DNA from: Aquitalea aquatica
Lineage (GTDB): Bacteria; Pseudomonadota; Gammaproteobacteria; Burkholderiales; Chromobacteriaceae
Assembly: GCF_013911085.1 (NCBI RefSeq)
Contig: NZ_JACERN010000017.1
Coordinates: forward strand, 124,001-188,000
Length of the DNA: 64,000 bases
Reading direction: 5' to 3'
Positions within the stretch are counted from its first letter, which is position 1, and each line of letters starts with the position of its first letter. Under the pieces are notes generated by a model. The model saw only the letters and a list, made by a program, of their open reading frames with translations, was not told the DNA's origin and ran no database searches. The translations under genes and the position numbers were made by a program. Below, piece after piece: positions 1 to 64,000 of this stretch.

Positions 1-135
1 GATCTGTCCCCGGACCTGAATGGTGACGGCACGGTGGAACCCAGCGAATGGACCAAGACTTGCCCCGGTTTCACCGTTGCGGACTGGCTGGCTGCCGGCA
101 TGAAGCCGCAGGCCAAGAACACCCTGGCCAGCTAA
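1..135 (+). CDS. C-terminal end of probable phage endolysin (5' end outside window)
   Basis: Only the last 44 codons are in the window. They encode DLNGDGTVEPSEW, a calcium-binding EF-hand-like loop, followed by a short helical tail ending KNTLAS. The reading frame is open from base 1 and its stop overlaps the ATG of the next gene (TAATG). It stands directly before a small membrane protein and the spanin pair, where Mu-like phages keep their peptidoglycan hydrolase. An endolysin or muramidase is therefore the best guess, but no catalytic residue is visible. It could equally be another secreted phage protein with a calcium-binding tail. Confidence 0.5.
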   Translation, partial: DLSPDLNGDGTVEPSEWTKTCPGFTVADWLAAGMKPQAKNTLAS

Positions 136-314
136 TGCACCGGCCACTCATTTATCTGCTGCTGCACGCCCTGGCAGCCCATCATCTGCCGTTATCCCGG
201 TGGCGGGTGGCTGGGAGCCAGTCCACACCGGTAGGCCATCGTGGCCCTAGTGGTGTGGCCAAGGCCAGGCGTGCTGCAGCCAAGCGAAGGAACCGCCGCC
301 GTGCAACTCGCTGA
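135..314 (+). CDS. Small basic phage protein, unknown function
   Basis: This 59-residue ORF starts at an ATG sharing one base with the preceding stop (TAATG), so it is probably translationally coupled. The N-terminus is mildly hydrophobic (PLIYLLLHALAA). The C-terminal third is almost entirely Arg, Lys and Ala. It overlaps the next gene by 14 bases. Proteins of this shape sit in lysis cassettes of several Mu-like phages but I know no experimental role. It could assist lysis or bind nucleic acid. The start is chosen because the longer reading would intrude into the upstream gene. Confidence 0.55.
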   Translation: MHRPLIYLLLHALAAHHLPLSRWRVAGSQSTPVGHRGPSGVAKARRAAAKRRNRRRATR

Positions 315-543
315 CATCCTCACCAACCCGGTTACCCAGCGCATGTCGCAAAGCAAGTTCTGCATTGCGGTCGCCCTGGTGGCAACCACCTTTTCCCTGG
401 TTTGGGAGGTGGTCCATGGCCGTGCAACCGAATGGCTGTATGGCCTCTATCTGGCTGCATGGGTAACGCATGCCCAGGCCAGCAAGCGGGCAGCCATTGC
501 CCGTGATGCCTTGCCCACTCCGGCAGCAGGAGACGCACCATGA
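301..543 (+). CDS. Small phage membrane protein of the lysis region (DUF2644-like)
   Basis: The product has 80 residues and a GTG start, with GAAGGA about nine bases upstream. The layout is NPVTQRMSQSKF at the N-terminus, a hydrophobic segment (FCIAVALVATTFSLVW, about residues 20-35), a second weaker hydrophobic stretch (WLYGLYLAAWVTHA) and a soluble Ala-rich tail. Small proteins that open with this NPxTxRxSxSxF pattern and one or two membrane helices are found in FluMu and other Mu-like phages (DUF2644 type). Its position between endolysin and spanins would suit a holin or holin modulator; that is inference. It overlaps the i-spanin start by four bases (ATGA). Confidence 0.6.
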   Translation: MQLADILTNPVTQRMSQSKFCIAVALVATTFSLVWEVVHGRATEWLYGLYLAAWVTHAQASKRAAIARDALPTPAAGDAP

Positions 544-1148
544 ATCTGTCTGTCCCGCTTATCCCTGCATGGGCAAAGGCACTAGCCATCGGGGCTGGCT
601 TGGCTTTCATTACCTACCAGGTGCATCACCTCGGCTATGAGGTCGGGGCCGCTGACCAGAGCAAGACGGATGAAAAAGTCCGTCTCGGCCTGGTGGCTGA
701 CTACGAGAAGCAGCTGGGTAAGTTCAAAGACCAGTGGGCTGCCGAGCTGTCCACGGCACTGCGCGACAAGCAGCTTCTGGAACAGCAAGCAAATCAGGTC
801 GGTACGGCCCTGCTGGAGACCCGCGCCCAACTGGCCCGTACCCAGCAGCAACTGAAACAGGAGATTCCCCATGTCGTACAAGTTGATGGTGTGCACTGGA
901 CTGGTATTGGCCCTGCAAGCCTGCGCCTCTATTCCCAAAACCTCGGCTACACCGTCGCCAGTGGTGGTCCGAGTCTGCCCTCAGCCAACCCCGGAGATGC
1001 TGCAAAAGCCGATCAAGCCGGCAGCGCCGGAGCCGGGTTATCACCCATAGACCTTCTGACGCACTCGGTGGATTACGGCCAGTGGTGCCAGAAGCTGGAG
1101 CAGCAGCTGGATGCCTTCATCACCCTGCATACGGAGAGTGTGGAATGA
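540..1148 (+). CDS. i-spanin (Rz-like inner-membrane spanin subunit)
   Basis: The 202-residue protein has one N-terminal membrane anchor (about residues 10-28, AWAKALAIGAGLAFITY). A long charged, coiled-coil-prone periplasmic stretch follows (about residues 40-115, rich in K, E, Q and A). The C-terminal part contains the GIGPASLRLYSQNLGY and DYGQWCQKLEQQLDAFI blocks typical of Rz-like proteins of Mu-type phages. Rz proteins connect the inner membrane to the outer-membrane lipoprotein o-spanin and disrupt the outer membrane in the last step of lysis. The partner o-spanin is encoded entirely inside this gene at 871-1050 in the +1 frame. The ATG lies in ATGA overlap with the upstream gene. Confidence 0.85.
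   Translation: MNLSVPLIPAWAKALAIGAGLAFITYQVHHLGYEVGAADQSKTDEKVRLGLVADYEKQLGKFKDQWAAELSTALRDKQLLEQQANQVGTALLETRAQLARTQQQLKQEIPHVVQVDGVHWTGIGPASLRLYSQNLGYTVASGGPSLPSANPGDAAKADQAGSAGAGLSPIDLLTHSVDYGQWCQKLEQQLDAFITLHTESVE
871..1050 (+). CDS. o-spanin lipoprotein (Rz1-like), fully nested in the i-spanin gene
   Basis: A 59-residue ORF reads in the +1 frame relative to the surrounding i-spanin gene. It has a short signal sequence with a lipobox (MVCTGLVLALQAC, cleavage before Cys18). The small mature part is very rich in proline (PVVVRVCPQPTPEM, KPIKPAAPEPG) and stops at 1048-1050. A short Pro-rich outer-membrane lipoprotein embedded out of frame in Rz is the hallmark of Rz1-type o-spanins. The ATG follows GGAGATTCCCC, giving a plausible ribosome site. 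Function follows from the family: it spans the periplasm with the i-spanin and fuses or destroys the outer membrane at lysis. Confidence 0.85.
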   Translation: MSYKLMVCTGLVLALQACASIPKTSATPSPVVVRVCPQPTPEMLQKPIKPAAPEPGYHP

Positions 1149-1423
1149 CGCAGGAAATTGATGTCGCTAAAGGAATTTCCTCGCTGCAGGCAGCTACCGA
1201 GGCTGCTAGCCACCTGGCTTCCGAAGAAGGCAAGACCAGTACGCATAGCCAGGGTGACTTGATGGATGCCCTGGAAATAAAGGGGGCGGAACTGGCGGCA
1301 GTCGTTGGCCAGATCGCCCGGCTCGGTGGTGATGCCGAGTGTGCAAAAGAAGCTGCAAAACGTCTGTCCGAAGCACTGTACTGGGCAGACCGGGCGATGG
1401 GGGCCTTTGATGGATCCGTTTGA
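1145..1423 (+). CDS. Acb2/Tad1-hairpin-like small phage protein (candidate cyclic-nucleotide sponge)
   Basis: The product has 92 residues and starts in ATGA overlap with the i-spanin. The C-terminal half reads as a helical hairpin: KGAELAAVVGQIARLGGDAE, then CAKEAAKRLSEALYWADRAM. This turn-plus-(K/R)LxEAxxWAxxA(I/M) pattern is how I recognise the Acb2/Tad1 hairpin family. Phage Acb2 proteins of about 90 residues form hexamers that sequester cyclic oligonucleotides from CBASS immunity. The N-terminal forty residues are polar and variable. Position in a phage accessory slot also fits. The assignment comes from pattern memory without an alignment, so a generic helical phage protein remains possible. 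Confidence 0.5.
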   Translation: MTQEIDVAKGISSLQAATEAASHLASEEGKTSTHSQGDLMDALEIKGAELAAVVGQIARLGGDAECAKEAAKRLSEALYWADRAMGAFDGSV

Positions 1424-1622
1424 TCGTGCCCAGGTATTGGAGCTGGAAGAGCGCGAAGCCCACATTGCCGAACACCAGGCACTGGTCCCGCATGGCCCGC
1501 CAGCCAGTCATTGCATCGACTGTGGGGGCGAAATTCCGAAAGAACGCCAGGCTGCGGCACCAGGCCTGCGTTGCACGCGTTGTCAGAGCGCCGTTGAGCG
1601 CCGAAATGGGGGGAGCCGGTGA
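1410..1622 (+). CDS. TraR/DksA-type zinc-finger protein of the prophage
   Basis: A 70-residue protein starts at an ATG inside the end of the preceding gene (14-base overlap). It has a short N-terminal helix (DRAQVLELEEREAHIAEHQA) and then a four-cysteine zinc finger (HCIDCGGEIPKERQAAAPG followed by RCTRCQ). This is the C-terminal module of DksA and the entire zinc part of TraR. TraR-like phage proteins bind the RNA polymerase secondary channel and shift host transcription as DksA plus ppGpp do. It lacks the long coiled coil of full DksA, as TraR homologues do. The effect on phage or host promoters is inferred from the family. Confidence 0.85.
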   Translation: MDPFDRAQVLELEEREAHIAEHQALVPHGPPASHCIDCGGEIPKERQAAAPGLRCTRCQSAVERRNGGSR

Positions 1623-1987
1623 CGGTCACTGTTGAATTTTGGTACCTGGTCGGCCTGCTGTTGGGCTTTCTGGGCGTGGTGTTCACCTTCGGCAAACTGC
1701 TGCTGGCGCAGTTTGAGCAGCGTCTGGATCAGCGCTTCAGGGCGATTGATGAGGCGAACAAGGCCACCAGCACCCGCTGGGACACCCGTTTTGCCGAACT
1801 GATGGAACAGAACCGGCGCGAGGCCGATGGTTGGCAGCGCATCGAAAAAGACTTCCTGCGCTTCCAGGCTGAACTGCCGGTGCAGTACGTGCGCCGGGAG
1901 GACTACGTCCGCAACCAGACCGTGATCGAGGCCAAGCTGGATAGCCTCGCCCTCAAAATCGAAAACGTCCAACTGAAAGGACAGTAG
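1619..1987 (+). CDS. Membrane-anchored coiled-coil phage protein, unknown function
   Basis: A GTG start overlapping the previous stop (GTGA) gives 122 residues. One membrane helix is clear near the N-terminus (FWYLVGLLLGFLGVVFTFGKL, about residues 7-27). The rest is hydrophilic and predicted helical (QRLDQRFRAIDEANKATS, ENVQLKGQ). Membrane-anchored helical proteins of this size commonly precede the gp26-gp27-gp28 genes of Mu-like phages. No function is known to me. It lies in a tight run of overlapping or nearly adjacent genes and is presumably co-transcribed with the lysis and packaging genes. Confidence 0.7.
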   Translation: MTVTVEFWYLVGLLLGFLGVVFTFGKLLLAQFEQRLDQRFRAIDEANKATSTRWDTRFAELMEQNRREADGWQRIEKDFLRFQAELPVQYVRREDYVRNQTVIEAKLDSLALKIENVQLKGQ

Positions 1988-1989
1988 CA

Positions 1990-2307
1990 ATGAATATCGA
2001 TGCCGCCAAAGTACGCCGTGAAAGCATCCGCTGGTATCTGGTGCTAGCCACCTATAACGCCCGGCCCAATGAGATCACTGAAGACGTGATCCAGCAGACC
2101 ATGCGCGCCATCATCCCGGATGTGTCGCCGCTGGAGGTGCGCAAGGAGCTGGACTATCTGGAATCCCGCGCCATGGTGAAGCTGCGCAAGGAACCGTCGG
2201 GCCGCTGGTGGGCGGATATCACTCGTTATGGCGTGGACCTGGCTGAGTACACCATTGACTGCCAGCCCGGTATCGCCCGTCCCGCTATGTACTGGGAAAA
2301 CAAATAA
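1990..2307 (+). CDS. Mu gp26-like phage protein
   Basis: The protein has 105 residues, two bases after the previous gene. It contains a probable winged-helix-like core: RRESIRWYLVLATYNARP, then VSPLEVRKELDYLESRAMV and a beta-wing-like KLRKEPSGRWWADIT. This is the pattern of the small protein encoded just before the terminase small subunit in Mu-like phages (gp26 position). The fold suggests nucleic-acid binding, so a packaging or regulatory accessory role is possible. Nothing more specific can be supported. It ends one base before the ATG of the gp27-like gene. Confidence 0.7.
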   Translation: MNIDAAKVRRESIRWYLVLATYNARPNEITEDVIQQTMRAIIPDVSPLEVRKELDYLESRAMVKLRKEPSGRWWADITRYGVDLAEYTIDCQPGIARPAMYWENK

Positions 2308-2308
2308 G

Positions 2309-2878
2309 ATGGCCGCACGCAACAGCGTTTCCATGCTGCCGGCAGAGGTGCGTGCCTGGCTGGACCAGTCCCTGGTCGATGGCAATTTTAGTGGCTACCA
2401 GGCACTGGAGGAGTTGCTGCGCGACAAGGGCTACAGCATCAGCAAGTCGGCCATCCACCGCTATGGCCAGAAGATCGAACGCCGCTTTGCTGCGATCCGC
2501 GCTAGTACCGAAGCGGCCAAGCTGCTGACCCAGGGCGCATCGGATGACACGGACACCCGCTCTGAAGCCTTGCTTGCCATGGTGCAGACCGGGCTATTTG
2601 AATCCATCGTCAATCTGCAGGAAGCCAGTGACGAGGATATCTCCAATGAAGACCGGATCGCCATTCTGTCCAAAGTGGCCAAGAACATCGCCACCTTGAG
2701 CCGAGCCAGTGTCAACCAGAAGAAATTCCGTCTGGAAGAGGAAGCACGCATCGAGCAGAATGCCCGCGCTGCGCTGCTGGCAGAACAGGAGCAGAAGCTG
2801 GAGGAACTGCGTGGCTCGGATGGCATGTCGGAACAGATGGAAAGCAGCATCCGCCGCATCCTGCTGGGTAAAGAGTGA
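2309..2878 (+). CDS. Terminase small subunit, Mu gp27-like (DUF3486)
   Basis: The 189-residue protein starts at the ATG of AAGATGGCC. It opens with LPAEVRAWLDQSLVDGNFSG, followed by ELLRDKGYSISKSAIHRYGQ, a helix-turn-helix-like region diagnostic of DUF3486 (Mu gp27). The second half is a long charged helix (about residues 120-180). Mu-like gp27 is the probable small terminase subunit that recognises phage DNA and hands it to the gp28 motor. The gene ends in TGATG overlap with the large subunit, which supports coupled synthesis of the two subunits. Confidence 0.85.
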   Translation: MAARNSVSMLPAEVRAWLDQSLVDGNFSGYQALEELLRDKGYSISKSAIHRYGQKIERRFAAIRASTEAAKLLTQGASDDTDTRSEALLAMVQTGLFESIVNLQEASDEDISNEDRIAILSKVAKNIATLSRASVNQKKFRLEEEARIEQNARAALLAEQEQKLEELRGSDGMSEQMESSIRRILLGKE

Positions 2879-4512
2879 TGACTGAAACCACACAGCAGCA
2901 AGCCCCGTTAAAAGCTCTGGGCAGCCCCCGTAAAATTAACCTGGCCGAGGAGCTGGAGCTGGCCGGGGTGGTAGTGCCGCAGGAAGTGACTGAGGCCATC
3001 CCGGCCGAGCAGCCGGTTTTTCTGCCCTACCAGCAGCGGTGGTTTGAGGACGAGTCCCAGATCATGATCGCGGAGAAGTCGCGCCGGACGGGTCTGACCT
3101 GGGCAGAAGCTGGCCGCAACGTGGTAAAGGCTGCTCGGCCGCGCCGCCGTCAGGGCTGCAATACCTTCTATGTGGGCAGCAAAAAGGAAATGGCGCTGGA
3201 GTACATCGCCGCCTGCGCGCTGTTCGCCAAGGCATTCAATGAGCTGGCCAAGGCTGATGTGTACGAGCAGACCTTCTGGGATGAGGGTAAGCAGGAAGAA
3301 ATCCTCTCCTACATGATCCGCTTCCCCAAGTCGGGTTTCAAAATCCAGGCACTGTCCAGTCGGCCCTCTAACCTGCGTGGTCTGCAGGGTGACGTGGTGA
3401 TTGATGAGGCGGCATTCCATGAGTCCCTTGAGGAGCTGCTCAAGGCCGCACTGGCGCTGACCATGTGGGGCAACAAGGTGCGGCTGATCAGCACCCACAA
3501 CGGGGTCGAAAACCTGTTCAATGAGTTGATCCTGGAAGCCCGTGCCGGCAAGCGTGACTACAGTATCCACCGCATCACGCTGGACGATGCCATTGCAGAT
3601 GGCCTGTACCAGCGCATCTGCTACGTCACAAACAAGGAATGGTCAGCAGAGGCCGAGGCAAAGTGGCGGGCCGATCTGTACAAGAACGCCCCAAACCCCG
3701 AGTCGGCCGACGAAGAGTATGGCTGCGTCCCCAAGAATAGCGGCGGCAACTGGCTTAGCAGCATGCTGATTGAAAAGCGCATGTCTGCCGATACCCCGGT
3801 GCTGCGCTATGAGTGCCCGCAGGGCTTTGAGCTGGAGCCGGACCATGTCCGCGCCAGCCACTGCCAGGACTGGATTGAGTCGGTACTGCAGCCCGAACTG
3901 GACAAGCTGCCACGCGGCGTCCGCAGCTTTGACGGTGAGGACTTTGCCCGCAGTGGTGACCTGTCGGTCCACGTCCCGCTGATTGAAATGCAGAACCTGG
4001 TCAAGCGCGTGCCCTTCATCCTGGAAATGCGCAATGTCCCCTTCCGTCAGCAAGAGCAAATCACCTTCCACCTGCTGGATAACCTACCGGGCTTTGCTGG
4101 TGGCGCATTCGATGCCCGAGGCAATGGCCAGTATCTGGCCGAGGTAGCGATGCAGCGCTATGGGGCGGATCGCATCCACCAGGTGATGCTGTCGGAAAGC
4201 TGGTACCGCGAACACATGCCACCAGTCAAAGCCGCCCTGGAAGACGGCGACCTGGACGGGCTGCCGAAGGACAAGGATGTGCTGGCCGACATGCGCGCCG
4301 TGCAGATCATCAAGGGGGTGCCGCGCATCCCGGACACCCGCACAACCGGTGAAGACAAGGGCAAGCGCCACGGTGACGTGGCTGTCGGCGTAGCCCTCGC
4401 CGTGTATGCGTCCCGTGTGATTGATGCAGCGCCGCTGGCCACCAGGGGCTACAAGTCCATCCCTCGCGGTGCCATGGCCATGTCGGCCCGGTTCGGGCGT
4501 GGTACCTGGTAA
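2878..4512 (+). CDS. Terminase large subunit, Mu gp28-like
   Basis: This is a 544-residue packaging ATPase-nuclease. The N-terminal ATPase half shows a Walker-A-like loop (EKSRRTGLTW, about residues 66-75) and a Walker B with catalytic glutamate (DVVIDEAA, about residues 173-180). The C-terminal RNase-H-like half has acidic clusters: FDGEDFARSGDLSV, GGAFDARGNGQYLAE and the terminal KRHGDVAVGVALAV. It drives DNA into the prohead and cuts it by headful, working with gp27 and the portal. Start: ATG at 2878 in TGATG overlap; a GTG three bases earlier in the same frame is the alternative. Length and order match Mu gp28. Confidence 0.93.
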   Translation: MTETTQQQAPLKALGSPRKINLAEELELAGVVVPQEVTEAIPAEQPVFLPYQQRWFEDESQIMIAEKSRRTGLTWAEAGRNVVKAARPRRRQGCNTFYVGSKKEMALEYIAACALFAKAFNELAKADVYEQTFWDEGKQEEILSYMIRFPKSGFKIQALSSRPSNLRGLQGDVVIDEAAFHESLEELLKAALALTMWGNKVRLISTHNGVENLFNELILEARAGKRDYSIHRITLDDAIADGLYQRICYVTNKEWSAEAEAKWRADLYKNAPNPESADEEYGCVPKNSGGNWLSSMLIEKRMSADTPVLRYECPQGFELEPDHVRASHCQDWIESVLQPELDKLPRGVRSFDGEDFARSGDLSVHVPLIEMQNLVKRVPFILEMRNVPFRQQEQITFHLLDNLPGFAGGAFDARGNGQYLAEVAMQRYGADRIHQVMLSESWYREHMPPVKAALEDGDLDGLPKDKDVLADMRAVQIIKGVPRIPDTRTTGEDKGKRHGDVAVGVALAVYASRVIDAAPLATRGYKSIPRGAMAMSARFGRGTW

Positions 4513-4530
4513 CCATACGGAGTGCAAAAC

Positions 4531-6078
4531 ATGCTGCAAATTGTGGATCACAACGGGCAACCGATTAACACCGGCCTGCTCAAAACCACCATCGCCACCC
4601 CGACCACCACCGGGGTGCGTCAGATCATTGCCTCGGCCAGCCACGGGCTAGACCCGGAGCTGCTGGGCCACATGCTGCGCCAGGCAGTGAATGGGGATGC
4701 CAGCGCATACCTGCGACTGGCCGAGGACATGGAAGAAAAGTACCTGCATTACGGCTCGGAGCTATCGACCCGCAAGCGCGCCCTGGTTGGCCTTGAGCTG
4801 TACGTGGAGCCTGCCGGCGACGATGCCGTCAGCCAGCGCGCTGCCGAGCTGGTAGAGCAGGCCCTGGCCCCGATCAAAGAAAACCTGTTCGATATCCTAG
4901 ACGCGATTGGCAAGGGTTTTAGTGTCCACGAGATCGACTGGGAAACCAGCGCCAAGCAGTGGATGCCGGTCGGCTTGTCCTACCTGCAGCCCTACTGGTT
5001 GCAGATCCGGCGCAATGAGCCGGAAACCCTCTACCTGCGCTCGGACAGCAATATCTATGGTGAGGCGCTAGCCCCGTACAAATTCATCACCCACAAGGTC
5101 AAGGCCAAGTCGGGCGTACTGATCCGGGGCGGCCTGGCGCGCATGGCCTGCTGGGCCTTCCTATTTAGCAATTACGCCATCAAGGACTGGGTGACCTTTG
5201 CCGAGGCTTACGGCCAGCCACTGCGGGTGGGCAAGTACGATGTGTCGGCCACGCCGCAGGACATTGAAACCCTACTCATGGCCCTGCGCAGCCTGGGCAC
5301 GGATGCGGCGGCCGCCATCCCCAAGAACATGGAGATCGACTTTGTCGACGCTGGCAACAAGACGGCCTCGGTCGATATCTATGCCCGGCTGACGGAGTAC
5401 TTCGATAAACAGACCAGCAAGATCGTACTAGGCCAGACCTTGTCGACCAATACCGGTGGCGCAGACGGCGGCGGGGCCTATGCTCTGGGCAAGGTCCACA
5501 ATGAAGTACGCGAGGACATCCTGGACGCAGACGTCAAGCAGCTGGAAGCCACGCTGACCCGCGATTACGTCAAGCCGGTGGTGGACCTCAATATGGGTGT
5601 GCAGACGGCCTACCCGACAATCAAGCTGAGGATCAATAAGCCTGAGGATCTGACTGCACTGGCCGGGGTTGTTGACACGCTAGTGCGCGCCGGCCTGCCC
5701 TTAGGGCAAGAGTCGACCTATACCCGCTTCGGACTGGAACGCCCCAAGCAGGGCGAGGCAATACTGGTGCCGGTGGATGCCCCGGCCCAGCAAGCGATGA
5801 ACCGCTATCGTGCGATGAATTCACTGCAGCCGGGCCAGACTGCAGACCCGATGGCACCGCTCCTGGAGCAGCTGACCAGCAAGACGACCGACCCGATGGA
5901 AGCCACGCTGCAGGTGATTCGCCAGGCGCTGGCCGATGCCCCGGATCTAGAGTCCTTCCAGGCCTGGTTGACTGGTGCTTTTGGTGACTTGCCGGTTGAC
6001 CAGTTGCAGCGGGTGATGAATACCGCCTTCAGCCTGGCTGAGTTGTCCGGCCGCTACGAGGTGAGCAATGGCCGATAG
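4531..6078 (+). CDS. Portal protein, Mu gp29-like (DUF935)
   Basis: The 515-residue protein belongs to the DUF935 portal family. The N-terminal part has the SYLRLAEDMEEKYLHYGSEL-type helix (here AYLRLAEDMEEKYLHY). The core contains GKGFSVHEIDWE, FITHKVKAKSG and LARMACWAFLFSNYAIKDWV. Family blocks VLGQTLSTNTGG and GALGKVHNEV-like ALGKVHNEVREDI follow at about residues 295-330. It forms the dodecameric portal vertex for DNA entry and connects head to tail. The ATG at 4531 is preferred over an upstream in-frame GTG at 4522 because ACGGAG lies eight bases before it. The end overlaps the gpF-like gene by 11 bases. Confidence 0.93.
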   Translation: MLQIVDHNGQPINTGLLKTTIATPTTTGVRQIIASASHGLDPELLGHMLRQAVNGDASAYLRLAEDMEEKYLHYGSELSTRKRALVGLELYVEPAGDDAVSQRAAELVEQALAPIKENLFDILDAIGKGFSVHEIDWETSAKQWMPVGLSYLQPYWLQIRRNEPETLYLRSDSNIYGEALAPYKFITHKVKAKSGVLIRGGLARMACWAFLFSNYAIKDWVTFAEAYGQPLRVGKYDVSATPQDIETLLMALRSLGTDAAAAIPKNMEIDFVDAGNKTASVDIYARLTEYFDKQTSKIVLGQTLSTNTGGADGGGAYALGKVHNEVREDILDADVKQLEATLTRDYVKPVVDLNMGVQTAYPTIKLRINKPEDLTALAGVVDTLVRAGLPLGQESTYTRFGLERPKQGEAILVPVDAPAQQAMNRYRAMNSLQPGQTADPMAPLLEQLTSKTTDPMEATLQVIRQALADAPDLESFQAWLTGAFGDLPVDQLQRVMNTAFSLAELSGRYEVSNGR

Positions 6079-7363
6079 CCCGGCTCCGCTGAGTGCGGTC
6101 TTCAAGCAGCCCTGGCAGACGCAGCTGGACTATTTCCAGCAGAAGCTGAACCTGCCGACTGAACAGTGGACCGACATCATGAAGGCGCAGCATGACCGCT
6201 CCTTTGTGGTGGCCGGGGCCATGGCTAGCGACTTGCTGGAGGATCTGCGCCAGGCAGTGGGTAACGCTATTGAAGGCGGCAGCACGCTGGCCGATTTTCG
6301 GCGCGACTTTGACAAGATCGTGGCCACCCACGGCTGGGACTTCAAGGGCGGCCGCAACTGGCGTACCCGTGTCATCTACCAGACCAACCTGCAGACCAGC
6401 TATGCTGCTGGACGCTACCAGCAGCTGACCGACCCGGACATGCTGAAAGTCCGGCCGTACTGGCTCTACGTGCATTCCGACTCGGTACTACGCCCACGGC
6501 CGCAGCACCAGGCGTGGAATGGGCTGATTCTGCGCGCCGACGATCCCTGGTGGAAAACCCATTACCCGCCCAATGGCTGGGGCTGCCAGTGCACGGTACG
6601 GGCCGTGTCGCTGCAGGAGCTGCGTGACAAGTACGGTAAGGCTGGCCCGGATACTGCCCCGGTCATTCAGACGCGCCGGGTTGAGCAGGATGATGGCAGC
6701 GTGGTCTATGTGCCGGATGGCATCGACTTTGGTTGGGACTATGCCCCTGGTCAGGCCTACGTGGGCAAGCTGCTGCTGGACAAGGCCGCGACTACATCGG
6801 CACGGATTGGTGCCGATGCCATCCAGAGTGCGGTCAACAATATCGACGCCCTGGACAAGGTCATCCAGGAGCGCTGGCAGCCGTTGGTGCAGCAGATCTA
6901 CCCAGACCCGGCCAGTTACCGGCCTACAAAGCAGCGTTTCCACATCGGTGCGCTCTCGCCGCAACTGGTCGACAAGATAGAACAGGCCACGGGCGAGTCG
7001 CTGGCCACGGCAGTGGTGTCGGTCGATGACAGTGAAGTGAAGCATGCGCTGCGCGATACCGGGGCCAAGGCTGACAAGCGGATTGCCCTGGACGATGCCA
7101 TGCAGACTGTCGTCGGAATGTGGGAGCCGGAGCGGGTTTATCAGCAGATTGATAATGGCAAAGATGAGCCTGTTTATCTGGCAGTCTGGCAAGCCGCTGA
7201 TGGCAGCCGACATGTTAAAGCAGCGATTAACGTGAACTACCGGACAAAGGACAAGGATGCGTCAGGGAAGCGCTATACCTTGCAGACGAACACTTTGCTG
7301 ACCCTGGGCTATGTGGACCTACGGGATTTGGATAATCCGCAGCTTTACAAGCGGATTCTATAG
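6068..7363 (+). CDS. Head morphogenesis protein (Mu gpF/SPP1 gp7-like) with C-terminal BECR-type nuclease-like domain
   Basis: A 431-residue two-part protein. Residues 1 to about 230 are the gpF/SPP1 gp7 minor head domain: GRNWRTRVIYQTNLQTSYAA, RPYWLYVHSDSV and the signature HYPPNGWGCQCTVRA. Residues about 280-431 are an added module: SVDDSEVKHALRD, a Pro/Glu loop, EPVYLAVW, HVKAAINVNYRTK and LQTNTLLTLGYVDLRDL. The order His-containing helix, strands, then Thr-rich strand resembles the phage Barnase-EndoU-ColicinE5/D-RelE (PBECR) nuclease folds fused to phage head proteins. The head role is well supported; RNase activity is inference. It may enter the cell with the DNA or act on competitors. 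Confidence 0.85.
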   Translation: MADSPAPLSAVFKQPWQTQLDYFQQKLNLPTEQWTDIMKAQHDRSFVVAGAMASDLLEDLRQAVGNAIEGGSTLADFRRDFDKIVATHGWDFKGGRNWRTRVIYQTNLQTSYAAGRYQQLTDPDMLKVRPYWLYVHSDSVLRPRPQHQAWNGLILRADDPWWKTHYPPNGWGCQCTVRAVSLQELRDKYGKAGPDTAPVIQTRRVEQDDGSVVYVPDGIDFGWDYAPGQAYVGKLLLDKAATTSARIGADAIQSAVNNIDALDKVIQERWQPLVQQIYPDPASYRPTKQRFHIGALSPQLVDKIEQATGESLATAVVSVDDSEVKHALRDTGAKADKRIALDDAMQTVVGMWEPERVYQQIDNGKDEPVYLAVWQAADGSRHVKAAINVNYRTKDKDASGKRYTLQTNTLLTLGYVDLRDLDNPQLYKRIL

Positions 7364-7376
7364 AAGGAGGAAAACC

Positions 7377-7481
7377 GTGCTGGCAGGGACGCCACCCCCC
7401 TGCGTGTGCACGCCCTTTCGGGGTTGCAATACGTACAGCGCTATTTCACGTATTCCAGCACGGTATATTCATTATGAGTGA
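7377..7481 (+). CDS. Candidate 34-residue cysteine-containing micro-ORF between gpF and gpG
   Basis: A GTG codon lies seven bases after a near-perfect ribosome site (AAGGAGGA at 7363-7370). It opens a 34-codon frame (MLAGTPPPCVCTPFRGCNTY followed by SAISRIPARYIHYE) that stops at 7479-7481, eight bases inside the gpG gene. It contains three cysteines and a Pro-rich start. The otherwise gene-free spacer, the strong ribosome site and the stop-start overlap suggest either a real micro-protein or a translated leader controlling gpG. It may also simply be the natural gpG ribosome site displaced. No family is recognised. Confidence 0.35.
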   Translation: MLAGTPPPCVCTPFRGCNTYSAISRIPARYIHYE

Positions 7482-8025
7482 CAACAGCTTTGAAATCCAA
7501 GTTATCAACGATAGTGTTGGCCAGGCACTGGGCCAACTGTTGGCCCAAGCCCACAACCTGCGGCCGGCACTGCTGGACTTTGCCGAGTGGGCCAAGGCCG
7601 AGACAGACCAGCGCTTTGCCGACCAGGCCGACTGGCATGGCCAGCCCTGGGCACCCAATGCCGAGCTGACGCTTGCCAACTATCTGCGCAACCATGGCGG
7701 CAACAAGAATTTCAAGAAGGACGGCAAGCTGAGCGCGGCTGGTACCCGGCGACTGGCCGCCAAGCGCATCCTGCAAGTGGACGGGACATTACGCCGGGCC
7801 GCCTTCAGCTACGACGCCACTAGCGACAGCCTGAGGTTTGGCCCTTGGGGTAGCGGCCTGGATGCTTATGCTGCTATCCAGAACTTCGGCGGCCAGGCTG
7901 GCCGGGGTCTGAAAGTCACCATTCCGATGCGCCAGTACCTGCCGGTCGATATCGATGGCACCCTGGCTGATCCTGCAGAAGCCAAGTTGCTGGACGTGCT
8001 GGCCTCCCATTTCCAGCCTACCTGA
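7474..8025 (+). CDS. Virion morphogenesis protein, Mu gpG-like
   Basis: The 183-residue protein carries family features of phage virion morphogenesis proteins: an N-terminal helical part with LLDFAEWAKAETDQRFADQ, the WHGQPWAPNAELT block, then KLSAAGTRRLAAKRIL and a C-terminal beta region (DSLRFGPWGSGLDAYAAIQN, FGGQAGRGLKVTIPMRQYLP). In Mu, gpG is a tail or head-completion factor acting at the head-tail junction. The ATG overlaps the micro-ORF upstream. A spacer of about 200 bases with a hairpin follows before the protease gene, so transcription or translation may be reset there. Confidence 0.9.
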   Translation: MSDNSFEIQVINDSVGQALGQLLAQAHNLRPALLDFAEWAKAETDQRFADQADWHGQPWAPNAELTLANYLRNHGGNKNFKKDGKLSAAGTRRLAAKRILQVDGTLRRAAFSYDATSDSLRFGPWGSGLDAYAAIQNFGGQAGRGLKVTIPMRQYLPVDIDGTLADPAEAKLLDVLASHFQPT

Positions 8026-8038
8026 CTTTCCCCATAAA

Positions 8039-8083
8039 CCGCCCTTGGCGCATGCGCAGTGTAGGCAGACCGCCAAGGGCCGG
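8039..8083 (+). other. Long GC-rich hairpin between gpG and protease genes
   Basis: Ten bases GCCCTTGGCG (8041-8050) pair perfectly with CGCCAAGGGC (8071-8080) around a 20-base loop. Flanking CC and CGG extend the stem imperfectly. No T-tract follows, so it is not a typical intrinsic terminator. It could attenuate, protect or process the late transcript just before the protease gene. The rest of the 8026-8224 spacer holds the repeated box described separately. Confidence 0.4.
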
Positions 8084-8180
8084 TGGTAATGGGGTAAAAC
8101 ACCGTACACCCCCGTTAACGCGTGTTAATTCCTAACTCAGACAGCCTGCTGCCCATTGCATCTGGTCAGTCTGCGCATTT

Positions 8181-8236
8181 ACCGAACCCTTTCCCCCGTT
8201 TTTGTCCCCAGCAGGCTGCGCACAATGCAGCCCATG
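8181..8236 (+). promoter_or_regulatory. Repeated box-plus-hairpin element, copy 1 (before protease gene)
   Basis: The box ACCGAACCCTTTCC at 8181-8194, followed by a pyrimidine/T stretch, is shared with 12428 and (one change) 24578. It is followed by the stem GGCTGC/GCAGCC (8214-8219 and 8227-8232) with a GCACAAT loop. The hairpin overlaps the first candidate ATG (8225) of the protease gene and leaves no good ribosome site. A phage regulatory element is inferred: late promoter/activator site or translational operator. Confidence 0.5.
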
Positions 8237-9292
8237 AAGCTCATCCCAGAAGACGTTATCCGTGCCTTGAACAGCCTGCAGCCTGATGGCCTGCAGCGGG
8301 CGAGTTGCGCCATCGCTCTTTCCATCGCCCTGGCACTAGGTCCGAATGGCGAGCCGCCCGAATGGTGCCCGGTCATTCCGGCCGGCACGTTCATGGGCCG
8401 CGATGACCGTGGACCATGGCATACCGACACGGCAGCCGTGCTGGCCGACTTTGTAGCAAACCAGGCGAAGGGCATTGATCCGGTGGTCGACTACGACCAC
8501 CTCAGCATGGTGTGCCTGCAGACCGGCCAGAAGGCCGAGGCAGCCGGCTGGATCAAGCAGCTAGAGATTCGGAATGGCGAGACCTGGGCACGCATTGAGT
8601 GGAATGCCGATGCCGCCCAGGTGATCACGGCCAAGAAATGGCGCTACCTGTCACCCGTCTTCGATTTTGATGCCAGCGGCCGCGTGGTCCGCCTGGTAGC
8701 CGTGGGGCTGACCAACCAACCCAACCTGTTTTTACGTGCCCTCAACTCACAGGAGAACCGCATGGACCCGATTGACCAGCTGCTGCAGCAACTGGGCATC
8801 AGCATCACTGAAGCCATGGACGCTGCCAGCAAACTGACTGCCGCCCTGAATGCCATCAAGACGCTGCAGGACGTCAGCAACTCGACCCAGACCGCCATGA
8901 ACAGTCTGCGCCAGGCAACCGGTGCGGCTGCCGATGCCGACCTCAAGACGGTGGCCAACAGCATCATGACCGGCTTTGTACCGAAGGCCGAATACGAGCG
9001 CGTGGCCAATAGCTTGCAACAGCTGCAAGCCGGTACTGCTGCCGCCGAAGTCGACAAGGTGCTGGATGAAGCCATTGCTGCCGGCAAGATCACGCCGGCC
9101 AGTCGCAACTTCTACCAGGCCATGTGCAGCACTGACATGAAGGCCTTCAAGGACTTTGTGAAATCCGCCCCGGCCGTGGTGCAGCCCGGTACCGAAACCA
9201 CCATGCGTGCCGCCAACAGCAAGCATGACAACCAGCAGGGTGGTGACAACCCGCTGATTGCCAACGCCAAGGCCCGCGCCGGCACCAAGTAA
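8225..9292 (+). CDS. Prohead protease with C-terminal scaffold, Mu gpI-like
   Basis: A 355-residue fusion. Residues 1 to about 178 form the protease: CAIALSIALALGPNGEPPEW, IPAGTFMGRDDRG, the catalytic-type VVDYDHLSM, AAGWIKQLE and KWRYLSPVFDFD. This is the Mu gpI/peptidase U35-like pattern. Residues 180-355 are Ala/Gln-rich, helical and scaffold-like (TAALNAIKTLQDVSN and so on), ending in KARAGTK. The protease trims scaffold during prohead maturation. Start: ATG at 8225 is taken because AGCAGG lies upstream; ATG at 8234 is the alternative. Both lie in or next to a hairpin. An internal in-frame start makes free scaffold. Confidence 0.88.
   Translation: MQPMKLIPEDVIRALNSLQPDGLQRASCAIALSIALALGPNGEPPEWCPVIPAGTFMGRDDRGPWHTDTAAVLADFVANQAKGIDPVVDYDHLSMVCLQTGQKAEAAGWIKQLEIRNGETWARIEWNADAAQVITAKKWRYLSPVFDFDASGRVVRLVAVGLTNQPNLFLRALNSQENRMDPIDQLLQQLGISITEAMDAASKLTAALNAIKTLQDVSNSTQTAMNSLRQATGAAADADLKTVANSIMTGFVPKAEYERVANSLQQLQAGTAAAEVDKVLDEAIAAGKITPASRNFYQAMCSTDMKAFKDFVKSAPAVVQPGTETTMRAANSKHDNQQGGDNPLIANAKARAGTK
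8762..9292 (+). CDS. Free scaffolding protein from internal start (Mu gpZ-like)
   Basis: AGGAG (8751-8755) stands six bases before an in-frame ATG at 8762, exactly where the protease domain ends (after FLRALNSQENR). Translation from it would yield a 176-residue helical protein (MDPIDQLLQQLGISITEAMD onward) identical to the scaffold half. In Mu, the scaffold gpZ is made the same way inside gene I, and lambda C/Nu3 follows the same scheme. The internal ribosome site is better than that of the full-length gene, as expected when scaffold must outnumber protease. Expression is inferred from the sequence. Confidence 0.75.
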   Translation: MDPIDQLLQQLGISITEAMDAASKLTAALNAIKTLQDVSNSTQTAMNSLRQATGAAADADLKTVANSIMTGFVPKAEYERVANSLQQLQAGTAAAEVDKVLDEAIAAGKITPASRNFYQAMCSTDMKAFKDFVKSAPAVVQPGTETTMRAANSKHDNQQGGDNPLIANAKARAGTK

Positions 9293-9325
9293 CCCAACCC
9301 GGCCCCTGGCCAGAAAAGGAAAGTC

Positions 9326-9721
9326 ATGGAATCCCTGACGATCAATCAGACCCTGCCGCCCCAGATCCCGCTGGTTGGTGAGCCGGACGAATGCGGTGAA
9401 ACCCTTGTAGTCGGCCCGGCTGCACTGCCGGCCGGCACCATCCTCGGTGTGGCCACGCTGGACGATGAGCTGGCTGTGCCCTGGCATGCCGGTGATGATC
9501 CGCTTGCTTTCGTGCTAGGCGTGACCCGCCACGCACTGCCGGCAGCCGATGCCGGCGTCACCTCCCGCGAGGTCGCCACGGTGGCCGGTGATTGCCTGGT
9601 CGCTCTGGACACGCTGCCGGAGCTGCAGGCCGCGCAAACCTCTGCCGCCGCCCACTACCGCCACGTTTACCGCCAGCTGTCGGCCCGTGGCATCCGTATC
9701 ACCGAGCGTGCCGGCGACTAA
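9326..9721 (+). CDS. Probable head decoration protein
   Basis: The 131-residue protein starts after AAAGGAAAGTC. It is rich in Pro, Ala, Val and Gly and looks all-beta: ECGETLVVGPAALPAGTILG, DPLAFVLGVTRHAL, TVAGDCLVALDTLPEL. The last thirty residues are helical (AAHYRHVYRQLSARGI). A small beta-rich protein between protease/scaffold and major capsid is usually a head decoration or stabilising protein (position of Mu gp32/gp33 or lambda gpD). The assignment rests mainly on position and composition. Confidence 0.65.
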   Translation: MESLTINQTLPPQIPLVGEPDECGETLVVGPAALPAGTILGVATLDDELAVPWHAGDDPLAFVLGVTRHALPAADAGVTSREVATVAGDCLVALDTLPELQAAQTSAAAHYRHVYRQLSARGIRITERAGD

Positions 9722-9762
9722 GCGTCACCAGCCGTCACGACCTCAAGCAAAGGAAACTGAGC

Positions 9763-10791
9763 ATGCCTCAATCTATCGCTGACCTTCTGAAAGACCCCGC
9801 CTTCGGTGTCGCCAGCCTGACCGAGTCGATCAAGCTGCTGCCGAATACCTACTCCAAAGTTGGCCAGTCCGGCATCTTTGTACGCAAGGGCGTGAATTCC
9901 CGCACCATCGCTCTGGAGTATGCCGGTGGCCGTATTCACCTGCTGGCCAACCAGGATGTTGGCAGTCCGGGTCAACGCACCAAGCGCGACAAGAAAAACG
10001 TGAAGTTCTTCGGGGTGCCGCACATCCCGCACGACGACACCATTCAGGCCGCAGAGATTACTGGCTCCCGCGCCTTTGGCAGCAATGACACCCTGACGGT
10101 GGCCGACGTCGCCAATGTGGTGAACAACCATCTGCAGGACATGAAGGTCCGTCACGATCTGACCCAGGAATGGATGATGCTGGGTGCGCTGAAAGGCATC
10201 ATTCTGGATGGTGACGGCGACGTGCTGTACGACCTGTACAAGACCTTCGACATCCAGAAAACGGTGATCGAATTCAAGCTGTCTGACCCGAAGTTCAATG
10301 TGAAAAAAGCCTGCATGGATGTATGCCGTCACATTGAAAAGAACATGCTAGGTGATGTCTCTTCCGGCGTCGGCGCTTACGTCGATGCAGACTTCATGGA
10401 TGCACTGACCACCCACCCGAATGTGGAAAAGGCATTCCAGGGCTGGGCCGCTGCCCAGGAGAATATCGGCGGTGACGTGCGTGGCGGCTTCAAGTTCGGT
10501 GGTGTGATCTTTGAAGAGTACACCGGTGAAGTGCCGAAGGCTGATGGCAAGAGCACCGTGTCGCTGATCAGTGAAGGCACCGGCCACGCTTATCCGCAGG
10601 GTACCCGCCAGACCTTCCTGATGTACGACGCGCCGGGTGACTTCATGGAGGCAGTCGGTACCCTGGGCCAGCCGTACTACGCCAAGATCAAGAACACCGA
10701 CTTTGACCGTGGTGTGGATGTCCATACCCAGTCTAACCCGCTGCCGCTGTGCGCCCGTCCGGGTGTGCTGGTGGAATTGAAACTGACCTGA
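9763..10791 (+). CDS. Major capsid protein, lambda gpE-like family
   Basis: A 342-residue protein with the blocks of the gpE-type major capsid family: SLTESIKLLPNTYSKVG, VNSRTIALEYAGGRIHLLAN, NHLQDMKVRHDLTQEWMMLG, LKGIILDGDGDVLYDLYKTF, GAYVDADFMDALTTHP, FKFGGVIFEEYTG and HTQSNPLPLCARPGVLVEL. It forms the icosahedral shell with an HK97 fold. Mu itself uses gpT here; the lambda-like type marks this prophage as a mosaic, as in B3-like siphophages. The ATG at 9763 follows AAAGGAAACTGAGC; longer upstream reading would overlap the decoration gene. Confidence 0.92.
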   Translation: MPQSIADLLKDPAFGVASLTESIKLLPNTYSKVGQSGIFVRKGVNSRTIALEYAGGRIHLLANQDVGSPGQRTKRDKKNVKFFGVPHIPHDDTIQAAEITGSRAFGSNDTLTVADVANVVNNHLQDMKVRHDLTQEWMMLGALKGIILDGDGDVLYDLYKTFDIQKTVIEFKLSDPKFNVKKACMDVCRHIEKNMLGDVSSGVGAYVDADFMDALTTHPNVEKAFQGWAAAQENIGGDVRGGFKFGGVIFEEYTGEVPKADGKSTVSLISEGTGHAYPQGTRQTFLMYDAPGDFMEAVGTLGQPYYAKIKNTDFDRGVDVHTQSNPLPLCARPGVLVELKLT

Positions 10792-10821
10792 TAACGCCAT
10801 AAGGCGATAGAGAGACAGCGA

Positions 10822-10850
10822 CCGGGTGGGTGCTACTAACACCTACCCGG
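10822..10850 (+). other. Hairpin after the capsid gene
   Basis: CCGGGTGGGTG (10822-10832) pairs with CACCTACCCGG (10840-10850) over 11 positions with one G-T pair and a CTACTAA loop. There is no T-tract. It follows the capsid stop by 30 bases and probably protects the 3' end or partly terminates the abundant capsid message before the com-dam pair. Confidence 0.45.
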
Positions 10851-10895
10851 ACAGCTGACCGCAGACTGAACCTGCAGGCCAACCCAAGGCTGCCA

Positions 10896-10911
10896 CTTTC
10901 GTGCACGAAAG
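10896..10911. promoter_or_regulatory. Perfect 16-bp palindrome upstream of com
   Basis: CTTTCGTGCACGAAAG is a perfect inverted repeat with no spacer, 40 bases before the com ATG, in a 159-base non-coding stretch. It is a good candidate operator for a dimeric regulator of the DNA-modification pair. No GATC lies in this spacer, unlike the Mu mom control region. As RNA it would fold poorly (no loop), which favours a protein-binding site. Confidence 0.4.
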
Positions 10912-10950
10912 CCTGGCAATTCTAACGGGTTTTAACGACCTTGCAGAGAC

Positions 10951-11145
10951 ATGAACACCGATATTCGCTGTGGCCATTGCGGCCGGAAAATGGCCGAAGG
11001 CCAGTACATCACCCTCAGTATTAAGTGTCCGCGCTGCCGGATACTCAATCATTTCAAGGCCACGAGCCACCGACCAGCGCACCAGGGCGTGCCAGAGATA
11101 TCGCCTGATGCAAAACCTACCGATCATTCCCTGGATAGGCGGTAA
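10951..11145 (+). CDS. com: Com-like zinc-finger translational regulator
   Basis: A 64-residue protein with two CxxC knuckles: RCGHCGRKMAEGQY and KCPRCRILNHFKA, followed by a polar tail. This is the layout of phage Mu Com, a zinc-finger RNA-binding protein that opens the translation start of the DNA-modification gene mom. The com frame continues 38 bases into the downstream adenine methylase gene, so the methylase start lies inside com, as mom overlaps com in Mu. Its target here is therefore inferred to be the methylase message. The promoter is not obvious; a palindrome lies 40 bases upstream. Confidence 0.85.
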   Translation: MNTDIRCGHCGRKMAEGQYITLSIKCPRCRILNHFKATSHRPAHQGVPEISPDAKPTDHSLDRR

Positions 11146-11869
11146 ACGCCGCCTTGCCAAACACATCCTGCCGCTGTTCCCGGAACATACCTGCTACGTT
11201 GAGCCATTCTGTGGGGCAGCGGCCCTGTACTTCATGAAGAAGCCGGCCAAGGTCGAGGTGTTGAACGACATATCGGGCGAACTGGTGAACCTCTACCGGG
11301 TCGTGCAACACCACCTGGAAGAGTTTGTACGCCAATTCAAGTGGTCGCTGGTTTCACGGGAAATGTACAAGTGGCTGCAGATCACGCCGGATGTGATCCT
11401 CACTGATATCCAGCGGGCAGCCCGCTTTTACTACCTGCAGAAGATGGCCTTTGGCGGAAAGGTCAGTGGCCAGACCTTTGGCACCGCTTCTACCAGTCCG
11501 CCCAGGATGAATCTGCTGCGCATCGAGGAGGAGCTGTCGGCCGCGCACTTGCGCCTGGCCCGGACCTACGTCGAGCACCTGGACTGGAAAAGCTGCATGA
11601 AGAAGTACGACCGGCCACATACGCTGTTCTATGCTGATCCACCGTACTGGCAGACGGCGGGCTATGGTGTGCCGTTCCCGTTTGAGGAGTACCAGGCGCT
11701 TGCCGAGGTGATGCGCAGCTGCAAGGGCAAGGTGATCTTGAGCATCAACGACCACCCTGATATTCGTGACGTGTTTGCGGGCTTCAGGATGGAGCAAGTG
11801 GCCATCCAGTACAGCGTGAACCAAAACAAGGGGAAAGCCAGCGCAGAGCTGATCGTCTGTAACTGGTAG
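11108..11869 (+). CDS. dam: Phage DNA adenine N6-methyltransferase (D12 class, Dam-like)
   Basis: The 253-residue protein shows motif X (PWIGGKRRLAKHILP), motif I (YVEPFCGAAALYF) and the catalytic motif IV (DPPYW), all in D12/Dam order. The late block LSINDHPDIRDVF and the C-terminal AELIVCNW also fit. It transfers a methyl group from AdoMet to adenine N6. Placement after com matches Mu-like prophages of Haemophilus and Neisseria, whose com-linked enzymes (Hin1523/Nma1821/Hia5 type) methylate adenines with very loose specificity and protect phage DNA from restriction. Specificity here is unknown. The start ATG is inside com, in a different frame. Confidence 0.9.
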   Translation: MQNLPIIPWIGGKRRLAKHILPLFPEHTCYVEPFCGAAALYFMKKPAKVEVLNDISGELVNLYRVVQHHLEEFVRQFKWSLVSREMYKWLQITPDVILTDIQRAARFYYLQKMAFGGKVSGQTFGTASTSPPRMNLLRIEEELSAAHLRLARTYVEHLDWKSCMKKYDRPHTLFYADPPYWQTAGYGVPFPFEEYQALAEVMRSCKGKVILSINDHPDIRDVFAGFRMEQVAIQYSVNQNKGKASAELIVCNW

Positions 11870-11914
11870 ATGTGAAGGATGTGAGATGGCCAGGATGCTT
11901 TCCTGGCCAGCCTG

Positions 11915-12355
11915 CTACTTGTAAAAGTGATCTGCAATCACATTGAACGATTCGGAGGCAAAATAAGCTGTGATGGTTTTAACCTCTACGTAACGACCAG
12001 ATCCATGTTGATCAACGTATCCGTTACCCAAACGATTAGCAATTTCATCGGCACTAATGAAGGGACTGACATTCTTGTCATGTAGATAGTCAACATACAG
12101 AGTGATGTTATTTGTCTTGTCATCAACGAACACGTTGCGAACTTTCACAAAGTGATCGCGACTCTCTGTGCCAAGTAATGATTTCAGTTCTACTTCAAGA
12201 TCAATGACTTCTTGGACAGCATCCTTAACTGGGGATAAGTAACCCTTATGAAGGAGTCCATTCGTACGAGTGTTTGCAATAAAAAATTGAGACTCATCAG
12301 TAGTCATACCGATCACTGTCGAGGGCTTTTCAGTTCTATGAATTTCGATGGACAT
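11915..12355 (-). CDS. Reversed AT-rich moron gene, unknown function
   Basis: The 146-residue protein is the only gene on the minus strand within the prophage block. Its base composition is visibly poorer in G+C than its neighbours. It has its own ribosome site (AAGGTGAGG before ATG) and promoter-like sequence, the usual marks of a moron or lysogenic-conversion gene. The protein is soluble and mixed alpha/beta: SIEIHRTEKPSTVIGM, LSPVKDAVQEVIDLEVELKS, NNITLYVDYLHDKNVSPFIS. I recognise no domain. A role in superinfection exclusion, defence or host fitness is possible but unsupported. Confidence 0.75.
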   Translation of the reverse strand: MSIEIHRTEKPSTVIGMTTDESQFFIANTRTNGLLHKGYLSPVKDAVQEVIDLEVELKSLLGTESRDHFVKVRNVFVDDKTNNITLYVDYLHDKNVSPFISADEIANRLGNGYVDQHGSGRYVEVKTITAYFASESFNVIADHFYK

Positions 12356-12395
12356 GGCCTCACCTTGGTGTTGATGGATTTGTCATCACTACATG

Positions 12396-12430
12396 GCCAT
12401 AAATTGTACCCACATCCATCTGTCTACCGA
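12396..12430 (-). promoter_or_regulatory. Candidate promoter of the reversed moron
   Basis: On the minus strand TACAAT (12408-12403) lies 17 bases after TTCGGT (12431-12426 region). That is a good -10 with a weak -35. Initiation would fall about 40 bases before the moron ATG at 12355. It abuts the repeated phage box at 12428 in the opposite direction. Confidence 0.4.
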
Positions 12431-12480
12431 ACCCTTTCCTGCCTTTTTTGCACTCCCCATGCCCGCACAATGCGGGCATG
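12426..12480 (+). promoter_or_regulatory. Repeated box-plus-hairpin element, copy 2 (before gp36-like gene)
   Basis: ACCGAACCCTTTCC (12427-12440) is followed by a T-run. The perfect nine-base stem ATGCCCGCA/TGCGGGCAT (12459-12467 and 12471-12479) holds a CAA loop. The start codon of the next gene (12478-12480) is in the 3' arm and there is no Shine-Dalgarno. Spacing and order match copy 1. Confidence 0.55.
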
Positions 12481-12909
12481 ACTACTTCTACTCCCTACAT
12501 CACCCAGCAAGGCCTGGAAGACCGCTTTGGCCGAGAGTTCCTGCTGCGCGTCACTGACCCGACCAATACCGGCGAAGTTGACCAGGGCAAGGTCAGTCGT
12601 GCCATCGGGGACGCCACCGAGCTGGTCAATTCCTATCTAGGCAAGCGCTATACCTTGCCGGTGCCGTTCGTACCTGGTGCGCTGGAGCGGGTAGCGGCCG
12701 ACCTGGTGCGTTACTTCCTCTATTCCAGCCAGCCTGGTGAAGAAGTGACCAAGCGTTACGACGACGGGGTGAAGTGGCTTAAGGACGTAGCCAATGGCGT
12801 GGTGTCGCTGGGCTTGCCGGTGCCAGAAACCCCGGCCAGCTCCACCGGTAAGGTGGTCATGTCTGGCCCGCACCGCAAGTTCACCCGCCGCAGCATGAGG
12901 GACTACTGA
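12478..12909 (+). CDS. Head completion/connector protein, Mu gp36-like (DUF1320)
   Basis: The 143-residue protein matches DUF1320: an opening PYITQQGLEDRFGREFLLRV, VSRAIGDATELVNSYLGKRY and LPVPFVPGALERVAADLVRY, then a conserved tail before SGPHRKFTRRSMRDY. DUF1320 proteins (Mu gp36) form the ring that closes the portal and connects to the tail. The ATG is buried in a strong hairpin with no ribosome site before it, which is unusual for a structural gene. The stop overlaps the next ATG. Confidence 0.9.
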   Translation: MTTSTPYITQQGLEDRFGREFLLRVTDPTNTGEVDQGKVSRAIGDATELVNSYLGKRYTLPVPFVPGALERVAADLVRYFLYSSQPGEEVTKRYDDGVKWLKDVANGVVSLGLPVPETPASSTGKVVMSGPHRKFTRRSMRDY

Positions 12910-13328
12910 TGCGGCCCGACCACCTTGCCCTGGGCCAGCTCATTGTGGCCCAGCTCAAAACCCAGATCAGTGACGTCCGCCAGATCGTACAGCGCGGTGA
13001 GCTTAGCGATGTGACCAGCGGTGAACAAGTCTCGCCGTCGTTATATGTGATCTACGTGCGGGATGTCATTCCGGGTGATGGTCAGTCCATGGAAGCCCAG
13101 AACCACATCCTGCAGCAGTGGATGGTGGTGGTCGCTTACCAGGGCGGTGCAGACCAGATGCTGGCCAAAGCCGGTGAGCTGCTGGCCAAGGCCCGTGCTG
13201 CCCTGCTGGGCTGGACGCCGGATGCCGCGCTGTATGAACCACTGCAGGCATCGACACCGCCTGCAGCCGCCTATATGAGCGACTGGGGCTATTTCCCGCT
13301 GCTGTTTACCGCTGATTTCTATGCATGA
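12909..13328 (+). CDS. Tail terminator/neck protein, Mu gp37-like
   Basis: A 139-residue protein in TGATG overlap with gp36. The N-terminal helix LGQLIVAQLKTQISDVRQIV is followed by strands SPSLYVIYVRDV and QWMVVVAYQGG, then an amphipathic helix LAKAGELLAKARAALLGW and the closing WGYFPLLFTADFY. This alpha/beta layout and position fit phage tail terminator or neck proteins (Mu gp37 position). The ring would sit on top of the tail tube and join it to the connector. Confidence 0.75.
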   Translation: MRPDHLALGQLIVAQLKTQISDVRQIVQRGELSDVTSGEQVSPSLYVIYVRDVIPGDGQSMEAQNHILQQWMVVVAYQGGADQMLAKAGELLAKARAALLGWTPDAALYEPLQASTPPAAAYMSDWGYFPLLFTADFYA

Positions 13329-13344
13329 CATGAAAGGAGACCCC

Positions 13345-13530
13345 ATGGCATCGCCCCAGAAAGAGCGTGTCGAGCTGATTGTGGAGCACAAGAACGCCGG
13401 TACCCTCTACCCAGTTGGCCATGAGCTGGACGTATCCCCCAGCACGGCCGCCTGGCTATATCGCAACCACATTGCCAAGCCTGCGACGGCTAAGCAGTCT
13501 ATTCCCACTCTCTCGGAGCCTGAAGCATGA
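13345..13530 (+). CDS. Small phage protein, Mu gp38-like (DUF2635)
   Basis: The 61-residue protein starts at the ATG preceded by AAAGGAGACCCC; an in-frame ATG 24 bases earlier has no ribosome site. The sequence contains YPVGHELDVSPSTAAWLYRN followed by HIAKPA, which matches the short DUF2635 family found between gp37 and the tail tube or sheath gene in Mu-like phages. Its function is unknown. The end overlaps the tail tube gene by four bases (ATGA). Confidence 0.75.
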   Translation: MASPQKERVELIVEHKNAGTLYPVGHELDVSPSTAAWLYRNHIAKPATAKQSIPTLSEPEA

Positions 13531-14279
13531 GCTACGCACCCGTCATCCTGACACCTGAAAAACACACTTACTCGGTCTCCGGCCAGGTCCTGATGGCTGA
13601 GTACGGCGTGCCCAAATTCACCCCGTTTGCTATGGTCGAAACCGCTGACCTGACCATTGAGCAGGAAACCCAGGAGTTGGCGGACTCTTACACTGGCCAG
13701 GGCAACTACGACAAGCTGTACTCGGTGAAGTCGGTATCGCTGGATCTGAAGGTGACCACTTTCCAGCCGGAGATCATTGCCGAAATGACCATGGGTGTGG
13801 CCAATGCCCGTGAAGAGCAAGCCATTACCGATGAAGTCCAGACCGCTTTCAAGGGCGTTCTGGTACCGCTGCAGCACATCGGTTCCGGTGACTTTCAAGT
13901 CACCCCGGATGCAGGTGGCCAACCCTTTATCGCCGGCAAGGACTACTTCCCGACCGCTGCCGGCATCATTCCGCTGGCCGGTGGCGGCATCGCGGACGGC
14001 ACAAAGATCAAGGTGAGTTACAAGGCGCTGGAAGCCAATGTAGTCGAATGGCTGGCCGGCTCCCAGAAAGAGCGTTCGCTGATCTTCCATGGCGTGAATA
14101 AAGCTAGCCGCAAGCAAGTGGTGATGCAGATCTTCCGGGGCAAGTTTGGTTTCCCGGACAAGTACGCACTGCTGGGCAAGGATTTCCGTAGTTCCGGCGT
14201 CAAGTTTGAAGTGCTGGCCGACCCGTTGCAGACCGGTGAAGGCCTGTCGCAGTGGGTACGTGAAACCCTGCTGAAGTAA
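13527..14279 (+). CDS. Major tail tube protein (siphovirus type)
   Basis: A 250-residue beta-rich protein: LMAEYGVPKFTPFAMVETAD, QELADSYTGQGNYDKLYSV, LKVTTFQPEIIAEMTMG, then an inserted loop with DGTKIKVSYKALE and the core FHGVNKASRKQVVMQIFRGK, closing with KFEVLADPL. Size, position before the chaperone and tape measure, and lack of a neighbouring sheath gene point to the tube of a long non-contractile tail. This is the feature that separates B3/D3112-type transposable phages from Mu. Copies stack as rings along the tape measure. Confidence 0.8.
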   Translation: MSYAPVILTPEKHTYSVSGQVLMAEYGVPKFTPFAMVETADLTIEQETQELADSYTGQGNYDKLYSVKSVSLDLKVTTFQPEIIAEMTMGVANAREEQAITDEVQTAFKGVLVPLQHIGSGDFQVTPDAGGQPFIAGKDYFPTAAGIIPLAGGGIADGTKIKVSYKALEANVVEWLAGSQKERSLIFHGVNKASRKQVVMQIFRGKFGFPDKYALLGKDFRSSGVKFEVLADPLQTGEGLSQWVRETLLK

Positions 14280-14328
14280 GCCATTCCACCACCGATGGGC
14301 GCAGCCTGGCTGCGCCCTGGAGCTTGTC

Positions 14329-14688
14329 ATGCGTATCGAAAAAACCATTCCCATCGGTGACCACACCATCACCATCCGCGAACTGACCGTTGCGGATATT
14401 CGTGCTTTGCTGGTCGAGTCCATGCAGCAGCATGGCGATGTCGGACTTATCCCGGACCAGGCTGACCTGGTGCTGAATGCCATGCTGCTGCCGGATGTCC
14501 GCCTGGAAGAGCTGCGCGCCATGGCCCCGATGGAACCAGACGTGCTGGACAGCCTAGCTGATTCGGATCTGCAGACGCTGCGCGATAAGTGCCGGGAGTT
14601 GAACCCGCTTTTTTTCGGCATGAAGGCGCGGCTGGAACAGGCGAAGGCCCAGGCGGAGATGATCGCCCTGGCCCAGCTGAACAGCTAA
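14329..14688 (+). CDS. Tail assembly chaperone, short form
   Basis: The 119-residue protein (RIEKTIPIGDHTITIRELTV, DLVLNAMLLPDVRLEELRAM, LADSDLQTLRDKCRELNPLF) lies between tail tube and tape measure. This is the place of the lambda gpG/Mu gp41 tail assembly chaperones, which coat the tape measure before tube polymerisation. Within the gene at 14609-14615 there are seven T residues, making the slippery heptamer T TTT TTC in the correct phase. A second open frame follows, so a longer frameshift product is expected as in most tailed phages. Confidence 0.85.
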   Translation: MRIEKTIPIGDHTITIRELTVADIRALLVESMQQHGDVGLIPDQADLVLNAMLLPDVRLEELRAMAPMEPDVLDSLADSDLQTLRDKCRELNPLFFGMKARLEQAKAQAEMIALAQLNS

Positions 14689-14807
14689 GCCAGCTGGAAA
14701 CCAACCTGGGCCGGCTGATTGAAGCAGGCCACCCGAATGCAGCGCGGTACCCGCTGCGCTTCTTTGCCGCCGTCATTGATGATCTGAATAGCCGAAACGC
14801 CACATGA
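14329..14807 (+). CDS. Tail assembly chaperone, -1 frameshift long form (slippage at 14610-14616)
   Basis: After codon CCG CTT TTT TTC, a -1 slip on T TTT TTC enters a frame that stays open to 14807. It adds about 63 residues ending in LGRLIEAGHPNAARYPLRFF and AAVIDDLNSRNAT. That second segment has protein-like composition beyond the zero-frame stop at 14688 and has no convincing start of its own, so it is best explained as the gpG-T style extension. It stops in ATGA overlap with the tape measure ATG. Slippage efficiency cannot be judged from sequence. Confidence 0.7.
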
Positions 14808-17800
14808 AAACCCTGGAATACCTGATCAAGGCCAATAGCTCCGACTTTGTCACTGCGGTGACCAAGGCGGAAACCATCTATGGCCAGGCACTCAAGGGCA
14901 TGGCCGACAAAGCCAAGCAGATCAGCCTATTCAAGCAAGCGAAGGAAGACGCAGACAGTACTGGTACCGCCCTGGTCAAACTGAAGACCACGGCAGAACA
15001 GGTGCGCAAAGCGCTGGGAGACAGTGGCGGAACCCTGCAGCAAAACCAGCAGCTGGCCCAAACCGAAGCAGCCATCAACAAGACCGAGGCTGCTATGCGT
15101 GGCCAGGTAGCTGCCGTTGTCTCGATGCGCCAGGCGCTGGCTGCGGCCGGTGTCGATACCCGCAATCTGGCAGCAGAGCAGGACAAAATGGCCACGGCCA
15201 TTGCAAAAGCATCTGCAAGCGTCATCCAGAACCGCCGCACCAATGCTGCCCGGGATGTCCTGGGCATCCGTTCCGAGCTGGATGTCACCCGCGAAATTAA
15301 CCTGGTGCAGGCAGCTTATGATCGCCTTGCTGCCACCGGTACGGTCTCGCATAACGAGTTGGACCGGGCGGCTGCTGCGACCAAGGCCCGGATTGCCGCC
15401 CTGCGCCAGGAGCTGCGGGGTGGTGCTGAAGAGGTCAAACTGTTTACCGCCCCATCGGCGGCCGTCAACCAGGTGCGCCGTACTGGTGCCGCCCGCGATG
15501 TCCTGGGCATCCGCTCCGAACTGGATATCACCCGCGAAATTAACCAGGTGCAGGCAGCGTATGACCGCCTCGCAGCGACCGGCACGGTTTCGCATAATGA
15601 GCTGGACCGAGCAGCTGCCGCAACCAAGGCCCGGATTGCCTCCCTGCGCCAGGAACTGCGCGGTGGTGCTGAGGAGGTCAAGCTGTTTACAGCGCCTGCG
15701 GCACCAATCAGACAAGCCCAGCGTACCAGCGCTGCCCGCGATGTCCTGGGCATCCGCTCCCAGACCGACATCCAGCGGGAAATCCAGCAGGTGTCGGCAG
15801 CCTTCTCCCGCCTGACCCAAAACCCAGCTATCAGTATGGCTGAGTTGTCCAGGGCAGCCACGGCCACCAAGGCCCGGATTGCTGCCCTCCGCCAAGAGCT
15901 GCAAGGCACGATGCCCGCCAGCAGCTTCCTGATGACAGGTGCCGGCAAGCTGGTCGCCATGGCCAGTGCTGTGGTGTCGCTCAATGCTGCGCTGGCGCTG
16001 ACCCGCAGCATCCTGTCCACGGCTGGCCAGTTTGAAACCCTGCGTACCCAGTTAAACGCCGTTGAAAAGTCGGCTAACAAAGGCGGTGAAGCCTTTGCCT
16101 ACATCAAGCAGCAGGCAGTCAATACCCCGTTCCAGGTCACCAACCTGACCCAGACCTATATCCGGCTGCGCAACTACGGGCTGGACCCGACGGCTGGCAG
16201 TATGCAAGCCATCATCGACCAGGCGGCAAAGCTGGGCGGCAGTCAGGAAATGCTGGAGCGCATCACCCTGGCGCTGGGCCAGGCATGGACCAAGCAGAAG
16301 CTGCAGGGCGAGGAGATCATGCAGCTCAACGAGGCTGGCGTGCCGGTGTGGGATCTGCTGTCCAAGGCCATGAACAAGTCGGCTGCCGAGCTGATGAAGC
16401 TATCCGAGAACGGCCAGCTCGGCCGAGATGCCATCACCGCGCTGATGCAGGCCATGGAGAACGATGCAGCCGGTGTAGCGGCTTCGCAGATGCAGACCTG
16501 GAATGGCATCGTGTCCAATGCCACCGACTTGTGGCAGGAGTTCCTGGACAGCATCGGCCAGGCCGGGCTGCTGCAATTCGCCAAAGACAGCATCACCCAG
16601 TTGACGACTGCCCTGCAGAAGATGAAGGAAACCGGCGAACTGTCCCAGATCGCACACGACATTGCAGACGCGCTGCAGGCCCTGGGCAAGATCGCCATCG
16701 GTACCGCCAAGTTCATCACCGCGCATCACGATGCCATCATTGCTGTGGCTGCGGTTTATGGTGCCCTGGCTGCCAAGAAACTGTTTGCTGGCCTGGCCAC
16801 GGATCTGGTGACCTTTGCCACTGCTGCTACCAAAGCTGCTACCGCACTGCGGACACTGAAAGAAGCCCAGACAGTGGGCGACATCATTGATACCGTGGTT
16901 GGCAAAGGCAGTGTCCGCAAGGCGACGGCAGCGGCCAAGGCGGCACAGCCGGCATCTACCCTGACAAAGGTTGCTAGCGGTGTGATCGAGGGGGCGACCT
17001 ATGCACAAGGCGTCACAGAAACCTATCGTCTGGCTAAAGCTGTTCCAGCTGCTGCAGGTACCGGTGTTGCTGTAGAAGGAGCAAAAGCAGCTGAGACTGC
17101 AGCAATGCAGTCCGGCGCAGCCTGGAGTGCCGCTGCCAATGTCGCAAAAAAGGCTTGGATGGGCATGACATCTGAGGTAGCCCTTACCTCATCAGTGTCG
17201 CTGACTGGGGTAGCTGCATTGATTGCCCGTTTTACGGTGTTTGGAACAGTGGCCTATGCGTCTTATAAGGCGCTTGAACCAATAATCAGCAATACCATTG
17301 ATCTCTATAAGATGGAAATAGACGCTCTTGAGCAGAAGCGTCAAACACTGGAGGAAATTAATCGGCTTGAGCGAGAGGGTGTGAAGCAGGATGGTGGTAC
17401 CGGTACCGGCGCAGTCACACGAATCATGACAGCCAGTGAGCTGGCCAGTTCAAGCAGCGCCCAGCTCAAAAGCTACCGTGAGAATCTGGATCGTGCTCAC
17501 AAAATCCAGTTTGACCAAGCAGTCCAGCAGGCGCGGAACATCACTCGGGCAGGTGGTGATTCTGATAAAGACCCGGAGTACCAAAAATATCTGGCTGAGG
17601 CGATTACCTATAAAAAAGCCATCAAGGCGCTGGATGATTATGAGGCGCAGCGCCTCAAGCTGGAAACCGGCTACAGCAACCAGATCAAGGCCATCAAGAA
17701 TGGCCAACTTGAGACCCTCGCTGTCGCGCTGGCCAGAGAGCAAAAGCTATATGACAAAGCCAATGAGCAACTCCAAGCAGCTGTTGCTGCACGCCAGAAA

Positions 17801-19015
17801 CATCAGGACGCCTGGGCCAACAATAAAGCGGTAGACCCTGCGACAAAGGCCACTGAACCACAAGGCGTTACCGACTATTACGACAGCCTGCAGAAAGCTC
17901 AGGCACTGGCGCGGGCAGCGCAGGATAGCCAGAAGACAGCCAATACCACTGGCCTTGATGGCGACTTCCAAAAGGCCACCCGCGATGCAGCCGCTGCTGA
18001 AACAGCTTTCGGCCGAGTGATGGATGTCATCAATCAACTGCGTAGCGGCGGCAAGATCACTGAAGGCGAATTCAAGCTGTTCAATGACCAGGCTGGCCGC
18101 GCCCAGGACAGTCTGGATGCCGGCGCAGAAAAAACCGCAAAATCTTCCTTGCAAGCAGCAATGGAAAAGATGGAAGCACTGAAAGCCGCTGCCGCAGCCA
18201 TCCAGAAACTGGATATATCGGTGAGCTTCAATGATAAGCAGGCCGTCCAGGATATGGAAAGCATGATCAACCGCATTCAGCAGGCGGCCCAGGCTCATCC
18301 AGTCAAGATTGCCACTGCGCTAGTCGGCCCCGATGGAAAGCTGCTGCAGGATGCGCGCCAGGCAATTGGTCTGCCAGACCGTCCAACCTCGGAACTGACA
18401 CCAGGGCCATCCACTGCTGGAAGCAGTGACAAGAAAGCAGCAGCGGCAACGATACCGGCCGAAGTTGATAAGAAAACTGCGACAGCTGACCTGAACCAGT
18501 TTCTGGATAGTGCCCAGCTGGTTGCCAAAGCCAATCCTATCAAGGTACCGGTGAACTACATCGGCGGCAGCGATGCAGCGACTAATCTTGCGGCGGCCCG
18601 TCGGCAAGTCGGCCTGCCCGACATCCAGTCCCACGCCGATGGTGGTGCCATTTCTGGCCCAGGTACCGGCACCTCGGACAGCATCCTAAGCCGCTTGAGC
18701 AATGGCGAATTCGTGGTCCGTGCAGCGGCTACCAGCTACTACGGGCCGGATCTGCTTCATGCCATCAATCAGATGCGTCTCCCGCGCTTTGCCACGGGCG
18801 GTGTCGTGGGCCAACTGCCGGCAGTGAGCCGGGCGATGTCGGCCATGCCATCCCTGCAGGCGAGTACCAGCAGCGCTGCCATTGGCCAGTCCAGTAGCCC
18901 ACTCAACATCTGGCTACCTGGTGCAGCCGACCCCATCACCGTGCAGGCCCCGGATGCATCCGTTAAACAGCTGCGCGATGCCGCGTTAAAACACAACCTC
19001 AAATTCGGCAAATAA
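14804..19015 (+). CDS. Tail tape measure protein
   Basis: The 1403-residue protein sets tail length. Residues 1-370 are helical and include three tandem 81-residue repeats. Residues about 400-600 carry the tape-measure signature: FETLRTQLNAVEKSANKGGE, QVTNLTQTYIRLRNYGLDP, LQGEEIMQLNEAGVPVWDLL, WNGIVSNATDLWQEFLDS. Hydrophobic segments follow (AIIAVAAVYGALAAKKLF and VAALIARFTVFGTVAYASY), as in tape measures that help DNA cross the inner membrane. Coiled-coil material fills residues 840-1250, and the end has the usual HADGGAISGPGTGTSDSI and LPRFATGGVVG. The start overlaps the chaperone stop. Confidence 0.95.
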   Translation: MKTLEYLIKANSSDFVTAVTKAETIYGQALKGMADKAKQISLFKQAKEDADSTGTALVKLKTTAEQVRKALGDSGGTLQQNQQLAQTEAAINKTEAAMRGQVAAVVSMRQALAAAGVDTRNLAAEQDKMATAIAKASASVIQNRRTNAARDVLGIRSELDVTREINLVQAAYDRLAATGTVSHNELDRAAAATKARIAALRQELRGGAEEVKLFTAPSAAVNQVRRTGAARDVLGIRSELDITREINQVQAAYDRLAATGTVSHNELDRAAAATKARIASLRQELRGGAEEVKLFTAPAAPIRQAQRTSAARDVLGIRSQTDIQREIQQVSAAFSRLTQNPAISMAELSRAATATKARIAALRQELQGTMPASSFLMTGAGKLVAMASAVVSLNAALALTRSILSTAGQFETLRTQLNAVEKSANKGGEAFAYIKQQAVNTPFQVTNLTQTYIRLRNYGLDPTAGSMQAIIDQAAKLGGSQEMLERITLALGQAWTKQKLQGEEIMQLNEAGVPVWDLLSKAMNKSAAELMKLSENGQLGRDAITALMQAMENDAAGVAASQMQTWNGIVSNATDLWQEFLDSIGQAGLLQFAKDSITQLTTALQKMKETGELSQIAHDIADALQALGKIAIGTAKFITAHHDAIIAVAAVYGALAAKKLFAGLATDLVTFATAATKAATALRTLKEAQTVGDIIDTVVGKGSVRKATAAAKAAQPASTLTKVASGVIEGATYAQGVTETYRLAKAVPAAAGTGVAVEGAKAAETAAMQSGAAWSAAANVAKKAWMGMTSEVALTSSVSLTGVAALIARFTVFGTVAYASYKALEPIISNTIDLYKMEIDALEQKRQTLEEINRLEREGVKQDGGTGTGAVTRIMTASELASSSSAQLKSYRENLDRAHKIQFDQAVQQARNITRAGGDSDKDPEYQKYLAEAITYKKAIKALDDYEAQRLKLETGYSNQIKAIKNGQLETLAVALAREQKLYDKANEQLQAAVAARQKHQDAWANNKAVDPATKATEPQGVTDYYDSLQKAQALARAAQDSQKTANTTGLDGDFQKATRDAAAAETAFGRVMDVINQLRSGGKITEGEFKLFNDQAGRAQDSLDAGAEKTAKSSLQAAMEKMEALKAAAAAIQKLDISVSFNDKQAVQDMESMINRIQQAAQAHPVKIATALVGPDGKLLQDARQAIGLPDRPTSELTPGPSTAGSSDKKAAAATIPAEVDKKTATADLNQFLDSAQLVAKANPIKVPVNYIGGSDAATNLAAARRQVGLPDIQSHADGGAISGPGTGTSDSILSRLSNGEFVVRAAATSYYGPDLLHAINQMRLPRFATGGVVGQLPAVSRAMSAMPSLQASTSSAAIGQSSSPLNIWLPGAADPITVQAPDASVKQLRDAALKHNLKFGK
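15233..15904 (+). repeat. Three tandem 243-bp coding repeats in the tape measure gene
   Basis: Copies begin at 15233, 15476 and 15719, a strict 243-base (81-codon) period. Copies 1 and 2 are nearly identical in protein: AARDVLGIRSELD, REIN.VQAAYDRLAATGTVS, HNELDRAAAATKARIA. Copy 3 is diverged (IRSQTDIQREIQQVSAAFSR). In-frame duplication like this would lengthen the tail by a fixed step per copy. Confidence 0.9.
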
Positions 19016-19018
19016 ACC

Positions 19019-19540
19019 ATGAATGCAAATCGATATGCACAGTTTTTTGCACTGGATGGCCAGGTCATTCCAATCCGGGCCGGTCTGAAAGTGAACCAGA
19101 CCTATGAACAGCTCGGTGGCCGCCAGCTGTTCCGGGCCCGCACCGGTAAGGCCCGGATGCAGAGCCACTGGACCAAGGTTAAAACCGTCCTGTCCGGCAG
19201 CGGCTGGAATGTCATGCCTTTTGCGGGCATTGATCAGACGGCCGTGCATACCCTGGACTGCGTGACCGCCCGTGCGCTGCAAAGCCATCTGCCGCTGTTT
19301 ACCCTGCCGGCACTCCGTCAGGACATCCCGCCGAGGGGCTTTGCCGTGGTCAATGGCGAACTGGTGCCGACGCATGCAGTGCTGGCCGGCACGGTGCTGA
19401 CGCTCAACCCAGTCGCCAATGCGGACAGCTACGTCTGCTGGTACTGGCCTCGCCTGACCGGTTATCTGACCGCCGTCAGCGACCAGGGCGACCCGCGCAG
19501 CCTGAATTACACCTGGTCGCTGATGCTGGAAGAGGCTTGA
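19019..19540 (+). CDS. Distal tail protein candidate
   Basis: The 173-residue protein is encoded three bases after the tape measure. It is beta-rich, with GGRQLFRARTGKARMQSHWT, VLSGSGWNVMPFAGIDQ, and the C-terminal ADSYVCWYWPRLTGYLTAV plus NYTWSLMLEEA. Ending with a W-rich strand and the SLMLEE motif is common in minor tail proteins immediately after tape measures. That suggests a distal tail (Dit-like) ring or an adaptor between tube and tip. Assignment is by position and composition; I cannot name the family. Confidence 0.55.
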   Translation: MNANRYAQFFALDGQVIPIRAGLKVNQTYEQLGGRQLFRARTGKARMQSHWTKVKTVLSGSGWNVMPFAGIDQTAVHTLDCVTARALQSHLPLFTLPALRQDIPPRGFAVVNGELVPTHAVLAGTVLTLNPVANADSYVCWYWPRLTGYLTAVSDQGDPRSLNYTWSLMLEEA

Positions 19541-19541
19541 G

Positions 19542-21770
19542 ATGATCAACGGCTCTGCCATCAATAGCGCACCAATCAATGCCTATTCCGCTGGCGGCGG
19601 TACGCCACAGCCGGGTGCCAGCAAACTGTCGGTACCGATTACGCTGGACGTGTCGACGCTACCGACCGGATCGCTTTCTACCCCGATCAGCCTGGCTGTG
19701 CTGCCGGTATCACTGCCGGCAGAAGGCTGGGATGTCCGGGTGCTGGTGGGCGGTGTTGATCTGTCCGGCCGGGTCGAGGGAGAGCTGGAAATTGAAGCGG
19801 AGGAAGGCGCAGCGCGTATTGCATCGGTGGTGCTGAGTCTTGCGGCCGGAGATAGCCTGGCCAGCTTTGGTGGGCAAAGCCTGGTGATTGATGTCCAGCC
19901 GATGATCGGTGGTGCGTGGGTGCGGCGCTTTACCGGCAAAGTCTCCCTGCCGCAGTTTGATCTTGAAGCTGGCCGCGTCACCCTGCACGGTACCGATAAC
20001 CGCCATGAGCTGCTAGCACAATCTAGCCGCTCAGCCCTTGCAGCTATGCTCGGTGGCTACTGGTCCGATCATGTCGGCAGTGAGGCAGCAAACAGTCTGC
20101 AGTATGCCGAAGGCCGACTGGAAACCGTTGCAGGCAGCTTTGATCTGGATGCCTATGGTAATCCACGGCTGACCAACTGGGCCGGATCTGGCCAGGCTGC
20201 GACGGTGACTGACGACGATATCAAGGATGGTTCGCTCGAGGTCCGGCCGGTAGCGCTGAGCGATGTCACCAACCTGGTGACAAATGACCAGGTCGGGCTG
20301 GGTGCGGTTTCGACGACCAGCATTTGCGGCCTGATCCACGACAGTGCAAACGATACCGGCAAGTCTGCGACCGATAATCTGACCGCCAATACCCGACCAT
20401 TGATCGGTGGAACGGTTGAACCAGGTGCAACGGTCACCCTGGCTATCGGTGGTCAGAGCGTGGTGACCACGGCGTCAGGTACGGGCTATTTTGCAGTACA
20501 GCCGCCGTATGCGCTGGCCCCCGGCATCCATACTCCGCATATCACTGTTACAAGCAGTTGGACGTGGGAGGCTTGGGGAACGTCGTTCACCGTGGCCACG
20601 GCTGATGAGGCGAATGAAGGGGCAGTATCGTCGGCGACAAGTGAAAAAGTGGCAAGCACCGATTGCACCCTGGAATACCGCTACCCGCGCCTGCATTTGG
20701 CCGAAACCATATACCAATGGTCCATGGGCATTTCCTACCCGGAGCTTGTTCTCGGTCGCAATGGCCATGCTTTTATTCTCCCGGAGCGGTCACTGTTTGA
20801 ATCGGCTGCCAGCCAGAGCGGCTGGATCGTCGACAAGACGACATACACCTCTCCGAAACAAGGTAGCTCCGTCGTTGGCTATATCGACCGCAATGGCAAT
20901 GTGATCAATGGTGCCCCCGGCCCGGCCGCTGATGTCGTTGAAGTGTTGATCTTCAAGAACGAGTACACGGGCGCGGTAGAACTGGACCCACGCTGTGAGT
21001 CGGCAACGCTATGGCTGCATCGTCGTATTGCACAGCCTGTGACTGAGCGCTGGCGTGTCACGGTGTCCGCGCCGGACTCTGTCGCAGCACTCGGCACCCG
21101 TAAAACCCAAGGGGCGACGGCTGCCGTGGATGCTACGAGCAGCTTTAATGCCGATGCCTGGGAAAAGGACTTAAAGGTCGAGCCGGTCATCAAGACCAGC
21201 ACCGACTACACCAGTCTGCCGACGGTTTCCCGCGCCGATATTGATGCTGCCCTTGTCTGCCTGGCGGCGAAGGCTCGTCGCCAGATCCTGGCCAGCCACC
21301 GCGCCAGCCGGGTGACATTCACCACCGTGGCCAGTGCGACGCTGGACTTGCCGCAGCGCCTGCAGGTTGATTCTGCCGACCTGCACGCTATTGGCAAAGT
21401 TGCCCGGTTTGTCGAGCGCTACACCATCGACAGCGGCCGGGCCGAGACGGACATCGAGCTGGCGATCAGTGCGCTGGTCGGTGTCGGCACCGCCCAGGAT
21501 GAACCGCTTCAGAGTCCAGTTATTACCGGCGCGGCCAATCTTTCGCAGTCGGCCACGGTGCCGGTGCCTAGTGCTTGGGAAGGCCGAGGTAACCTGATTG
21601 CGGGCACATCCTGGACCACGGGGGCGACGGGTGACACGACTTCGCAATATCCGCGCTCTGTCGCGCTAACCACCAATGCTATCCACCCCTATATGACTGA
21701 CCCGATTGACCGCCCGATGTCCTATGAGATCAGTGTGGCCATACCGGTTGACCCTTTTGAACTGAGGTAG
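19542..21770 (+). CDS. Large tail-tip (hub/baseplate-like) protein with Ig-like insert
   Basis: A 742-residue protein, one base after its neighbour. The N-terminal third looks like a tail hub: WDVRVLVGGVDLSGRVEGEL, WVRRFTGKVSLPQFDLE, VTLHGTDNRHELLAQSSRSA. A bacterial Ig-like domain is inserted at about residues 280-345 (RPLIGGTVEPGATVTLAIGG, then a GYFAVQPPYALAPGIHTP strand pattern). The last third has HRRIAQPVTERWRVTVSA and SHRASRVTFTTVASATLDLP. It probably forms the central tail-tip hub, with the Ig-like part binding cell-surface sugar weakly. Family identity is not recognised. Confidence 0.6.
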   Translation: MINGSAINSAPINAYSAGGGTPQPGASKLSVPITLDVSTLPTGSLSTPISLAVLPVSLPAEGWDVRVLVGGVDLSGRVEGELEIEAEEGAARIASVVLSLAAGDSLASFGGQSLVIDVQPMIGGAWVRRFTGKVSLPQFDLEAGRVTLHGTDNRHELLAQSSRSALAAMLGGYWSDHVGSEAANSLQYAEGRLETVAGSFDLDAYGNPRLTNWAGSGQAATVTDDDIKDGSLEVRPVALSDVTNLVTNDQVGLGAVSTTSICGLIHDSANDTGKSATDNLTANTRPLIGGTVEPGATVTLAIGGQSVVTTASGTGYFAVQPPYALAPGIHTPHITVTSSWTWEAWGTSFTVATADEANEGAVSSATSEKVASTDCTLEYRYPRLHLAETIYQWSMGISYPELVLGRNGHAFILPERSLFESAASQSGWIVDKTTYTSPKQGSSVVGYIDRNGNVINGAPGPAADVVEVLIFKNEYTGAVELDPRCESATLWLHRRIAQPVTERWRVTVSAPDSVAALGTRKTQGATAAVDATSSFNADAWEKDLKVEPVIKTSTDYTSLPTVSRADIDAALVCLAAKARRQILASHRASRVTFTTVASATLDLPQRLQVDSADLHAIGKVARFVERYTIDSGRAETDIELAISALVGVGTAQDEPLQSPVITGAANLSQSATVPVPSAWEGRGNLIAGTSWTTGATGDTTSQYPRSVALTTNAIHPYMTDPIDRPMSYEISVAIPVDPFELR

Positions 21771-21772
21771 CC

Positions 21773-22162
21773 ATGGCGCTCACTTTTGCACTGTATTACG
21801 ACGCCGCCCGGACCCAGCCAGTCACCCAGCTGGCGCTAGCCGGCATTAACGATGCCCTTGCCAGTCCGCTCCAGCAGCGGCTGTATGTTGGTCCTGCTGC
21901 CGGCATGCGGACGATGTCGACGGATGGCCAGCCGATCCGCTTATCGGTCGTCTCAACCGGTGATGTCCAGCCCAGCGCATTCCGCTTGGCGCTGAGCCAA
22001 GTGGATCTCAGCAGCGCAGTACCAGGTGCAGACATTGCCTTGCCTGCCCAGCTGGATGACTTGGTAGCGATCTGGCTGCAAGTAGATTGCTCCCACATCA
22101 CAACGGGCAGCCATGGCGGCCTGACGATCACCAGTACCGAAGTGAAAGAGGTAGCACTATGA
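21773..22162 (+). CDS. Phage tail-tip region protein, unknown
   Basis: The 129-residue beta-rich protein starts at ATG two bases after the hub gene. Features include FALYYDAARTQPVTQLALAG, QQRLYVGPAAGMRTMSTDG, VVSTGDVQPSAFRLALSQV and a closing GGLTITSTEVKEVAL. It has no signal peptide, cysteine motif or catalytic pattern. Size and place suggest a small structural subunit of the tail tip. It overlaps the next gene by four bases. I do not recognise the family. Confidence 0.6.
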   Translation: MALTFALYYDAARTQPVTQLALAGINDALASPLQQRLYVGPAAGMRTMSTDGQPIRLSVVSTGDVQPSAFRLALSQVDLSSAVPGADIALPAQLDDLVAIWLQVDCSHITTGSHGGLTITSTEVKEVAL

Positions 22163-22491
22163 GCGGCATGACTGAGCAAGATGCCCAGACTATCGGCAGG
22201 GCACTGAAGCAGCCGGCTACCTCATCAAAGCGGTTGCCGGCACTGCCGGCGCGTGGCGGGATTCCCAGTGCCACGGCAACAGGAACAGCCACTCAGTCGG
22301 CTAGTACAACAAGCGGTGGCGGGATTGACTCGCCGCTGACTGAGCAGTCCAGAAGCTACTGGCCGACCGTACAAGCTGTCACCTCGGATGGGCTGCTGCA
22401 GATCGCATACCAGCCAATCAAGAGCGTTGTGATGAAAGATAAATCTGGCCGGGAGGTGGTGTTTAACTATGTCCAGCCTACCGCCTCCTGA
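22159..22491 (+). CDS. Phage tail-tip region protein with Ser/Thr/Ala-rich linker, unknown
   Basis: A 110-residue protein starting in ATGA overlap. The middle is a low-complexity linker (ATATGTATQSASTTSGGGID). The C-terminal forty residues form a compact beta unit (YWPTVQAVTSDGLLQIAYQP, VVMKDKSGREVVFNYV). The shape suggests a flexible connector between tail hub and adhesion proteins. It overlaps the following large gene by 23 bases, indicating tight co-translation. No family recognised. Confidence 0.55.
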   Translation: MSGMTEQDAQTIGRALKQPATSSKRLPALPARGGIPSATATGTATQSASTTSGGGIDSPLTEQSRSYWPTVQAVTSDGLLQIAYQPIKSVVMKDKSGREVVFNYVQPTAS

Positions 22492-23878
22492 CCTCAGCGG
22501 CCCGCTGCCGCTGCAGATTAACCGGCTTGGCCATGCCACACATGGGCTGTGTAAAAACGGCACGGTCAGCATGGCCAACGGCCTGCAGCAGGATGGCTAT
22601 GCTTTCCCTGGGACGGGTTTCTGCTATGCCGTATCAGTGCCGGGCTTTGTCGCTAGTGTTGATCCCGATGCCGCTGCTGAGCAGGCTGCAGGCCGCTACT
22701 GGTTGCCTTATGCCATCGTTGCCGGTGGGCAGCTGTATGGCCAGCAGCTGATGAATGAGCCTGGCTATCGTGGTGATGCTGCCGTATTCATGAGTTTTGG
22801 TACTAACCGGAATCTGGCGATCACCATTCCTGGCGGTGCCATTAAAGCCATCTGGTGGACTATCTGGCCATCTCAGAAAATACATAGCGTGACCGGCATT
22901 TCTGCAATCAATGAGCTGCCATTCTGGAAGCTGCTAGACGTCGCTGGCCACCGTGCCGTGTTTGCGGCCAGCACGGCCTTGGGTGGCGATAACATCGGTA
23001 TGAAGCTGTGGTATGCAGAGTGCCGTTTTTTTGAAATGACTGTGAGTTGGCCAGTCGGTGGCACGCCACAGATATCCTTGGCAGAGCTGCCGAATACGAG
23101 CAGCATTCCCACGCAGTTTGATGGCTTTACAGTAACCCAGGCTGCTCCTGTAGAGGGCGGTGGCCTTGAGCTGCGGGACTATACGCTGCCCGCCCGTTCC
23201 TATGATGCGCAATACGGCATGACGTCAAACCGCCTGGCGCTCCAGCCGATGGCGACTAATGTGGCTGCCTACTATCCACACGACCATACCTTTAGCCGCA
23301 TCGTCGGCTATGCCTACCGGGGTGAAGAGCCGCAGCCAATTACCTGTGAGGCGCGCAGCGTGTTGACCCAGGACTTTGCATGCTCTCCTTATTCTTATCT
23401 TGAAACCAAGCTCTGGTCTGTCCGTATCAGCAATAAGGCGCATCGACGGGTGACGACACGGATCGCGTTTGGGGGTACTGAGGTCATCAGTGCGGTGTGG
23501 GATAAGGATATCTGGGATAGCTGGGTTGTCATGAGCGCTGGCGGTGTTGATGCTGATGCCAATGGACAGCCACTGCTTGGCGGTGGCCCGCTAAATGATG
23601 GGGACAATGCTGTTGTGTGGATGGGGTGTTATGTAGTGGGGCGAGATCTGCTGGTTGCTGCATGGTCGGATAGTGAGTCCGCAAAATGGCAGCTTGTCGA
23701 TGTCGTGACCGGTCAGAAGCTGAACCAGGGGAGCCTCAGCGATGCCCAGCGGTTGGCGTTTCAGCAGGGGCATAAGTTTGAGTTTATCTATGCCAGTAAA
23801 CACCCAGTTACCGGGCAAATTGCGGTCAGTGTTCCAGCTGCCGGCAGTTCGCTTGCAGAGCAGCTGTGCTGGGTTTAA
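22469..23878 (+). CDS. Large tail-tip/adhesion protein, unknown
   Basis: The 469-residue protein is aromatic- and Gly-rich, with many short strands: GYAFPGTGFCYAVSVPGFVA, IPGGAIKAIWWTIWPSQ, MKLWYAECRFFEMTVSWPV, HTFSRIVGYAYRGEEP, WDKDIWDSWVVMSAGGVDA. Clustered Trp and Tyr on predicted strands are typical of carbohydrate- or receptor-contacting phage proteins. There is no coiled coil or collagen repeat, so it is not a simple fibre. It may be the receptor-binding or baseplate shell protein of this phage. I do not recognise a family. Confidence 0.55.
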   Translation: MSSLPPPDLSGPLPLQINRLGHATHGLCKNGTVSMANGLQQDGYAFPGTGFCYAVSVPGFVASVDPDAAAEQAAGRYWLPYAIVAGGQLYGQQLMNEPGYRGDAAVFMSFGTNRNLAITIPGGAIKAIWWTIWPSQKIHSVTGISAINELPFWKLLDVAGHRAVFAASTALGGDNIGMKLWYAECRFFEMTVSWPVGGTPQISLAELPNTSSIPTQFDGFTVTQAAPVEGGGLELRDYTLPARSYDAQYGMTSNRLALQPMATNVAAYYPHDHTFSRIVGYAYRGEEPQPITCEARSVLTQDFACSPYSYLETKLWSVRISNKAHRRVTTRIAFGGTEVISAVWDKDIWDSWVVMSAGGVDADANGQPLLGGGPLNDGDNAVVWMGCYVVGRDLLVAAWSDSESAKWQLVDVVTGQKLNQGSLSDAQRLAFQQGHKFEFIYASKHPVTGQIAVSVPAAGSSLAEQLCWV

Positions 23879-23890
23879 CGGGAGATTTGT

Positions 23891-24577
23891 ATGTTTTCGA
23901 TGTTTAATAACTCTGATGTCACGCTGGCGGGGCTGGATCAGCAGGCATTTGGCAACGCTAGTAACTTTGTGGCTGCAGTGTGGCCGAATGCCAGCCCGAC
24001 CAGGGAAATGCTGGTGGGGCATACTGCGATGCGCGTAGCGATTGAAGCCATTGACGGTAGTCAGCGCGAAATCATTGAGCTGCGGGTATCGGAAGATCAG
24101 ATCATCCGTGGGGCCGAGCCAGTCATGCTGGCCGGCAACTGGGTAGACCAAAATTCCATCAGCTGGGACGCTGTACCGTGCCGGGTGTTTGTGACGGTGA
24201 CTGCCGCCATGTTGCAGGCTGCAATGGGCTATCCGCAATATGTCGGTGCCGGCATGTATCAGTCCAATCTGCAGATTGACTGGCCAGCCCAATCCATTGA
24301 TATCAGCGCATACGATAGCCCGGACCCGGTCTTTCTGATGCTGTCCCCTGTGTCGATTTTCCCCGGTGACCGTTTCCGGGTCACGCTGGTGCGCAATGGT
24401 GGCAATCCAGTCCAGATTGGTGGTACCGCAGGCCGCTGGAAAATGAAGGATGGCAGTGCAGTGAACTGGCCGACCATGGGGACGGGTGGCCTTGTTACAT
24501 GGCACTTTGATGCGTTCCTGGACAGTATGAACTGCGTGGCGTACATCGTGAATGAGGTACGGATCGCAGCGGGTTAA
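23891..24577 (+). CDS. Tail-tip/adhesion protein, unknown
   Basis: A 228-residue protein preceded by GGGAGATTTGT. It appears all-beta: SNFVAAVWPNASPTREMLVG, HTAMRVAIEAIDGSQREI, WVDQNSISWDAVPCRVFVTV, DRFRVTLVRNGGNPVQIGG and a Gly/Trp-rich end. Shared W-rich style with the preceding 469-residue protein suggests that both belong to one adhesion complex. Its end overlaps the start of a repeated regulatory box (24578 onward), marking the close of this sub-operon. No known domain recognised. Confidence 0.55.
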   Translation: MFSMFNNSDVTLAGLDQQAFGNASNFVAAVWPNASPTREMLVGHTAMRVAIEAIDGSQREIIELRVSEDQIIRGAEPVMLAGNWVDQNSISWDAVPCRVFVTVTAAMLQAAMGYPQYVGAGMYQSNLQIDWPAQSIDISAYDSPDPVFLMLSPVSIFPGDRFRVTLVRNGGNPVQIGGTAGRWKMKDGSAVNWPTMGTGGLVTWHFDAFLDSMNCVAYIVNEVRIAAG

Positions 24578-24650
24578 CCGAACCCCTTCCCCCGTTCCTC
24601 CACAGCAGAAACACCGGACACTTGGCACTCAATGTCCGGTGTTTTGTTTT
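24577..24650 (+). terminator. Repeated box-plus-hairpin element, copy 3, with intrinsic-terminator form
   Basis: ACCGAACCCCTTCCCCCG (24577-24594) matches the box at 8181 and 12427 with one change. The stem AAACACCGGACA/TGTCCGGTGTTT (24609-24620 and 24633-24644) is followed by TGTTTT. Here the hairpin could terminate transcription as well as mark the start of the next gene set (TTG at 24662). Confidence 0.6.
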
Positions 24651-24661
24651 GAGAGGCCACT

Positions 24662-25018
24662 TTGCTCCCCTATGTCCGTAAAGATCCGCTAACCATCGTC
24701 CAGGGCTGCACTTTCCTGCATACCTGGGAATGGCTTGCGGGTGGCCAGCCCGTTGATCTGACTGGGGCCGAGTTCGAACTGGTCGCCAAGGCCAGCACGG
24801 ATAGCAACGCGGTCCTGATTCATCTCACTACCGACAATGCAGGCGTCACGGTGATCGGCAATGCCATCAGCCTTCGCATCGAGGAGGACATCACCCGCGC
24901 CTATACCTGGCGTAATGCAGTTTTTGATCTGCGGGTGAAGTGGCCAGGCTCCGAGCCGCGCAGGGTTGATCCCTTTATGACTGGCCGCTTCGAAGTACGT
25001 CCTGGAGTACTGGCATGA
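24662..25018 (+). CDS. Small beta-rich phage tail-associated protein
   Basis: The 118-residue protein has a TTG start (no in-frame ATG is available; GAGAGG lies eight bases upstream). The sequence KDPLTIVQGCTFLHTWEWLA, GAEFELVAKASTDSNAVLIH, VIGNAISLRIEEDITRAYTW, VFDLRVKWPG resembles the small immunoglobulin-like/beta-sandwich proteins often found before tail fibre genes in prophages. These contain a QG.TF....W start and an A....W..GV/AVFDLRV end. It is probably a baseplate or fibre attachment piece. Stop overlaps the next ATG. Confidence 0.65.
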   Translation: MLPYVRKDPLTIVQGCTFLHTWEWLAGGQPVDLTGAEFELVAKASTDSNAVLIHLTTDNAGVTVIGNAISLRIEEDITRAYTWRNAVFDLRVKWPGSEPRRVDPFMTGRFEVRPGVLA

Positions 25019-25185
25019 ACGAGGTGATTGAACTGACTCCATCCCCGGTAAGAGAGGTGCTGGAAGTGGTTGTTACCGAGCGTGAAACCATCGTCGAGAT
25101 GGCCCGGCAGGGACCACCAGGACCACCCGGTGATGCTGGATTCGATGTAGACCTCGACCTTATTTATCAAATTGCAAAACTCTAG
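25015..25185 (+). CDS. 56-residue protein with collagen-like tripeptides
   Basis: This small gene starts in ATGA overlap with its neighbour and ends at TAG 25183-25185. An N-terminal acidic segment (EVIELTPSPVREVLEVVV) is followed by a short collagen-like run (GPPGPPGDAG, about residues 33-42) and a hydrophobic tail DLDLIYQIAKL. Collagen-like triplets are used in phage tail fibres as trimerising shafts. It probably trimerises and links the preceding protein to the fibre pieces downstream. The stop runs straight into AGGAG, the ribosome site of the next gene. Confidence 0.7.
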   Translation: MNEVIELTPSPVREVLEVVVTERETIVEMARQGPPGPPGDAGFDVDLDLIYQIAKL

Positions 25186-25193
25186 GAGTGGCA

Positions 25194-25682
25194 ATGTCCC
25201 TCGAAAGTAGAATCACCGTACTCGCCCAAAGCATCGCGGCTGACATCAAGGTACTAAAGGCGGCACAGGGCAACTTGGATGCCCTGAATACCACGGCCAA
25301 AGCCAGTCTAGTCGCAGCGATCAACGAGGTGCTGCAGTTGGCCCAGGCGGCAGGCTCTTCGTCTGGCGCGGCGATCAATGATGCCTCAGTCAGTGCTGGC
25401 TCGACGTTCTCATCCAGCAAAATCACTACATTAATGGCAGACCTGAAGAACCAGATTCTGGGTGGTGCTTCCTCTGCCTACGACACGCTGCTGGAGATTG
25501 AGGCCAAGCTGGGGAGCGACGATACGGCGCTGGCTAACTTGCTGATAGCAGTCGGCAACCGGCTCAGCTTTACCGATGCCCAGTCGCTGACGGCTGCCCA
25601 GCAGCTCCAGGCGTGTACAAATCTGGGGATAGGTGATCCGACAACCGACTTTCTGGCTGCGTACACTGCCGCTAAGAGCTGA
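25194..25682 (+). CDS. Tail fibre shaft-like coiled-coil protein
   Basis: A 162-residue protein; ATG at 25194 with AGGAG six bases upstream is preferred to an in-frame GTG at 25188. It is Ala/Leu/Ser-rich and helical with fibre-type repeats: SRITVLAQSIAADIKVLKAA, TTAKASLVAAINEVLQLAQA, ISDASVS-like INDASVSAGSTFSSSKIT, and SLTAAQQLQACTNLGIGDPT. The AINE(V/L)LQLA and DSKI-like blocks are familiar from phage tail fibre shafts. It likely forms a trimeric shaft; the tip would be one of its neighbours. Confidence 0.65.
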   Translation: MSLESRITVLAQSIAADIKVLKAAQGNLDALNTTAKASLVAAINEVLQLAQAAGSSSGAAINDASVSAGSTFSSSKITTLMADLKNQILGGASSAYDTLLEIEAKLGSDDTALANLLIAVGNRLSFTDAQSLTAAQQLQACTNLGIGDPTTDFLAAYTAAKS

Positions 25683-25684
25683 AC

Positions 25685-26035
25685 ATGCCTTCGCTGTCTT
25701 CACGCATTGCGTCTGCTTTTACGGCAATAGGTAGTGATATAAAAAGCCTATTCACCAATAAGCTGGCGACGGATTGTGGTGCGGGGCAAATAGGCTCGTT
25801 TGCGTTGATGTTCTATTCCAACGCGAATACCCCCATTGCAGCGGGAACCATCTACTCCGGGGCCAAGCTGTATTATGCGCAGTTCTACACCTCTGGCTCG
25901 TCGCAGTCTGTCTCACAGGGGTCCGTGGTCTATTCGGTTGTGGGGGTATCTGCTGTGGGCAGTTGGAGGGCAATGCATTCCCTGATCGCAGCACCGGGTA
26001 ACTTCACTATTTTTTTAGCGCAGAGAGTCGCATGA
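25685..26035 (+). CDS. Small tail fibre tip-like protein
   Basis: The 116-residue protein starts two bases after the shaft gene. The first 20 residues (SLSSRIASAFTAIGSDIKSL) echo the start of the shaft protein, suggesting a shared docking helix. The remainder is a beta-rich aromatic domain (AGQIGSFALMFYSNANTPIA, GAKLYYAQFYTSGSSQSVSQ, GSWRAMHSLIA). This looks like a short fibre tip. G+C is lower than in the morphogenesis genes, consistent with exchangeable receptor-binding modules. Overlaps the next gene by four bases. Confidence 0.6.
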   Translation: MPSLSSRIASAFTAIGSDIKSLFTNKLATDCGAGQIGSFALMFYSNANTPIAAGTIYSGAKLYYAQFYTSGSSQSVSQGSVVYSVVGVSAVGSWRAMHSLIAAPGNFTIFLAQRVA

Positions 26036-26442
26036 AGCTTGAATATACGGCGGTAACTGATCTGCAGTGGGCGAATGAGGCGCGCTCGGCAGTCACGATG
26101 ACCGTAAGTTTCAACTCGCTGGGGGACGTGCCATTTACGGCCGCTCCTGATGACACGACAGAACATGGTCGGGAGCTGTTTGCGCGGGCTGTCGCTGGGG
26201 ATTTTGGAAGTATCCGAGAGCCGGATACTGAAGATGCCATGGTCTTTTATAACCTGCGCCAGCAGGCACAGATTGAGCTGGATGCGTCTGACAGAACGGT
26301 ACTGCGCTGCTATGAGAAGTCCATTCAGGTGCCATCGGAGTGGGCCGAGTATCGTAATGACCTGAGGGAGATCATCCGCGCCACAGCGTTTGACTCCTCA
26401 ATGAAGCTCCCGACTAGGCCACCATTTCCCTCTGATGCCTGA
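26032..26442 (+). CDS. Probable tail fibre assembly protein
   Basis: The 136-residue protein closes the late operon. It has a beta-rich start (LEYTAVTDLQWANEARSAVT) and then VPFTAAPDDTTEHGRELFAR and a C-terminal part SDRTVLRCYEKSIQVPSEWA with YRNDLREIIRA. The VP.eW..YR..LR.i pattern is characteristic of phage tail fibre assembly chaperones (Tfa-like) and related small tail proteins. It likely helps fold or cap the fibre encoded just upstream. A terminator hairpin follows 23 bases after the stop. Confidence 0.7.
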   Translation: MKLEYTAVTDLQWANEARSAVTMTVSFNSLGDVPFTAAPDDTTEHGRELFARAVAGDFGSIREPDTEDAMVFYNLRQQAQIELDASDRTVLRCYEKSIQVPSEWAEYRNDLREIIRATAFDSSMKLPTRPPFPSDA

Positions 26443-26464
26443 TCGACAAATGCCACACCATGTT

Positions 26465-26491
26465 TAGAGCCTGCTTTTGCAGGCTCTTTTG
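26465..26491 (+). terminator. Intrinsic terminator of the prophage late operon
   Basis: AGAGCCTGC/GCAGGCTCT with a TTTT loop (26466-26487) is followed by TTTGCATTTG. It ends the rightward run of late genes after the fibre assembly gene. Confidence 0.75.
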
Positions 26492-26513
26492 CATTTGTAC
26501 CGCCGATGACTCA

Positions 26514-26630
26514 GTGCAAAAGCGTGTGCGAAAGTGTGCAAAAGAATCTGCGCGGTTACAAATAGAGAAAACGGCGATGCACATTGCCCAAATTTGCTTA
26601 CATGGTGGTTACACAACAGGAAAAATTAAA
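26514..26630. mobile_element. Candidate right end of the transposable prophage (transposase-binding repeats)
   Basis: Between the last phage gene's terminator and the host tRNA terminator lie about 140 non-coding bases. They hold GTGCAAAAG, GTGCGAAAG and GTGCAAAAG at 26514, 26526 and 26536, and GGTTACA motifs at 26554, 26607 and 26634. Mu-type right ends contain clustered MuA-like binding repeats just inside the terminal CA. The exact end cannot be fixed because the left end and flanking 5-base duplication lie outside the window. Confidence 0.35.
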
Positions 26631-26662
26631 AAGGGTTACAGGAAAAATCACTGTAACCCTTT
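26630..26662 (-). terminator. Terminator of tRNA-Thr
   Basis: Perfect 12-base stem AAAGGGTTACAG/CTGTAACCCTTT with a nine-base loop. Read on the minus strand it is followed by TTTTTAATTTTT, a strong T-tract. It stands nine bases after the tRNA-Thr 3' end and therefore marks host sequence. Confidence 0.8.
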
Positions 26663-26670
26663 GTTTTATA

Positions 26671-26746
26671 TGGTGCCGGTAAGAGGAGTCGAACCCCCGA
26701 CCTTCGCATTACGAATGCGCTGCTCTACCAACTGAGCTATACCGGC
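26671..26746 (-). tRNA. tRNA-Thr (anticodon CGT)
   Basis: A 76-base cloverleaf on the minus strand with encoded CCA. Acceptor GCCGGTA pairs with TACCGGC, D-loop AGTTGGTAGAGC, anticodon loop TTCGTAA and T-loop GTTCGAC. The anticodon CGT reads ACG. It directly borders the prophage region. Confidence 0.95.
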
Positions 26747-26759
26747 GAACCAACTTGGT

Positions 26760-26802
26760 AAAAAAGCCTTGAGTCTCTTATGAAGAAATTCAAGGCTTTT
26801 TT
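26760..26802 (-). terminator. Terminator after tRNA-Pro copy 1
   Basis: AAAAAAGCCTTGA (26760-26772) pairs with TCAAGGCTTTTTT (26790-26802). On the minus strand it ends in six T residues, six bases after the tRNA-Pro CCA. It also works in the other direction. Confidence 0.8.
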
Positions 26803-26807
26803 GAATC

Positions 26808-26884
26808 TGGTCGGAGTGAGAGGATTCGAACCTCCGGCCTCTACGTCCCGAACGTAGCGCTCTACCAGGCTAAGCTACACTCCG
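26808..26884 (-). tRNA. tRNA-Pro (anticodon CGG), copy 1
   Basis: A 77-base cloverleaf on the minus strand: acceptor CGGAGTG/CACTCCG, anticodon loop TTCGGGA (anticodon CGG), T-loop GGTTCGAATCC and encoded CCA. The mature sequence is identical to the copy 80 bases upstream, which may be recent duplication. Confidence 0.95.
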
Positions 26885-26964
26885 ATTTTGTGTTTTCGTG
26901 CATCAGCGCGAGAACAGCAATTTAACTCAAATCCAAGTATTTCACAATACTTTTGCAATATTTT

Positions 26965-27041
26965 TGGTCGGAGTGAGAGGATTCGAACCTCCGGCCTCTA
27001 CGTCCCGAACGTAGCGCTCTACCAGGCTAAGCTACACTCCG
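26965..27041 (-). tRNA. tRNA-Pro (anticodon CGG), copy 2
   Basis: Identical 77-base tRNA-Pro with encoded CCA. The spacer to copy 1 (26885-26964) is AT-rich and lacks a clear terminator, so the two are probably co-transcribed, with copy 2 first. Confidence 0.95.
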
Positions 27042-27134
27042 CTTCCCACTAATATCTGCAATCTGTTGTCTGCTGCGCGGCCCGTTTCCGGGTTACAATC
27101 AGCGGCATCAGAGGACGCGCATTATGGAACAATT

Positions 27135-28130
27135 ATGTGGTTTAAGCAACTATCTTTTTATCGTCTGACTTCCGAATCTATCCACGAAACCGACAAGCTA
27201 GCCGCTGCGCTGGAGAAAAGCCCCTTTCAGCATTGTGGAGGGCTGGATTGGTTCGGTGAGGGCTGGGTAGCACCGGCTTCACACCTGGATAGTCCGGTGT
27301 TCACCGCCCGCGATTGTCAGCTGCTGTCACTCAAACGGGAAGACAAGGTATTGCCCGCTGGCGTGATCCGCGATTTTGTCGAGCAGAAGGTGCAAGAGAT
27401 CGAAGAGAAGGAGCTGCGCAAGGTTGGCCGTAAGGAGAAGCTGGCGCTGAAGGAGCAGGTTACCGACGATCTGCTACCACGAGCCTTCGTACGTACTCAC
27501 CGTACAACGGCTTATCTGGATTGCCGCCGCGGCTGGATGATGGTCGATTCAGGTACGGCCAGTAAGGCCGAATCACTGGTTTCCAAACTGCGCGAGGCCC
27601 TCCCCCCCTTCCCGGCGGCCCTGCCCCGCACCAAGCTGGCCCCGCATACGGCCATGACCGACTGGCTGGCGGCTGGTGAAGCGCCTTATGGCTTCGAACT
27701 GGATGCCGACTGCGAATTGAAAGATGGCAGTGAGAATGGCGCAGTCATTCGTTGCACGCGCATGGATCTGACCGCAGATGAAATCCGCCAGCATATCGCA
27801 ACCGGCAAGCAGGTAACCCGCGTGGGTCTGATCTGGCAAGAGAAGGTCCGCTTTATGCTGACCGATACCCTGCAACTCAAGCGCATCCAGTTTCTGGATG
27901 TTCTGCAGGAAGAAGCCAGCCAGGCAGGTGATGACAGGGAAAGCCTGTTTGAAGCCACCTTCACCCTGATGAGCGAAGAACTGGGTGAATTGGTGGAAGC
28001 CTTGATTGAAGCATTGGGTGGATTGGAAGACAGCCAGGCATCGCCTGAGACTGTCTCTACACCAGCGCCGACAGGACAAATTGCGGTGCCAGCGGCAAAT
28101 GGCAGCGATGAGAAACTGCCTTGGGACTGA
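27135..28130 (+). CDS. rdgC: Recombination-associated protein RdgC
   Basis: The 331-residue protein opens with MWFKQLSFYRLTSES, the typical RdgC start. Further family blocks are CGGLDWFGEGWVAPASH, LKREDKVLPAGVIRDFVEQK, RKVGRKEKLALKEQVTDDLL, LPRAFVRTHRTTAYLDC, and AIRCTRMDLTADEIRQHI-like AVIRCTRMDLTADEI. RdgC forms a ring dimer that binds duplex DNA and limits RecA filament action; in Neisseria it influences pilin variation. A longer in-frame reading to 27066 is rejected because it runs into the region next to the tRNA and lacks family similarity. A terminator follows 23 bases after the stop. Confidence 0.95.
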   Translation: MWFKQLSFYRLTSESIHETDKLAAALEKSPFQHCGGLDWFGEGWVAPASHLDSPVFTARDCQLLSLKREDKVLPAGVIRDFVEQKVQEIEEKELRKVGRKEKLALKEQVTDDLLPRAFVRTHRTTAYLDCRRGWMMVDSGTASKAESLVSKLREALPPFPAALPRTKLAPHTAMTDWLAAGEAPYGFELDADCELKDGSENGAVIRCTRMDLTADEIRQHIATGKQVTRVGLIWQEKVRFMLTDTLQLKRIQFLDVLQEEASQAGDDRESLFEATFTLMSEELGELVEALIEALGGLEDSQASPETVSTPAPTGQIAVPAANGSDEKLPWD

Positions 28131-28153
28131 GACCCCACCCATTCGGATTGACC

Positions 28154-28178
28154 AAGAGCCTGCGGGCTCTTTTTTTTT
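28154..28178 (+). terminator. rdgC terminator
   Basis: AAGAGCC, TGC loop, GGGCTCTT followed by a run of T residues. Confidence 0.85.
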
Positions 28179-28318
28179 GATAGCACAAATCTAACAATCA
28201 ATTAACAACAATCAATTTAACAAATCTATCAATCATTACCATACTAAGCACATCACCCTGTTACTGACTGGGTAGTGAAGGCTTGAACTTGGCGACCCAC
28301 TTCGCAGCCCAAGCACCT

Positions 28319-28356
28319 GATAGGAAATTTCTTATCGAGATTAAGGAATTATCCCA
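28319..28356 (+). promoter_or_regulatory. Possible OxyR-like site upstream of katG
   Basis: GATAGGAAATTTCTTATC is a good match to one OxyR half-site pair (ATAG-N7-CTAT style). A weaker TTAAGGAATTATC follows at the next helical turn. OxyR activation of katG is known in many Proteobacteria; the match here is partial. The rest of the 28179-28641 gap holds a 22-codon ORF and otherwise nothing I can identify. Confidence 0.3.
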
Positions 28357-28419
28357 GTAACAAAGAACAGGTGATGCAGTACAAATTAAGCTATCAATCC
28401 AGTACACAGGGAGAACGTC

Positions 28420-28488
28420 ATGCAAAACAATCAGACATGGCAGGAAATCCTGCTCGACATGCTGGCCGCATTTGCAGGCTTGCAATAG
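28420..28488 (+). CDS. Candidate 22-residue leader peptide upstream of katG
   Basis: ATG at 28420 is preceded by GGGAG at a six-base spacing. The short frame encodes MQNNQTWQEILLDMLAAF plus AGLQ and ends at TAG 28486-28488. The same GGGAGAACGNCATG start context occurs before the 52-residue micro-protein at 31029 on the other side of katG. The peptide is amphipathic helical. It may be a regulatory leader or a genuine micro-protein; there is no homology evidence. Confidence 0.35.
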   Translation: MQNNQTWQEILLDMLAAFAGLQ

Positions 28489-28527
28489 AACGATCAGGTG
28501 CAATGTCTCTGGCTACGATGAGCTTGA

Positions 28528-30819
<2,292 letters not shown>

Positions 30820-30859
30820 TCGACCTGGCGCTTACCAGCGCTGTCACAGCAGACCAAAT

Positions 30860-30889
30860 CAACCGGACAGCACATGCTGTCCGGTTTTT
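30860..30889 (+). terminator. katG terminator
   Basis: AACCGGACAGCA/TGCTGTCCGGTT stem with CA in the loop, followed by TTTC. Confidence 0.85.
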
Positions 30890-30992
30890 CTTACCACACA
30901 CTCCCTCGACCCCGCCCCTAAGCCTCGACTCCCGCCAATCATTGTCAAAACAAATCGACAATTTTAAAAGATTAATTTTACTTGCGAATTAT

Positions 30993-31008
30993 TCTCATTA
31001 GAATGAGA
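30993..31008. promoter_or_regulatory. Fur-box-like inverted repeat before micro-protein
   Basis: TCTCATTAGAATGAGA is a perfect 7-2-7 inverted repeat, and TTATTCTCATT resembles Fur half-sites. It lies 20 bases before the ATG at 31029, in an AT-rich promoter-like stretch. Iron control of the small gene is inferred. Confidence 0.45.
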
Positions 31009-31028
31009 TCATTCAATGGGAGAACGAC

Positions 31029-31187
31029 ATGAAACAACAGCACACCGCATTACCACGTAGCCGCCTTCCCCTGATGGCACGTCGACTGGTGGGCCTTGCC
31101 ATCGTCTGCGCAGGCTGGGCCTTGATATTGCAGCCAGCAGGACACAGCAATATTGATAAGCAGCCGGTGGCCAGTCGCCCGGCTTAA
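31029..31187 (+). CDS. 52-residue single-pass membrane micro-protein, possibly Fur-regulated
   Basis: The ORF starts after GGGAGAACGAC. It encodes a basic N-terminus (MKQQHTALPRSRLPLMARRL), one hydrophobic segment (VGLAIVCAGWALIL, about residues 21-34) and a short polar tail (NIDKQPVASRPA). The topology suggests an inner-membrane micro-protein with the N-terminus in the cytoplasm, or a poorly cleaved signal. A Fur-box-like repeat lies just upstream and no co-transcribed gene follows closely. Function unknown; the family is not recognised. Confidence 0.6.
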   Translation: MKQQHTALPRSRLPLMARRLVGLAIVCAGWALILQPAGHSNIDKQPVASRPA

Positions 31188-31225
31188 GCTAGGCACGGCA
31201 CATCCACGCTGGAGCCAGACATTTA

Positions 31226-31240
31226 TTTACTATTAGTAAA
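31226..31240. promoter_or_regulatory. Palindromic operator candidate upstream of dioxygenase gene
   Basis: TTTACTATTAGTAAA is a perfect 7-1-7 inverted repeat in the promoter region of the next gene, with CAATATAGTG just downstream. Similar TTACTA/TAGTAA boxes are bound by redox-sensing HxlR/MarR-type regulators (YodB, QorR). The regulator itself is not in the window. Confidence 0.45.
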
Positions 31241-31324
31241 CAATATAGTGAGAAATTCACGGTTTTTTTGACGGGAAAAGCTGGTTAAGCTGTTCACATG
31301 GCAATCAATGCAGGCAATACCACC

Positions 31325-32104
31325 ATGACCACACGACAACCCGCCCTGTTTATTTCTCACGGTGCCCCGACGCTCCCCATCGAACACAGTCCTACCCGCG
31401 ACTTTTTGCAGCAGCTTGGCCAGCAGCTTACCCGCCCACGGGCTATCGTGGTGCTGTCTGCGCACTGGGAAAGCACGCTGCCCATGGTCAATCTGGCCGA
31501 GAAACCAGGCACGCTATACGACTTTGGCGGCTTTCCGCCCATTCTTTACACCCTGCGCTATCCCGCCACTACTGATCTGACCCTGGCGGCAGAGGTAATG
31601 GATCTGCTGCGCCAATCCGGCCTGCGTGTAGGCAGCACCGATCAGCGCGGCCTGGACCACGGCATGTGGACACCGCTGATGCTGATGTACCCGCAGGCAG
31701 ATATTCCGCTGGTGATGGTGTCACTACCCCATACCGCGACGGCTGACACCTATTACCAGATGGGCCGGGCACTGCGGGCACTGCGCGACGACAATGTGAT
31801 GATCATTGGCTCTGGCAGCTATACCCATAATCTGTGGCAGCTCGGCCGCGATGGTAGTGCACCAGCATCCTGGGCAGAGGATTTTGCCCACTGGATGGAC
31901 GATGCCTTAAGCCATAACCGACCACAGGACATTCTCAACTGGAAGCAGCTGGCCCCCCATGCACGGGAAAACCACCCCAGCGACGAGCATTTCAATCCCT
32001 TGCTGGTGGCCATGGGGGCGGCATCCGATGACACACCACCACACAAGTTGCACGATGACTGGCGCATGGGCTCACTATCCATGGCCTGCTGGCGCTTCGA
32101 CTGA
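31325..32104 (+). CDS. ygiD: DODA-type extradiol aromatic ring-opening dioxygenase (YgiD-like)
   Basis: The 259-residue protein belongs to the LigB-like 4,5-DOPA dioxygenase family. It shows the metal-binding SHGAPTLPIEHS, LSAHWESTLPMV, GLDHGMWTPLMLMYPQADIP, VSLPHTATADTYYQMGRAL, GSGSYTHNLW and the C-terminal ENHPSDEHFNPLLVAMGAA. E. coli YgiD opens the ring of L-DOPA using Zn or Fe; the natural substrate is uncertain. The ATG at 31325 gives the family N-terminus; an in-frame ATG at 31298 is possible but neither has a strong ribosome site. A palindromic operator lies about 85 bases upstream, so induction by quinone-like compounds is plausible. Confidence 0.88.
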   Translation: MTTRQPALFISHGAPTLPIEHSPTRDFLQQLGQQLTRPRAIVVLSAHWESTLPMVNLAEKPGTLYDFGGFPPILYTLRYPATTDLTLAAEVMDLLRQSGLRVGSTDQRGLDHGMWTPLMLMYPQADIPLVMVSLPHTATADTYYQMGRALRALRDDNVMIIGSGSYTHNLWQLGRDGSAPASWAEDFAHWMDDALSHNRPQDILNWKQLAPHARENHPSDEHFNPLLVAMGAASDDTPPHKLHDDWRMGSLSMACWRFD

Positions 32105-32107
32105 AAT

Positions 32108-32140
32108 GTAACAGGGCCATCTTCAAGATGGCCCTGTTAC
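32108..32140. terminator. Bidirectional hairpin between convergent genes
   Basis: GTAACAGGGCCATCTT pairs perfectly with AAGATGGCCCTGTTAC across a single C. It separates the dioxygenase gene from the convergent dihydroorotate dehydrogenase gene. No long T-tract exists on either side. Confidence 0.65.
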
Positions 32141-32161
32141 TGTCCAAGTCCGCTTCTCAGC

Positions 32162-33100
32162 TCACAGGGTTTTCAATTTGCCACGGAAGTCATCCAGGCA
32201 TTGATAACCCTTCTGTGCCATCAGCTGCCGCAGCTCATCCAGAATACGCGCAAACGCCCCCTCGCCTTCCTCATACAGGCAGGTGCCAATCTGCACCACC
32301 GTTGCCCCGGCCAGGATATGCATGAAGGCCTCCCGGCCACTATTGATACCGCCACAGCCCACCACATGCTTGCCAGGCAGCAGGCGGTAAAACTCGCGCA
32401 CATTGGCCAGCGCCGTCGGCAGTACATAGCTGCCGCCCAGGCCACCCAGTCCGTCCTTGGGCTTGATCACGACGCTTTCATGCTCGACATCAATCACCAG
32501 ACCATTGCCAATGGAATTGATGCAGGTAACAAAGCGCAAGGTGGGAAAAGTGTTGAGCACCTCAGCCATCTGGGCAAAATGCACCGGGTCGAAATACGGC
32601 GGCAACTTAACGCCAAAATCGCCGGGATAAACACGCGCAATCTGTGTCAGGGCCTCGCGGCAAGCTTGAAAATCGTAACCAAGCTGTGGCTTGCCCGGCA
32701 GATTGGGGCAGGACAGATTGACTTCCGGCAAACAGGGTAGCTCTGCGGCAGCCAGATCACGCAGCATGTCCAGATTCTCGTCCAGCGTCATGCCGGAAAG
32801 TGACAGAAACAGCGGTTTGCCTGCGGCGTAGGGATAGCTGCGCGCATAGTCACGGTAATAGTGATAGCCCGCGTTGGGGAGCCCCATGGAATTGATACTG
32901 CCCAGCGGCGTTGCACAATAGCGCGGCTCCGGATTACCCACACGCGGCTGCGGCGTACAGCTCTTGGTGATCACCGCGCCCGCGGCCGAGGTGCGTACTT
33001 GCTCCAGTTCGGCCACGCTACGACACATAACACCCGAGGCGTTATACAGAGGATTGGCCATGGCAAGACCAAGCCAGGAGACAGACAGGTCTACATACAT
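32162..33100 (-). CDS. Class 1A dihydroorotate dehydrogenase (fumarate-type)
   Basis: The 312-residue cytosolic flavoprotein closely follows the Lactococcus PyrDA pattern: NPLYNASGVMCRS, ITKSCTPQPRVGNPEPRY, GSINSMGLPNAG, the catalytic cysteine loop EVNLSCPNLPGKPQ, KLPPYFDPVHF, SIGNGLVIDVEHESVVIKP and GCGGINSGREAFMHI. Class 1A enzymes oxidise dihydroorotate with fumarate and carry Cys rather than the Ser of membrane-bound class 2. Betaproteobacteria normally use class 2 for pyrimidine synthesis, so this may be a second, acquired enzyme. ATG at 33100 is preferred over an upstream TTG. Not in an obvious pyr operon. Confidence 0.88.
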   Translation of the reverse strand: MYVDLSVSWLGLAMANPLYNASGVMCRSVAELEQVRTSAAGAVITKSCTPQPRVGNPEPRYCATPLGSINSMGLPNAGYHYYRDYARSYPYAAGKPLFLSLSGMTLDENLDMLRDLAAAELPCLPEVNLSCPNLPGKPQLGYDFQACREALTQIARVYPGDFGVKLPPYFDPVHFAQMAEVLNTFPTLRFVTCINSIGNGLVIDVEHESVVIKPKDGLGGLGGSYVLPTALANVREFYRLLPGKHVVGCGGINSGREAFMHILAGATVVQIGTCLYEEGEGAFARILDELRQLMAQKGYQCLDDFRGKLKTL

Positions 33101-33227
33101 GCCTTGGATTTCCCGACAAAACAAAAAAACCAGTCTGCGCCAGCCACAGCACAGTCGCTCTGCGCCACGTCAAGCCTCCATGCAAAACGACCGCCGCAGC
33201 GGTCGTTACTTGGCAGGACACAACACA

Positions 33228-34997
33228 CTAGCGCAGCAGATGTACCCCCTGATAGAAGGCAAAAGAGATCAGCCAGGCCAACAGCACTGACCAACCGACG
33301 GATAGCGCAGTAAAGGCTCGGCTTTTGGATTCGCGACGGATCGCTGCCACAGTAGACAGACAAGGCACGTACACCAGCGTAAAGATCAGGAAACTCATGG
33401 CCGAGGCCCAATCCAGGTGGTGCAGTAGCGCAGCGCCCAATCCGGCTTCCGGCACGCCATAGATCACCGCCAGACCGCCCAGCAAGATTTCCTTGGCAAC
33501 AAATCCCACCAGCAGGGCCACGGCCAGTTCGTGCTTGATACCGATGGGATCCAGCACAGGTGCCATCACCGTACCCAGCACATCCGCCAGCGTCTTGTTA
33601 TCCCCTGCCGGAATATGCGAGACGAGCCACACCAGCACCACCCCCATCAGGATAAAACTGGAGGCAAGTTCAAGAAAAGCACGTACTTCGGCTACCGCAC
33701 GGATCAACATATGACGCATGCCCGGCAGACGATAAGGCGGTACTTCCAGCAAGAACGCCTCATTACCACGATAACGATGCTTGAACACCCAGGCAGTGAA
33801 AATGGCAACCACAAAACTCAGCAGGTAAAGCAGCAGCAAAACCCACGGAGCCTGCTGCGGGGTAAACAAAATACCGGCAAAAAACACCACCACCTGCAAC
33901 CTGGCAGAACACAGCGAGAAGGGAATGATCAGCATGGTGAGCAAACGCTGCTTGCGCTCGCGCATCACCCGCGTTCCCAGGATGGCAGGTACATTGCAAC
34001 CAAAACCCATCAGCTGCATGACAAAACCACGACCATCCAGCCCCAGTTTGGCCATGAAGGCATCGGTAAGATAGGCGGCCCGCGCCAGATAGCCACTATC
34101 TTCCACCATGGCCATCAGGATAAAAAACACGAACAGAATGGGCGCAAACGTGAGGACAGTGGATACCCCCTGCCAGACACCTTCCAGCAACAGGCTTTGC
34201 ACAATGGCTGGCAATGGCGCGAGCCATTGCTGTAACGCTGCGGTCTTGAACCAGTCCAGGCCATCACCGACCAGCCCTTGCAGCGGAGTGCCAATCTGAT
34301 AAGTCAGATTGAACAGCACTGCCATGCAGGCGAAAAACAGCGGCAAACCCAACCAGGAATGCATCAACCAGGCATCCACTTTTTCCGTCATGCCCTCAGG
34401 CAGCACGGCAGGCAAATTCCAGCAAGCAGCCAACTTCGCCCGCGCCTGCATGATGGCATCCTGTGTCTCGGGTACACGATCAAGCTGGGCGTGGCTGGCG
34501 GTGGCAGCGCTGGCGGCTTGGCGGTTCAGTGCTTCCATCAGCGCCGGCCAGCCCTCCATGCGCTTGGCCGACACCAGCACCACCGGTACGCCCAGACGCT
34601 GGCGCAACACGTCCAGATCAAGCGTAATTCCCAGCAGTCTGGCTTCATCCGCCATATTCAGTACCACCACCGCGGGGATCCCACTGGCCAGTACCTGCAG
34701 GGCCAGCGGCAGCTGGCGGTCCAGCTGGGCGGCATTGAGCACCAGGATGGCTGCATCAAATGCGGTGCTCATCAACACATCACGTACGACGGCTTCGTCA
34801 TCGCTATAGCCGGTCAGATCATTCACGCCGGGCAAATCAACCAGTTCCACCATCTTGCCGCCCAGCAGCAGACGTGCGCTGGTGAGTTCGACCGTGAGTC
34901 CGGGCCAATTGCCAACGCGCTGTGACATACCGGTGAGGCGATTGAATACCGTGGACTTGCCGGTATTGGGCAGGCCTAACAGAGCAAAACGCTTCAT
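33228..34997 (-). CDS. feoB: Ferrous iron transporter FeoB (short type)
   Basis: The 589-residue protein has an N-terminal GTPase domain: G1 GLPNTGKSTVFNRLTG, G3 DLPGVNDLTG and G4 NMAD. About eight membrane segments follow from residue 210, including FGCNVPAILGTRVMRERKQR (Gate motif) and SLCSARLQVVVFFAGILF. The second gate-like block and FVAKEILLGG come near residue 480. It transports Fe2+ across the inner membrane under low oxygen. It is shorter than the 773-residue E. coli protein, as in Legionella-type FeoB. feoA precedes it in ATGA overlap. No feoC is present. Confidence 0.95.
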   Translation of the reverse strand: MKRFALLGLPNTGKSTVFNRLTGMSQRVGNWPGLTVELTSARLLLGGKMVELVDLPGVNDLTGYSDDEAVVRDVLMSTAFDAAILVLNAAQLDRQLPLALQVLASGIPAVVVLNMADEARLLGITLDLDVLRQRLGVPVVLVSAKRMEGWPALMEALNRQAASAATASHAQLDRVPETQDAIMQARAKLAACWNLPAVLPEGMTEKVDAWLMHSWLGLPLFFACMAVLFNLTYQIGTPLQGLVGDGLDWFKTAALQQWLAPLPAIVQSLLLEGVWQGVSTVLTFAPILFVFFILMAMVEDSGYLARAAYLTDAFMAKLGLDGRGFVMQLMGFGCNVPAILGTRVMRERKQRLLTMLIIPFSLCSARLQVVVFFAGILFTPQQAPWVLLLLYLLSFVVAIFTAWVFKHRYRGNEAFLLEVPPYRLPGMRHMLIRAVAEVRAFLELASSFILMGVVLVWLVSHIPAGDNKTLADVLGTVMAPVLDPIGIKHELAVALLVGFVAKEILLGGLAVIYGVPEAGLGAALLHHLDWASAMSFLIFTLVYVPCLSTVAAIRRESKSRAFTALSVGWSVLLAWLISFAFYQGVHLLR

Positions 34998-35224
34998 TCA
35001 GCCACCCGTACCTGAATCAAACTGGCCAGGCTGCGACGCAGCAAAAAGCGGGTACTACCGACCTCCAATACCAATGGGCCGCCAAAGGGTGCACAGCGCG
35101 TCAGATTGAAGTGACTGCCGGGAATCAGCCCAAAAGCGGCAACACGGCGGAAAGCCTCATCAGACAAATCCAGGCTGTCCACCACCCCTTTGCACCCCGG
35201 TGGAAACTTGTCGAGTGACAACAT
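34994..35224 (-). CDS. feoA: Ferrous iron transport accessory protein FeoA
   Basis: A 76-residue SH3-like protein: LDKFPPGCKGVVDSLDLSDE, FRRVAAFGLIPGSHFNLTRC, FGGPLVLEVGSTRFLLRRSL. FeoA docks on FeoB and supports iron uptake. The gene begins the feoAB operon and its stop overlaps the feoB start. A promoter-like TATAAT lies about 35 bases upstream on the minus strand. Confidence 0.93.
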   Translation of the reverse strand: MLSLDKFPPGCKGVVDSLDLSDEAFRRVAAFGLIPGSHFNLTRCAPFGGPLVLEVGSTRFLLRRSLASLIQVRVAE

Positions 35225-35234
35225 CTTGCATACC

Positions 35235-35290
35235 CATAACGCGAATAGTTTGCATTATTATAAGCGCAAAGACCTTTACTGCCATAAGGT
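35235..35290 (-). promoter_or_regulatory. feoAB promoter region
   Basis: On the minus strand TATAAT (35262-35257) is followed by AATGCAAACTATTCGCG, which has some Fur-box character. No clear -35 is seen, so an activator such as FNR or Fur-linked control is possible. Confidence 0.4.
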
Positions 35291-35445
35291 GTCTTGCCCG
35301 GCATCTGAGCAAGGTTTGCGCGATATCAACTGCCGGCAAACCCAAGTCGTTCACCTGCGCCGGCAAAACATGACTAGATATGGCCGTGCCGGGTCATACC
35401 GTTTAGAATCGGAGCCATCTAAATTTCAGCAACGGACCCCCGACC

Positions 35446-36015
35446 ATGAGCATCAAATCCGACAAGTGGATCCGCCGTATGGCACAGGATCACAACATGA
35501 TCGAGCCGTTTGAATACAACCAGATCAAGAACATGAACGGCGAGAAGGTGATCTCCTTCGGTACCTCCAGCTATGGCTACGATATCCGCTGTGCCGATGA
35601 ATTCAAGGTATTCACCAATATCAACAGCACCATTGTCGACCCGAAGAATTTCGATCCGGACTCCTTTGTCGAAGTCTCAGGCAAGGGCTACTGCATCATC
35701 CCGCCCAACAGCTTCGCTCTGGCTCGCACGGTGGAATATTTCCGCATACCGCGCTCCGTGCTGACCGTATGCCTAGGCAAATCAACCTACGCACGCTGCG
35801 GCATCATCGTCAATGTCACCCCCTTCGAACCGGAGTGGGAAGGCTATGTCACGCTGGAGTTCTCCAATACCACCCCGCTGCCGGCCAAGATCTATGCCAA
35901 CGAAGGCGTGGCACAAGTGCTGTTCTTCGAGTCTGATGAAGTATGCGATGTGTCTTATGCTGATCGCGCCGGCAAATACATGGGGCAGGTTGGCGTCACA
36001 CTACCGCGTCCCTGA
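35446..36015 (+). CDS. dcd: dCTP deaminase
   Basis: The 189-residue enzyme converts dCTP to dUTP, feeding thymidylate synthesis. Family blocks are [60 protein letters not shown], the catalytic [20 protein letters not shown] with its Arg and Glu ([13 protein letters not shown]), and [11 protein letters not shown] near the end. Length equals the usual trimeric Dcd. The upstream gap from 35225 holds the divergent feoAB promoter. A terminator follows the stop by 30 bases. Confidence 0.97.
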
Positions 36016-36045
36016 TAGTCGCCTTGCGCGACAAGCCGCTACGAC

Positions 36046-36073
36046 AAGGACAGCCTGCGCTGTCCTTTTTTAT
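36046..36073 (+). terminator. dcd terminator
   Basis: AAGGACAGC/GCTGTCCTT stem followed by TTTTATTTC. Its T-tract overlaps the stop codon of a small convergent frame. Confidence 0.85.
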
Positions 36074-36219
36074 TTCATACGCATGAAAATCTGTCGGGCA
36101 ATTTCCGCTGCCTGTTCTAGGATGAACTGTGGCTTACTCGATTTCAGCAGCAAACCTAATACAGCATATGGTTTCTTCTTGGGACGTCGCGGTTCCCCCT
36201 TGCCGTAACGTCCCTTTTT
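36070..36219 (-). pseudogene. Unassigned short coding frame on minus strand (start unclear)
   Basis: A 49-codon open frame on the minus strand has strikingly protein-like sequence: GKGEPRRPKKKPYAVLGLLL, then KSSKPQFILEQAAEIARQIF and MRMK before TAA. It has a basic N-terminus and an amphipathic helix. No ATG starts it. An ATG at about 36243 on the same strand is one base out of phase across a run of seven A residues. It could be a small gene with a frameshift, a slippage-dependent gene, or a remnant. Family not recognised. The 36220-36330 remainder of the gap shows nothing else. Confidence 0.35.
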
Positions 36220-36328
36220 TTATTCAACAAAAAATCAATTGGCATTTTTTTTAATTATTTTCATCCTATGTAAATAATTTACTACTACAGGAATGACACC
36301 GTATCGCGAAGCAGCACCGACTTAAAGA

Positions 36329-36355
36329 AACAGGGCCGGCAAAGCCGACCCTGTT
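36329..36355 (-). terminator. Hairpin after small minus-strand gene
   Basis: AACAGGGCCGGC pairs with GCCGACCCTGTT (one mismatch) around AAA, just downstream of the gene ending at 36393. It is followed on the minus strand by TCTTTAAG, a weak T-tract. Confidence 0.6.
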
Positions 36356-36392
36356 ATTCCCTCATTCCCCGGTGACTCCTGTTATATCCCAT

Positions 36393-36701
36393 CTAGATAA
36401 CCTCGCTTGCCTTATGGCAAGGATCTTCCAGCAAAACACGGGCACTTTCCGCCAACTTGTCCAGATCTTCATCCAGATGTTCCTGCATATCCAGCAAGGC
36501 AGCCTTGAGTACCATGGCGGCCAATGCGGCCTGGTCGCCACTGAACACATGCGCCAATACACGCAACTCGCGACATGCATGCAGATCCAGCGGTATTTCC
36601 AGAGTGCGGACTACCTCAATCCGTGTCACGGCATCGGTATCCACTCCCTTGCTGCGGCAGCTTTCCAGCTCACCCAGCAAGCCTTTCAAAGCTAGTCCCA
36701 T
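36393..36701 (-). CDS. Conserved-looking 102-residue helical protein, unknown
   Basis: Start ATG at 36701 follows AAAGGAGAGGGCA, a strong ribosome site; a longer frame to 36797 is rejected. The protein is almost entirely alpha-helical: ALKGLLGELESCRSKGVDTD, IEVVRTLEIPLDLHACREL, DQAALAAMVLKAALLDMQEH, LDKLAESARVLLED. No membrane segment or catalytic motif is present. It is a single-gene unit bounded by a terminator. I do not recognise the family. Confidence 0.7.
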   Translation of the reverse strand: MGLALKGLLGELESCRSKGVDTDAVTRIEVVRTLEIPLDLHACRELRVLAHVFSGDQAALAAMVLKAALLDMQEHLDEDLDKLAESARVLLEDPCHKASEVI

Positions 36702-36934
36702 TGCCCTCTCCTTTCGCCTACACTTTAACGCTAGCCCTGGCCCGTCAAAAAACCAAGCTGACGTCAGCAAGATATTGACTTGAAACAAAATATTCATACG
36801 CCATAGCCATCAATAGGCCTAATTTCTGCCGCTAGTACGCCATGCAAGTGCATGACAGGGCGATGGGAAGACAGACCGGATAGCAGTAACAAGAGTCTGA
36901 AATGTACCGGGCGTCCAAGCTGCGCGGGCTACTG

Positions 36935-37960
36935 TTACATTGAGAATCCTTCGAGCACATTGACAGCATTCAAGCCGATAGGCTCCACCGCATAGCCCCC
37001 TTCCATGCAGAAAGCCGTTGGCAGACCCAAGCTTCCAATCTGCTCGCCCAGCCGCAGAAAGTCTGTGCTGGCCAGGGAGAAGCGCGAGATAGGATCGCCC
37101 TCGAAGGTATCCACCCCCAAGGACACCACCAGCGCATCAGGAGCATAGCGACGAACTTCGCCCAGCGCAGTTTCCAGTGCGGCAAACCATAAGGCGACAC
37201 TGGATGCTGCCGGCAGCGGAAAATTGTAGTTGAAACCCAGCCCAGCACCTTCGCCATGTTCATCGGCAAAACCGAGAAAAAACGGGTATTCGGTAGCCGG
37301 ATCGCCATGAATCGACAGGAACAACACATCATCACGCTGGTAGAAAATATCCTGCGTACCATTGCCGTGGTGATAGTCGACATCCAGGATGGCAACCCGT
37401 TTCGCACCACGGTCCAGCAGGCTTTGCGCCGCAATCGCGGCATTATTGAAGAAGCAATAGCCACCACAATAATCACGGGCGGCATGATGACCGGGCGGCC
37501 GGGTGAGTGCAAATACACCACGCTGGCCAGCCTCCAGCTGATCGATAGCCGTTAGCGCCACATCCGCTGCAGCGGTGATGGCCGGCCAGGTGCCCGCAGT
37601 CAGCGGCGTGCCGCAGTCCATCGAGTAATAGCAAAGCTGGCCTTCCACATGCTCGGGAATGGCCGCGCGCAGACGGCGGATCTGCCACATCTTGGGCAGG
37701 GCATCATAGTCACGCCCCATGGCCGTCCAACGTTGCCAGGCGGTCTGCAGAAAACCGACATAGCCAGCATCATGCACCCGTAACACCGGCTCCAGCCCAT
37801 GTGCCAGCGGCTCGATTACCGGTCCCAGGCCACGTGATCTGACTTCCTGCAATACCATGTCGGCACGTGATGGATTTTCGAAACAAGGCTTGAGGGTGCC
37901 ATCAATCAACTCGGCCTTGCCGTGCTGCAGACGGTGTTTGTCGCTATAGATGGTCAGCAT
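36935..37960 (-). CDS. Acetylpolyamine amidohydrolase (histone deacetylase family)
   Basis: The 341-residue zinc hydrolase has the length and blocks of the Mycoplana acetylpolyamine amidohydrolase: IYSDKHRLQHGKAELIDG, CFENPSRADMVLQEV, HGLEPVLRVHDAGYVGFLQT, IPEHVEGQLCYYSMD, LTRPPGHHAARDYCGGYCFF with the catalytic His-His pair, LDVDYHHGNGTQDIFYQRDD (zinc Asp/His), LGVDTFEGDPIS and MEGGYAVEPIGLN. It removes acetyl groups from acetylated polyamines; related members act on other acetyl-lysine-like substrates. The ATG at 37960 gives the family start. It is transcribed alone, after the ychJ terminator. Confidence 0.92.
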   Translation of the reverse strand: MLTIYSDKHRLQHGKAELIDGTLKPCFENPSRADMVLQEVRSRGLGPVIEPLAHGLEPVLRVHDAGYVGFLQTAWQRWTAMGRDYDALPKMWQIRRLRAAIPEHVEGQLCYYSMDCGTPLTAGTWPAITAAADVALTAIDQLEAGQRGVFALTRPPGHHAARDYCGGYCFFNNAAIAAQSLLDRGAKRVAILDVDYHHGNGTQDIFYQRDDVLFLSIHGDPATEYPFFLGFADEHGEGAGLGFNYNFPLPAASSVALWFAALETALGEVRRYAPDALVVSLGVDTFEGDPISRFSLASTDFLRLGEQIGSLGLPTAFCMEGGYAVEPIGLNAVNVLEGFSM

Positions 37961-37975
37961 GGAAATATCCGGCAA

Positions 37976-38004
37976 GAAAAAGCCCCATGCTGGCGCGATG
38001 GGGC
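37976..38004 (-). terminator. Terminator after ychJ-like gene
   Basis: On the minus strand GCCCCAT/ATGGGGC with a nine-base loop is followed by TTTTTC. Confidence 0.75.
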
Positions 38005-38057
38005 GGTGGGGTCAACCTTGACCGGGCGATGATTTGCCCAGGCGCAAGACTGGTTGC

Positions 38058-38468
38058 TCAGCCTTCTTCAGCATCGCCATCCACATAGAACCAGCGACCA
38101 TCTTCCTTGCGAAAGCGGCTGACCTCATGTAACCGCTGGGCACGGCCGTTGACCTTATAGCGGGCAACAAACTCCACCACGCCAGCATCGTCAGCAGCCG
38201 TGCCGGCCTGGGTGCTGAGTACGTCCAGTGCCAGCCACTTTACAAAGCGCTCTTCACGCGACAGATCCAGCTCTGCCGGACGGGTGGAAGAGTGCCAGCT
38301 GGCCAGCAAATAGTCGCCATTATTCATGGTGTAGGCCGCATAGCGGGAGCGCATCAGGCTCTCAGCGGTAGGGGCCAGCTGCGCGCCGTCAATATAGCGG
38401 CCGCAACAGTCGGCAAAGGAGGCAGTCAGGCCACAGGGGCAAGCACTGGAATGTTTCTTCTTGCTCAT
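38058..38468 (-). CDS. ychJ: YchJ-family SEC-C protein (UPF0225)
   Basis: The 136-residue protein has an N-terminal zinc-binding SEC-C-like motif (SACPCGLTASFADCCGRYI) followed by the UPF0225 core: APTAESLMRSRYAAYTMNNG, YLLASWHSSTRPAELDL, WLALDVLSTQAG, VVEFVARYKVNGRAQRLHE and SRFRKEDGRWFYVDGD. Biological role is not established. The ATG at 38468 puts the Cys motif at residues 10-22, as in the family. It follows the lipoprotein gene by seven bases and is probably co-transcribed with it. Confidence 0.9.
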   Translation of the reverse strand: MSKKKHSSACPCGLTASFADCCGRYIDGAQLAPTAESLMRSRYAAYTMNNGDYLLASWHSSTRPAELDLSREERFVKWLALDVLSTQAGTAADDAGVVEFVARYKVNGRAQRLHEVSRFRKEDGRWFYVDGDAEEG

Positions 38469-38475
38469 TGCTTTA

Positions 38476-38949
38476 TCAGCCCAGGGCGGGCAATCCATAG
38501 AGTTTCAACAGAAAATTGGTAAATACCGGGACCGGCGGCTTGGGCTGCAGCTTGGGCCAGCGACGCATCCATTCGCGCAAGCGCATTTCCATGCGTGCCT
38601 GTGACTCTTCTTGAGTCAGCCGTCCAGCATCCCGCTCCACGGCCAGATAGCGATACATGGCAAAGCTATTGTCGTCGACCAGGTTGGCACCAATCAGGCG
38701 CAAGCGGTAGACATTAAGCTGGTCTGCTGCCGCCACACGGTTCAGCTCACCGCTTTTCACCTTGCTGGCCAGGCGGTTAGCTTCCTTGAACAGCAAGTCG
38801 ACCTTGCTGTCCGGCACCGGTTGGGCCACTGGCGGATGAACCGGTCGCCCTCCAGTTTGCGGGGCTGCCGGCTGTTGCAGCAAGCTGCAGGCAGACAACA
38901 TCAGCGACAGGCCGGCTACTCGGCTAAGCACTTTAAGGGTGGAATGCAT
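38476..38949 (-). CDS. Lipoprotein, unknown function
   Basis: The 157-residue protein has a type II signal: KVLSRVAGLSLMLSAC with lipobox LSAC at Cys21. A Pro-rich tether (PAAPQTGGRPVHPPVAQPVP) leads to a helical domain (LLFKEANRLASKVKSGELNR, AAADQLNVYRLRLIGANLV, YRYLAVERDAGRLTQEESQA). It should be an outer-membrane lipoprotein facing the periplasm. Start ATG 38949 is chosen because it creates the signal peptide. It heads a two-gene unit with ychJ. Function not recognised. Confidence 0.85.
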   Translation of the reverse strand: MHSTLKVLSRVAGLSLMLSACSLLQQPAAPQTGGRPVHPPVAQPVPDSKVDLLFKEANRLASKVKSGELNRVAAADQLNVYRLRLIGANLVDDNSFAMYRYLAVERDAGRLTQEESQARMEMRLREWMRRWPKLQPKPPVPVFTNFLLKLYGLPALG

Positions 38950-39093
38950 GGGCGGTAGTGTAGCGGATGTAGAGGGAGATTGGACAAAATACGCCGTAAT
39001 GCAGTTCGCTGCCAGCCCACACACAGACGCAAAACCGGCCGGGCAGGAGCTGCGCGGCCGGCGATACCGGGTGAGGCTGTTGGGCAGAAACGA

Positions 39094-40026
39094 TCAGGCC
39101 AGGTGTTCGAACAGCGGTGTCGACAAGTAACGCTCACCAAAGGAAGGAATGACCACCACGATAAGCTTGCCGGCATTTTCCGTACGCTTGGCCAACTGAA
39201 TGGCCGACCACACAGCAGCCCCGGAAGAGATGCCGACCAACACACCCTCTTGGGTAGCTACCGCCCGTGCAGTGGTAAAAGCATCGTCATTCTTGACGCG
39301 AATGATTTCGTCGTAGACTTCGGTATTCAGGATAGGCGGGACAAAACCGGCACCGATACCCTGGATGGGGTGCGGGCCCTTGGGACCACCCGACAACACC
39401 GGCGAAGCATCCGGCTCCACCGCAACGATCTGTACACCCGGCTTGCGGGCCTTCAGTACTTCGCCGACACCGGTAATGGTGCCGCCGGTACCCACACCGG
39501 CCACAAAAATATCTACCTGGCCATCGGTATCGCGCCAGATTTCTTCAGCCGTCGTATTGCGGTGAACCTCCGGATTGGCTGCATTTTCGAATTGCTGCGG
39601 CATGAACCAGCTATCGGGGTTCTCTTCCACCAGTTGACGTGCCTTGGCAATGGCACCACCCATGCCATCCGGCCCGGGGGTCAGGATCAGCTCCGCACCG
39701 TAGGCTTTCAATAGCTGGCGGCGCTCACGGCTCATGGTTTCCGGCATGGTGATCACCAGCTTATAACCACGCGCAGCGCAGACCATGGCCAGACCGATAC
39801 CCGTATTACCGGAGGTCGGTTCGACAATGGTGGTTTGCGGCCCAATCTTGCCAGCCTGCTCGGCAGCGTCGATCATGGCAACCGCGATACGGTCCTTGAC
39901 GCTGTGTGCCGGATTGAAAAACTCCAGCTTGGCTACCACGGTGGCGACGCAGCCATCGGTAACACGGTTCAGTTTGACCAGAGGGGTATTGCCGATCAGG
40001 TCAGTTACGGTATTGGCGATACGCAT
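39094..40026 (-). CDS. cysK: Cysteine synthase A (O-acetylserine sulfhydrylase)
   Basis: The 310-residue PLP enzyme makes cysteine from O-acetylserine and sulfide. The PLP lysine is K44 in [10 protein letters not shown]. The substrate loop [12 protein letters not shown] lies at about 69-80. The phosphate-binding loop is [15 protein letters not shown], and [14 protein letters not shown] and [14 protein letters not shown] complete the family set. The C-terminus [15 protein letters not shown] matches CysK rather than CysM. It is a single gene with an AT-rich promoter region between it and the divergent K+ channel gene. Confidence 0.95.
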
Positions 40027-40146
40027 CGTCTTATTCTCCCGGGCAACATTAATGCAAGGTTTAATGACGCTTATAATATATGAGCGGCAAAAAAACTCTA
40101 ATAGTGTTTACTTCTATTCAATGAACCAACAGATCCCACATTCATC

Positions 40147-41016
40147 ATGCCGACCCAAGAAGAGCTGATTCCCTTGAGCGGCTGGCGCCGCAAGCTGTAC
40201 ATCATCATTTTTGAAGCTGACACCCGCAGCGGCCGGCTGTTCGATCTGGCGCTGATTGTCAGCATCGTCCTGTCGCTGCTCACCGTGATCCTGGAGAGTG
40301 TGGCCAGCATCCGCCAGCAATGGGGCACACAATTAAAGGTACTGGACTGGCTGTTCACCATTCTGTTCACGCTGGAATACCTGCTGCGCCTGGCATGCAT
40401 CCACAAGCCACTACGCTACGCCCGTAGTTTTTTCGGTGTGGTCGATCTGCTGTCCATCTTGCCGCTCTACCTGGGTTTGTTCATTCCGGAAAGCCGCTTC
40501 CTCGCCGATATCCGCATACTGCGGCTGCTACGCATGTTCCGCATCCTCAAGCTCACCCGCTATATGGGCGAGGCGCGTGAACTGAAACGAGCCATGCTGG
40601 CGAGCCGCCGCAAGATCATCGTTTTCCTGGGCACGGTGGTGCTGCTGGTGATCATTCTGGGTACGCTGATGTATGTCATCGAGGGCGAGGCCAATGGTTT
40701 CACCAGCATTCCGGTTGGCATCTACTGGGCTATTGTCACCCTCACCACGGTTGGTTTTGGCGACATCACTCCCAAAACTCCGCTCGGCCAGGGTTTGGCC
40801 AGCCTGGTGATGATTACCGGCTATGGCATCATTGCCGTACCTACCGGCATCGTGACAGCAGAAATCGCCCGTGGGGCCTCCGCCACGCCAGCAAATGATC
40901 AGTCGGCAACCCGCCTCTGCCCTCACTGTTTCAGCGAAGGCCATGATTGGGATGCCCGCTTTTGCAAGCATTGCGGGGGCACACTGCCCAGGCCAGCCAA
41001 GGGCGAAGTCAGCTAG
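40147..41016 (+). CDS. Voltage-gated K+ channel with C-terminal zinc ribbon
   Basis: A 289-residue six-transmembrane channel. S1-S3 are FDLALIVSIVLSLLTVILES, VLDWLFTILFTLEYLLRLAC and SFFGVVDLLSILPLYLGLFI. S4 carries regularly spaced arginines (RILRLLRMFRILKLTRY). The pore has the selectivity filter TTVGFGDITP, between S5 (VFLGTVVLLVIILGTLMYVI) and S6 (GLASLVMITGYGIIAVPTG). After S6 comes a cytosolic zinc ribbon with CPHC and CKHCGG (about residues 257-277), which is unusual for KvAP-type channels but occurs in some bacterial ones. It conducts K+ upon depolarisation. Confidence 0.92.
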   Translation: MPTQEELIPLSGWRRKLYIIIFEADTRSGRLFDLALIVSIVLSLLTVILESVASIRQQWGTQLKVLDWLFTILFTLEYLLRLACIHKPLRYARSFFGVVDLLSILPLYLGLFIPESRFLADIRILRLLRMFRILKLTRYMGEARELKRAMLASRRKIIVFLGTVVLLVIILGTLMYVIEGEANGFTSIPVGIYWAIVTLTTVGFGDITPKTPLGQGLASLVMITGYGIIAVPTGIVTAEIARGASATPANDQSATRLCPHCFSEGHDWDARFCKHCGGTLPRPAKGEVS

Positions 41017-41031
41017 CCCTGACAAATCAGC

Positions 41032-42168
41032 TCAAGAACGAGGACTACCCCGGGCAGCCAGAATGGTGCGCGCGACTTGTTCAGCCAGCTGGGCAAGACG
41101 TTGCGGAGCTTCCTGCATCGCACTATCCAACGACATCGGCCGGTTACACAGGGAGTAACAACCATCAAAACTGGTGACCAATACGCCTTCCTCATCTGCG
41201 ATCACCGCGCCGGATAACAGGCTGACGGGAACACCAGCCGCACGTGCCAAAGTAGCCACGCAGGCCGGGGCCTTGCCGGCCAGCGTCTGACTGTCGCTGC
41301 GCCCTTCTCCGGTGAACACCCAGTCAATCATTTGCAGTGCTGGTTCGAGGCCCAGGTGACGTGCTACCGCCTGGGCTCCCGACTGCATGCGCCCGCCCAG
41401 CAAGAGCATGGCATAGCCCAAGCCACCGGCAGCACCACTCCCCGGCAGGTGCCGAGTGTCTTGCTGCAATCTTGCATCCAATAGCTGTGCAAAATGCGTA
41501 ATCTCGCCATCAATGCGGGCGATATCCGCCGCGGCCACGCCCTTTTGCGGGCCAAATACCGCTGTTGCACCGCGCGAGCCGCTTAAGGGATTATCCACAT
41601 CCGACCAGATTTCCAGCTCAACACCGGCAAACGCATCCAGCACGCCATCGGCATCAAGCGTAAACAGCTGCGGCAAATCCTGCAGCGCGCCGACCAATCG
41701 CTGCCCTTGAGCATTCAGCAACTGCAGACCGAGAGCGGCCAGACAGCCAGCCCCACCGTCATTGGTACTGGAACCACCCAACGCGACGGCGATACGCCGC
41801 TGCCCCGACTGCAGCAAAGCAGCCAGCATCTGACCCACACCACGGCTGCTACGCTGCGCCACCAGACTATCCCCCGCTTCGGGCAAACCGATAATGCGCG
41901 CCACCTCCACTACGGCGGTCCCATCCGGTAGCAGCAGACAAGGTGCAATGATGGTTTCACCCGTGGCATTGCACACAGGAAACTGCAGCCACTCACCACC
42001 TACCGCGGCATACAAGGTATCCAGCGTACCCTCGCCGCCATCTGCCATTGGCCGCAGCATACATTCTGCTTGCGAGTCGGCTTGTTCAATACCACGCTGC
42101 ATCGCCTTTGCCACCTCAGCAGCATCAAGCGAGCCTTTATAGGAATCCGGTGCAAGTAGCCAACGCAT
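41032..42168 (-). CDS. glxK: Glycerate kinase (GarK/GlxK family)
   Basis: The 378-residue kinase phosphorylates D-glycerate (2-phosphoglycerate-forming family). Blocks: LLAPDSYKGSLDAAEVAKAM, MADGGEGTLDTLYAAVGGEW, ARIIGLPEAG, IAVALGGSSTNDGGAGCLAA, WSDVDNPLSGSRGATAVFGP-type QKGVAAAD, GSGAAGGLGYAMLLLGGRM and VFTGEGRSDSQTLAGKAP. It belongs to glyoxylate or glucarate catabolism. No partner reductase is adjacent; the gene stands alone. The start ATG gives the canonical MRWLLAPDSYKGSL N-terminus. Confidence 0.94.
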   Translation of the reverse strand: MRWLLAPDSYKGSLDAAEVAKAMQRGIEQADSQAECMLRPMADGGEGTLDTLYAAVGGEWLQFPVCNATGETIIAPCLLLPDGTAVVEVARIIGLPEAGDSLVAQRSSRGVGQMLAALLQSGQRRIAVALGGSSTNDGGAGCLAALGLQLLNAQGQRLVGALQDLPQLFTLDADGVLDAFAGVELEIWSDVDNPLSGSRGATAVFGPQKGVAAADIARIDGEITHFAQLLDARLQQDTRHLPGSGAAGGLGYAMLLLGGRMQSGAQAVARHLGLEPALQMIDWVFTGEGRSDSQTLAGKAPACVATLARAAGVPVSLLSGAVIADEEGVLVTSFDGCYSLCNRPMSLDSAMQEAPQRLAQLAEQVARTILAARGSPRS

Positions 42169-42207
42169 AGGTCATCCTCCAGCCGAAAACGGTCAACATA
42201 AATGCAA

Positions 42208-42237
42208 AACCCCTTCTTGCCAAGGCAAGAAGGGGTT
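42208..42237 (-). terminator. Terminator of the proQ-like gene
   Basis: AACCCCTTCTTGCC pairs with GGCAAGAAGGGGTT; on the minus strand it continues TTTTGCATTT. Confidence 0.85.
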
Positions 42238-42259
42238 GGTAACGGGAGCGAATTAACGC

Positions 42260-42679
42260 TTATTCAGCAGACTGGCCTTCCGGCGTAACCGGGGCAGTAC
42301 TGGCTTCGGGCACAGCAGTAGTTTCAACTGCGGCCTTGGGTGCCGACATCAGCTGGGCCGCTTTTTTCTCTTCAGCGGTCACTTCACCAGTCGGCTTGCC
42401 GGCCAAATCGAAACGCTTGCCGCCACGCGCCAGGGATTTGACATAGCGAGGCTTGCGGCAATGATTGGCGACCACACGGGAAATCAGTGTGGGATCAAAT
42501 TGCGTCAAGGCTGCAATCAGGCTCTCATGGATGCCCAGAGCCAGCGGACGGAACTGACGAAACACTTCGAACTTGCTGTAAACATGTTCCGCAATCATTT
42601 CAGTCTGCTTTTTCTTCGACAGACTCTGCACTGCGGACTTGAGAGCAGCACCCAGTGCCGTTTCGGTATTTGGCTTCAT
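42260..42679 (-). CDS. Minimal ProQ/FinO-domain RNA chaperone
   Basis: The 139-residue protein has the FinO/ProQ core at about residues 8-105: ALGAALKSAVQSLSKKKQ, HVYSKFEVFRQFRPLALGIH, ALTQFDPTLISRVVANHCRK, then PRYVKSLARGGKRFDLAGKP. A disordered acidic Ala/Thr/Pro tail follows. Its size and lack of the C-terminal Tudor-like domain of E. coli ProQ match the Neisseria minimal ProQ (NMB1681 type), which binds structured sRNAs and mRNA 3' ends. It is a single gene with its own terminator. Gap 42680-42890 shows nothing beyond its probable promoter. Confidence 0.9.
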   Translation of the reverse strand: MKPNTETALGAALKSAVQSLSKKKQTEMIAEHVYSKFEVFRQFRPLALGIHESLIAALTQFDPTLISRVVANHCRKPRYVKSLARGGKRFDLAGKPTGEVTAEEKKAAQLMSAPKAAVETTAVPEASTAPVTPEGQSAE

Positions 42680-42890
42680 GAACTTCTATCTAGATCCAGT
42701 GATGCTTTTCAATGACAGGCAAGCCTGCCAGACGGGGTGACGGTGTACAACCCGTCGCTAGCTCAGCATGTCGCTCTCTTCACGACGCTGCTGCGCCCTG
42801 TATGGTAATGCAGCTTGCAAGCGCATGCCAGCAAAAGCCGGCATCGACCAATGGTCTGCCAGCCAGGCGGCTTGAACCGGGCAATGGTAT

Positions 42891-42975
42891 TGGTGCGCCC
42901 AGCCGGGGTCGAACCGGCACAACCGAAGTCGAGGGATTTTAAGTCCCTTGCGTCTACCAATTTCGCCATGGGCGC
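42891..42975 (-). tRNA. tRNA-Leu (anticodon TAA)
   Basis: An 85-base class II tRNA on the minus strand: acceptor GCGCCCA/TGGGCGC, D-arm GGCGAAATTGGTAGACGC, anticodon loop CTTAAAA (TAA), long variable arm, T-loop GGTTCGACC and encoded CCA. Confidence 0.95.
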
Positions 42976-43183
42976 ACCGAGTGGCGGATTATGCCAGCAC
43001 TCGGCCGCAGAGTCACCCTTTGCACACGCAATTTCCCTTATCCTGCGGCACAAGCCGTGCATGACTTGCTGCTATTGGCCGCTTTGCGCGAAGATGCATG
43101 ACTTATGCATCACTGCCGCCCTGTCTTGCCGACGAGCTGCTACCCACTACTTATCACGATCGCTACCAAGGAATTGCCATCTC

Positions 43184-44380
43184 ATGTTCGAACATGTCGA
43201 AGCCTATCCCGGCGACCCCATCCTGACCCTGGTGGAAACCTTCCATGCCGACACTCGCAGCCAGAAAGTAAACCTGGGCATCGGCCTGTACTATGACGAA
43301 GAGGGGCGCATCCCACTGCTAGATTCGGTCCAGCAGGCTGAAGCAGCCCGTGCAGCATCTCCCGCACCGCGCCCTTACCTGCCGATGGAAGGCGCCGCCA
43401 ACTACCGCACTGCAGTACAAAAACTGTTATTTGGCGCAGAGCACCCGGCAGTGCAGCAACAACGCATCGCCACCATCCAGACTATCGGCGGCTCTGGTGC
43501 GCTGAAAGTGGGGGCGGACTTCATCAAGCGCTACTTCCCGCAGAGCGAAGCCTGGATCAGCAATCCCAGCTGGGACAACCATCGCGCCATCTTTGAAGGT
43601 GCTGGTATCCAGGTACATGACTACCCTTATTATGATGCCCACAGCGGCGGCCTCTTGTTTGATGACATGCTGGCCACAATCAAGCAGTTGCCCGCGCAAA
43701 GTGTGGTTCTGCTGCACCCCTGCTGTCACAACCCGACCGGTGTTGACCTGAGCACTGCACAGTGGGATGCGCTGATTCCAGTGCTGAAGGAGGGCAAGCT
43801 GCTGCCTTTCCTCGACATTGCCTATCAAGGCTTTGGCCAAGGGCTAGATGAAGATGCCTACGCCATCCGCGCACTGGCCAACGCAGAAGTCAGCTTCTTT
43901 GTCAGCAACTCCTTTTCCAAGAATCTTTCCTTCTACGGCGAACGCTGTGGCGGCCTGTCCATCCTCTGCCAAAGCAAGGAAGAAGCAGAGCGCGTACTGG
44001 GCCAGATGAAAGCCACCGTACGCCGCAACTACTCCAGCCCACCCACCCACGGTGGCCAGATTACCGCCGCCGTCATGAACGATCCTGCACTGTTTGCCCA
44101 ATGGGAAAGCGAAGTGGCTCAGATGCGGGTCCGTATCAAGGCCATGCGTCAGCAATTGTTTGCCGTACTCAGCGCCCGCTTGCCTGGGCGTGACTTCAGC
44201 TACTTCACGACCCAGCAAGGTATGTTCAGCTATACCGGTCTCACCCCGGAACAGGTAGACCGCCTGCGTGAAGAGTTTGCTGTCTATCTGGTGCGCTCCG
44301 GCCGCATGTGCGTAGCCGGCTTGAACAGCCGCAACGTGGACTATGTCGCCCAAGCCATGGCCAGCGTGCTGGAAGACTAA
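43184..44380 (+). CDS. tyrB: Aromatic amino acid aminotransferase (class I)
   Basis: The 398-residue PLP enzyme carries the family N-terminus [40 protein letters not shown] and [20 protein letters not shown]. It also shows [43 protein letters not shown] and the PLP lysine K246 in [16 protein letters not shown]. The terminal arginine region [13 protein letters not shown] binds the carboxylate. It transfers amino groups between aromatic or dicarboxylic amino acids and 2-oxoglutarate. A longer frame upstream crosses the tRNA-Leu and is rejected. A terminator follows. Confidence 0.94.
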
Positions 44381-44402
44381 AATCGTCCTCACCTCTCCAA
44401 GT

Positions 44403-44433
44403 AAAAAGCCCGTCATCTCTGACGGGCTTTTTT
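44403..44433. terminator. Bidirectional terminator between tyrB and ndpA
   Basis: AAAAAGCCCGTCA/TGACGGGCTTTTTT with a TCTC loop lies between convergent genes and has A and T tracts for both directions. Confidence 0.85.
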
Positions 44434-44449
44434 ATCATGGCAACAACAC

Positions 44450-45457
44450 TCATTCGCGCTTGTGCAGTTTCAAGGTCAGGCTTAACTCACCCTCGCCATC
44501 ATTAACTGACTGGATATTTTTCAGGGTAATGCCTGTAGGCAACAGTACGCTGATGCCATGACCAATACCATATTTGGATAGCGACTTTTCCAGTCGCTTG
44601 GCCATATTCTGCGCAGGCAGTCGCGCCTCCTCATCCAAGGCAAAGCCATACGTCTCCGCAGCGCTGTCAAATGCCTGGCTCACCTGCTCCTTGCCAACAA
44701 ACTTTTCGGCGATAGAACTGACCTGACCAGTAGACATTTCCTCTTCAGCACCACATACCGCCAGAAACTCATCCTTGAAGCGAGCCTGCTCGAGCGGGTC
44801 CGCAATCTCCTCGGATAGCTGTTCGACTACACTGGCCACCATGCGGCTACTGCTATTGGCATCCGGCACCCGCATGGCCTTGAGAAAATCATCCAGCCAG
44901 AACTTGGCTTGCTGTCCACCACGGTCTACGGCATACACCAGCGGGCTATTCTCAAGAATCAATGCCCCCTTGTCGATCAAGCGCGGATTGATCCCTGAAG
45001 CATGGCGAATATCAAACACTTCGCCAGCCTCGATCACCGACAGAAAATCATCACGCACTTCCGACTTGAACACCCCCAAAGCACGCAGCTCACGTTCGCC
45101 ATCAGACAAACCGGTAAACAAAATGACAAACAAATCGCCGGCACTGATATTCGGATGCTGTGAGCGGGCATACAGATGCTTGGCAATACGCTGTGACACC
45201 GTGAGGAAGTCCAGCTCATCACGGAAAAATTGCCGTGTGTAGTGATAGATCTCATTCAGATTGAGATCAGACTCATGAAAAAACTGGTGCTTCTTCTTGT
45301 CAGAAACCACACCCCTTAAGTAGCCACTCAAAATGAGCGAGGAAACGCCGTCATCGACGTCACAGGCCCGCTCAGACAGTTGCAAGCCCTCACCCCTCAC
45401 CTGATTGCCTACCCGATGCACCACCAAGCGTTCTACACGCGACTCACCAATCAACAT
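44450..45457 (-). CDS. ndpA: Nucleoid-associated protein NdpA (YejK family)
   Basis: The 335-residue protein follows the NA37/YejK family: VERLVVHRVGNQVRGEGLQL, SLILSGYLRGVVSDKKKHQF, NEIYHYTRQFFRDELDFLTV, QRIAKHLYARSQHPNISAGD and HASGINPRLIDKGALIL-like blocks. The C-terminal domain has ISVLLPTGITLKNIQSVNDG. Family members bind the nucleoid, mostly as double-strand DNA-binding proteins; detailed function is unclear. Related proteins also occur in phage-defence neighbourhoods but no such partner exists here. It is a monocistronic unit facing away from the fimbrial operon. Confidence 0.88.
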   Translation of the reverse strand: MLIGESRVERLVVHRVGNQVRGEGLQLSERACDVDDGVSSLILSGYLRGVVSDKKKHQFFHESDLNLNEIYHYTRQFFRDELDFLTVSQRIAKHLYARSQHPNISAGDLFVILFTGLSDGERELRALGVFKSEVRDDFLSVIEAGEVFDIRHASGINPRLIDKGALILENSPLVYAVDRGGQQAKFWLDDFLKAMRVPDANSSSRMVASVVEQLSEEIADPLEQARFKDEFLAVCGAEEEMSTGQVSSIAEKFVGKEQVSQAFDSAAETYGFALDEEARLPAQNMAKRLEKSLSKYGIGHGISVLLPTGITLKNIQSVNDGEGELSLTLKLHKRE

Positions 45458-45839
45458 AAGCAGCCTTTGACATCTAAACCCAGATTATTGCCGTACAGCC
45501 AAGCGCTGACAATCGCAATGCACTCTCACAAAACCCAAATAGCATAAATAGCGATCTACAACCGCGGTGACGACACTTGATCAGATCCGCCGCTTAGCGA
45601 CAAAACAGTAGCTGCCAAGCCAAATCTGGCTTCACACACTCCGTATTAATAAATATAGCGCGATCCAACCCGTTTCATTAATTAGAAATTGCATCAAGTG
45701 GATTGCCGCACCTAATCCTTGGGAATTTTCCTAGCTTTAAAAAAGATTGCTCTCAATTACTAAGCGTCCGTGATGGTTGATAGTGGCATCTAAGCAATCA
45801 CTGCTTGTTGTTAATACACTTTCATCAAGGAATTAAGCT
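45458..45839. other. Promoter region between ndpA and fimbrial operon
   Basis: A 382-base AT-rich gap with no gene. It must carry the ndpA promoter and the fimbrial promoter. GATTGCT (about 45744) and AGCAATC (about 45795) form a wide inverted repeat upstream of the pilin gene. A ribosome site AAGGAA lies before the pilin ATG. I see no site-specific recombinase gene that would make this an invertible switch. Confidence 0.4.
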
Positions 45840-46394
45840 ATGAAAAAACTGCTCACTACTGCATCCGCCGCCCTGCTGCTGGCAGGTATCGCCACCCAGG
45901 CACAAGCCTACGATGGCTCCATCACCTTCACTGGCAATATATCCGCCGTTACTTGCACCATCACTGCTGCTGGCGGCACAACTACTGGCAGCGTCACACT
46001 GCCAACTGTTGCAGCCAGCAGCTTGCCAGCTGCAGATAAAACTGCTGGTTCCACGCAATTTAGCATTGCATTGACAAATTGCACTGGTGGAGCACCAGCA
46101 CCAACTCAAGCCGCGACCTGGTTTGAAGCTAGTAGTGATGTCACTGCTGCTGGTCGCCTGAAAAATACAGGCGGTGCCACTGGTGTAGATGTCGCTATCT
46201 ATAATCCGAATAATACTGATACCAATTTTATCAAAATTGGCCAAGGTAATGGTTCACTGGGTAGTAGCGGCATAGCAGTCCCCATTTCTGGTGGCAACGC
46301 TACGATGACTTATACAGCTAGGTACTACTCTACTGCCGCAGTCGTTCCTGGTACTGTAGTTGCAAAAGTAAACTACACCATTCAATATCAATAA
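45840..46394 (+). CDS. Major fimbrial subunit (chaperone-usher pilin)
   Basis: The 184-residue secreted protein has a signal peptide KKLLTTASAALLLAGIATQA with cleavage near QAQA/YDG. The mature part shows a pilin disulfide (Cys in AVTCTITAAGG and in IALTNCTGG), the SGGNATMTYTARYYS strand and the terminal beta-zipper motif with penultimate Tyr (VNYTIQYQ). Such subunits polymerise by donor-strand exchange after transport by the chaperone and usher encoded downstream. Base composition is clearly lower in G+C than the flanking backbone, suggesting transfer. It is the first gene of a three-gene operon. Confidence 0.92.
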   Translation: MKKLLTTASAALLLAGIATQAQAYDGSITFTGNISAVTCTITAAGGTTTGSVTLPTVAASSLPAADKTAGSTQFSIALTNCTGGAPAPTQAATWFEASSDVTAAGRLKNTGGATGVDVAIYNPNNTDTNFIKIGQGNGSLGSSGIAVPISGGNATMTYTARYYSTAAVVPGTVVAKVNYTIQYQ

Positions 46395-46487
46395 TAACAT
46401 CAGCAGTAGCTGACTATACTAGTAGCGCAGACAAGGAGGCAAATAATGCCTCCTTGTTTAAATTAAAACAAGCTCGGGGAGAGTTCT

Positions 46488-47219
46488 ATGAAAAAATTCA
46501 CTACATATTTCACGTTTATTGCCATCGCTGGCTGGCTACCACAAGCCAGCGCAGATACGTCGATCAATGGCACCCGCATCATTTATCCTGCAGACAAACG
46601 AGAAATTACCTTTACTGTAAATAATAATGGTAAAAAAGCATCGCTTGTACAAAGCTGGATCGATGAAGGAAATCCAAAAGACACGCCAGACAACACTACT
46701 GCCCCCTTCATCCTCACACCCCCTATTTCAGTAATCTCACCGGAAAAAAGTCAAAATATTCGTGTACGTTATACTGGAGAGAAAAAATTACCCACAGAGA
46801 AGGAGTCACTCTTCTGGGTAAATGTACTGGAAATCCCCCAAAACATCGACGCACCAAATCAGCTGCGTATTGGTTTGCGCACCAGAATAAAATTCTTTTT
46901 CCGCCCTGAAAATCTTCCCATAAAACCAGACAGTGCCACAGAAAAACTCAGCTGGCTCATCGAGAAAAAAAATGGAAAATGGATCACAATCATTCGCAAC
47001 AACAGCCCTTACTACATTACCTTCAGTTCAATTAACATTAAGAATAAAAACACCAGTGGCACAGTAGAACTGGCGCCACAAAACTCTATGATCGCACCTA
47101 ACAGCAATACTGAATACGAGTTAAAACCTTCAAAATCAGAATTAAAACAAGGGGTTAATTTCAGCATCATCAATGACTACGGTGGCCAAAGCAGCTTCAC
47201 TGCAAACACTGAGGAATAA
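46488..47219 (+). CDS. Periplasmic fimbrial chaperone (PapD-like)
   Basis: The 243-residue protein has a signal peptide (KKFTTYFTFIAIAGWLPQAS, cleaved before DTSINGT). The two Ig-like domains carry family features: the substrate-anchoring Arg in NGTRIIYPADKREITFTV, the VQSWID motif, the Lys in SPEKSQNIRVRYTGE, and SLFWVNVLEIPQN at the interactive edge strand. It caps pilin subunits by donor-strand complementation and delivers them to the usher. AT-rich, like the whole operon. The spacer from the pilin gene has an inverted repeat that may reduce readthrough. Confidence 0.93.
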   Translation: MKKFTTYFTFIAIAGWLPQASADTSINGTRIIYPADKREITFTVNNNGKKASLVQSWIDEGNPKDTPDNTTAPFILTPPISVISPEKSQNIRVRYTGEKKLPTEKESLFWVNVLEIPQNIDAPNQLRIGLRTRIKFFFRPENLPIKPDSATEKLSWLIEKKNGKWITIIRNNSPYYITFSSINIKNKNTSGTVELAPQNSMIAPNSNTEYELKPSKSELKQGVNFSIINDYGGQSSFTANTEE

Positions 47220-47263
47220 ACAATATGCATTAAATAATAAATGCATACAACAGAGCAAATAAT

Positions 47264-49774
47264 GTGAAATCGACTACTCCATTCAATAGAAACCCGACCT
47301 ATCTTATTATTGTTGCCATATTGGCAAGCATGAGTCGCTCGGTACAGGCCGAAGATAACACTGCAGCGCCGGCTTTTGATAAAAGTATGCTATGGGGCCA
47401 GTCGTTAAAAAATCTTGATTTTAGCAAATACAACACAACCAATACGTTGCCAGATGGCACATACAGCATTGACTTGAGTATCAATGGTATTGTAAAAGGC
47501 CGGCGTGACTTAACAGTTATCAAAAAACCTAATACAAACAAGGCAATACCTTGTCTATCCCGCAAGCTTCTTTTAGAGTTTGGAGTCAAACCAGAAAGCC
47601 TAGCTGCCGCAACAGAAAACAGTGAAGATGAATGCGTAGATCTTGCCAACAGAATAAAAGATGCATTCTATGAATTCAATAGCAATGATCTGCAATTAAA
47701 CATCAGTGTTCCACAAATAGATATGTCACAGCAGTTGCAAGGCTATGTACCACCTGAAAGATGGGAAAGTGGCCTACCGGCATTTCTGCTGGACTACAAC
47801 AGCAATTTCTACTATGCAAAAAATAGTGGAGATACTGCACAAAATGCCTATTTCCTAGCAAAGACCGGAGTAAATATTGGCAATTGGCAGTTTCGTAATA
47901 CAACGACAGCAAGTTGGAATAACACATCAGGAAGATCGATCACTCCCATTGAAAGCTATCTAAAACGTGATATTGATTCAATAAAATCACAGCTTATCAT
48001 TGGTGATAATTTCACGGATGGCGATCTATTTGATTCTGTTTCATTACGCGGGATTCGCTTGGTTAGTGATGAGCGGATGAAACCAATCAATGATACAGGC
48101 TACGCTCCAATTGTACGTGGCATTGCCAATAGCAATGCCAAAGTAACTATAAAACAAAATGGCTATATTATTGCCGAAACAACTGTTGCACCAGGTGCAT
48201 TTGAGATAAAAGATATTGCTCCTTCTAGCTACAATGGCGACTTACAGGTAACTGTTACCGAAGCTGATGGTCGTAGCTCAACCTTCGCTGTTCCATTTTC
48301 GGCGGTACCACGCTCTCTGCGGCAGGGATCAGATCGGTATAGCTTTAGCTTCGGAAAAGTGCGGCAATTGGCCAATAGCCAGCCATGGCTCGGACAGTTG
48401 ACCTACCAACGTGGCCTATCCAATCTGCTCACCATGAATAGTGGACTTACTGCTAGCGATGGTTATACAGCATTGCAATTAGGTACTGTATTCAACACAG
48501 GTGCCGGTGCAGTCGGCCTTGACATGACTACATCAAATACAAACTTAGGCAGCCAATCACTGACTGGCCAATCGTATCGAATCAGCTTCAATAAATTATT
48601 CTACAATACAGGAACAAATGTAACATTAGCAGCTTACCGCTACTCGACTTCTGGATATCTGAGCATTCAGGATGCACTAAATGCACGCGACAAAATTGCG
48701 AGTTATAGTAATTCACAAGGCTTTATTGATGGCTACGCACGCGTACGCAGCCGTGCAGAAATAAACATCAATCAAACATTTGGCACTAGTAGTTCGGCCT
48801 ACATTAGTGGCTCGACACAAACCTACTGGGCAGGGCAAGGTAGCAATAGTCAATTCCAGGCAGGGGTAAGGCAGGGATATCGCTGGGGGAACATAGGTGT
48901 AAATACCGGAAGGCAGACTGATTTCAGCGGAAGAAGTATTAACACCGTTATGTTTACTGTTAATTTCAACCTAGATAAGGGAAAGACTTTCAGCACATCA
49001 TTCCAGCATGATTCTAGCGGCAATAATAGTAACCAGATGAATGTTAATGGCACACTTGGTGAAGAAAGAAAGCTTAGCTATGGCATCAATGTCATTAATA
49101 ATAAAAATCAGCAAAGTGAAAGCAATAATATTTCGGGAAACTTAAGCTATCAGGGTAGCAATGGAATTATCAGTACCAGCGCCAGCACTGGTAACCACTC
49201 TAGCCAAATGTCACTGGGACTGTCCGGCTCAGTGGTGGGTGCTGCAGGAACAATTCTATTTGGTCAGCCACTGGGAGACAGCACTGCAATCATACAGGCT
49301 GCAGATGCTGAGGGTGCACAAGTGACTCCCAGCATTGGAGTTAAAATAAACGCTGATGGATATGCACTATTACCATCGCTATCGTCATATCGACTCAATA
49401 GCGTGTTACTTGAAACCGGCAGCATGAGCGATGGGGTCGAGCTTGACTACACCAGTACCGAAGTCGTTCCACGTAGCGGTTCTGTGGTGTTGGCAAAATT
49501 CAAAACAAAAAAGGGCATACCATTATTGTTCAAAACCAGTTTTCCCAATGGACAGCCACTACCATTCGGTGCCAGTGTATATGATAAGGATGAAAATATT
49601 GTTGGTGAAATTGGTCAATCTGGAAAATTATTCGCCCGCGTAAAATATGAATCTGGCCAACTAGTGGTTAAATACACCGATAACAGAACATGCGACCTTA
49701 TTTATGATATGAAAAAACAAAAGAAAGATGAGATAACAGCAATCGAATGTACTGTAGCGAATGCAGGGAAATAA
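47264..49774 (+). CDS. Outer-membrane fimbrial usher
   Basis: The 836-residue usher starts at GTG (47264). It has a signal sequence (PTYLIIVAILASMSRSVQA), the N-terminal chaperone-binding domain (DFSKYNTTNTLPDGTYSIDL, VIKKPNTNKAIPCLSRKLLL), and a 24-strand pore with plug (VRGIANSNAKVTIKQNGYII, AETTVAPGAFEIKDIAPSSY, NGDLQVTVTEADGRSS). Family blocks such as YQRGLSNLLTMNSGLTAS and two C-terminal domains (FPNGQPLPFGASVYD, then CDLIYDM) complete it. It secretes and assembles the fimbria. No adhesin gene follows; the operon ends at a terminator, then an IS element. Confidence 0.94.
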   Translation: MKSTTPFNRNPTYLIIVAILASMSRSVQAEDNTAAPAFDKSMLWGQSLKNLDFSKYNTTNTLPDGTYSIDLSINGIVKGRRDLTVIKKPNTNKAIPCLSRKLLLEFGVKPESLAAATENSEDECVDLANRIKDAFYEFNSNDLQLNISVPQIDMSQQLQGYVPPERWESGLPAFLLDYNSNFYYAKNSGDTAQNAYFLAKTGVNIGNWQFRNTTTASWNNTSGRSITPIESYLKRDIDSIKSQLIIGDNFTDGDLFDSVSLRGIRLVSDERMKPINDTGYAPIVRGIANSNAKVTIKQNGYIIAETTVAPGAFEIKDIAPSSYNGDLQVTVTEADGRSSTFAVPFSAVPRSLRQGSDRYSFSFGKVRQLANSQPWLGQLTYQRGLSNLLTMNSGLTASDGYTALQLGTVFNTGAGAVGLDMTTSNTNLGSQSLTGQSYRISFNKLFYNTGTNVTLAAYRYSTSGYLSIQDALNARDKIASYSNSQGFIDGYARVRSRAEININQTFGTSSSAYISGSTQTYWAGQGSNSQFQAGVRQGYRWGNIGVNTGRQTDFSGRSINTVMFTVNFNLDKGKTFSTSFQHDSSGNNSNQMNVNGTLGEERKLSYGINVINNKNQQSESNNISGNLSYQGSNGIISTSASTGNHSSQMSLGLSGSVVGAAGTILFGQPLGDSTAIIQAADAEGAQVTPSIGVKINADGYALLPSLSSYRLNSVLLETGSMSDGVELDYTSTEVVPRSGSVVLAKFKTKKGIPLLFKTSFPNGQPLPFGASVYDKDENIVGEIGQSGKLFARVKYESGQLVVKYTDNRTCDLIYDMKKQKKDEITAIECTVANAGK

Positions 49775-49883
49775 AGTTCTATTATGAAATATTCGAAAAC
49801 TCACAGTTAACACCAAGAATCACATTAAAATGTTACGGCTAACTTCGTCAGTGTAGAAGATGAGATTATGTATAAACTCGCCT

Positions 49884-49924
49884 AAACAGCCCAGCAGATT
49901 CGACTTCTGTTGGGCTGTTTTTCT
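49884..49924 (+). terminator. Fimbrial operon terminator
   Basis: AAACAGCCCA pairs with TGGGCTGTTT around a 17-base loop and is followed by TTCTAT. The stretch 49775-50022 otherwise shows no gene. Confidence 0.75.
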
Positions 49925-50072
49925 ATACAGCCTGAACCATGGCCTGTAGCAGGCTCATTGCCATGGCAATCCTTCTAGCAAGCTAGGTATAGCTATCCAC
50001 TTGCGACGCCCCCCACCAGTATTGAGTAGCACGTCACTTTAGAGTCCAATCAACCCCACATGGAGATTGGAC

Positions 50073-50336
50073 GTGAAGAAACGATTCACCGAAGAACAGA
50101 TCATCGGCTTCCTGCGCGAGGCAGAAGCCGGCATGCCCGTTGCACAGTTATGCCGCAAATACGCCTTCTCGGAAGCCCACTATTACCTCTGGCGCAACAA
50201 ATTCGGCGGCATGAATGTCTCTGAGGCCAAGCGTCTCAAGGAGCTGGAAACTGAGGACGCACGGCTGAAGAGGCTCCTGGCCGAGACCATGCTCGAGAAC
50301 GAGATTGCCAAAGAGGCCCTGCGAAAAAAGTGGTAA
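50073..50336 (+). CDS. IS3-family transposase OrfA
   Basis: An 87-residue protein starting at GTG after TGGAGATTGGAC. It has the helix-turn-helix KKRFTEEQIIGFLREAEAGM, PVAQLCRKYAFSEAHYYLWR, and a leucine-zipper helix ARLKRLLAETMLENEIAKEA. OrfA binds the IS ends. Its last codons contain A AAA AAG (50324-50330), the slippery heptamer used in IS3 elements to make the OrfAB transposase by -1 frameshift. Confidence 0.9.
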   Translation: MKKRFTEEQIIGFLREAEAGMPVAQLCRKYAFSEAHYYLWRNKFGGMNVSEAKRLKELETEDARLKRLLAETMLENEIAKEALRKKW

Positions 50337-51194
50337 GCGCACCGTCACGGCGGGAGCTGGTGCGCCATCTGGTAGGCAAAGGGCTCAGCGAGCGCCAATC
50401 ACTGCATCTGGCTGGCATGAGCCCCAGCTCATGCCGCTACCAGCCTGCCACCGACCGTAATGCCACGCTGAAAGCGCAGATCATCGCGCTCGCGCAACGG
50501 CACCGACGCTACGGCGCCGGCATGATCTATTTGATGGCTGCCACAAAGTGGCCTTGTGGTCAATCACAAGCGGGTGGACCCGCTTTATGCCGAGGCAGGT
50601 CTGCAAATCCGCCGGTGCAAGCGTAAGAAAATCCCTGTGGCAGACCGTCACCCACTGGCTCGTCCTTTGGCGGCCAATCAGGTCTGGTCGATGGACTTTG
50701 TATTCGACCGAACGGCGGAGGGGCGTGCCATCAAGAATCTGACGATGGTTGACGATGCCACGCATGAAGCCGTCGCCATTGTTCCGGAACGGGCGATGGG
50801 AGGTCTGCAGCTGACCCGCGCCCTCGACCAGTTGGCGAAGACACGTGGCTTGCCCAAAGCCATCCGGACCGATAATGGCAAGGAATTCTGCAGCCGTGCG
50901 ATGTTGAGTTGGGCACATGCCCGTGGGGTTCAGCTCTTTCTCATTGAGCTAGGCAAGCCGAATCAGAACGCTTATAGCGAATCGTTTAATAGGCGTTTCT
51001 GGGATGAGTGCCTGAACGAACACTGGTTCACCAGCCTGCGTCATGCTCAGGTTGTTATCGAAGCCTGGCGAAAGAAATACAACAATGAAAGGCCGAAGAA
51101 AGCACTGGGTGGTTTGACGCCGGCAGCCTATGCCGAATCACTTGCAGAGAAATCAGGTAAATTAAGCTTGGACTCTAAAGCACCCTGCTACTGA
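50330..51194 (+). pseudogene. IS3-family transposase OrfB, frameshifted
   Basis: The N-terminal part (SRRELVRHLVGKGLSERQS, then HRRYGAGMIYL) reads in one frame to about 50540, and the integrase core continues in another from about 50556 (VNHKRVDPLYAEAGLQIRR). A single extra base around 50535-50548 explains the break. The catalytic core itself is intact: DFVFDR, the second Asp in IRTDNGKEF and the Glu in YSESFNRRFWDECL. Without a compensating shift no full OrfAB transposase is made, so this copy is probably immobile. A sequencing error at that point would also explain it. Confidence 0.85.
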
Positions 51195-51253
51195 AAGCGG
51201 GGGACGTCGGCTGACAGGAGATAATTTGAATGGATTTGAATCGCTGAAATAGA

Positions 51254-51279
51254 AAACGCCCAGACTCTGCTGGGCGTTT
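51254..51279 (-). terminator. Terminator of the Gly/Cys tRNA operon
   Basis: AAACGCCCAG/CTGGGCGTTT stem; on the minus strand it ends in TTTTC, about 25 bases after tRNA-Cys. Confidence 0.8.
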
Positions 51280-51304
51280 ACAACCTTGATTTACAAGGAT
51301 TTTT

Positions 51305-51378
51305 TGGAGGCGCGGGCCGGAGTCGAACCGACCTACACGGATTTGCAATCCGGTGCATAACCGCTTTGCTACCGCGCC
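51305..51378 (-). tRNA. tRNA-Cys (anticodon GCA)
   Basis: A 74-base cloverleaf on the minus strand: acceptor GGCGCGG/CCGCGCC, anticodon loop TTGCAAA, T-loop GGTTCGACTCC and encoded CCA. It is the last gene of the cluster with four tRNA-Gly. Confidence 0.95.
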
Positions 51379-51420
51379 GTAGCTTGTGTTCAATCAGCGC
51401 TGTGTCTGACTGATAAATTG

Positions 51421-51496
51421 TGGAGCGGGAAACGAGGCTCGAACTCGCGACCTCAACCTTGGCAAGGTTGCGCTCTACCAACTGAGCTATTCCCGC
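51421..51496 (-). tRNA. tRNA-Gly (anticodon GCC), copy 1
   Basis: A 76-base cloverleaf with acceptor GCGGGAA/TTCCCGC, anticodon loop TTGCCAA and encoded CCA. Identical to the other three copies. Confidence 0.95.
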
Positions 51497-51522
51497 GTCG
51501 CATGGTACTGCTTGAACTGTGA

Positions 51523-51598
51523 TGGAGCGGGAAACGAGGCTCGAACTCGCGACCTCAACCTTGGCAAGGTTGCGCTCTACCAACTGAGCTATTCCCGC
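51523..51598 (-). tRNA. tRNA-Gly (anticodon GCC), copy 2
   Basis: Identical 76-base tRNA-Gly. The 26-base spacer to copy 1 is nearly the same as the spacer between copies 2 and 3 (GTCGCATGGTACTGCTT shared), so the gene was duplicated together with its spacer. Confidence 0.95.
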
Positions 51599-51624
51599 GT
51601 CGCATGGTACTGCTTAAACTGTAG

Positions 51625-51700
51625 TGGAGCGGGAAACGAGGCTCGAACTCGCGACCTCAACCTTGGCAAGGTTGCGCTCTACCAACTGAGCTATTCCCGC
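51625..51700 (-). tRNA. tRNA-Gly (anticodon GCC), copy 3
   Basis: Identical 76-base tRNA-Gly with encoded CCA; the spacer to copy 4 differs (CATTTACAGCGGC), placing copy 4 as the older neighbour. Confidence 0.95.
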
Positions 51701-51728
51701 GTCGCATTTACAGCGGCAAAAGTGATGC

Positions 51729-51804
51729 TGGAGCGGGAAACGAGGCTCGAACTCGCGACCTCAACCTTGGCAAGGTTGCGCTCTACCAACTGAGCTATTC
51801 CCGC
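51729..51804 (-). tRNA. tRNA-Gly (anticodon GCC), copy 4
   Basis: Identical 76-base tRNA-Gly; first in transcription order. It follows the pgsA gene by about 90 bases at 51805-51893, which may hold the operon promoter. Confidence 0.95.
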
Positions 51805-51893
51805 ACTCACACTACTTTTGCTTCTCTTGTCTGCCACCGAAGTGGCGTCGAGAGAGTGCGAATTATAAGGGTTTCTCGAACCCTGTCAACACT

Positions 51894-52475
51894 TCACACA
51901 TCAATTTTTTTACCGGAAAACTCGCGGGCTGCCATACGCAGATAATAAACCATTGACCACAAAGTCAAAATTACTGCGATCACCATGAAAATATTTCCCA
52001 GCAGCAGGCTATTCACTCCTGGCAACAGCGGGCCTGCGTATAGCAGCAGCAGAATAGCCAGCATCTGTGCCGCAGTTTTTAGCTTGCCAATATAGGCCAC
52101 GGCCACGCTGCCACGACTGCCCATCCCCGCCATCCACTCGCGCAAGGCAGAGATAGTAATTTCGCGCCCGATGATGATCATGGCCATCCAGCCAGGGGTT
52201 CGCCCCATCTCAACCAGCAGTATCAATGCCGCCGCGACAATGAGCTTGTCGGCCACCGGATCCAGAAAGGCACCAAAGGCTGAGGTTTGCCCCAGCTTGC
52301 GCGCCAGAAACCCGTCCAGCCAGTCAGTCCAGGCCGCGAGAAAAAAAATCATGGCCCCTACATTATTGCGGTCACTGGCATGTAGCACGGTATCCGGCAA
52401 AAAAAACACGGCAACGCAGAGCGGTATCAGTGCTACACGTAACCAGGTAAGGAAAATCGGCAAGTTGAAGGGCAT
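51894..52475 (-). CDS. pgsA: Phosphatidylglycerophosphate synthase (CDP-diacylglycerol-glycerol-3-phosphate transferase)
   Basis: The 193-residue integral membrane enzyme makes phosphatidylglycerophosphate. The CDP-alcohol phosphatidyltransferase motif is complete: DWLDGFLARKLG, then GAFLDPVADK, giving the conserved D-x2-DG-x2-AR-x8-G-x3-D-x3-D pattern at about residues 50-75. Membrane segments include FLTWLRVALIPLCVAVFFLP, MLAILLLLYAGPLLPGVNSL and IFMVIAVILTLWSMVYYL. It stands 24 bases after uvrC, in the common uvrC-pgsA order, and before the tRNA-Gly genes. Confidence 0.96.
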   Translation of the reverse strand: MPFNLPIFLTWLRVALIPLCVAVFFLPDTVLHASDRNNVGAMIFFLAAWTDWLDGFLARKLGQTSAFGAFLDPVADKLIVAAALILLVEMGRTPGWMAMIIIGREITISALREWMAGMGSRGSVAVAYIGKLKTAAQMLAILLLLYAGPLLPGVNSLLLGNIFMVIAVILTLWSMVYYLRMAAREFSGKKIDV

Positions 52476-52499
52476 GTGGTTAATCTGCTTATGTTTTGT

Positions 52500-54305
52500 T
52501 CAATGCAGCGCGTGGTAAATCTTTTCCGCCAACGTCCTGCTGATGCCATCCACCAGCGCCAGCTCATCCACACTGGCCGCCACCACACCGCGCAAGCCAC
52601 CAAACCTCAACAGTAGTTGCTGACGACGTTTGGCACCGATACCCGGTATATCCTCCAATGTGGAGGCTGTCCGGGCCTTGGCACGGCGGGCACGATGGCC
52701 GGTGATGGCAAAGCGGTGTGCTTCATCGCGTATGGTCTGGATCAGATGCAAGGCAGGATGATCACTGCGCAATTGTAACGTCTTTTGCTGATAAGGGAGG
52801 ATGAGCGTTTCCAGACCGGGTTTGCGTTCTTCCCCTTTGGCCACGCCGATGATGGGCAAGCTCAGCCCCAGCTCGGCAAATACCTCGACCGCAACGCCAA
52901 CCTGCCCCTTGCCGCCATCGATCAGTACTGCATCAGGCAGCAGCCCCTCGCCTGCCGCCAGCTTGCTGTAGCGGCGTGTCAGGACTTCGCGCATGGCGGC
53001 ATAGTCATCCCCCGCCTTGGCGGTTTCAATATTGAAACGGCGATACTGGCTGGGCTGCATGCTTTCCTTGTCATAGACCACACAGGAAGCCACCGTGGCC
53101 TCACCCATGGTGTGGCTGATATCGAAACACTCGAGCCGTTCCACCCCCTCCAGCCCGAGTGCTTCGTTGAGCTGCACCACCCGATGATGCTGGGTCGCCT
53201 TGCTGCTGTGGCGCTGCTGAATGGCCAGCATGGCATTTTTCTCCGCCATTTCCAGCCATACGCGACGCTCGCTGATGGGATTGCTGACCAGATGCACTTT
53301 GCGTTCGGATTGTTCTTCTAGCGTTTGCCGCAGTGCCACGGACACTTCGCCATTGAAGATGATGACCGGAGGCATGGGCGCGCCCAGATAGTGCTGGGCA
53401 AGGAAGGCATCCAGATTGGCCCCGGCATCGTCATCTTGCGCCCCCTGTGGGAAGAAGCTCTTGTCTCCCAGGTGACGACCACCACGAATCATGACCAGAT
53501 TGATGCACACCAGCCCACCCTCTGCCGCAACAGCCACCACATCGCAATCAAGCTGGCTGGAATTGCTGGAGACAAACTGCTTTTCCTGCACTCGGCTCAG
53601 CGCCTGCACCTGATCGCGCAGTTCCGCTGCCTGCTCGAACTCCAACTGCTCGGCGGCCTGCTCCATGCGGGCGGTCAGGCTGTCGATCAGTTCGCTTTGC
53701 CTGCCTTGCAGGAAAGCCACTGCGCTTTGCACATCGTTGCGGTAATCCTCGGCCGAGACATGCTCGACACAGGGACCGGAGCAGCGTTTGATCTGATAAA
53801 GCAGACAGGGGCGTGAGCGATTGGCGAAGACCGCATCTTCACAGGTACGCAAACGGAACACTTTTTGCAGGATCTGAATGCTTTCCCGTACGGCATAGCT
53901 ATTGGGATAAGGACCAAAATACTGATGGGGCTTTTTCGGCTCACCACGGTAATAAGCCATTTGCGGGTAGTCATGGCCGGTCAGCATCAGGTAGGGGTAG
54001 GACTTGTCATCCCGAAACAGGATGTTGTACTTGGGGGCCAGCGCCTTGATCAGGTTGTTTTCCAGAATCAGCGCCTCCGCTTCCGAACGGGTAACGGTGG
54101 TTTCGATGCTGGCAATCTGTCGCACCATCAACTGGATGCGCGGCGACAGGTCGCTTTTCTGGAAATAGGAACTGACCCGTTTTTTCAGGTCGATGGCCTT
54201 GCCTACATAAAGCACATTGCCCGACGTATCGAACATGCGATAGACGCCGGGCAAATTCGGAAGGCTGGCCAGTAGCGATGGGTAATCGAATACGCTGGCG
54301 GACAC
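52500..54305 (-). CDS. uvrC: Excinuclease ABC subunit C
   Basis: A 601-residue nuclease for nucleotide excision repair. The N-terminal GIY-YIG domain ([20 protein letters not shown]) cuts 3' to the lesion. A UVR motif ([20 protein letters not shown]) binds UvrB. The C-terminal RNase-H-like domain ([36 protein letters not shown]) cuts 5', and tandem HhH motifs ([20 protein letters not shown]) end the protein. The GTG at 54305 shares its G with the upstream stop (TAGTG) and gives the usual N-terminal length; a GTG at 54317 in the same frame is the alternative. Confidence 0.95.
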
Positions 54306-54739
54306 TACTTGTTGCACCAGCTGGCTACATTTTGCTGGGCTGCTTGCAATAATTCACTGCGCTGGCTGTCCGTTGCCAGGGCATTACTACCTGGCATCTT
54401 GACTCGACCACCTTGCTGCAGCGCAGCCAGATTGTTCCGTGCGTTCTTGCAGTTTTCCTGCGCTGTTTTTTTGTTCTGTTCTTTTATCTTGGCGTTTTCA
54501 GCATCGATCTCGGCGTTTTTCTTTTCAACATCGTTGAGTGCTGTCGTCTTGGGGGCTTTGGCTGGTGCAGATGCAGCTGCCGATGCCCGTACATTCAGCT
54601 GCTTTGCCTTGGCTCCCGGCGGCGGCTGATCGGAAAAGACGGTTTTGCCGTTGGCATCAACGTACTGGTACACCTCGGCCATGGCCGGGGCCGACAGCAA
54701 AAATGCAACAAGCACACTCAGAATCGCACGGGTTTTCAT
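54305..54739 (-). CDS. DUF4124 periplasmic protein
   Basis: A 144-residue protein with a signal peptide ([18 protein letters not shown], cleaved before EVYQYVD) and the DUF4124 core [20 protein letters not shown] (about residues 23-42), followed by an Ala/Lys helical tail with two Cys (ENCKNA and VASWCNK). Such proteins are common in Beta- and Gammaproteobacteria and have no firm function. Start ATG 54739 creates the signal peptide. It heads the minus-strand unit with uvrC and pgsA, and is divergent from guaB. Confidence 0.85.
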
Positions 54740-54816
54740 TCTTTGGTGTCCTAAGCTCAAACACGCTGATTGTACGGTGTCGGGACGCTGATCGCAAAAA
54801 CAAGCGACAGCATTTT

Positions 54817-56336
<1,520 letters not shown>

Positions 56337-56372
56337 TCCTTAGTCGCCAGCGGCCGTCAGACCGCTGGACGA

Positions 56373-56408
56373 TCAAAAGCCCGCGTCGCAAGACACGGGC
56401 TTTTTTTG
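56373..56408 (+). terminator. guaB terminator
   Basis: AAAGCCCG and CGGGCTTT form a stem around a 12-base loop, followed by TTTT. Confidence 0.85.
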
Positions 56409-56418
56409 TTGCCCCCGC

Positions 56419-56904
56419 TCAGGCCAGTGGTAGTAGCAAGCGCGTACGCAGCAAGGCTGGTGGGGTATCCTGCGGTGCGTTCAATGCCTCATCCAGCAAA
56501 GGCCGCTGGCCAAATTGCTCACCGCTGCCGGGCAACCATTCCTGCAGCAGCCAGTTCCAGCCCCCGGCTAGTCCCTGATACGGTCCTTGATGCACAATGC
56601 TGGCATAGCGCCCTGCAGCCAGCTCGCCATAAACAAAACCCAGTTCTTCCACTTCGGCAGGGGTGAGTGACAAAGCCGGTGGCGGCGTGAGGCAAGCTGC
56701 TGCGCGCAATGCCTGCGGCGCAACCGCGGCGGGGTCATCCAGATACTGCCCGAATGCGCGCACAGCTTGCGGGCCTGTCCCATGCTGCTGCAACAGCGTG
56801 CGCAAGGCGGCAAAAGCAGCAGCAATGCCGGAATACGGCCCTTGATGCGGTTTCATCAGCACCGGCAGCGGCTGTTCATAATGGATGATTTCTACCTGAT
56901 ACAT
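56419..56904 (-). CDS. Stand-alone GyrI-like/AraC-effector-binding domain protein
   Basis: The 161-residue protein consists only of the GyrI-like small-molecule-binding fold: VEIIHYEQPLPVLMKPHQGP, YSGIAAAFAALRTLLQQHG, AFGQYLDDPAAVAPQALRAA, then AAGRYASIVHQGPYQGLAGG and WNWLLQEWLPGSGEQFGQRP. It is paralogous along its whole length to the C-terminal half of the AraC-type regulator immediately upstream (13 bases). It may sequester the same ligand, act as an antagonist, or be an esterase-like or gyrase-inhibitor-like protein. Both probably form one operon. Confidence 0.85.
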   Translation of the reverse strand: MYQVEIIHYEQPLPVLMKPHQGPYSGIAAAFAALRTLLQQHGTGPQAVRAFGQYLDDPAAVAPQALRAAACLTPPPALSLTPAEVEELGFVYGELAAGRYASIVHQGPYQGLAGGWNWLLQEWLPGSGEQFGQRPLLDEALNAPQDTPPALLRTRLLLPLA

Positions 56905-56917
56905 GACGGGCTCCGGT

Positions 56918-57790
56918 TTAATCTTGCAAGGCCAGCAGCAGGCGGCTGCGCAGCTGAGTGGGCGGCGTATTGTAAGGGGAGTTCAGATACTGCTCGAGGC
57001 AAGGCAGATCGGCGGGCTCCTCACCGCTTTGCGGCAACCAGTGGCGATACAACTGATCCCATGCTGTTTTCAGTTCGGCATAAGGCCCCACATGCTCCAG
57101 GCAAGCGTAGCGGCTAGCCGGGATTTCACCGCGCGAAAAACCTTGCGCCGCCAGCGCAGCATCACCCAGGCTGAATCCGCTGGGCAGGCTGACACTGGCG
57201 ATGGAACGCAAATCCGCCGCTGCCACCTGGTCCGGATCATCCAGATACTGGCCGAACACCTGCAAGGGTTCGCCGCCAGCCGGCATGGGCCCCACCAAAG
57301 CATGCAGGGCATCAAAAGCCTGCCCTATCCCCATATACGGCCCGCGATGATGCCGCTGCAATACCGGCATGGCGGGTAACAAGATGATGCTGACGCTGTG
57401 CATGACACGCTCCTGTAAAGTGGTGGGCATGAGCAAACGTCGCTGACGATAGCGTCCAGGCGTCTCACCGTAATGCTTGCCAAAGGCCCGCACGAAAGCA
57501 GCACTGCTACCGTAACCGGCGCGGCTGGCAATGACAGGTAGCGCTCGTCGGCCTGCCGCCAATTCACCAGCTGCCCGGTGCAACAGCATGCGCTGCCGGC
57601 TCTGGCTCAGCGTCTCGCCCATCAGCGCATGAAACAAGCGATGAAAGTGGTAGGGCGAGAAGCAGGCCTCCTCAGCCAGCCGCTCCAGCGAAACGGGTTG
57701 ATCAAGATGCCGCCACAGGTAGTCCAGTGCGCGCATCAGGCGCTGTGAATACAGGGTGCCGGGGCCGTGCTGGCGATAGGGTTTGCTCAT
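56918..57790 (-). CDS. AraC-family regulator with GyrI-like effector domain
   Basis: A 290-residue Rob/SoxS-like regulator. The N-terminal AraC DNA-binding domain covers about residues 15-112: ALDYLWRHLDQPVSLERLAE, EACFSPYHFHRLFHALMGET, ASRAGYGSSAAFVRAFGKHY, then GETPGRYR. The C-terminal GyrI-like ligand domain is at about 125-290 (ILLPAMPVLQRHHRGPYMGI, FGQYLDDPDQVAAADLR, GEIPASRYACLEHVGPYAEL). Ligand unknown. It precedes a stand-alone copy of its own ligand domain, and could control itself and that gene. Confidence 0.92.
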   Translation of the reverse strand: MSKPYRQHGPGTLYSQRLMRALDYLWRHLDQPVSLERLAEEACFSPYHFHRLFHALMGETLSQSRQRMLLHRAAGELAAGRRALPVIASRAGYGSSAAFVRAFGKHYGETPGRYRQRRLLMPTTLQERVMHSVSIILLPAMPVLQRHHRGPYMGIGQAFDALHALVGPMPAGGEPLQVFGQYLDDPDQVAAADLRSIASVSLPSGFSLGDAALAAQGFSRGEIPASRYACLEHVGPYAELKTAWDQLYRHWLPQSGEEPADLPCLEQYLNSPYNTPPTQLRSRLLLALQD

Positions 57791-57987
57791 GACGGACAGT
57801 CTAGGTGAGAGGCATTGATCGATTTTGCGATTCTAGCTTGCTCCTTCTGCGCGATACACATTTGTCCGGAGACATCCTCCTGTCTCTCCACCACATGCAA
57901 ATAGCCCCCTTCCCCACCATTCATGGTGAGCACACCCGTATTTTTTCGTACACTAACTCCCCGCCTACCCCAGACGATTAGCCAGCC

Positions 57988-58860
57988 ATGCCCCTTATTC
58001 AGCCCAGCCGCAGTGAATTCATCACCCTGAACCAGCACTGCTATCATCTGCGCCACTGGGGTGAGCCCAGCGCGCCCTTATTGGTCATGCTGCATGGCTG
58101 GATGGATAGCTCGGCCACTTTCCAGTTTCTGGTCGATGCCCTGCCCGGGTGCTGGCATGTGGTGGCGCCTGATTGGCGCGGCTTTGGCGACAGCGACTGG
58201 AATCAGGGCAGCTATTACTTTCCCGACTATCTGGCCGATCTGGATGCCCTGCTGAGCCACTTATCCCCCCAACAGCCAGTACGGCTGCTGGGGCACAGCA
58301 TGGGAGCAATGATTGCCGGCATCTACGCCGGTGTGCGCCCGGAACGCATCGAACGCCTGTCGCTGGTGGAGGGCTTTGGCCTGAATGCCACTCGCCCCGC
58401 CGAAGCACCGGGCCGCTATGCCCGCTGGTTGCGCGAGCGGCGTGATACCCCCAGCTTCAATGCACTGGGGCAACTGGAAGATGTTGCCAGCAAACTGATC
58501 GAACGCAATCCGCGGCTGAATACGGCACGGGCACACTGGCTGGCCACCATGCTGACGCGTGAGCAGGATGACGGACAGCTGGTTTACCGCGCCGATCCGC
58601 GCCACAAAATGGTTAATCCAGTACTTTACCGGCTAGAAGAAGCCAAGTGCTGCTGGCAGCGCATTACATCACCCGTGCAGTGGGTGATGGGCGGTGATAT
58701 GTGGGACCATCCCATGGCCAAAGGCGTGCTGGACACGCTACCGGAACGGCGAGCCTGCTTTGCCCTATTGCAGGAGAGCGTCGTTGCCGATGCGGGTCAC
58801 ATGATCCAGTGGGAGCAGCCATCAGCGCTGGCAGAAGAGATTCAGTCCTTCCTGATTTAA
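57988..58860 (+). CDS. Alpha/beta hydrolase
   Basis: The 290-residue hydrolase shows the oxyanion-hole HGWMDSSATF, VVAPDWRGFGDSDW, the nucleophile elbow GHSMGA (Ser near residue 108), a probable acid in VMGGDMWDH and the catalytic His in DAGHMIQWEQP. The cap region is short and helical. The substrate cannot be told from sequence: esterase, epoxide hydrolase-like and C-C hydrolase functions are possible. The 57791-57987 gap holds promoters for this gene and the divergent AraC regulator. Confidence 0.88.
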   Translation: MPLIQPSRSEFITLNQHCYHLRHWGEPSAPLLVMLHGWMDSSATFQFLVDALPGCWHVVAPDWRGFGDSDWNQGSYYFPDYLADLDALLSHLSPQQPVRLLGHSMGAMIAGIYAGVRPERIERLSLVEGFGLNATRPAEAPGRYARWLRERRDTPSFNALGQLEDVASKLIERNPRLNTARAHWLATMLTREQDDGQLVYRADPRHKMVNPVLYRLEEAKCCWQRITSPVQWVMGGDMWDHPMAKGVLDTLPERRACFALLQESVVADAGHMIQWEQPSALAEEIQSFLI

Positions 58861-59001
58861 GCTGCCACCAAGCCCGATTGAAGACCCGGCCCACATAGGC
58901 TTGAGCATGGTCAATATTTAGCAGATAGCCAATAAGATGACCTAACGTATGGCGGGAAGGCTGATAAAATAAATGGAAATCATCTCCACATAGCATCCAG
59001 C

Positions 59002-59859
59002 ATGACGCCACTGATCAGTACCGACGAGCGTGACGAGCTCCTGAAAAATTTGGTTATCCCTCCGCGTCCGGATGTGCTGGACAAGCTGCTGGGACTTCGC
59101 AATGACCCGGATGTCACACTGCAAAAGCTGGACGACATCATCAGTGAAGACTTGGCCTTGTGTGTTGCCATGCTCAAGGCTGCCAATACACCCATTCTCG
59201 GCCGTGGTCGCCACATTACCTCCATTCATCAGGCCATCAGCCTGCTGGGGGTGAAAAATGTGGTCAGCCTGGTCAGCGGTCTGGTATTGCGCACCCGACT
59301 GACGGCGGAAACACCGCCAGCGTTGGAGCAATTCTGGGATAACACCTTGCAGATTGCCGCGATCAGCGCCGCACTGTGCGACAAGATCGTGCATGTCCCG
59401 GATGACTGCCAGAGCTTTGCCCTGTTTCACAGCTGTGGCATGGCCATCATGCTGATGCGTTTTCCCAGCTACAGCCGCACGCTGCGGCTGGTGGAAATGG
59501 CCAGCGACGACCGGGTTGGCCTGGTCGAACAGGAACTGCATGGCACCCGCCATGATGTGGTCGGCTACTTGGTTGCCCGCAGCTGGAACATGCCGGAAAA
59601 CTTTGCCAAAGCGATTCTGATGCAGAACGACGACACGGTCATGGCCACCGGACCTGATGCCCCGCTGGATCATGATGGCCGCATGATGGTGGCAGTCACC
59701 CGGGCGGCACGCCATGTCTGGCGCACGCTGACACCGGACAAGGAAGACGCCGGCTGGGATGCACGCAAGGATGAAGTGCTGAATTATCTGGGCATGTCGG
59801 ACGTAGAATTTGAAGACTGGGTCGATGCCATGCATCTGGAACTGGCCGTCGCCGGCTAA
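59002..59859 (+). CDS. HDOD-domain signalling protein
   Basis: The 285-residue protein is a single HDOD domain: LKNLVIPPRPDVLDKLLGLR, LQKLDDIISEDLALCVAMLK, AANTPILGRGRHITSIHQAI, SLLGVKNVVSLVSGLV, FHSCGMAIMLMRFPSYS. The HD metal residues are replaced (FHSCG instead of HDIG-type), as typical for HDOD proteins that act as non-catalytic scaffolds in stress or motility signalling. No receiver or GGDEF domain is attached. It is monocistronic with a strong terminator. Confidence 0.88.
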   Translation: MTPLISTDERDELLKNLVIPPRPDVLDKLLGLRNDPDVTLQKLDDIISEDLALCVAMLKAANTPILGRGRHITSIHQAISLLGVKNVVSLVSGLVLRTRLTAETPPALEQFWDNTLQIAAISAALCDKIVHVPDDCQSFALFHSCGMAIMLMRFPSYSRTLRLVEMASDDRVGLVEQELHGTRHDVVGYLVARSWNMPENFAKAILMQNDDTVMATGPDAPLDHDGRMMVAVTRAARHVWRTLTPDKEDAGWDARKDEVLNYLGMSDVEFEDWVDAMHLELAVAG

Positions 59860-59878
59860 GCACCCAACCTCTCGCCAT

Positions 59879-59914
59879 AAAAAAACCGCGACTCACCATG
59901 GCCGCGGTTTTTTT
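59879..59914. terminator. Terminator between convergent HDOD and carboxypeptidase genes
   Basis: AAAAAAACCGCG and CGCGGTTTTTTT form a stem with A and T tracts, usable in both directions. Confidence 0.85.
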
Positions 59915-59931
59915 ATGCTCGGAGCAAGGCG

Positions 59932-61422
59932 CTATGCCAGATAGCGTGCCTGCAAATGGGCATGGAAGTAAGCCGGGTTCAGGCTTTCGCCAGTGGCATG
60001 CTGCACCAGCTCGTTGGTGCCATGCAAGCTGGCCTGGCTCCAGATATGCTGCTGCAGCCAGTCAAACACCACAGCCAGATCACCTGCGGCAATGCGCTGA
60101 TCCAGATCCGGCGTGTCGCGCCGCATCACTGTGAAATACTGCGCGGCATACATCGCCCCCAGCGTATAGCTGGGGAAGTAGCCAAAGCTGCCATCCGTCC
60201 AGTGAATATCCTGCAAACAACCCTGGCGGTAATTACCACGGGTATCCACTCCCAGATAAGCCTGCATTTTCTCATCCCACAGCGCTGGAATATCCTCAGC
60301 CTCAATCTCGCCCTCCATCAGGGCTTTTTCGATTTCATAGCGCAGGATGACGTGTGCCGGGTAGCACAACTCGTCGGCATCGACCCGGATAAAGCCCGGA
60401 TGGACACGGCTGTACAGTCCGGTGAGGTTTGCGGCTGACAAGGCCGGCTGCTCGCCCAGATATTGGCCCACCAGCGGGGCAATCAGGCTGAGGAAGGCCG
60501 GGCTGCGTCCCAGCTGCATCTCGAAAGACAGACTCTGGCTTTCGTGAATACCCATGGAACGGGCACGCCCGACTGGCAAATGCAGCATGTCACGCGGCAA
60601 GCCCTGTTCGTAGCGGGCATGGCCGGTTTCATGAATGATGCCCATCAGGCTTTGCATGAAATCGTCTTCGCGATAGCGCGTGGTGATGCGTACGTCCTCG
60701 GCCACACCGCCGCAGAAGGGGTGAACGCTGACATCCAGCCGACCACCGTCAAAATCAAAACCCAGCAGCTGCATCACGGCCAGCCCCAGCTGGCGCTGCT
60801 GTTCTACCGGAAAACTGCCCTGTGGCAAGTGCAACGGTTCCTTGGCCTGCTTGGCCATGACTTGTGCAATCAAGCCTGGCAGCCACTGCTTCACCTCACC
60901 GAAAATGCGGTCGATGTCGGCACTCTGCATGCCCGGCTCGTATTTGTTCATCAAGGCATCGTAGGGGCTGCAGCCTTGTGCTTCGGCCAGTAAGCGGGCT
61001 TCCTGGCGTGACAGGGCCACCACTTCACGGAAATTCTGCAGAAAGCCGGCCCAGTCATTGGCGGTGCGCTGGCTGCGCCAGGCATGTTCGCAACGCGCCC
61101 CGGCCAAAGCTTGTGCCTCTACCAGTGTGGCGGGCAGCAAGTTGGCGCGTTGCCATTCCCGGCGCATTTCCCGCAGGCTGGCGCGCTCTTGCAGGCTGAG
61201 ATCTTCCTGTTCCGCCCGCTGCAATTGCTCGGCCAATGCCGGGTCGGTCAGGGTGGCGTGCATCAGCACATCCAGCTCGGCCTGCGCCGCCGCCCGCGCA
61301 TCATTCCCCTTGGGCGGCATCATGGTGGCCTGATCCCAGCTGACCATGGCGGAGAGGTGTTCGTAGCGATAGAGCCGGGTAAAGCTGGCAACGAGGGACT
61401 GATAGGCCGATGGCTGGGACAT
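59932..61422 (-). CDS. M32-family thermostable carboxypeptidase (Taq type)
   Basis: The 496-residue metallopeptidase removes C-terminal residues from peptides. The zinc motif HETGH is in LMGIIHETGHARYEQGLP. Other family blocks: SWDQATMMPPKGNDARAAAQ, SPYDALMNKYEPGMQSADID, GVAEDVRITTRYREDDFMQS, MGIHESQSLSFEMQLGRSPA with the third ligand Glu, and TDGSFGYFPSYTLGAMYAAQ. Start ATG 61422 gives the usual family N-terminus; an extension to 61476 is rejected. It is a cytosolic single gene. Confidence 0.95.
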   Translation of the reverse strand: MSQPSAYQSLVASFTRLYRYEHLSAMVSWDQATMMPPKGNDARAAAQAELDVLMHATLTDPALAEQLQRAEQEDLSLQERASLREMRREWQRANLLPATLVEAQALAGARCEHAWRSQRTANDWAGFLQNFREVVALSRQEARLLAEAQGCSPYDALMNKYEPGMQSADIDRIFGEVKQWLPGLIAQVMAKQAKEPLHLPQGSFPVEQQRQLGLAVMQLLGFDFDGGRLDVSVHPFCGGVAEDVRITTRYREDDFMQSLMGIIHETGHARYEQGLPRDMLHLPVGRARSMGIHESQSLSFEMQLGRSPAFLSLIAPLVGQYLGEQPALSAANLTGLYSRVHPGFIRVDADELCYPAHVILRYEIEKALMEGEIEAEDIPALWDEKMQAYLGVDTRGNYRQGCLQDIHWTDGSFGYFPSYTLGAMYAAQYFTVMRRDTPDLDQRIAAGDLAVVFDWLQQHIWSQASLHGTNELVQHATGESLNPAYFHAHLQARYLA

Positions 61423-61508
61423 GCGTGCTCCTGCAAGGTATGAGTGGGAGCATGATGCCACGCCGCTGCCTGGCAAAGCCAGCCGGCGACAGCAAATACG
61501 ATGTGAAC

Positions 61509-62240
61509 TCAGCGCTGGCGCGTGGTGCTGCCGGGCTGGAGCAGGCTGATAGGCTGAGCGGCCTCCTCAGCCAGATGGATGCGCTCGTGCGCTGGCGGGA
61601 ATGACAGCCAATAGTAGAAATACTCGCGCGCCAGCTGCACAAAGGATTTCTTGTTGCGGCTATCGTTCAGGTGCAACAGCATGGCATCGACCACCATGCG
61701 GAAGCTGTCTGGCCGGTAAGGCTGTCCGGATAGCAGGAACAACATGCCCTTGAGCAGCATTTCGCGTTCGTGAATGTCGACTTCGGCCATACCATCCTCG
61801 AACAGCTTGCCCAAATAGATTTCCAGCGAGGGCGGAAAAGCATCAAAGCCCTGGCGCTGCATGCGCTCCAGCAGCGAGGCCAGTGAGTCGGCCATCTCCA
61901 GCCGCACATTGCGCGTGGTAAAACCGGAGCGGGCGGTAATTTCCACCAGCTTTTTTACATCGCCCAGCCAGAAGTAATAGAACTCGCGCGCGCAGGTGAG
62001 TGCCGTTACCCGGTCTACCACTGCACAACTACCGACAAAGCGCTCCACCACGCGCCGGAAGGAATGCGCATCGCGCGACACGCCATCCAGCAATGGCAGT
62101 AATTGATCCAGCAACTGCCGCCGCTCATCCAGCACCTGCTCGGCGGCGCCCTGACGCAAGATAAGCCGCAGATAGGCATCCAGCGCCAGCTGCAGGTCGG
62201 CCACTGGCATGGCGGGGAGTGATGAGGCTGAGTCAGTCAT
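61509..62240 (-). CDS. Uncharacterised protein with internal 120-residue duplication
   Basis: The 243-residue helical protein contains two related units. Around residues 60-92 it reads SFRRVVERF then CAREFYYFWL. Around 179-212 it reads SFRMVVDAM then LAREYFYYWL, a spacing of about 119-120 residues. No signal peptide or membrane helix is present. Aromatic-rich ARE(F/Y)xYxWL helices are unusual and could be interaction surfaces. It lies between ribD and the carboxypeptidase gene on the same strand. I do not recognise the family. Confidence 0.8.
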   Translation of the reverse strand: MTDSASSLPAMPVADLQLALDAYLRLILRQGAAEQVLDERRQLLDQLLPLLDGVSRDAHSFRRVVERFVGSCAVVDRVTALTCAREFYYFWLGDVKKLVEITARSGFTTRNVRLEMADSLASLLERMQRQGFDAFPPSLEIYLGKLFEDGMAEVDIHEREMLLKGMLFLLSGQPYRPDSFRMVVDAMLLHLNDSRNKKSFVQLAREYFYYWLSFPPAHERIHLAEEAAQPISLLQPGSTTRQR

Positions 62241-62410
62241 TGTTGTCTACTCATGCTAGCGGCCCAGGCCGATACTGGCGGCTAGCGCCAGTTTTATGTT
62301 GCACCGCTCCCGCGCCAGCCGGTAGCCGGAGCAATGAACAAGCTGCTTCATTGTGGAACACGCCAGCCGGTTCGGCCAGCCTGATTCCGGTTCAGCCATG
62401 CGGATGCAAG

Positions 62411-63520
62411 TCACAGCGCTGCGGTAAATGTCATGTTGATACGAATATCCGCCCCCACCATGCGCACATCCTGAATCTTTACTTGCTGCTTGTCGGCCAG
62501 GTCTTCCAGCGCCGGCCAGGCAAACAGGCCTTGCGCGGTACTGCCCACCAGCGAAGGGGCAAGATACAAAATGGCTTCATCCACCAGACCAGCCCGCACC
62601 AGCGCACCATTCAGGCCTGCACCGGCCTCTATCATCAACTCGTTGATACCGCGCTCGGCCAGGTGGTGCATCAGCATGGGCAGATTGGCATGGCCGGCAT
62701 CTTCCGGCAGCACCATCAGCTCGGCACCACGTTGCAGATAAGGCTGATGGCGGGCCAGGTCGGTACTACTGGTCACCAGCAAGGTATTACCGCCATGGAA
62801 GATGCGGCGGTCCGGCGGCGTGACCAGCCGGCTGTCCAGCACTACCCGCAAGGGCTGCTGCGGCAGGATGAAATCGCGCACCGTCAGCTGTGGATTGTCC
62901 ACCAGCACCGTGCCACTGCCGGTGAGGATGGCACAGTGGCGGGCACGCAACTTTTGCACATCATGGCGGGCTGCCGGGCCGGTAATCCATTGGCTCTTGC
63001 CGTTCAGCAAGGCCGTCTTGCCATCCAGCGTGGCGGCGGCCTTCAGCGTGACCCAGGGGCGATGGCGCTCCACCCGCGATAGAAAACCGCGATGCACCCG
63101 GCGCGCCTCGGCTTCCAGCAGGCCGGCACTGGCATCGATGCCGGCTGCACGCAGCATGGCCAGACCACGGCCGGACACTTCATGATAAGGATCGACCATG
63201 GCCGCCACCACCCGCGCCAACCCTTCCTGTATCAGCCTTTCAGCACAGGGCGGGGTGCGGCCGTGATGGCTGCATGGCTCCAATGTCACATAGGCGGTCG
63301 CGCCACGTGGAGTATTTCCGCGCGCCAGACAGTCCTTGATGGCCTGAATTTCGGCATGATCCCCACCCAGCTGCAAGGTTGCCCCTTCACCGATGATCTG
63401 GCCATCACGAACCAGTACACAACCTACGCCAGGATTAGGCGCGGCGCGGCGGGTGGCGGCTTCGGCCAGGCGCAGCGCCTGTTGCATGAACACATGATCT
63501 TGCGGGGAATACGACGACAT
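62411..63520 (-). CDS. ribD: Riboflavin biosynthesis deaminase/reductase RibD
   Basis: A 369-residue bifunctional enzyme. The N-terminal deaminase has zinc ligands His55 in GGDHAEIQA and Cys83 and Cys92 in EPCSHHGRTPPC. The C-terminal NADPH reductase (from about residue 150) has KAAATLDGKTALLNGKSQWI, VDNPQLTVR, LRVVLDSRLVTP and the ELMIEAGAGLNGALVRAGLV block. It carries out the second and third steps of riboflavin synthesis. ATG at 63520 is used, not the TTG at 63523. It follows nrdR by about 100 bases in the common nrdR-ribD order. Confidence 0.96.
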   Translation of the reverse strand: MSSYSPQDHVFMQQALRLAEAATRRAAPNPGVGCVLVRDGQIIGEGATLQLGGDHAEIQAIKDCLARGNTPRGATAYVTLEPCSHHGRTPPCAERLIQEGLARVVAAMVDPYHEVSGRGLAMLRAAGIDASAGLLEAEARRVHRGFLSRVERHRPWVTLKAAATLDGKTALLNGKSQWITGPAARHDVQKLRARHCAILTGSGTVLVDNPQLTVRDFILPQQPLRVVLDSRLVTPPDRRIFHGGNTLLVTSSTDLARHQPYLQRGAELMVLPEDAGHANLPMLMHHLAERGINELMIEAGAGLNGALVRAGLVDEAILYLAPSLVGSTAQGLFAWPALEDLADKQQVKIQDVRMVGADIRINMTFTAAL

Positions 63521-63622
63521 CAAGCAACCTTCCAGCGGAATGAGTATGGTCGCGCCACGCCATTAGCGTCAGCGACCGGCAACGGAAAACAGGCCAGCCA
63601 TTGCAGGCTGACCAGTCCTTGT

Positions 63623-64000
63623 TTAATGATTGGACTTCTGGATTTCCTTGATGGCGTCGGAAAACTCGGAGATATCCTGGAAGCTGCGATACACCGAGGC
63701 AAAACGCACATAGGCCACCTTGTCCAGTTTGGCCAGTTCGTTCATCACCATTTCGCCGATCTGGCGGCTGGATACTTCGCGCTCGCCCAGTTGCAGCAGC
63801 TTGTGGCAGATGCGGTCGATGGCGTCATCCACCAGTGCGGTAGGTACCGGACGCTTGTGCAGGGCGCGCAGGAAACTGGTACGTACCTTCTCGATATCGA
63901 ACTCGGAACGATGGCCGCCGGATTTCACCACCTGCGGCATGCGCACATCGGCGGTTTCAAATGTCGTGAAGCGCTTTTCGCAGGCCAGACAACGGCGACG
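63623..64000 (-). CDS. nrdR: Transcriptional repressor NrdR (5' end outside window)
   Basis: The 126 visible codons start inside the N-terminal zinc ribbon ([20 protein letters not shown]) and include the whole ATP-cone: [76 protein letters not shown]. NrdR senses ATP/dATP and represses ribonucleotide reductase genes by binding NrdR boxes. The first two Cys of the ribbon lie beyond base 64000. Family length is about 150 residues, so roughly 20-25 are missing. Confidence 0.97.

Follow-up and report, generated by a model that had tools for sequence, protein, structure and literature searches.

Box copies and late genes

The window, by which we mean the whole 64-kb stretch of Aquitalea aquatica DNA that was analysed, includes prophage DNA that carries on the + strand gene I for a head maturation protease/scaffold (8234–9292; phrog_328, E 2.5e-67), gene J for a gp36-like head-tail adaptor (12478–12909; phrog_195, E 7.5e-44) and a fibre block. 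The gene that opens this block (24662–25018; phrog_1084, function not assigned) has a TTG start with GAGAGG before it. A Com gene (10951–11145) matches PF10122. Outside the window, a gene of the Mor/C activator family (C48:122438–122896; PF08765 over the cut-off, E 1.5e-10) adjoins GemA; the profile of this C protein gave no match to a solved structure at E 0.01.

A pattern scan of the window found three exact matches to a box, all on the + strand: 8181–8194 before I, 12426–12439 before J, and 24577–24590 before the fibre block. By our arithmetic, about 0.001 exact matches would be expected by chance per 64 kb, counting both strands. This bears out the three-copy box of the original prediction, with copies 1 and 3 starting where it had placed them (8181 and 24577) and copy 2 starting at 12426 rather than 12427. 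The box had been noticed nowhere else; that holds for exact matches on either strand of the window but not beyond it, since the genome holds a fourth and a fifth copy. The fourth (G000:C48:123539) is the lys copy, 462 bases upstream of the first base of the window, between the Mor/C gene and the amidase gene. The fifth (C9:87402) belongs to another element, and this copy and its A. pelogenes counterpart are close to a C remnant missing about 62 codons. At up to three mismatches the box is not in excess in the window (6 matches observed; shuffle mean 7.0). The three window copies do roughly mark breaks in tight gene overlap, as had been noted, although a further gap at 25018–25188 has no box. 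The symmetry of the box is weak (GAA-N4-TTC), unlike that of the Mu sites, which are dyads.

All four copies of the prophage share a −10-like hexamer that starts 40 bases from the start of the box: TACGAT at lys, CACAAT at I (8221–8226) and J (12466–12471), and GACACT at the fibre block (24617–24622), where Paludibacterium has GACAAT. The hexamer is conserved at this fixed offset, without a good −35, and its distance from the box is rigid despite the variable sequence of the spacer. By this geometry the box would span about −53 to −40, with its centre near −45, and we propose the three window copies as C-activator sites of promoters PI, PJ and Pfib. An activator-free sigma-70 promoter was rejected, as there is no sigma-70 consensus pair on the + strand within 8000–25000. 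The earlier remark that copies 1 and 2 lack a good Shine-Dalgarno sequence agrees with our inspection by eye, which found none upstream of ATG 8234 or ATG 12478.

Conservation in related prophages

A protein search gave 17 relatives for I; 11 of them have the I-gene box, with CACAAT at the PI spacing and the ATG 53 bases from the start of the box, and the other six are distant I homologues (32–36% identity) without it. For J, 11 of 12 relatives have the box exactly 52 bases 5′ of the start codon (three of them with one mismatch), the contig of the twelfth being cut. In the prophage group with the box, the I and J sites that we read consist of the hexamer, 6–7 bases and the ATG. At all 18 loci found with C, the gene is followed by a box (at most one mismatch) and by TACGAT or TAAGAT, the distance from the end of C to the lys box ranging from 56 to 5070 bases. 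A fibre box is found about 11–13 kb past the J box in four Aquitalea-group prophages (one mismatch in L087; three in L086, L088 and L089) and in three Paludibacterium prophages. It was not found in L090 and L092, and L090 has neither the J nor the fibre site within three mismatches. The PI box has two mismatches in L091 and in L054, where the spacing is 41. Conservation, on which the original prediction was to stand or fall at the sequence level, extends in near relatives to both the box and the hairpin described below.

Among 61 genomes the box gave 34 matches, against 9 for a reversed-pattern control; three matches in other genomes of the family (L073, L074 and L075) have no hexamer and were dismissed as likely chance. 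A scan with the motif only returned two metagenome contigs in which the ATG at +53 begins a head maturation protease. A viral scan gave 89 matches (84 + 5) at 85 loci, 57 of them new (54 + 3). Five of the new loci (L101, L113, L116, L126 and L179) resemble late promoters, and the other 52 were judged by eye, the genes around them not being annotated, to be chance. One of these 52, L100, passed the regular expression and is included in a 23-row profile; as the profile was selected on box and hexamer, we draw no claim of conservation from it. When box, hexamer and ATG were sought together across the class, the Aquitalea genome studied here was the only one of 369 to match.

Inverted repeats at the promoters

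The hairpins predicted 3′ of the box were confirmed, starting 18 to 20 bases past its end in copies 1–3, all on the + strand. At PI, the arms GGCTGC (8214–8219) and GCAGCC (8227–8232) surround the hexamer (RNA fold z −1.98). At PJ, the dyad CATGCCCGC-ACAAT-GCGGGCATG (12458–12480; arms 12458–12466 and 12472–12480; z −6.42) spans both the hexamer and the start codon. At Pfib, ACACCGGACA (24611–24620), which overlaps the hexamer, and TGTCCGGTGT (24633–24642) form a 10-bp stem followed by a T tract (24611–24650 in all; z −3.88). The arm sequences of the three copies are unrelated to one another, and the lys copy has no dyad spanning the equivalent place; for these two reasons we rejected the view of box and hairpin as a single element.

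Across lineages the combined dyad z was −5.8 at PI (seven lineages), −9.2 at PJ (five) and +0.5 at Plys (five). In G009, PI is no more stable than its shuffles (z −0.32); the PJ dyad is kept in four of five lineages and weak in the fifth. Compensatory changes were seen in six aligned sequences of the PI stem: five double-change cells, a number reached in 1 of 500 shuffles. Of 500 shuffles, 35 had at least as many pairs with double changes (three), and 326 at least as many further pair types. As a control, 22 other gene starts of the window were folded: 14329 proved more stable than the J start, and both 14329 and 9592 were more stable than the I start. Comparing read-through RNA with the promoter's own RNA, a test that rests on inferred start sites, we obtained a negative z for loss of structure at 28 of 30 promoters, with 20 of the 30 at or below 5% of shuffles; the ten that miss 5% include the PI of the window (43/400) and three of five Plys.

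Proposed mechanism and alternatives

The box, hexamer, spacing, dyads, covariation and C gene are read directly in the DNA, and from them we infer C binding, start sites, leaderless translation and insulation. On this reading the Mor/C-family activator encoded by the prophage itself would bind the box, and every copy is very probably a late promoter, apparently of class-II type and without a −35. A phage late promoter/activator site was among the functions originally suggested, and it is well supported by the fixed spacing, the Mor/C gene beside the lys copy, the retention of the site at lys, I, J and fibre genes of related prophages, and a position near the one that Mor occupies at Mu Pm. RNA would start 6–7 bases past the hexamer, and the product of the C gene, which lies directly 5′ of lys, would activate four late operons (lys, I, J and fibre) together. 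Since the start at PI and PJ would then fall on the ATG or one base before it, leaderless I and J mRNAs are predicted, which would account for the missing Shine-Dalgarno sequences. We consider it likely that these two mRNAs are leaderless, and thus predict that a capsid protease and a head-tail adaptor are made in this way.

The inverted repeats would form a second layer. Because each hairpin begins, with its 5′ arm, before the predicted RNA start, a promoter's own transcript could not fold it; it would form only in read-through RNA that comes from cargo genes or the operon before. In such RNA it would act as a terminator at the fibre block and would bury the start codon at I and J. That the hairpins insulate against read-through has, in our view, an even chance of being right; the reading as a whole, C-activated late promoters that are counterparts of Mu Plys and PI, with leaderless I and J mRNAs and read-through insulation, we regard as probable. 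A comparable fold-back is known for the transposase mRNAs of IS10 and IS50, where read-through RNA has both arms and the start is hidden, and the 5′ arm is missing from the transcript that the element itself starts. The present proposal would share the hidden start and the absent arm; it differs in concerning phage late operons and activator-dependent, presumably leaderless transcripts, and its effect is a prediction from sequence.

The promoters might be as proposed and the hairpins merely end upstream transcripts, as terminators or as 3′ protection, their place being a matter of compactness with no effect on the start codon. We think this unlikely overall. In its favour is copy 3, where, on the main reading too, the GC-rich stem followed by a U tract has the form of an intrinsic terminator and, judged by its sequence, is a terminator overlapped by the putative promoter. 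(A simple terminator scan with a loop limit of 8 did not list it.) A terminator-like hairpin of different sequence is found at the Pfib-equivalent place in Paludibacterium, and the lys promoters of the Mu-like phages SuMu, Mannheimia 3927AP2 and VW-6B carry similar ones. At I and J, however, the stems lack a T tract, and in several lineages they run right up to the ATG or into it, something not required of a terminator. The earlier idea of a terminator-start element fits copy 3 and not copies 1 and 2.

Inverted repeats that straddle a −10 are commonly bound by repressors, and the I and J dyads could be operators at which a second protein, a repressor or modulator, would stop RNA polymerase by binding around the −10. 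The stem covariation is also compatible with this if operator and protein co-evolve. The arms, however, vary by lineage (GGCTGC, CCCCGC, GGCCGC, CCCGC) while the box is nearly constant, unlike the operator of one protein; the register of the stem is shifted against the hexamer in L054 and in the two metagenome I sites; and terminator-like hairpins with a T tract occupy the equivalent place at Pfib and at lys of other phages. Such operators are therefore quite improbable.

An RNA element in the 5′ leader of mRNAs begun further upstream, either a translational operator or a processing site, perhaps for Com as had been suggested, would suit start codons that lie under hairpins without a Shine-Dalgarno sequence in a prophage with a Com gene. 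The Com gene, however, overlaps the methyltransferase frame, away from any box, which led us to reject Com as the effector, and the predicted start lies past the 5′ arms. RNA processing has no support either, and nothing seen requires it. Between prophages, the sequence 5′ of the box is no more alike than random (median identity 0.59–0.63, baseline 0.61; 0.70–0.85 downstream), which leaves no shared promoter there. The rigid distance from box to hexamer across a variable spacer, and a Plys that has both without such a hairpin, also make an RNA element highly improbable. Equally improbable is a DNA-level device in which the GC-rich dyad extrudes or aids melting of the −10, with C acting at isomerisation: the hexamer does lie in or beside the dyad loop at I and J, but Plys has the same box and activator without a dyad, and stems of 5–9 pairs are short for cruciforms.

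Mu and other Mu-like phages

The late promoters of Mu are described as having a weak core and, immediately 5′ of the −35 region, the activator site (PMC4461284); Mor is described as occupying Pm of Mu from −51 to −36, with the centre at −43.5 (PMC4287176). The proposed promoters resemble Pm in the predicted centre of the activator site (about −45 here) and in having a −10 without a −35; Pm, however, drives a middle operon that includes C, whereas the proposed targets of the one Mor/C gene found here are late operons. Like the C-dependent promoters of Mu (Plys, PI, PP and Pmom), those of the prophage would depend on one Mor/C-family late activator encoded upstream of lys, and they lie before lys and before I, where the boxes before the amidase and protease genes share sequence. 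They differ from Mu in the box itself and in standing at J and the fibre block, not at P and mom: no P or mom homologue was identified in the prophage, and no box in the window precedes the com/methyltransferase genes. The predicted leaderless I and J and the hairpins nested on the −10 are further differences, Mu I appearing to have a Shine-Dalgarno sequence. The Mu C site, which we take to be TTAT-N6-ATAA, marked only the com/mom region and one position inside a fibre gene when tried on Mu, so that we could not transfer the geometry to lys and I of Mu.

Four other Mu-like phages (Klebsiella ST405-OXA48phi1.1, Pseudomonas VW-6B, Haemophilus SuMu and Mannheimia 3927AP2) likewise have a repeated box before lys and I, and two of them also before gp46; the feature tables of their records leave these boxes unmarked. 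The boxes differ in sequence from that of the prophage, and the C proteins are 25–35% identical to its C. At nine of the ten sites nAnnnT is found at offset 36 from the GAA core, and at the tenth at 37, which none of 5000 shuffles matched; the core-to-hexamer spacing of the prophage thus returns in these phages. Start codons are at +48 or +49 in four of the ten. The annotated I starts of SuMu (+60 from the GAA core) and Mannheimia 3927AP2 (+74) indicate that I is not leaderless in these two. By eye, the symmetry of the box is stronger in SuMu and Klebsiella.

We tentatively suggest, at somewhat less than even odds, that a compact boundary device is common to Mu-like phages from several bacterial families, in which the −10 and the RNA start lie inside the hairpin of a C-activated promoter. 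If so, late transcripts would start clean, leaderless at some genes; RNA from cargo or from the previous operon would be terminated or have its start codon hidden; and cargo could be inserted beside essential operons with their timing unchanged. This may be how phage operons remain insulated beside variable cargo, as seen in the range of distances from C to the lys box. The order of box core, 36–37 bases, hexamer and start may also serve to find late promoters in transposable phages beyond Mu; a comparative study relied on general promoter predictors (PMC4378225).

Two further observations concern individual phages. A dyad at Klebsiella I was seen by eye and is not the lowest-energy fold there, and in B3 the sequence TTTTCG-N6-CGAAAA precedes the holin, I and tape measure genes.

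Conserved box sites as candidate late promoters

The window holds three exact copies of the 14-base box ACCGAACCCYTTCC, starting on the plus strand at 8181, 12426 and 24577, and, as originally predicted, no others; each is followed by the hairpin that the prediction had described. A genome search revealed two more. One, at C48:123539, precedes an amidase-like gene and lies 462 bases outside the window on its 5′ side; the other, at C9:87402, belongs to a different element. The prophage is Mu-like; it encodes a transposase with Mu domains, an ATPase, GemA and a Mor/C-family activator (C), followed by the large terminase, portal, protease and capsid proteins, a head-tail adaptor, a major tail protein with an Ig domain, the tape measure protein and proteins of fibre assembly. 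Boxes precede lys, at about 640 bases past the end of the C gene, gene I for the head maturation protease, gene J for a gp36-like adaptor, and the fibre block. A hexamer of the form nAnnnT, the proposed −10 element, begins exactly 40 bases from the start of each of the five boxes in the genome; it reads TACGAT at the two lys-type copies, CACAAT before I and before J, and GACACT before the fibre block.

Relatives of the C protein are encoded on contigs of A. palustris, A. pelogenes, an uncultured Aquitalea and Paludibacterium denitrificans. At 18 of 18 C loci a box with at most one mismatch lies downstream of C with TACGAT or TAAGAT; gene-first searches found the box 52 bases 5′ of the start, with CACAAT at 40, in 11 of 12 J relatives (3 with one box mismatch; the twelfth contig ends too early to show a box), and box plus hexamer in 11 of 17 I relatives, the six misses being distant (32–36% identity); several loci in these counts are near-identical or share a prophage, and the counts are not independent. 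Two sites at I are exceptional, L054 (spacing 41, two box mismatches) and L091 (two box mismatches). Fibre sites were seen in four more Aquitalea-group regions (L087, 1 mismatch; L086, L088, L089, 3 mismatches) and in three Paludibacterium prophages; none was found in L090 or L092, and L090 also has no J site. Median identity between prophages was 0.59–0.63 on the 5′ side of the box, against 0.61 for random sequence, and 0.70–0.85 on its 3′ side; the conserved unit therefore begins, on its upstream side, with the box.

We conclude that the box sites are very probably late promoters activated by C. If RNA starts 6–7 bases past the hexamer, the box spans about −53 to −40, with its GAA-N4-TTC core centred near −45. 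In Mu, Mor occupies −51 to −36 (centre −43.5) at the middle promoter Pm, which has no −35 element (PMC4287176), and C switches on lys, I, P and mom by way of a site 5′ of the −35 region (PMC4461284). Four further phages have C proteins 25–35% identical to this one and different boxes before lys, I or gp46. With the other-phage sites aligned on their GAA core, nAnnnT falls at offset 36 in nine of ten and at 37 in the tenth. The runner-up single offset held four sites, and nine at any offset was reached by none of 5,000 shuffles, which control for the choice of offset and not of anchor, as both the anchor, GAA, and the set of ten sites were picked once the Aquitalea sites were known. An activator-dependent late promoter is of a known kind, on which the nested, probably leaderless form proposed here would be a variation. 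The literature, judged mostly by titles and the starts of abstracts and with most subscription papers outside its scope, yielded no recognisable account of this box, of Mu-like late mRNAs that lack a leader, or of hairpins overlapping such promoters, which is weak evidence.

The box matched 34 times in the 61 genomes searched within the family, versus 9 for the reversed pattern. Six genomes hold 31 of these matches, 28 of them in groups of two to four and 3 on their own; the other three are single, in two other genera, and lack the hexamer. Box, hexamer and ATG occurred together in this genome only, out of 369 sampled across the class. A motif-only scan of viral contigs gave 89 matches at 85 loci, 57 of them new; five of the new ones look like late promoters and the others look like chance. 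In L126 and L179 the ATG at +53 is the start of a head maturation protease, the two belonging to different PHROG families, the L101 match stands before a major tail protein, and L116 is an Aquitalea-type lys site. The L113 match precedes a frame provisionally read as a lysozyme, and the contig also encodes a C relative (29% identity to the nearest query).

We also noted several related elements. In L007 (G000:C9:80001-94374) and L043 (A. pelogenes contig_24) a lys-type box and an amidase-like gene lie 3′ of a C remnant, which in both species lacks about 62 central codons; the neighbours in L007 belong to PHROG families 27697, 25302 and 23754, all of unknown function. These loci may represent a late lysis cassette that has been domesticated or is decaying. 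Phage B3 (L097) carries TTTTCG-N6-CGAAAA, a candidate Mor site, ahead of the holin gene, I and the tape measure gene. Elsewhere in the genome, at G000:C1:413319-413633 and in an open frame of 305 aa, is another gene of the Mor family, with 38% identity to C.

Start codons at I and J

In this group's sites the ATG lies 7 bases (I) and 6 bases (J) past the hexamer, at +50 and +49 from GAA here, and no Shine-Dalgarno sequence was seen by eye ahead of either start. Starts at +48 or +49 from GAA were also found at Klebsiella I, Klebsiella gp46 (GTG), VW-6B I and Mannheimia gp46. Judged by these positions, the I and J mRNAs are probably leaderless, unlike those of SuMu and Mannheimia I, whose annotated starts lie at +60 and +74.

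Hairpins overlapping the promoters

The arms of the hairpin at the I promoter (PI) vary by lineage (GGCTGC, CCCCGC, CCCGC, GGCCGC, GCTGC and their partners), yet remain complementary. An alignment of six sequences shows pairing in 31 of 36 cells (86.1%) and changes on both sides in 5, each value being reached by 1 of 500 shuffles; three pairs have double changes (35/500), and further pair types were reached by 326/500. Here c2845, which pairs one position out of register, was counted against the structure, and two metagenome sites of different register were left out. Fold energies against shuffles gave combined z-scores of −5.8 for PI (7 lineages, one at −0.3), −9.2 for PJ (5) and +0.5 for Plys (5), which are not probabilities because the lineages are related. 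Stable folding is also seen at starts that have no box: of the 22 other gene starts compared within the window, two exceed the I start in fold stability and one exceeds the J start. At the fibre promoter a terminator-like hairpin overlaps the hexamer in both Aquitalea and Paludibacterium, with different sequences.

At I, J and the fibre block the 5′ arm of the hairpin precedes the predicted RNA start. From read-through RNA, entering from upstream, to the promoter's own RNA, the loss of structure had a negative z in 28 of 30 promoters, hand-chosen as one per lineage and class, and was matched by at most 5% of shuffles in 20; PI of the window fails the 5% level (43/400). Ahead of lys in SuMu, Mannheimia and VW-6B stands a terminator-like hairpin whose 5′ arm contains the predicted start. 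That the hairpins insulate the late genes against read-through is a reading to which we give about even odds. Relatives differ in the spacing between C and the lys box (56 to 5070 bases), and a methyltransferase gene and a reverse-strand open frame lie directly 5′ of the J box; thus, the boxes sit at the 3′ border of variable cargo, a position that offers a motive for insulation, not proof.

Other features were seen around these sites. The lys leader of L002 and related sites has its own hairpin, CCTCATG...CATGAGG, which seems to include part of the Shine-Dalgarno sequence; it is present in four of five lineages and absent in G009 (L013). Between gene G and the I box (8041-8080) lies a strong inverted repeat, GCCCTTGGCG...CGCCAAGGGC, with no T tract. 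The 146-aa minus-strand frame between the methyltransferase gene and the J box (11915-12355), which had no Pfam or PHROG match, is a possible cargo gene. Just before the window, between C and lys, is a DnaJ-domain-like gene (L006:12907-13503; below the Pfam cut-off), whose place, given the variable C-to-lys distance, looks like a cargo slot. At 10951-11869 a Com zinc-ribbon gene (PF10122) overlaps the adenine methyltransferase frame, as in phage B3.
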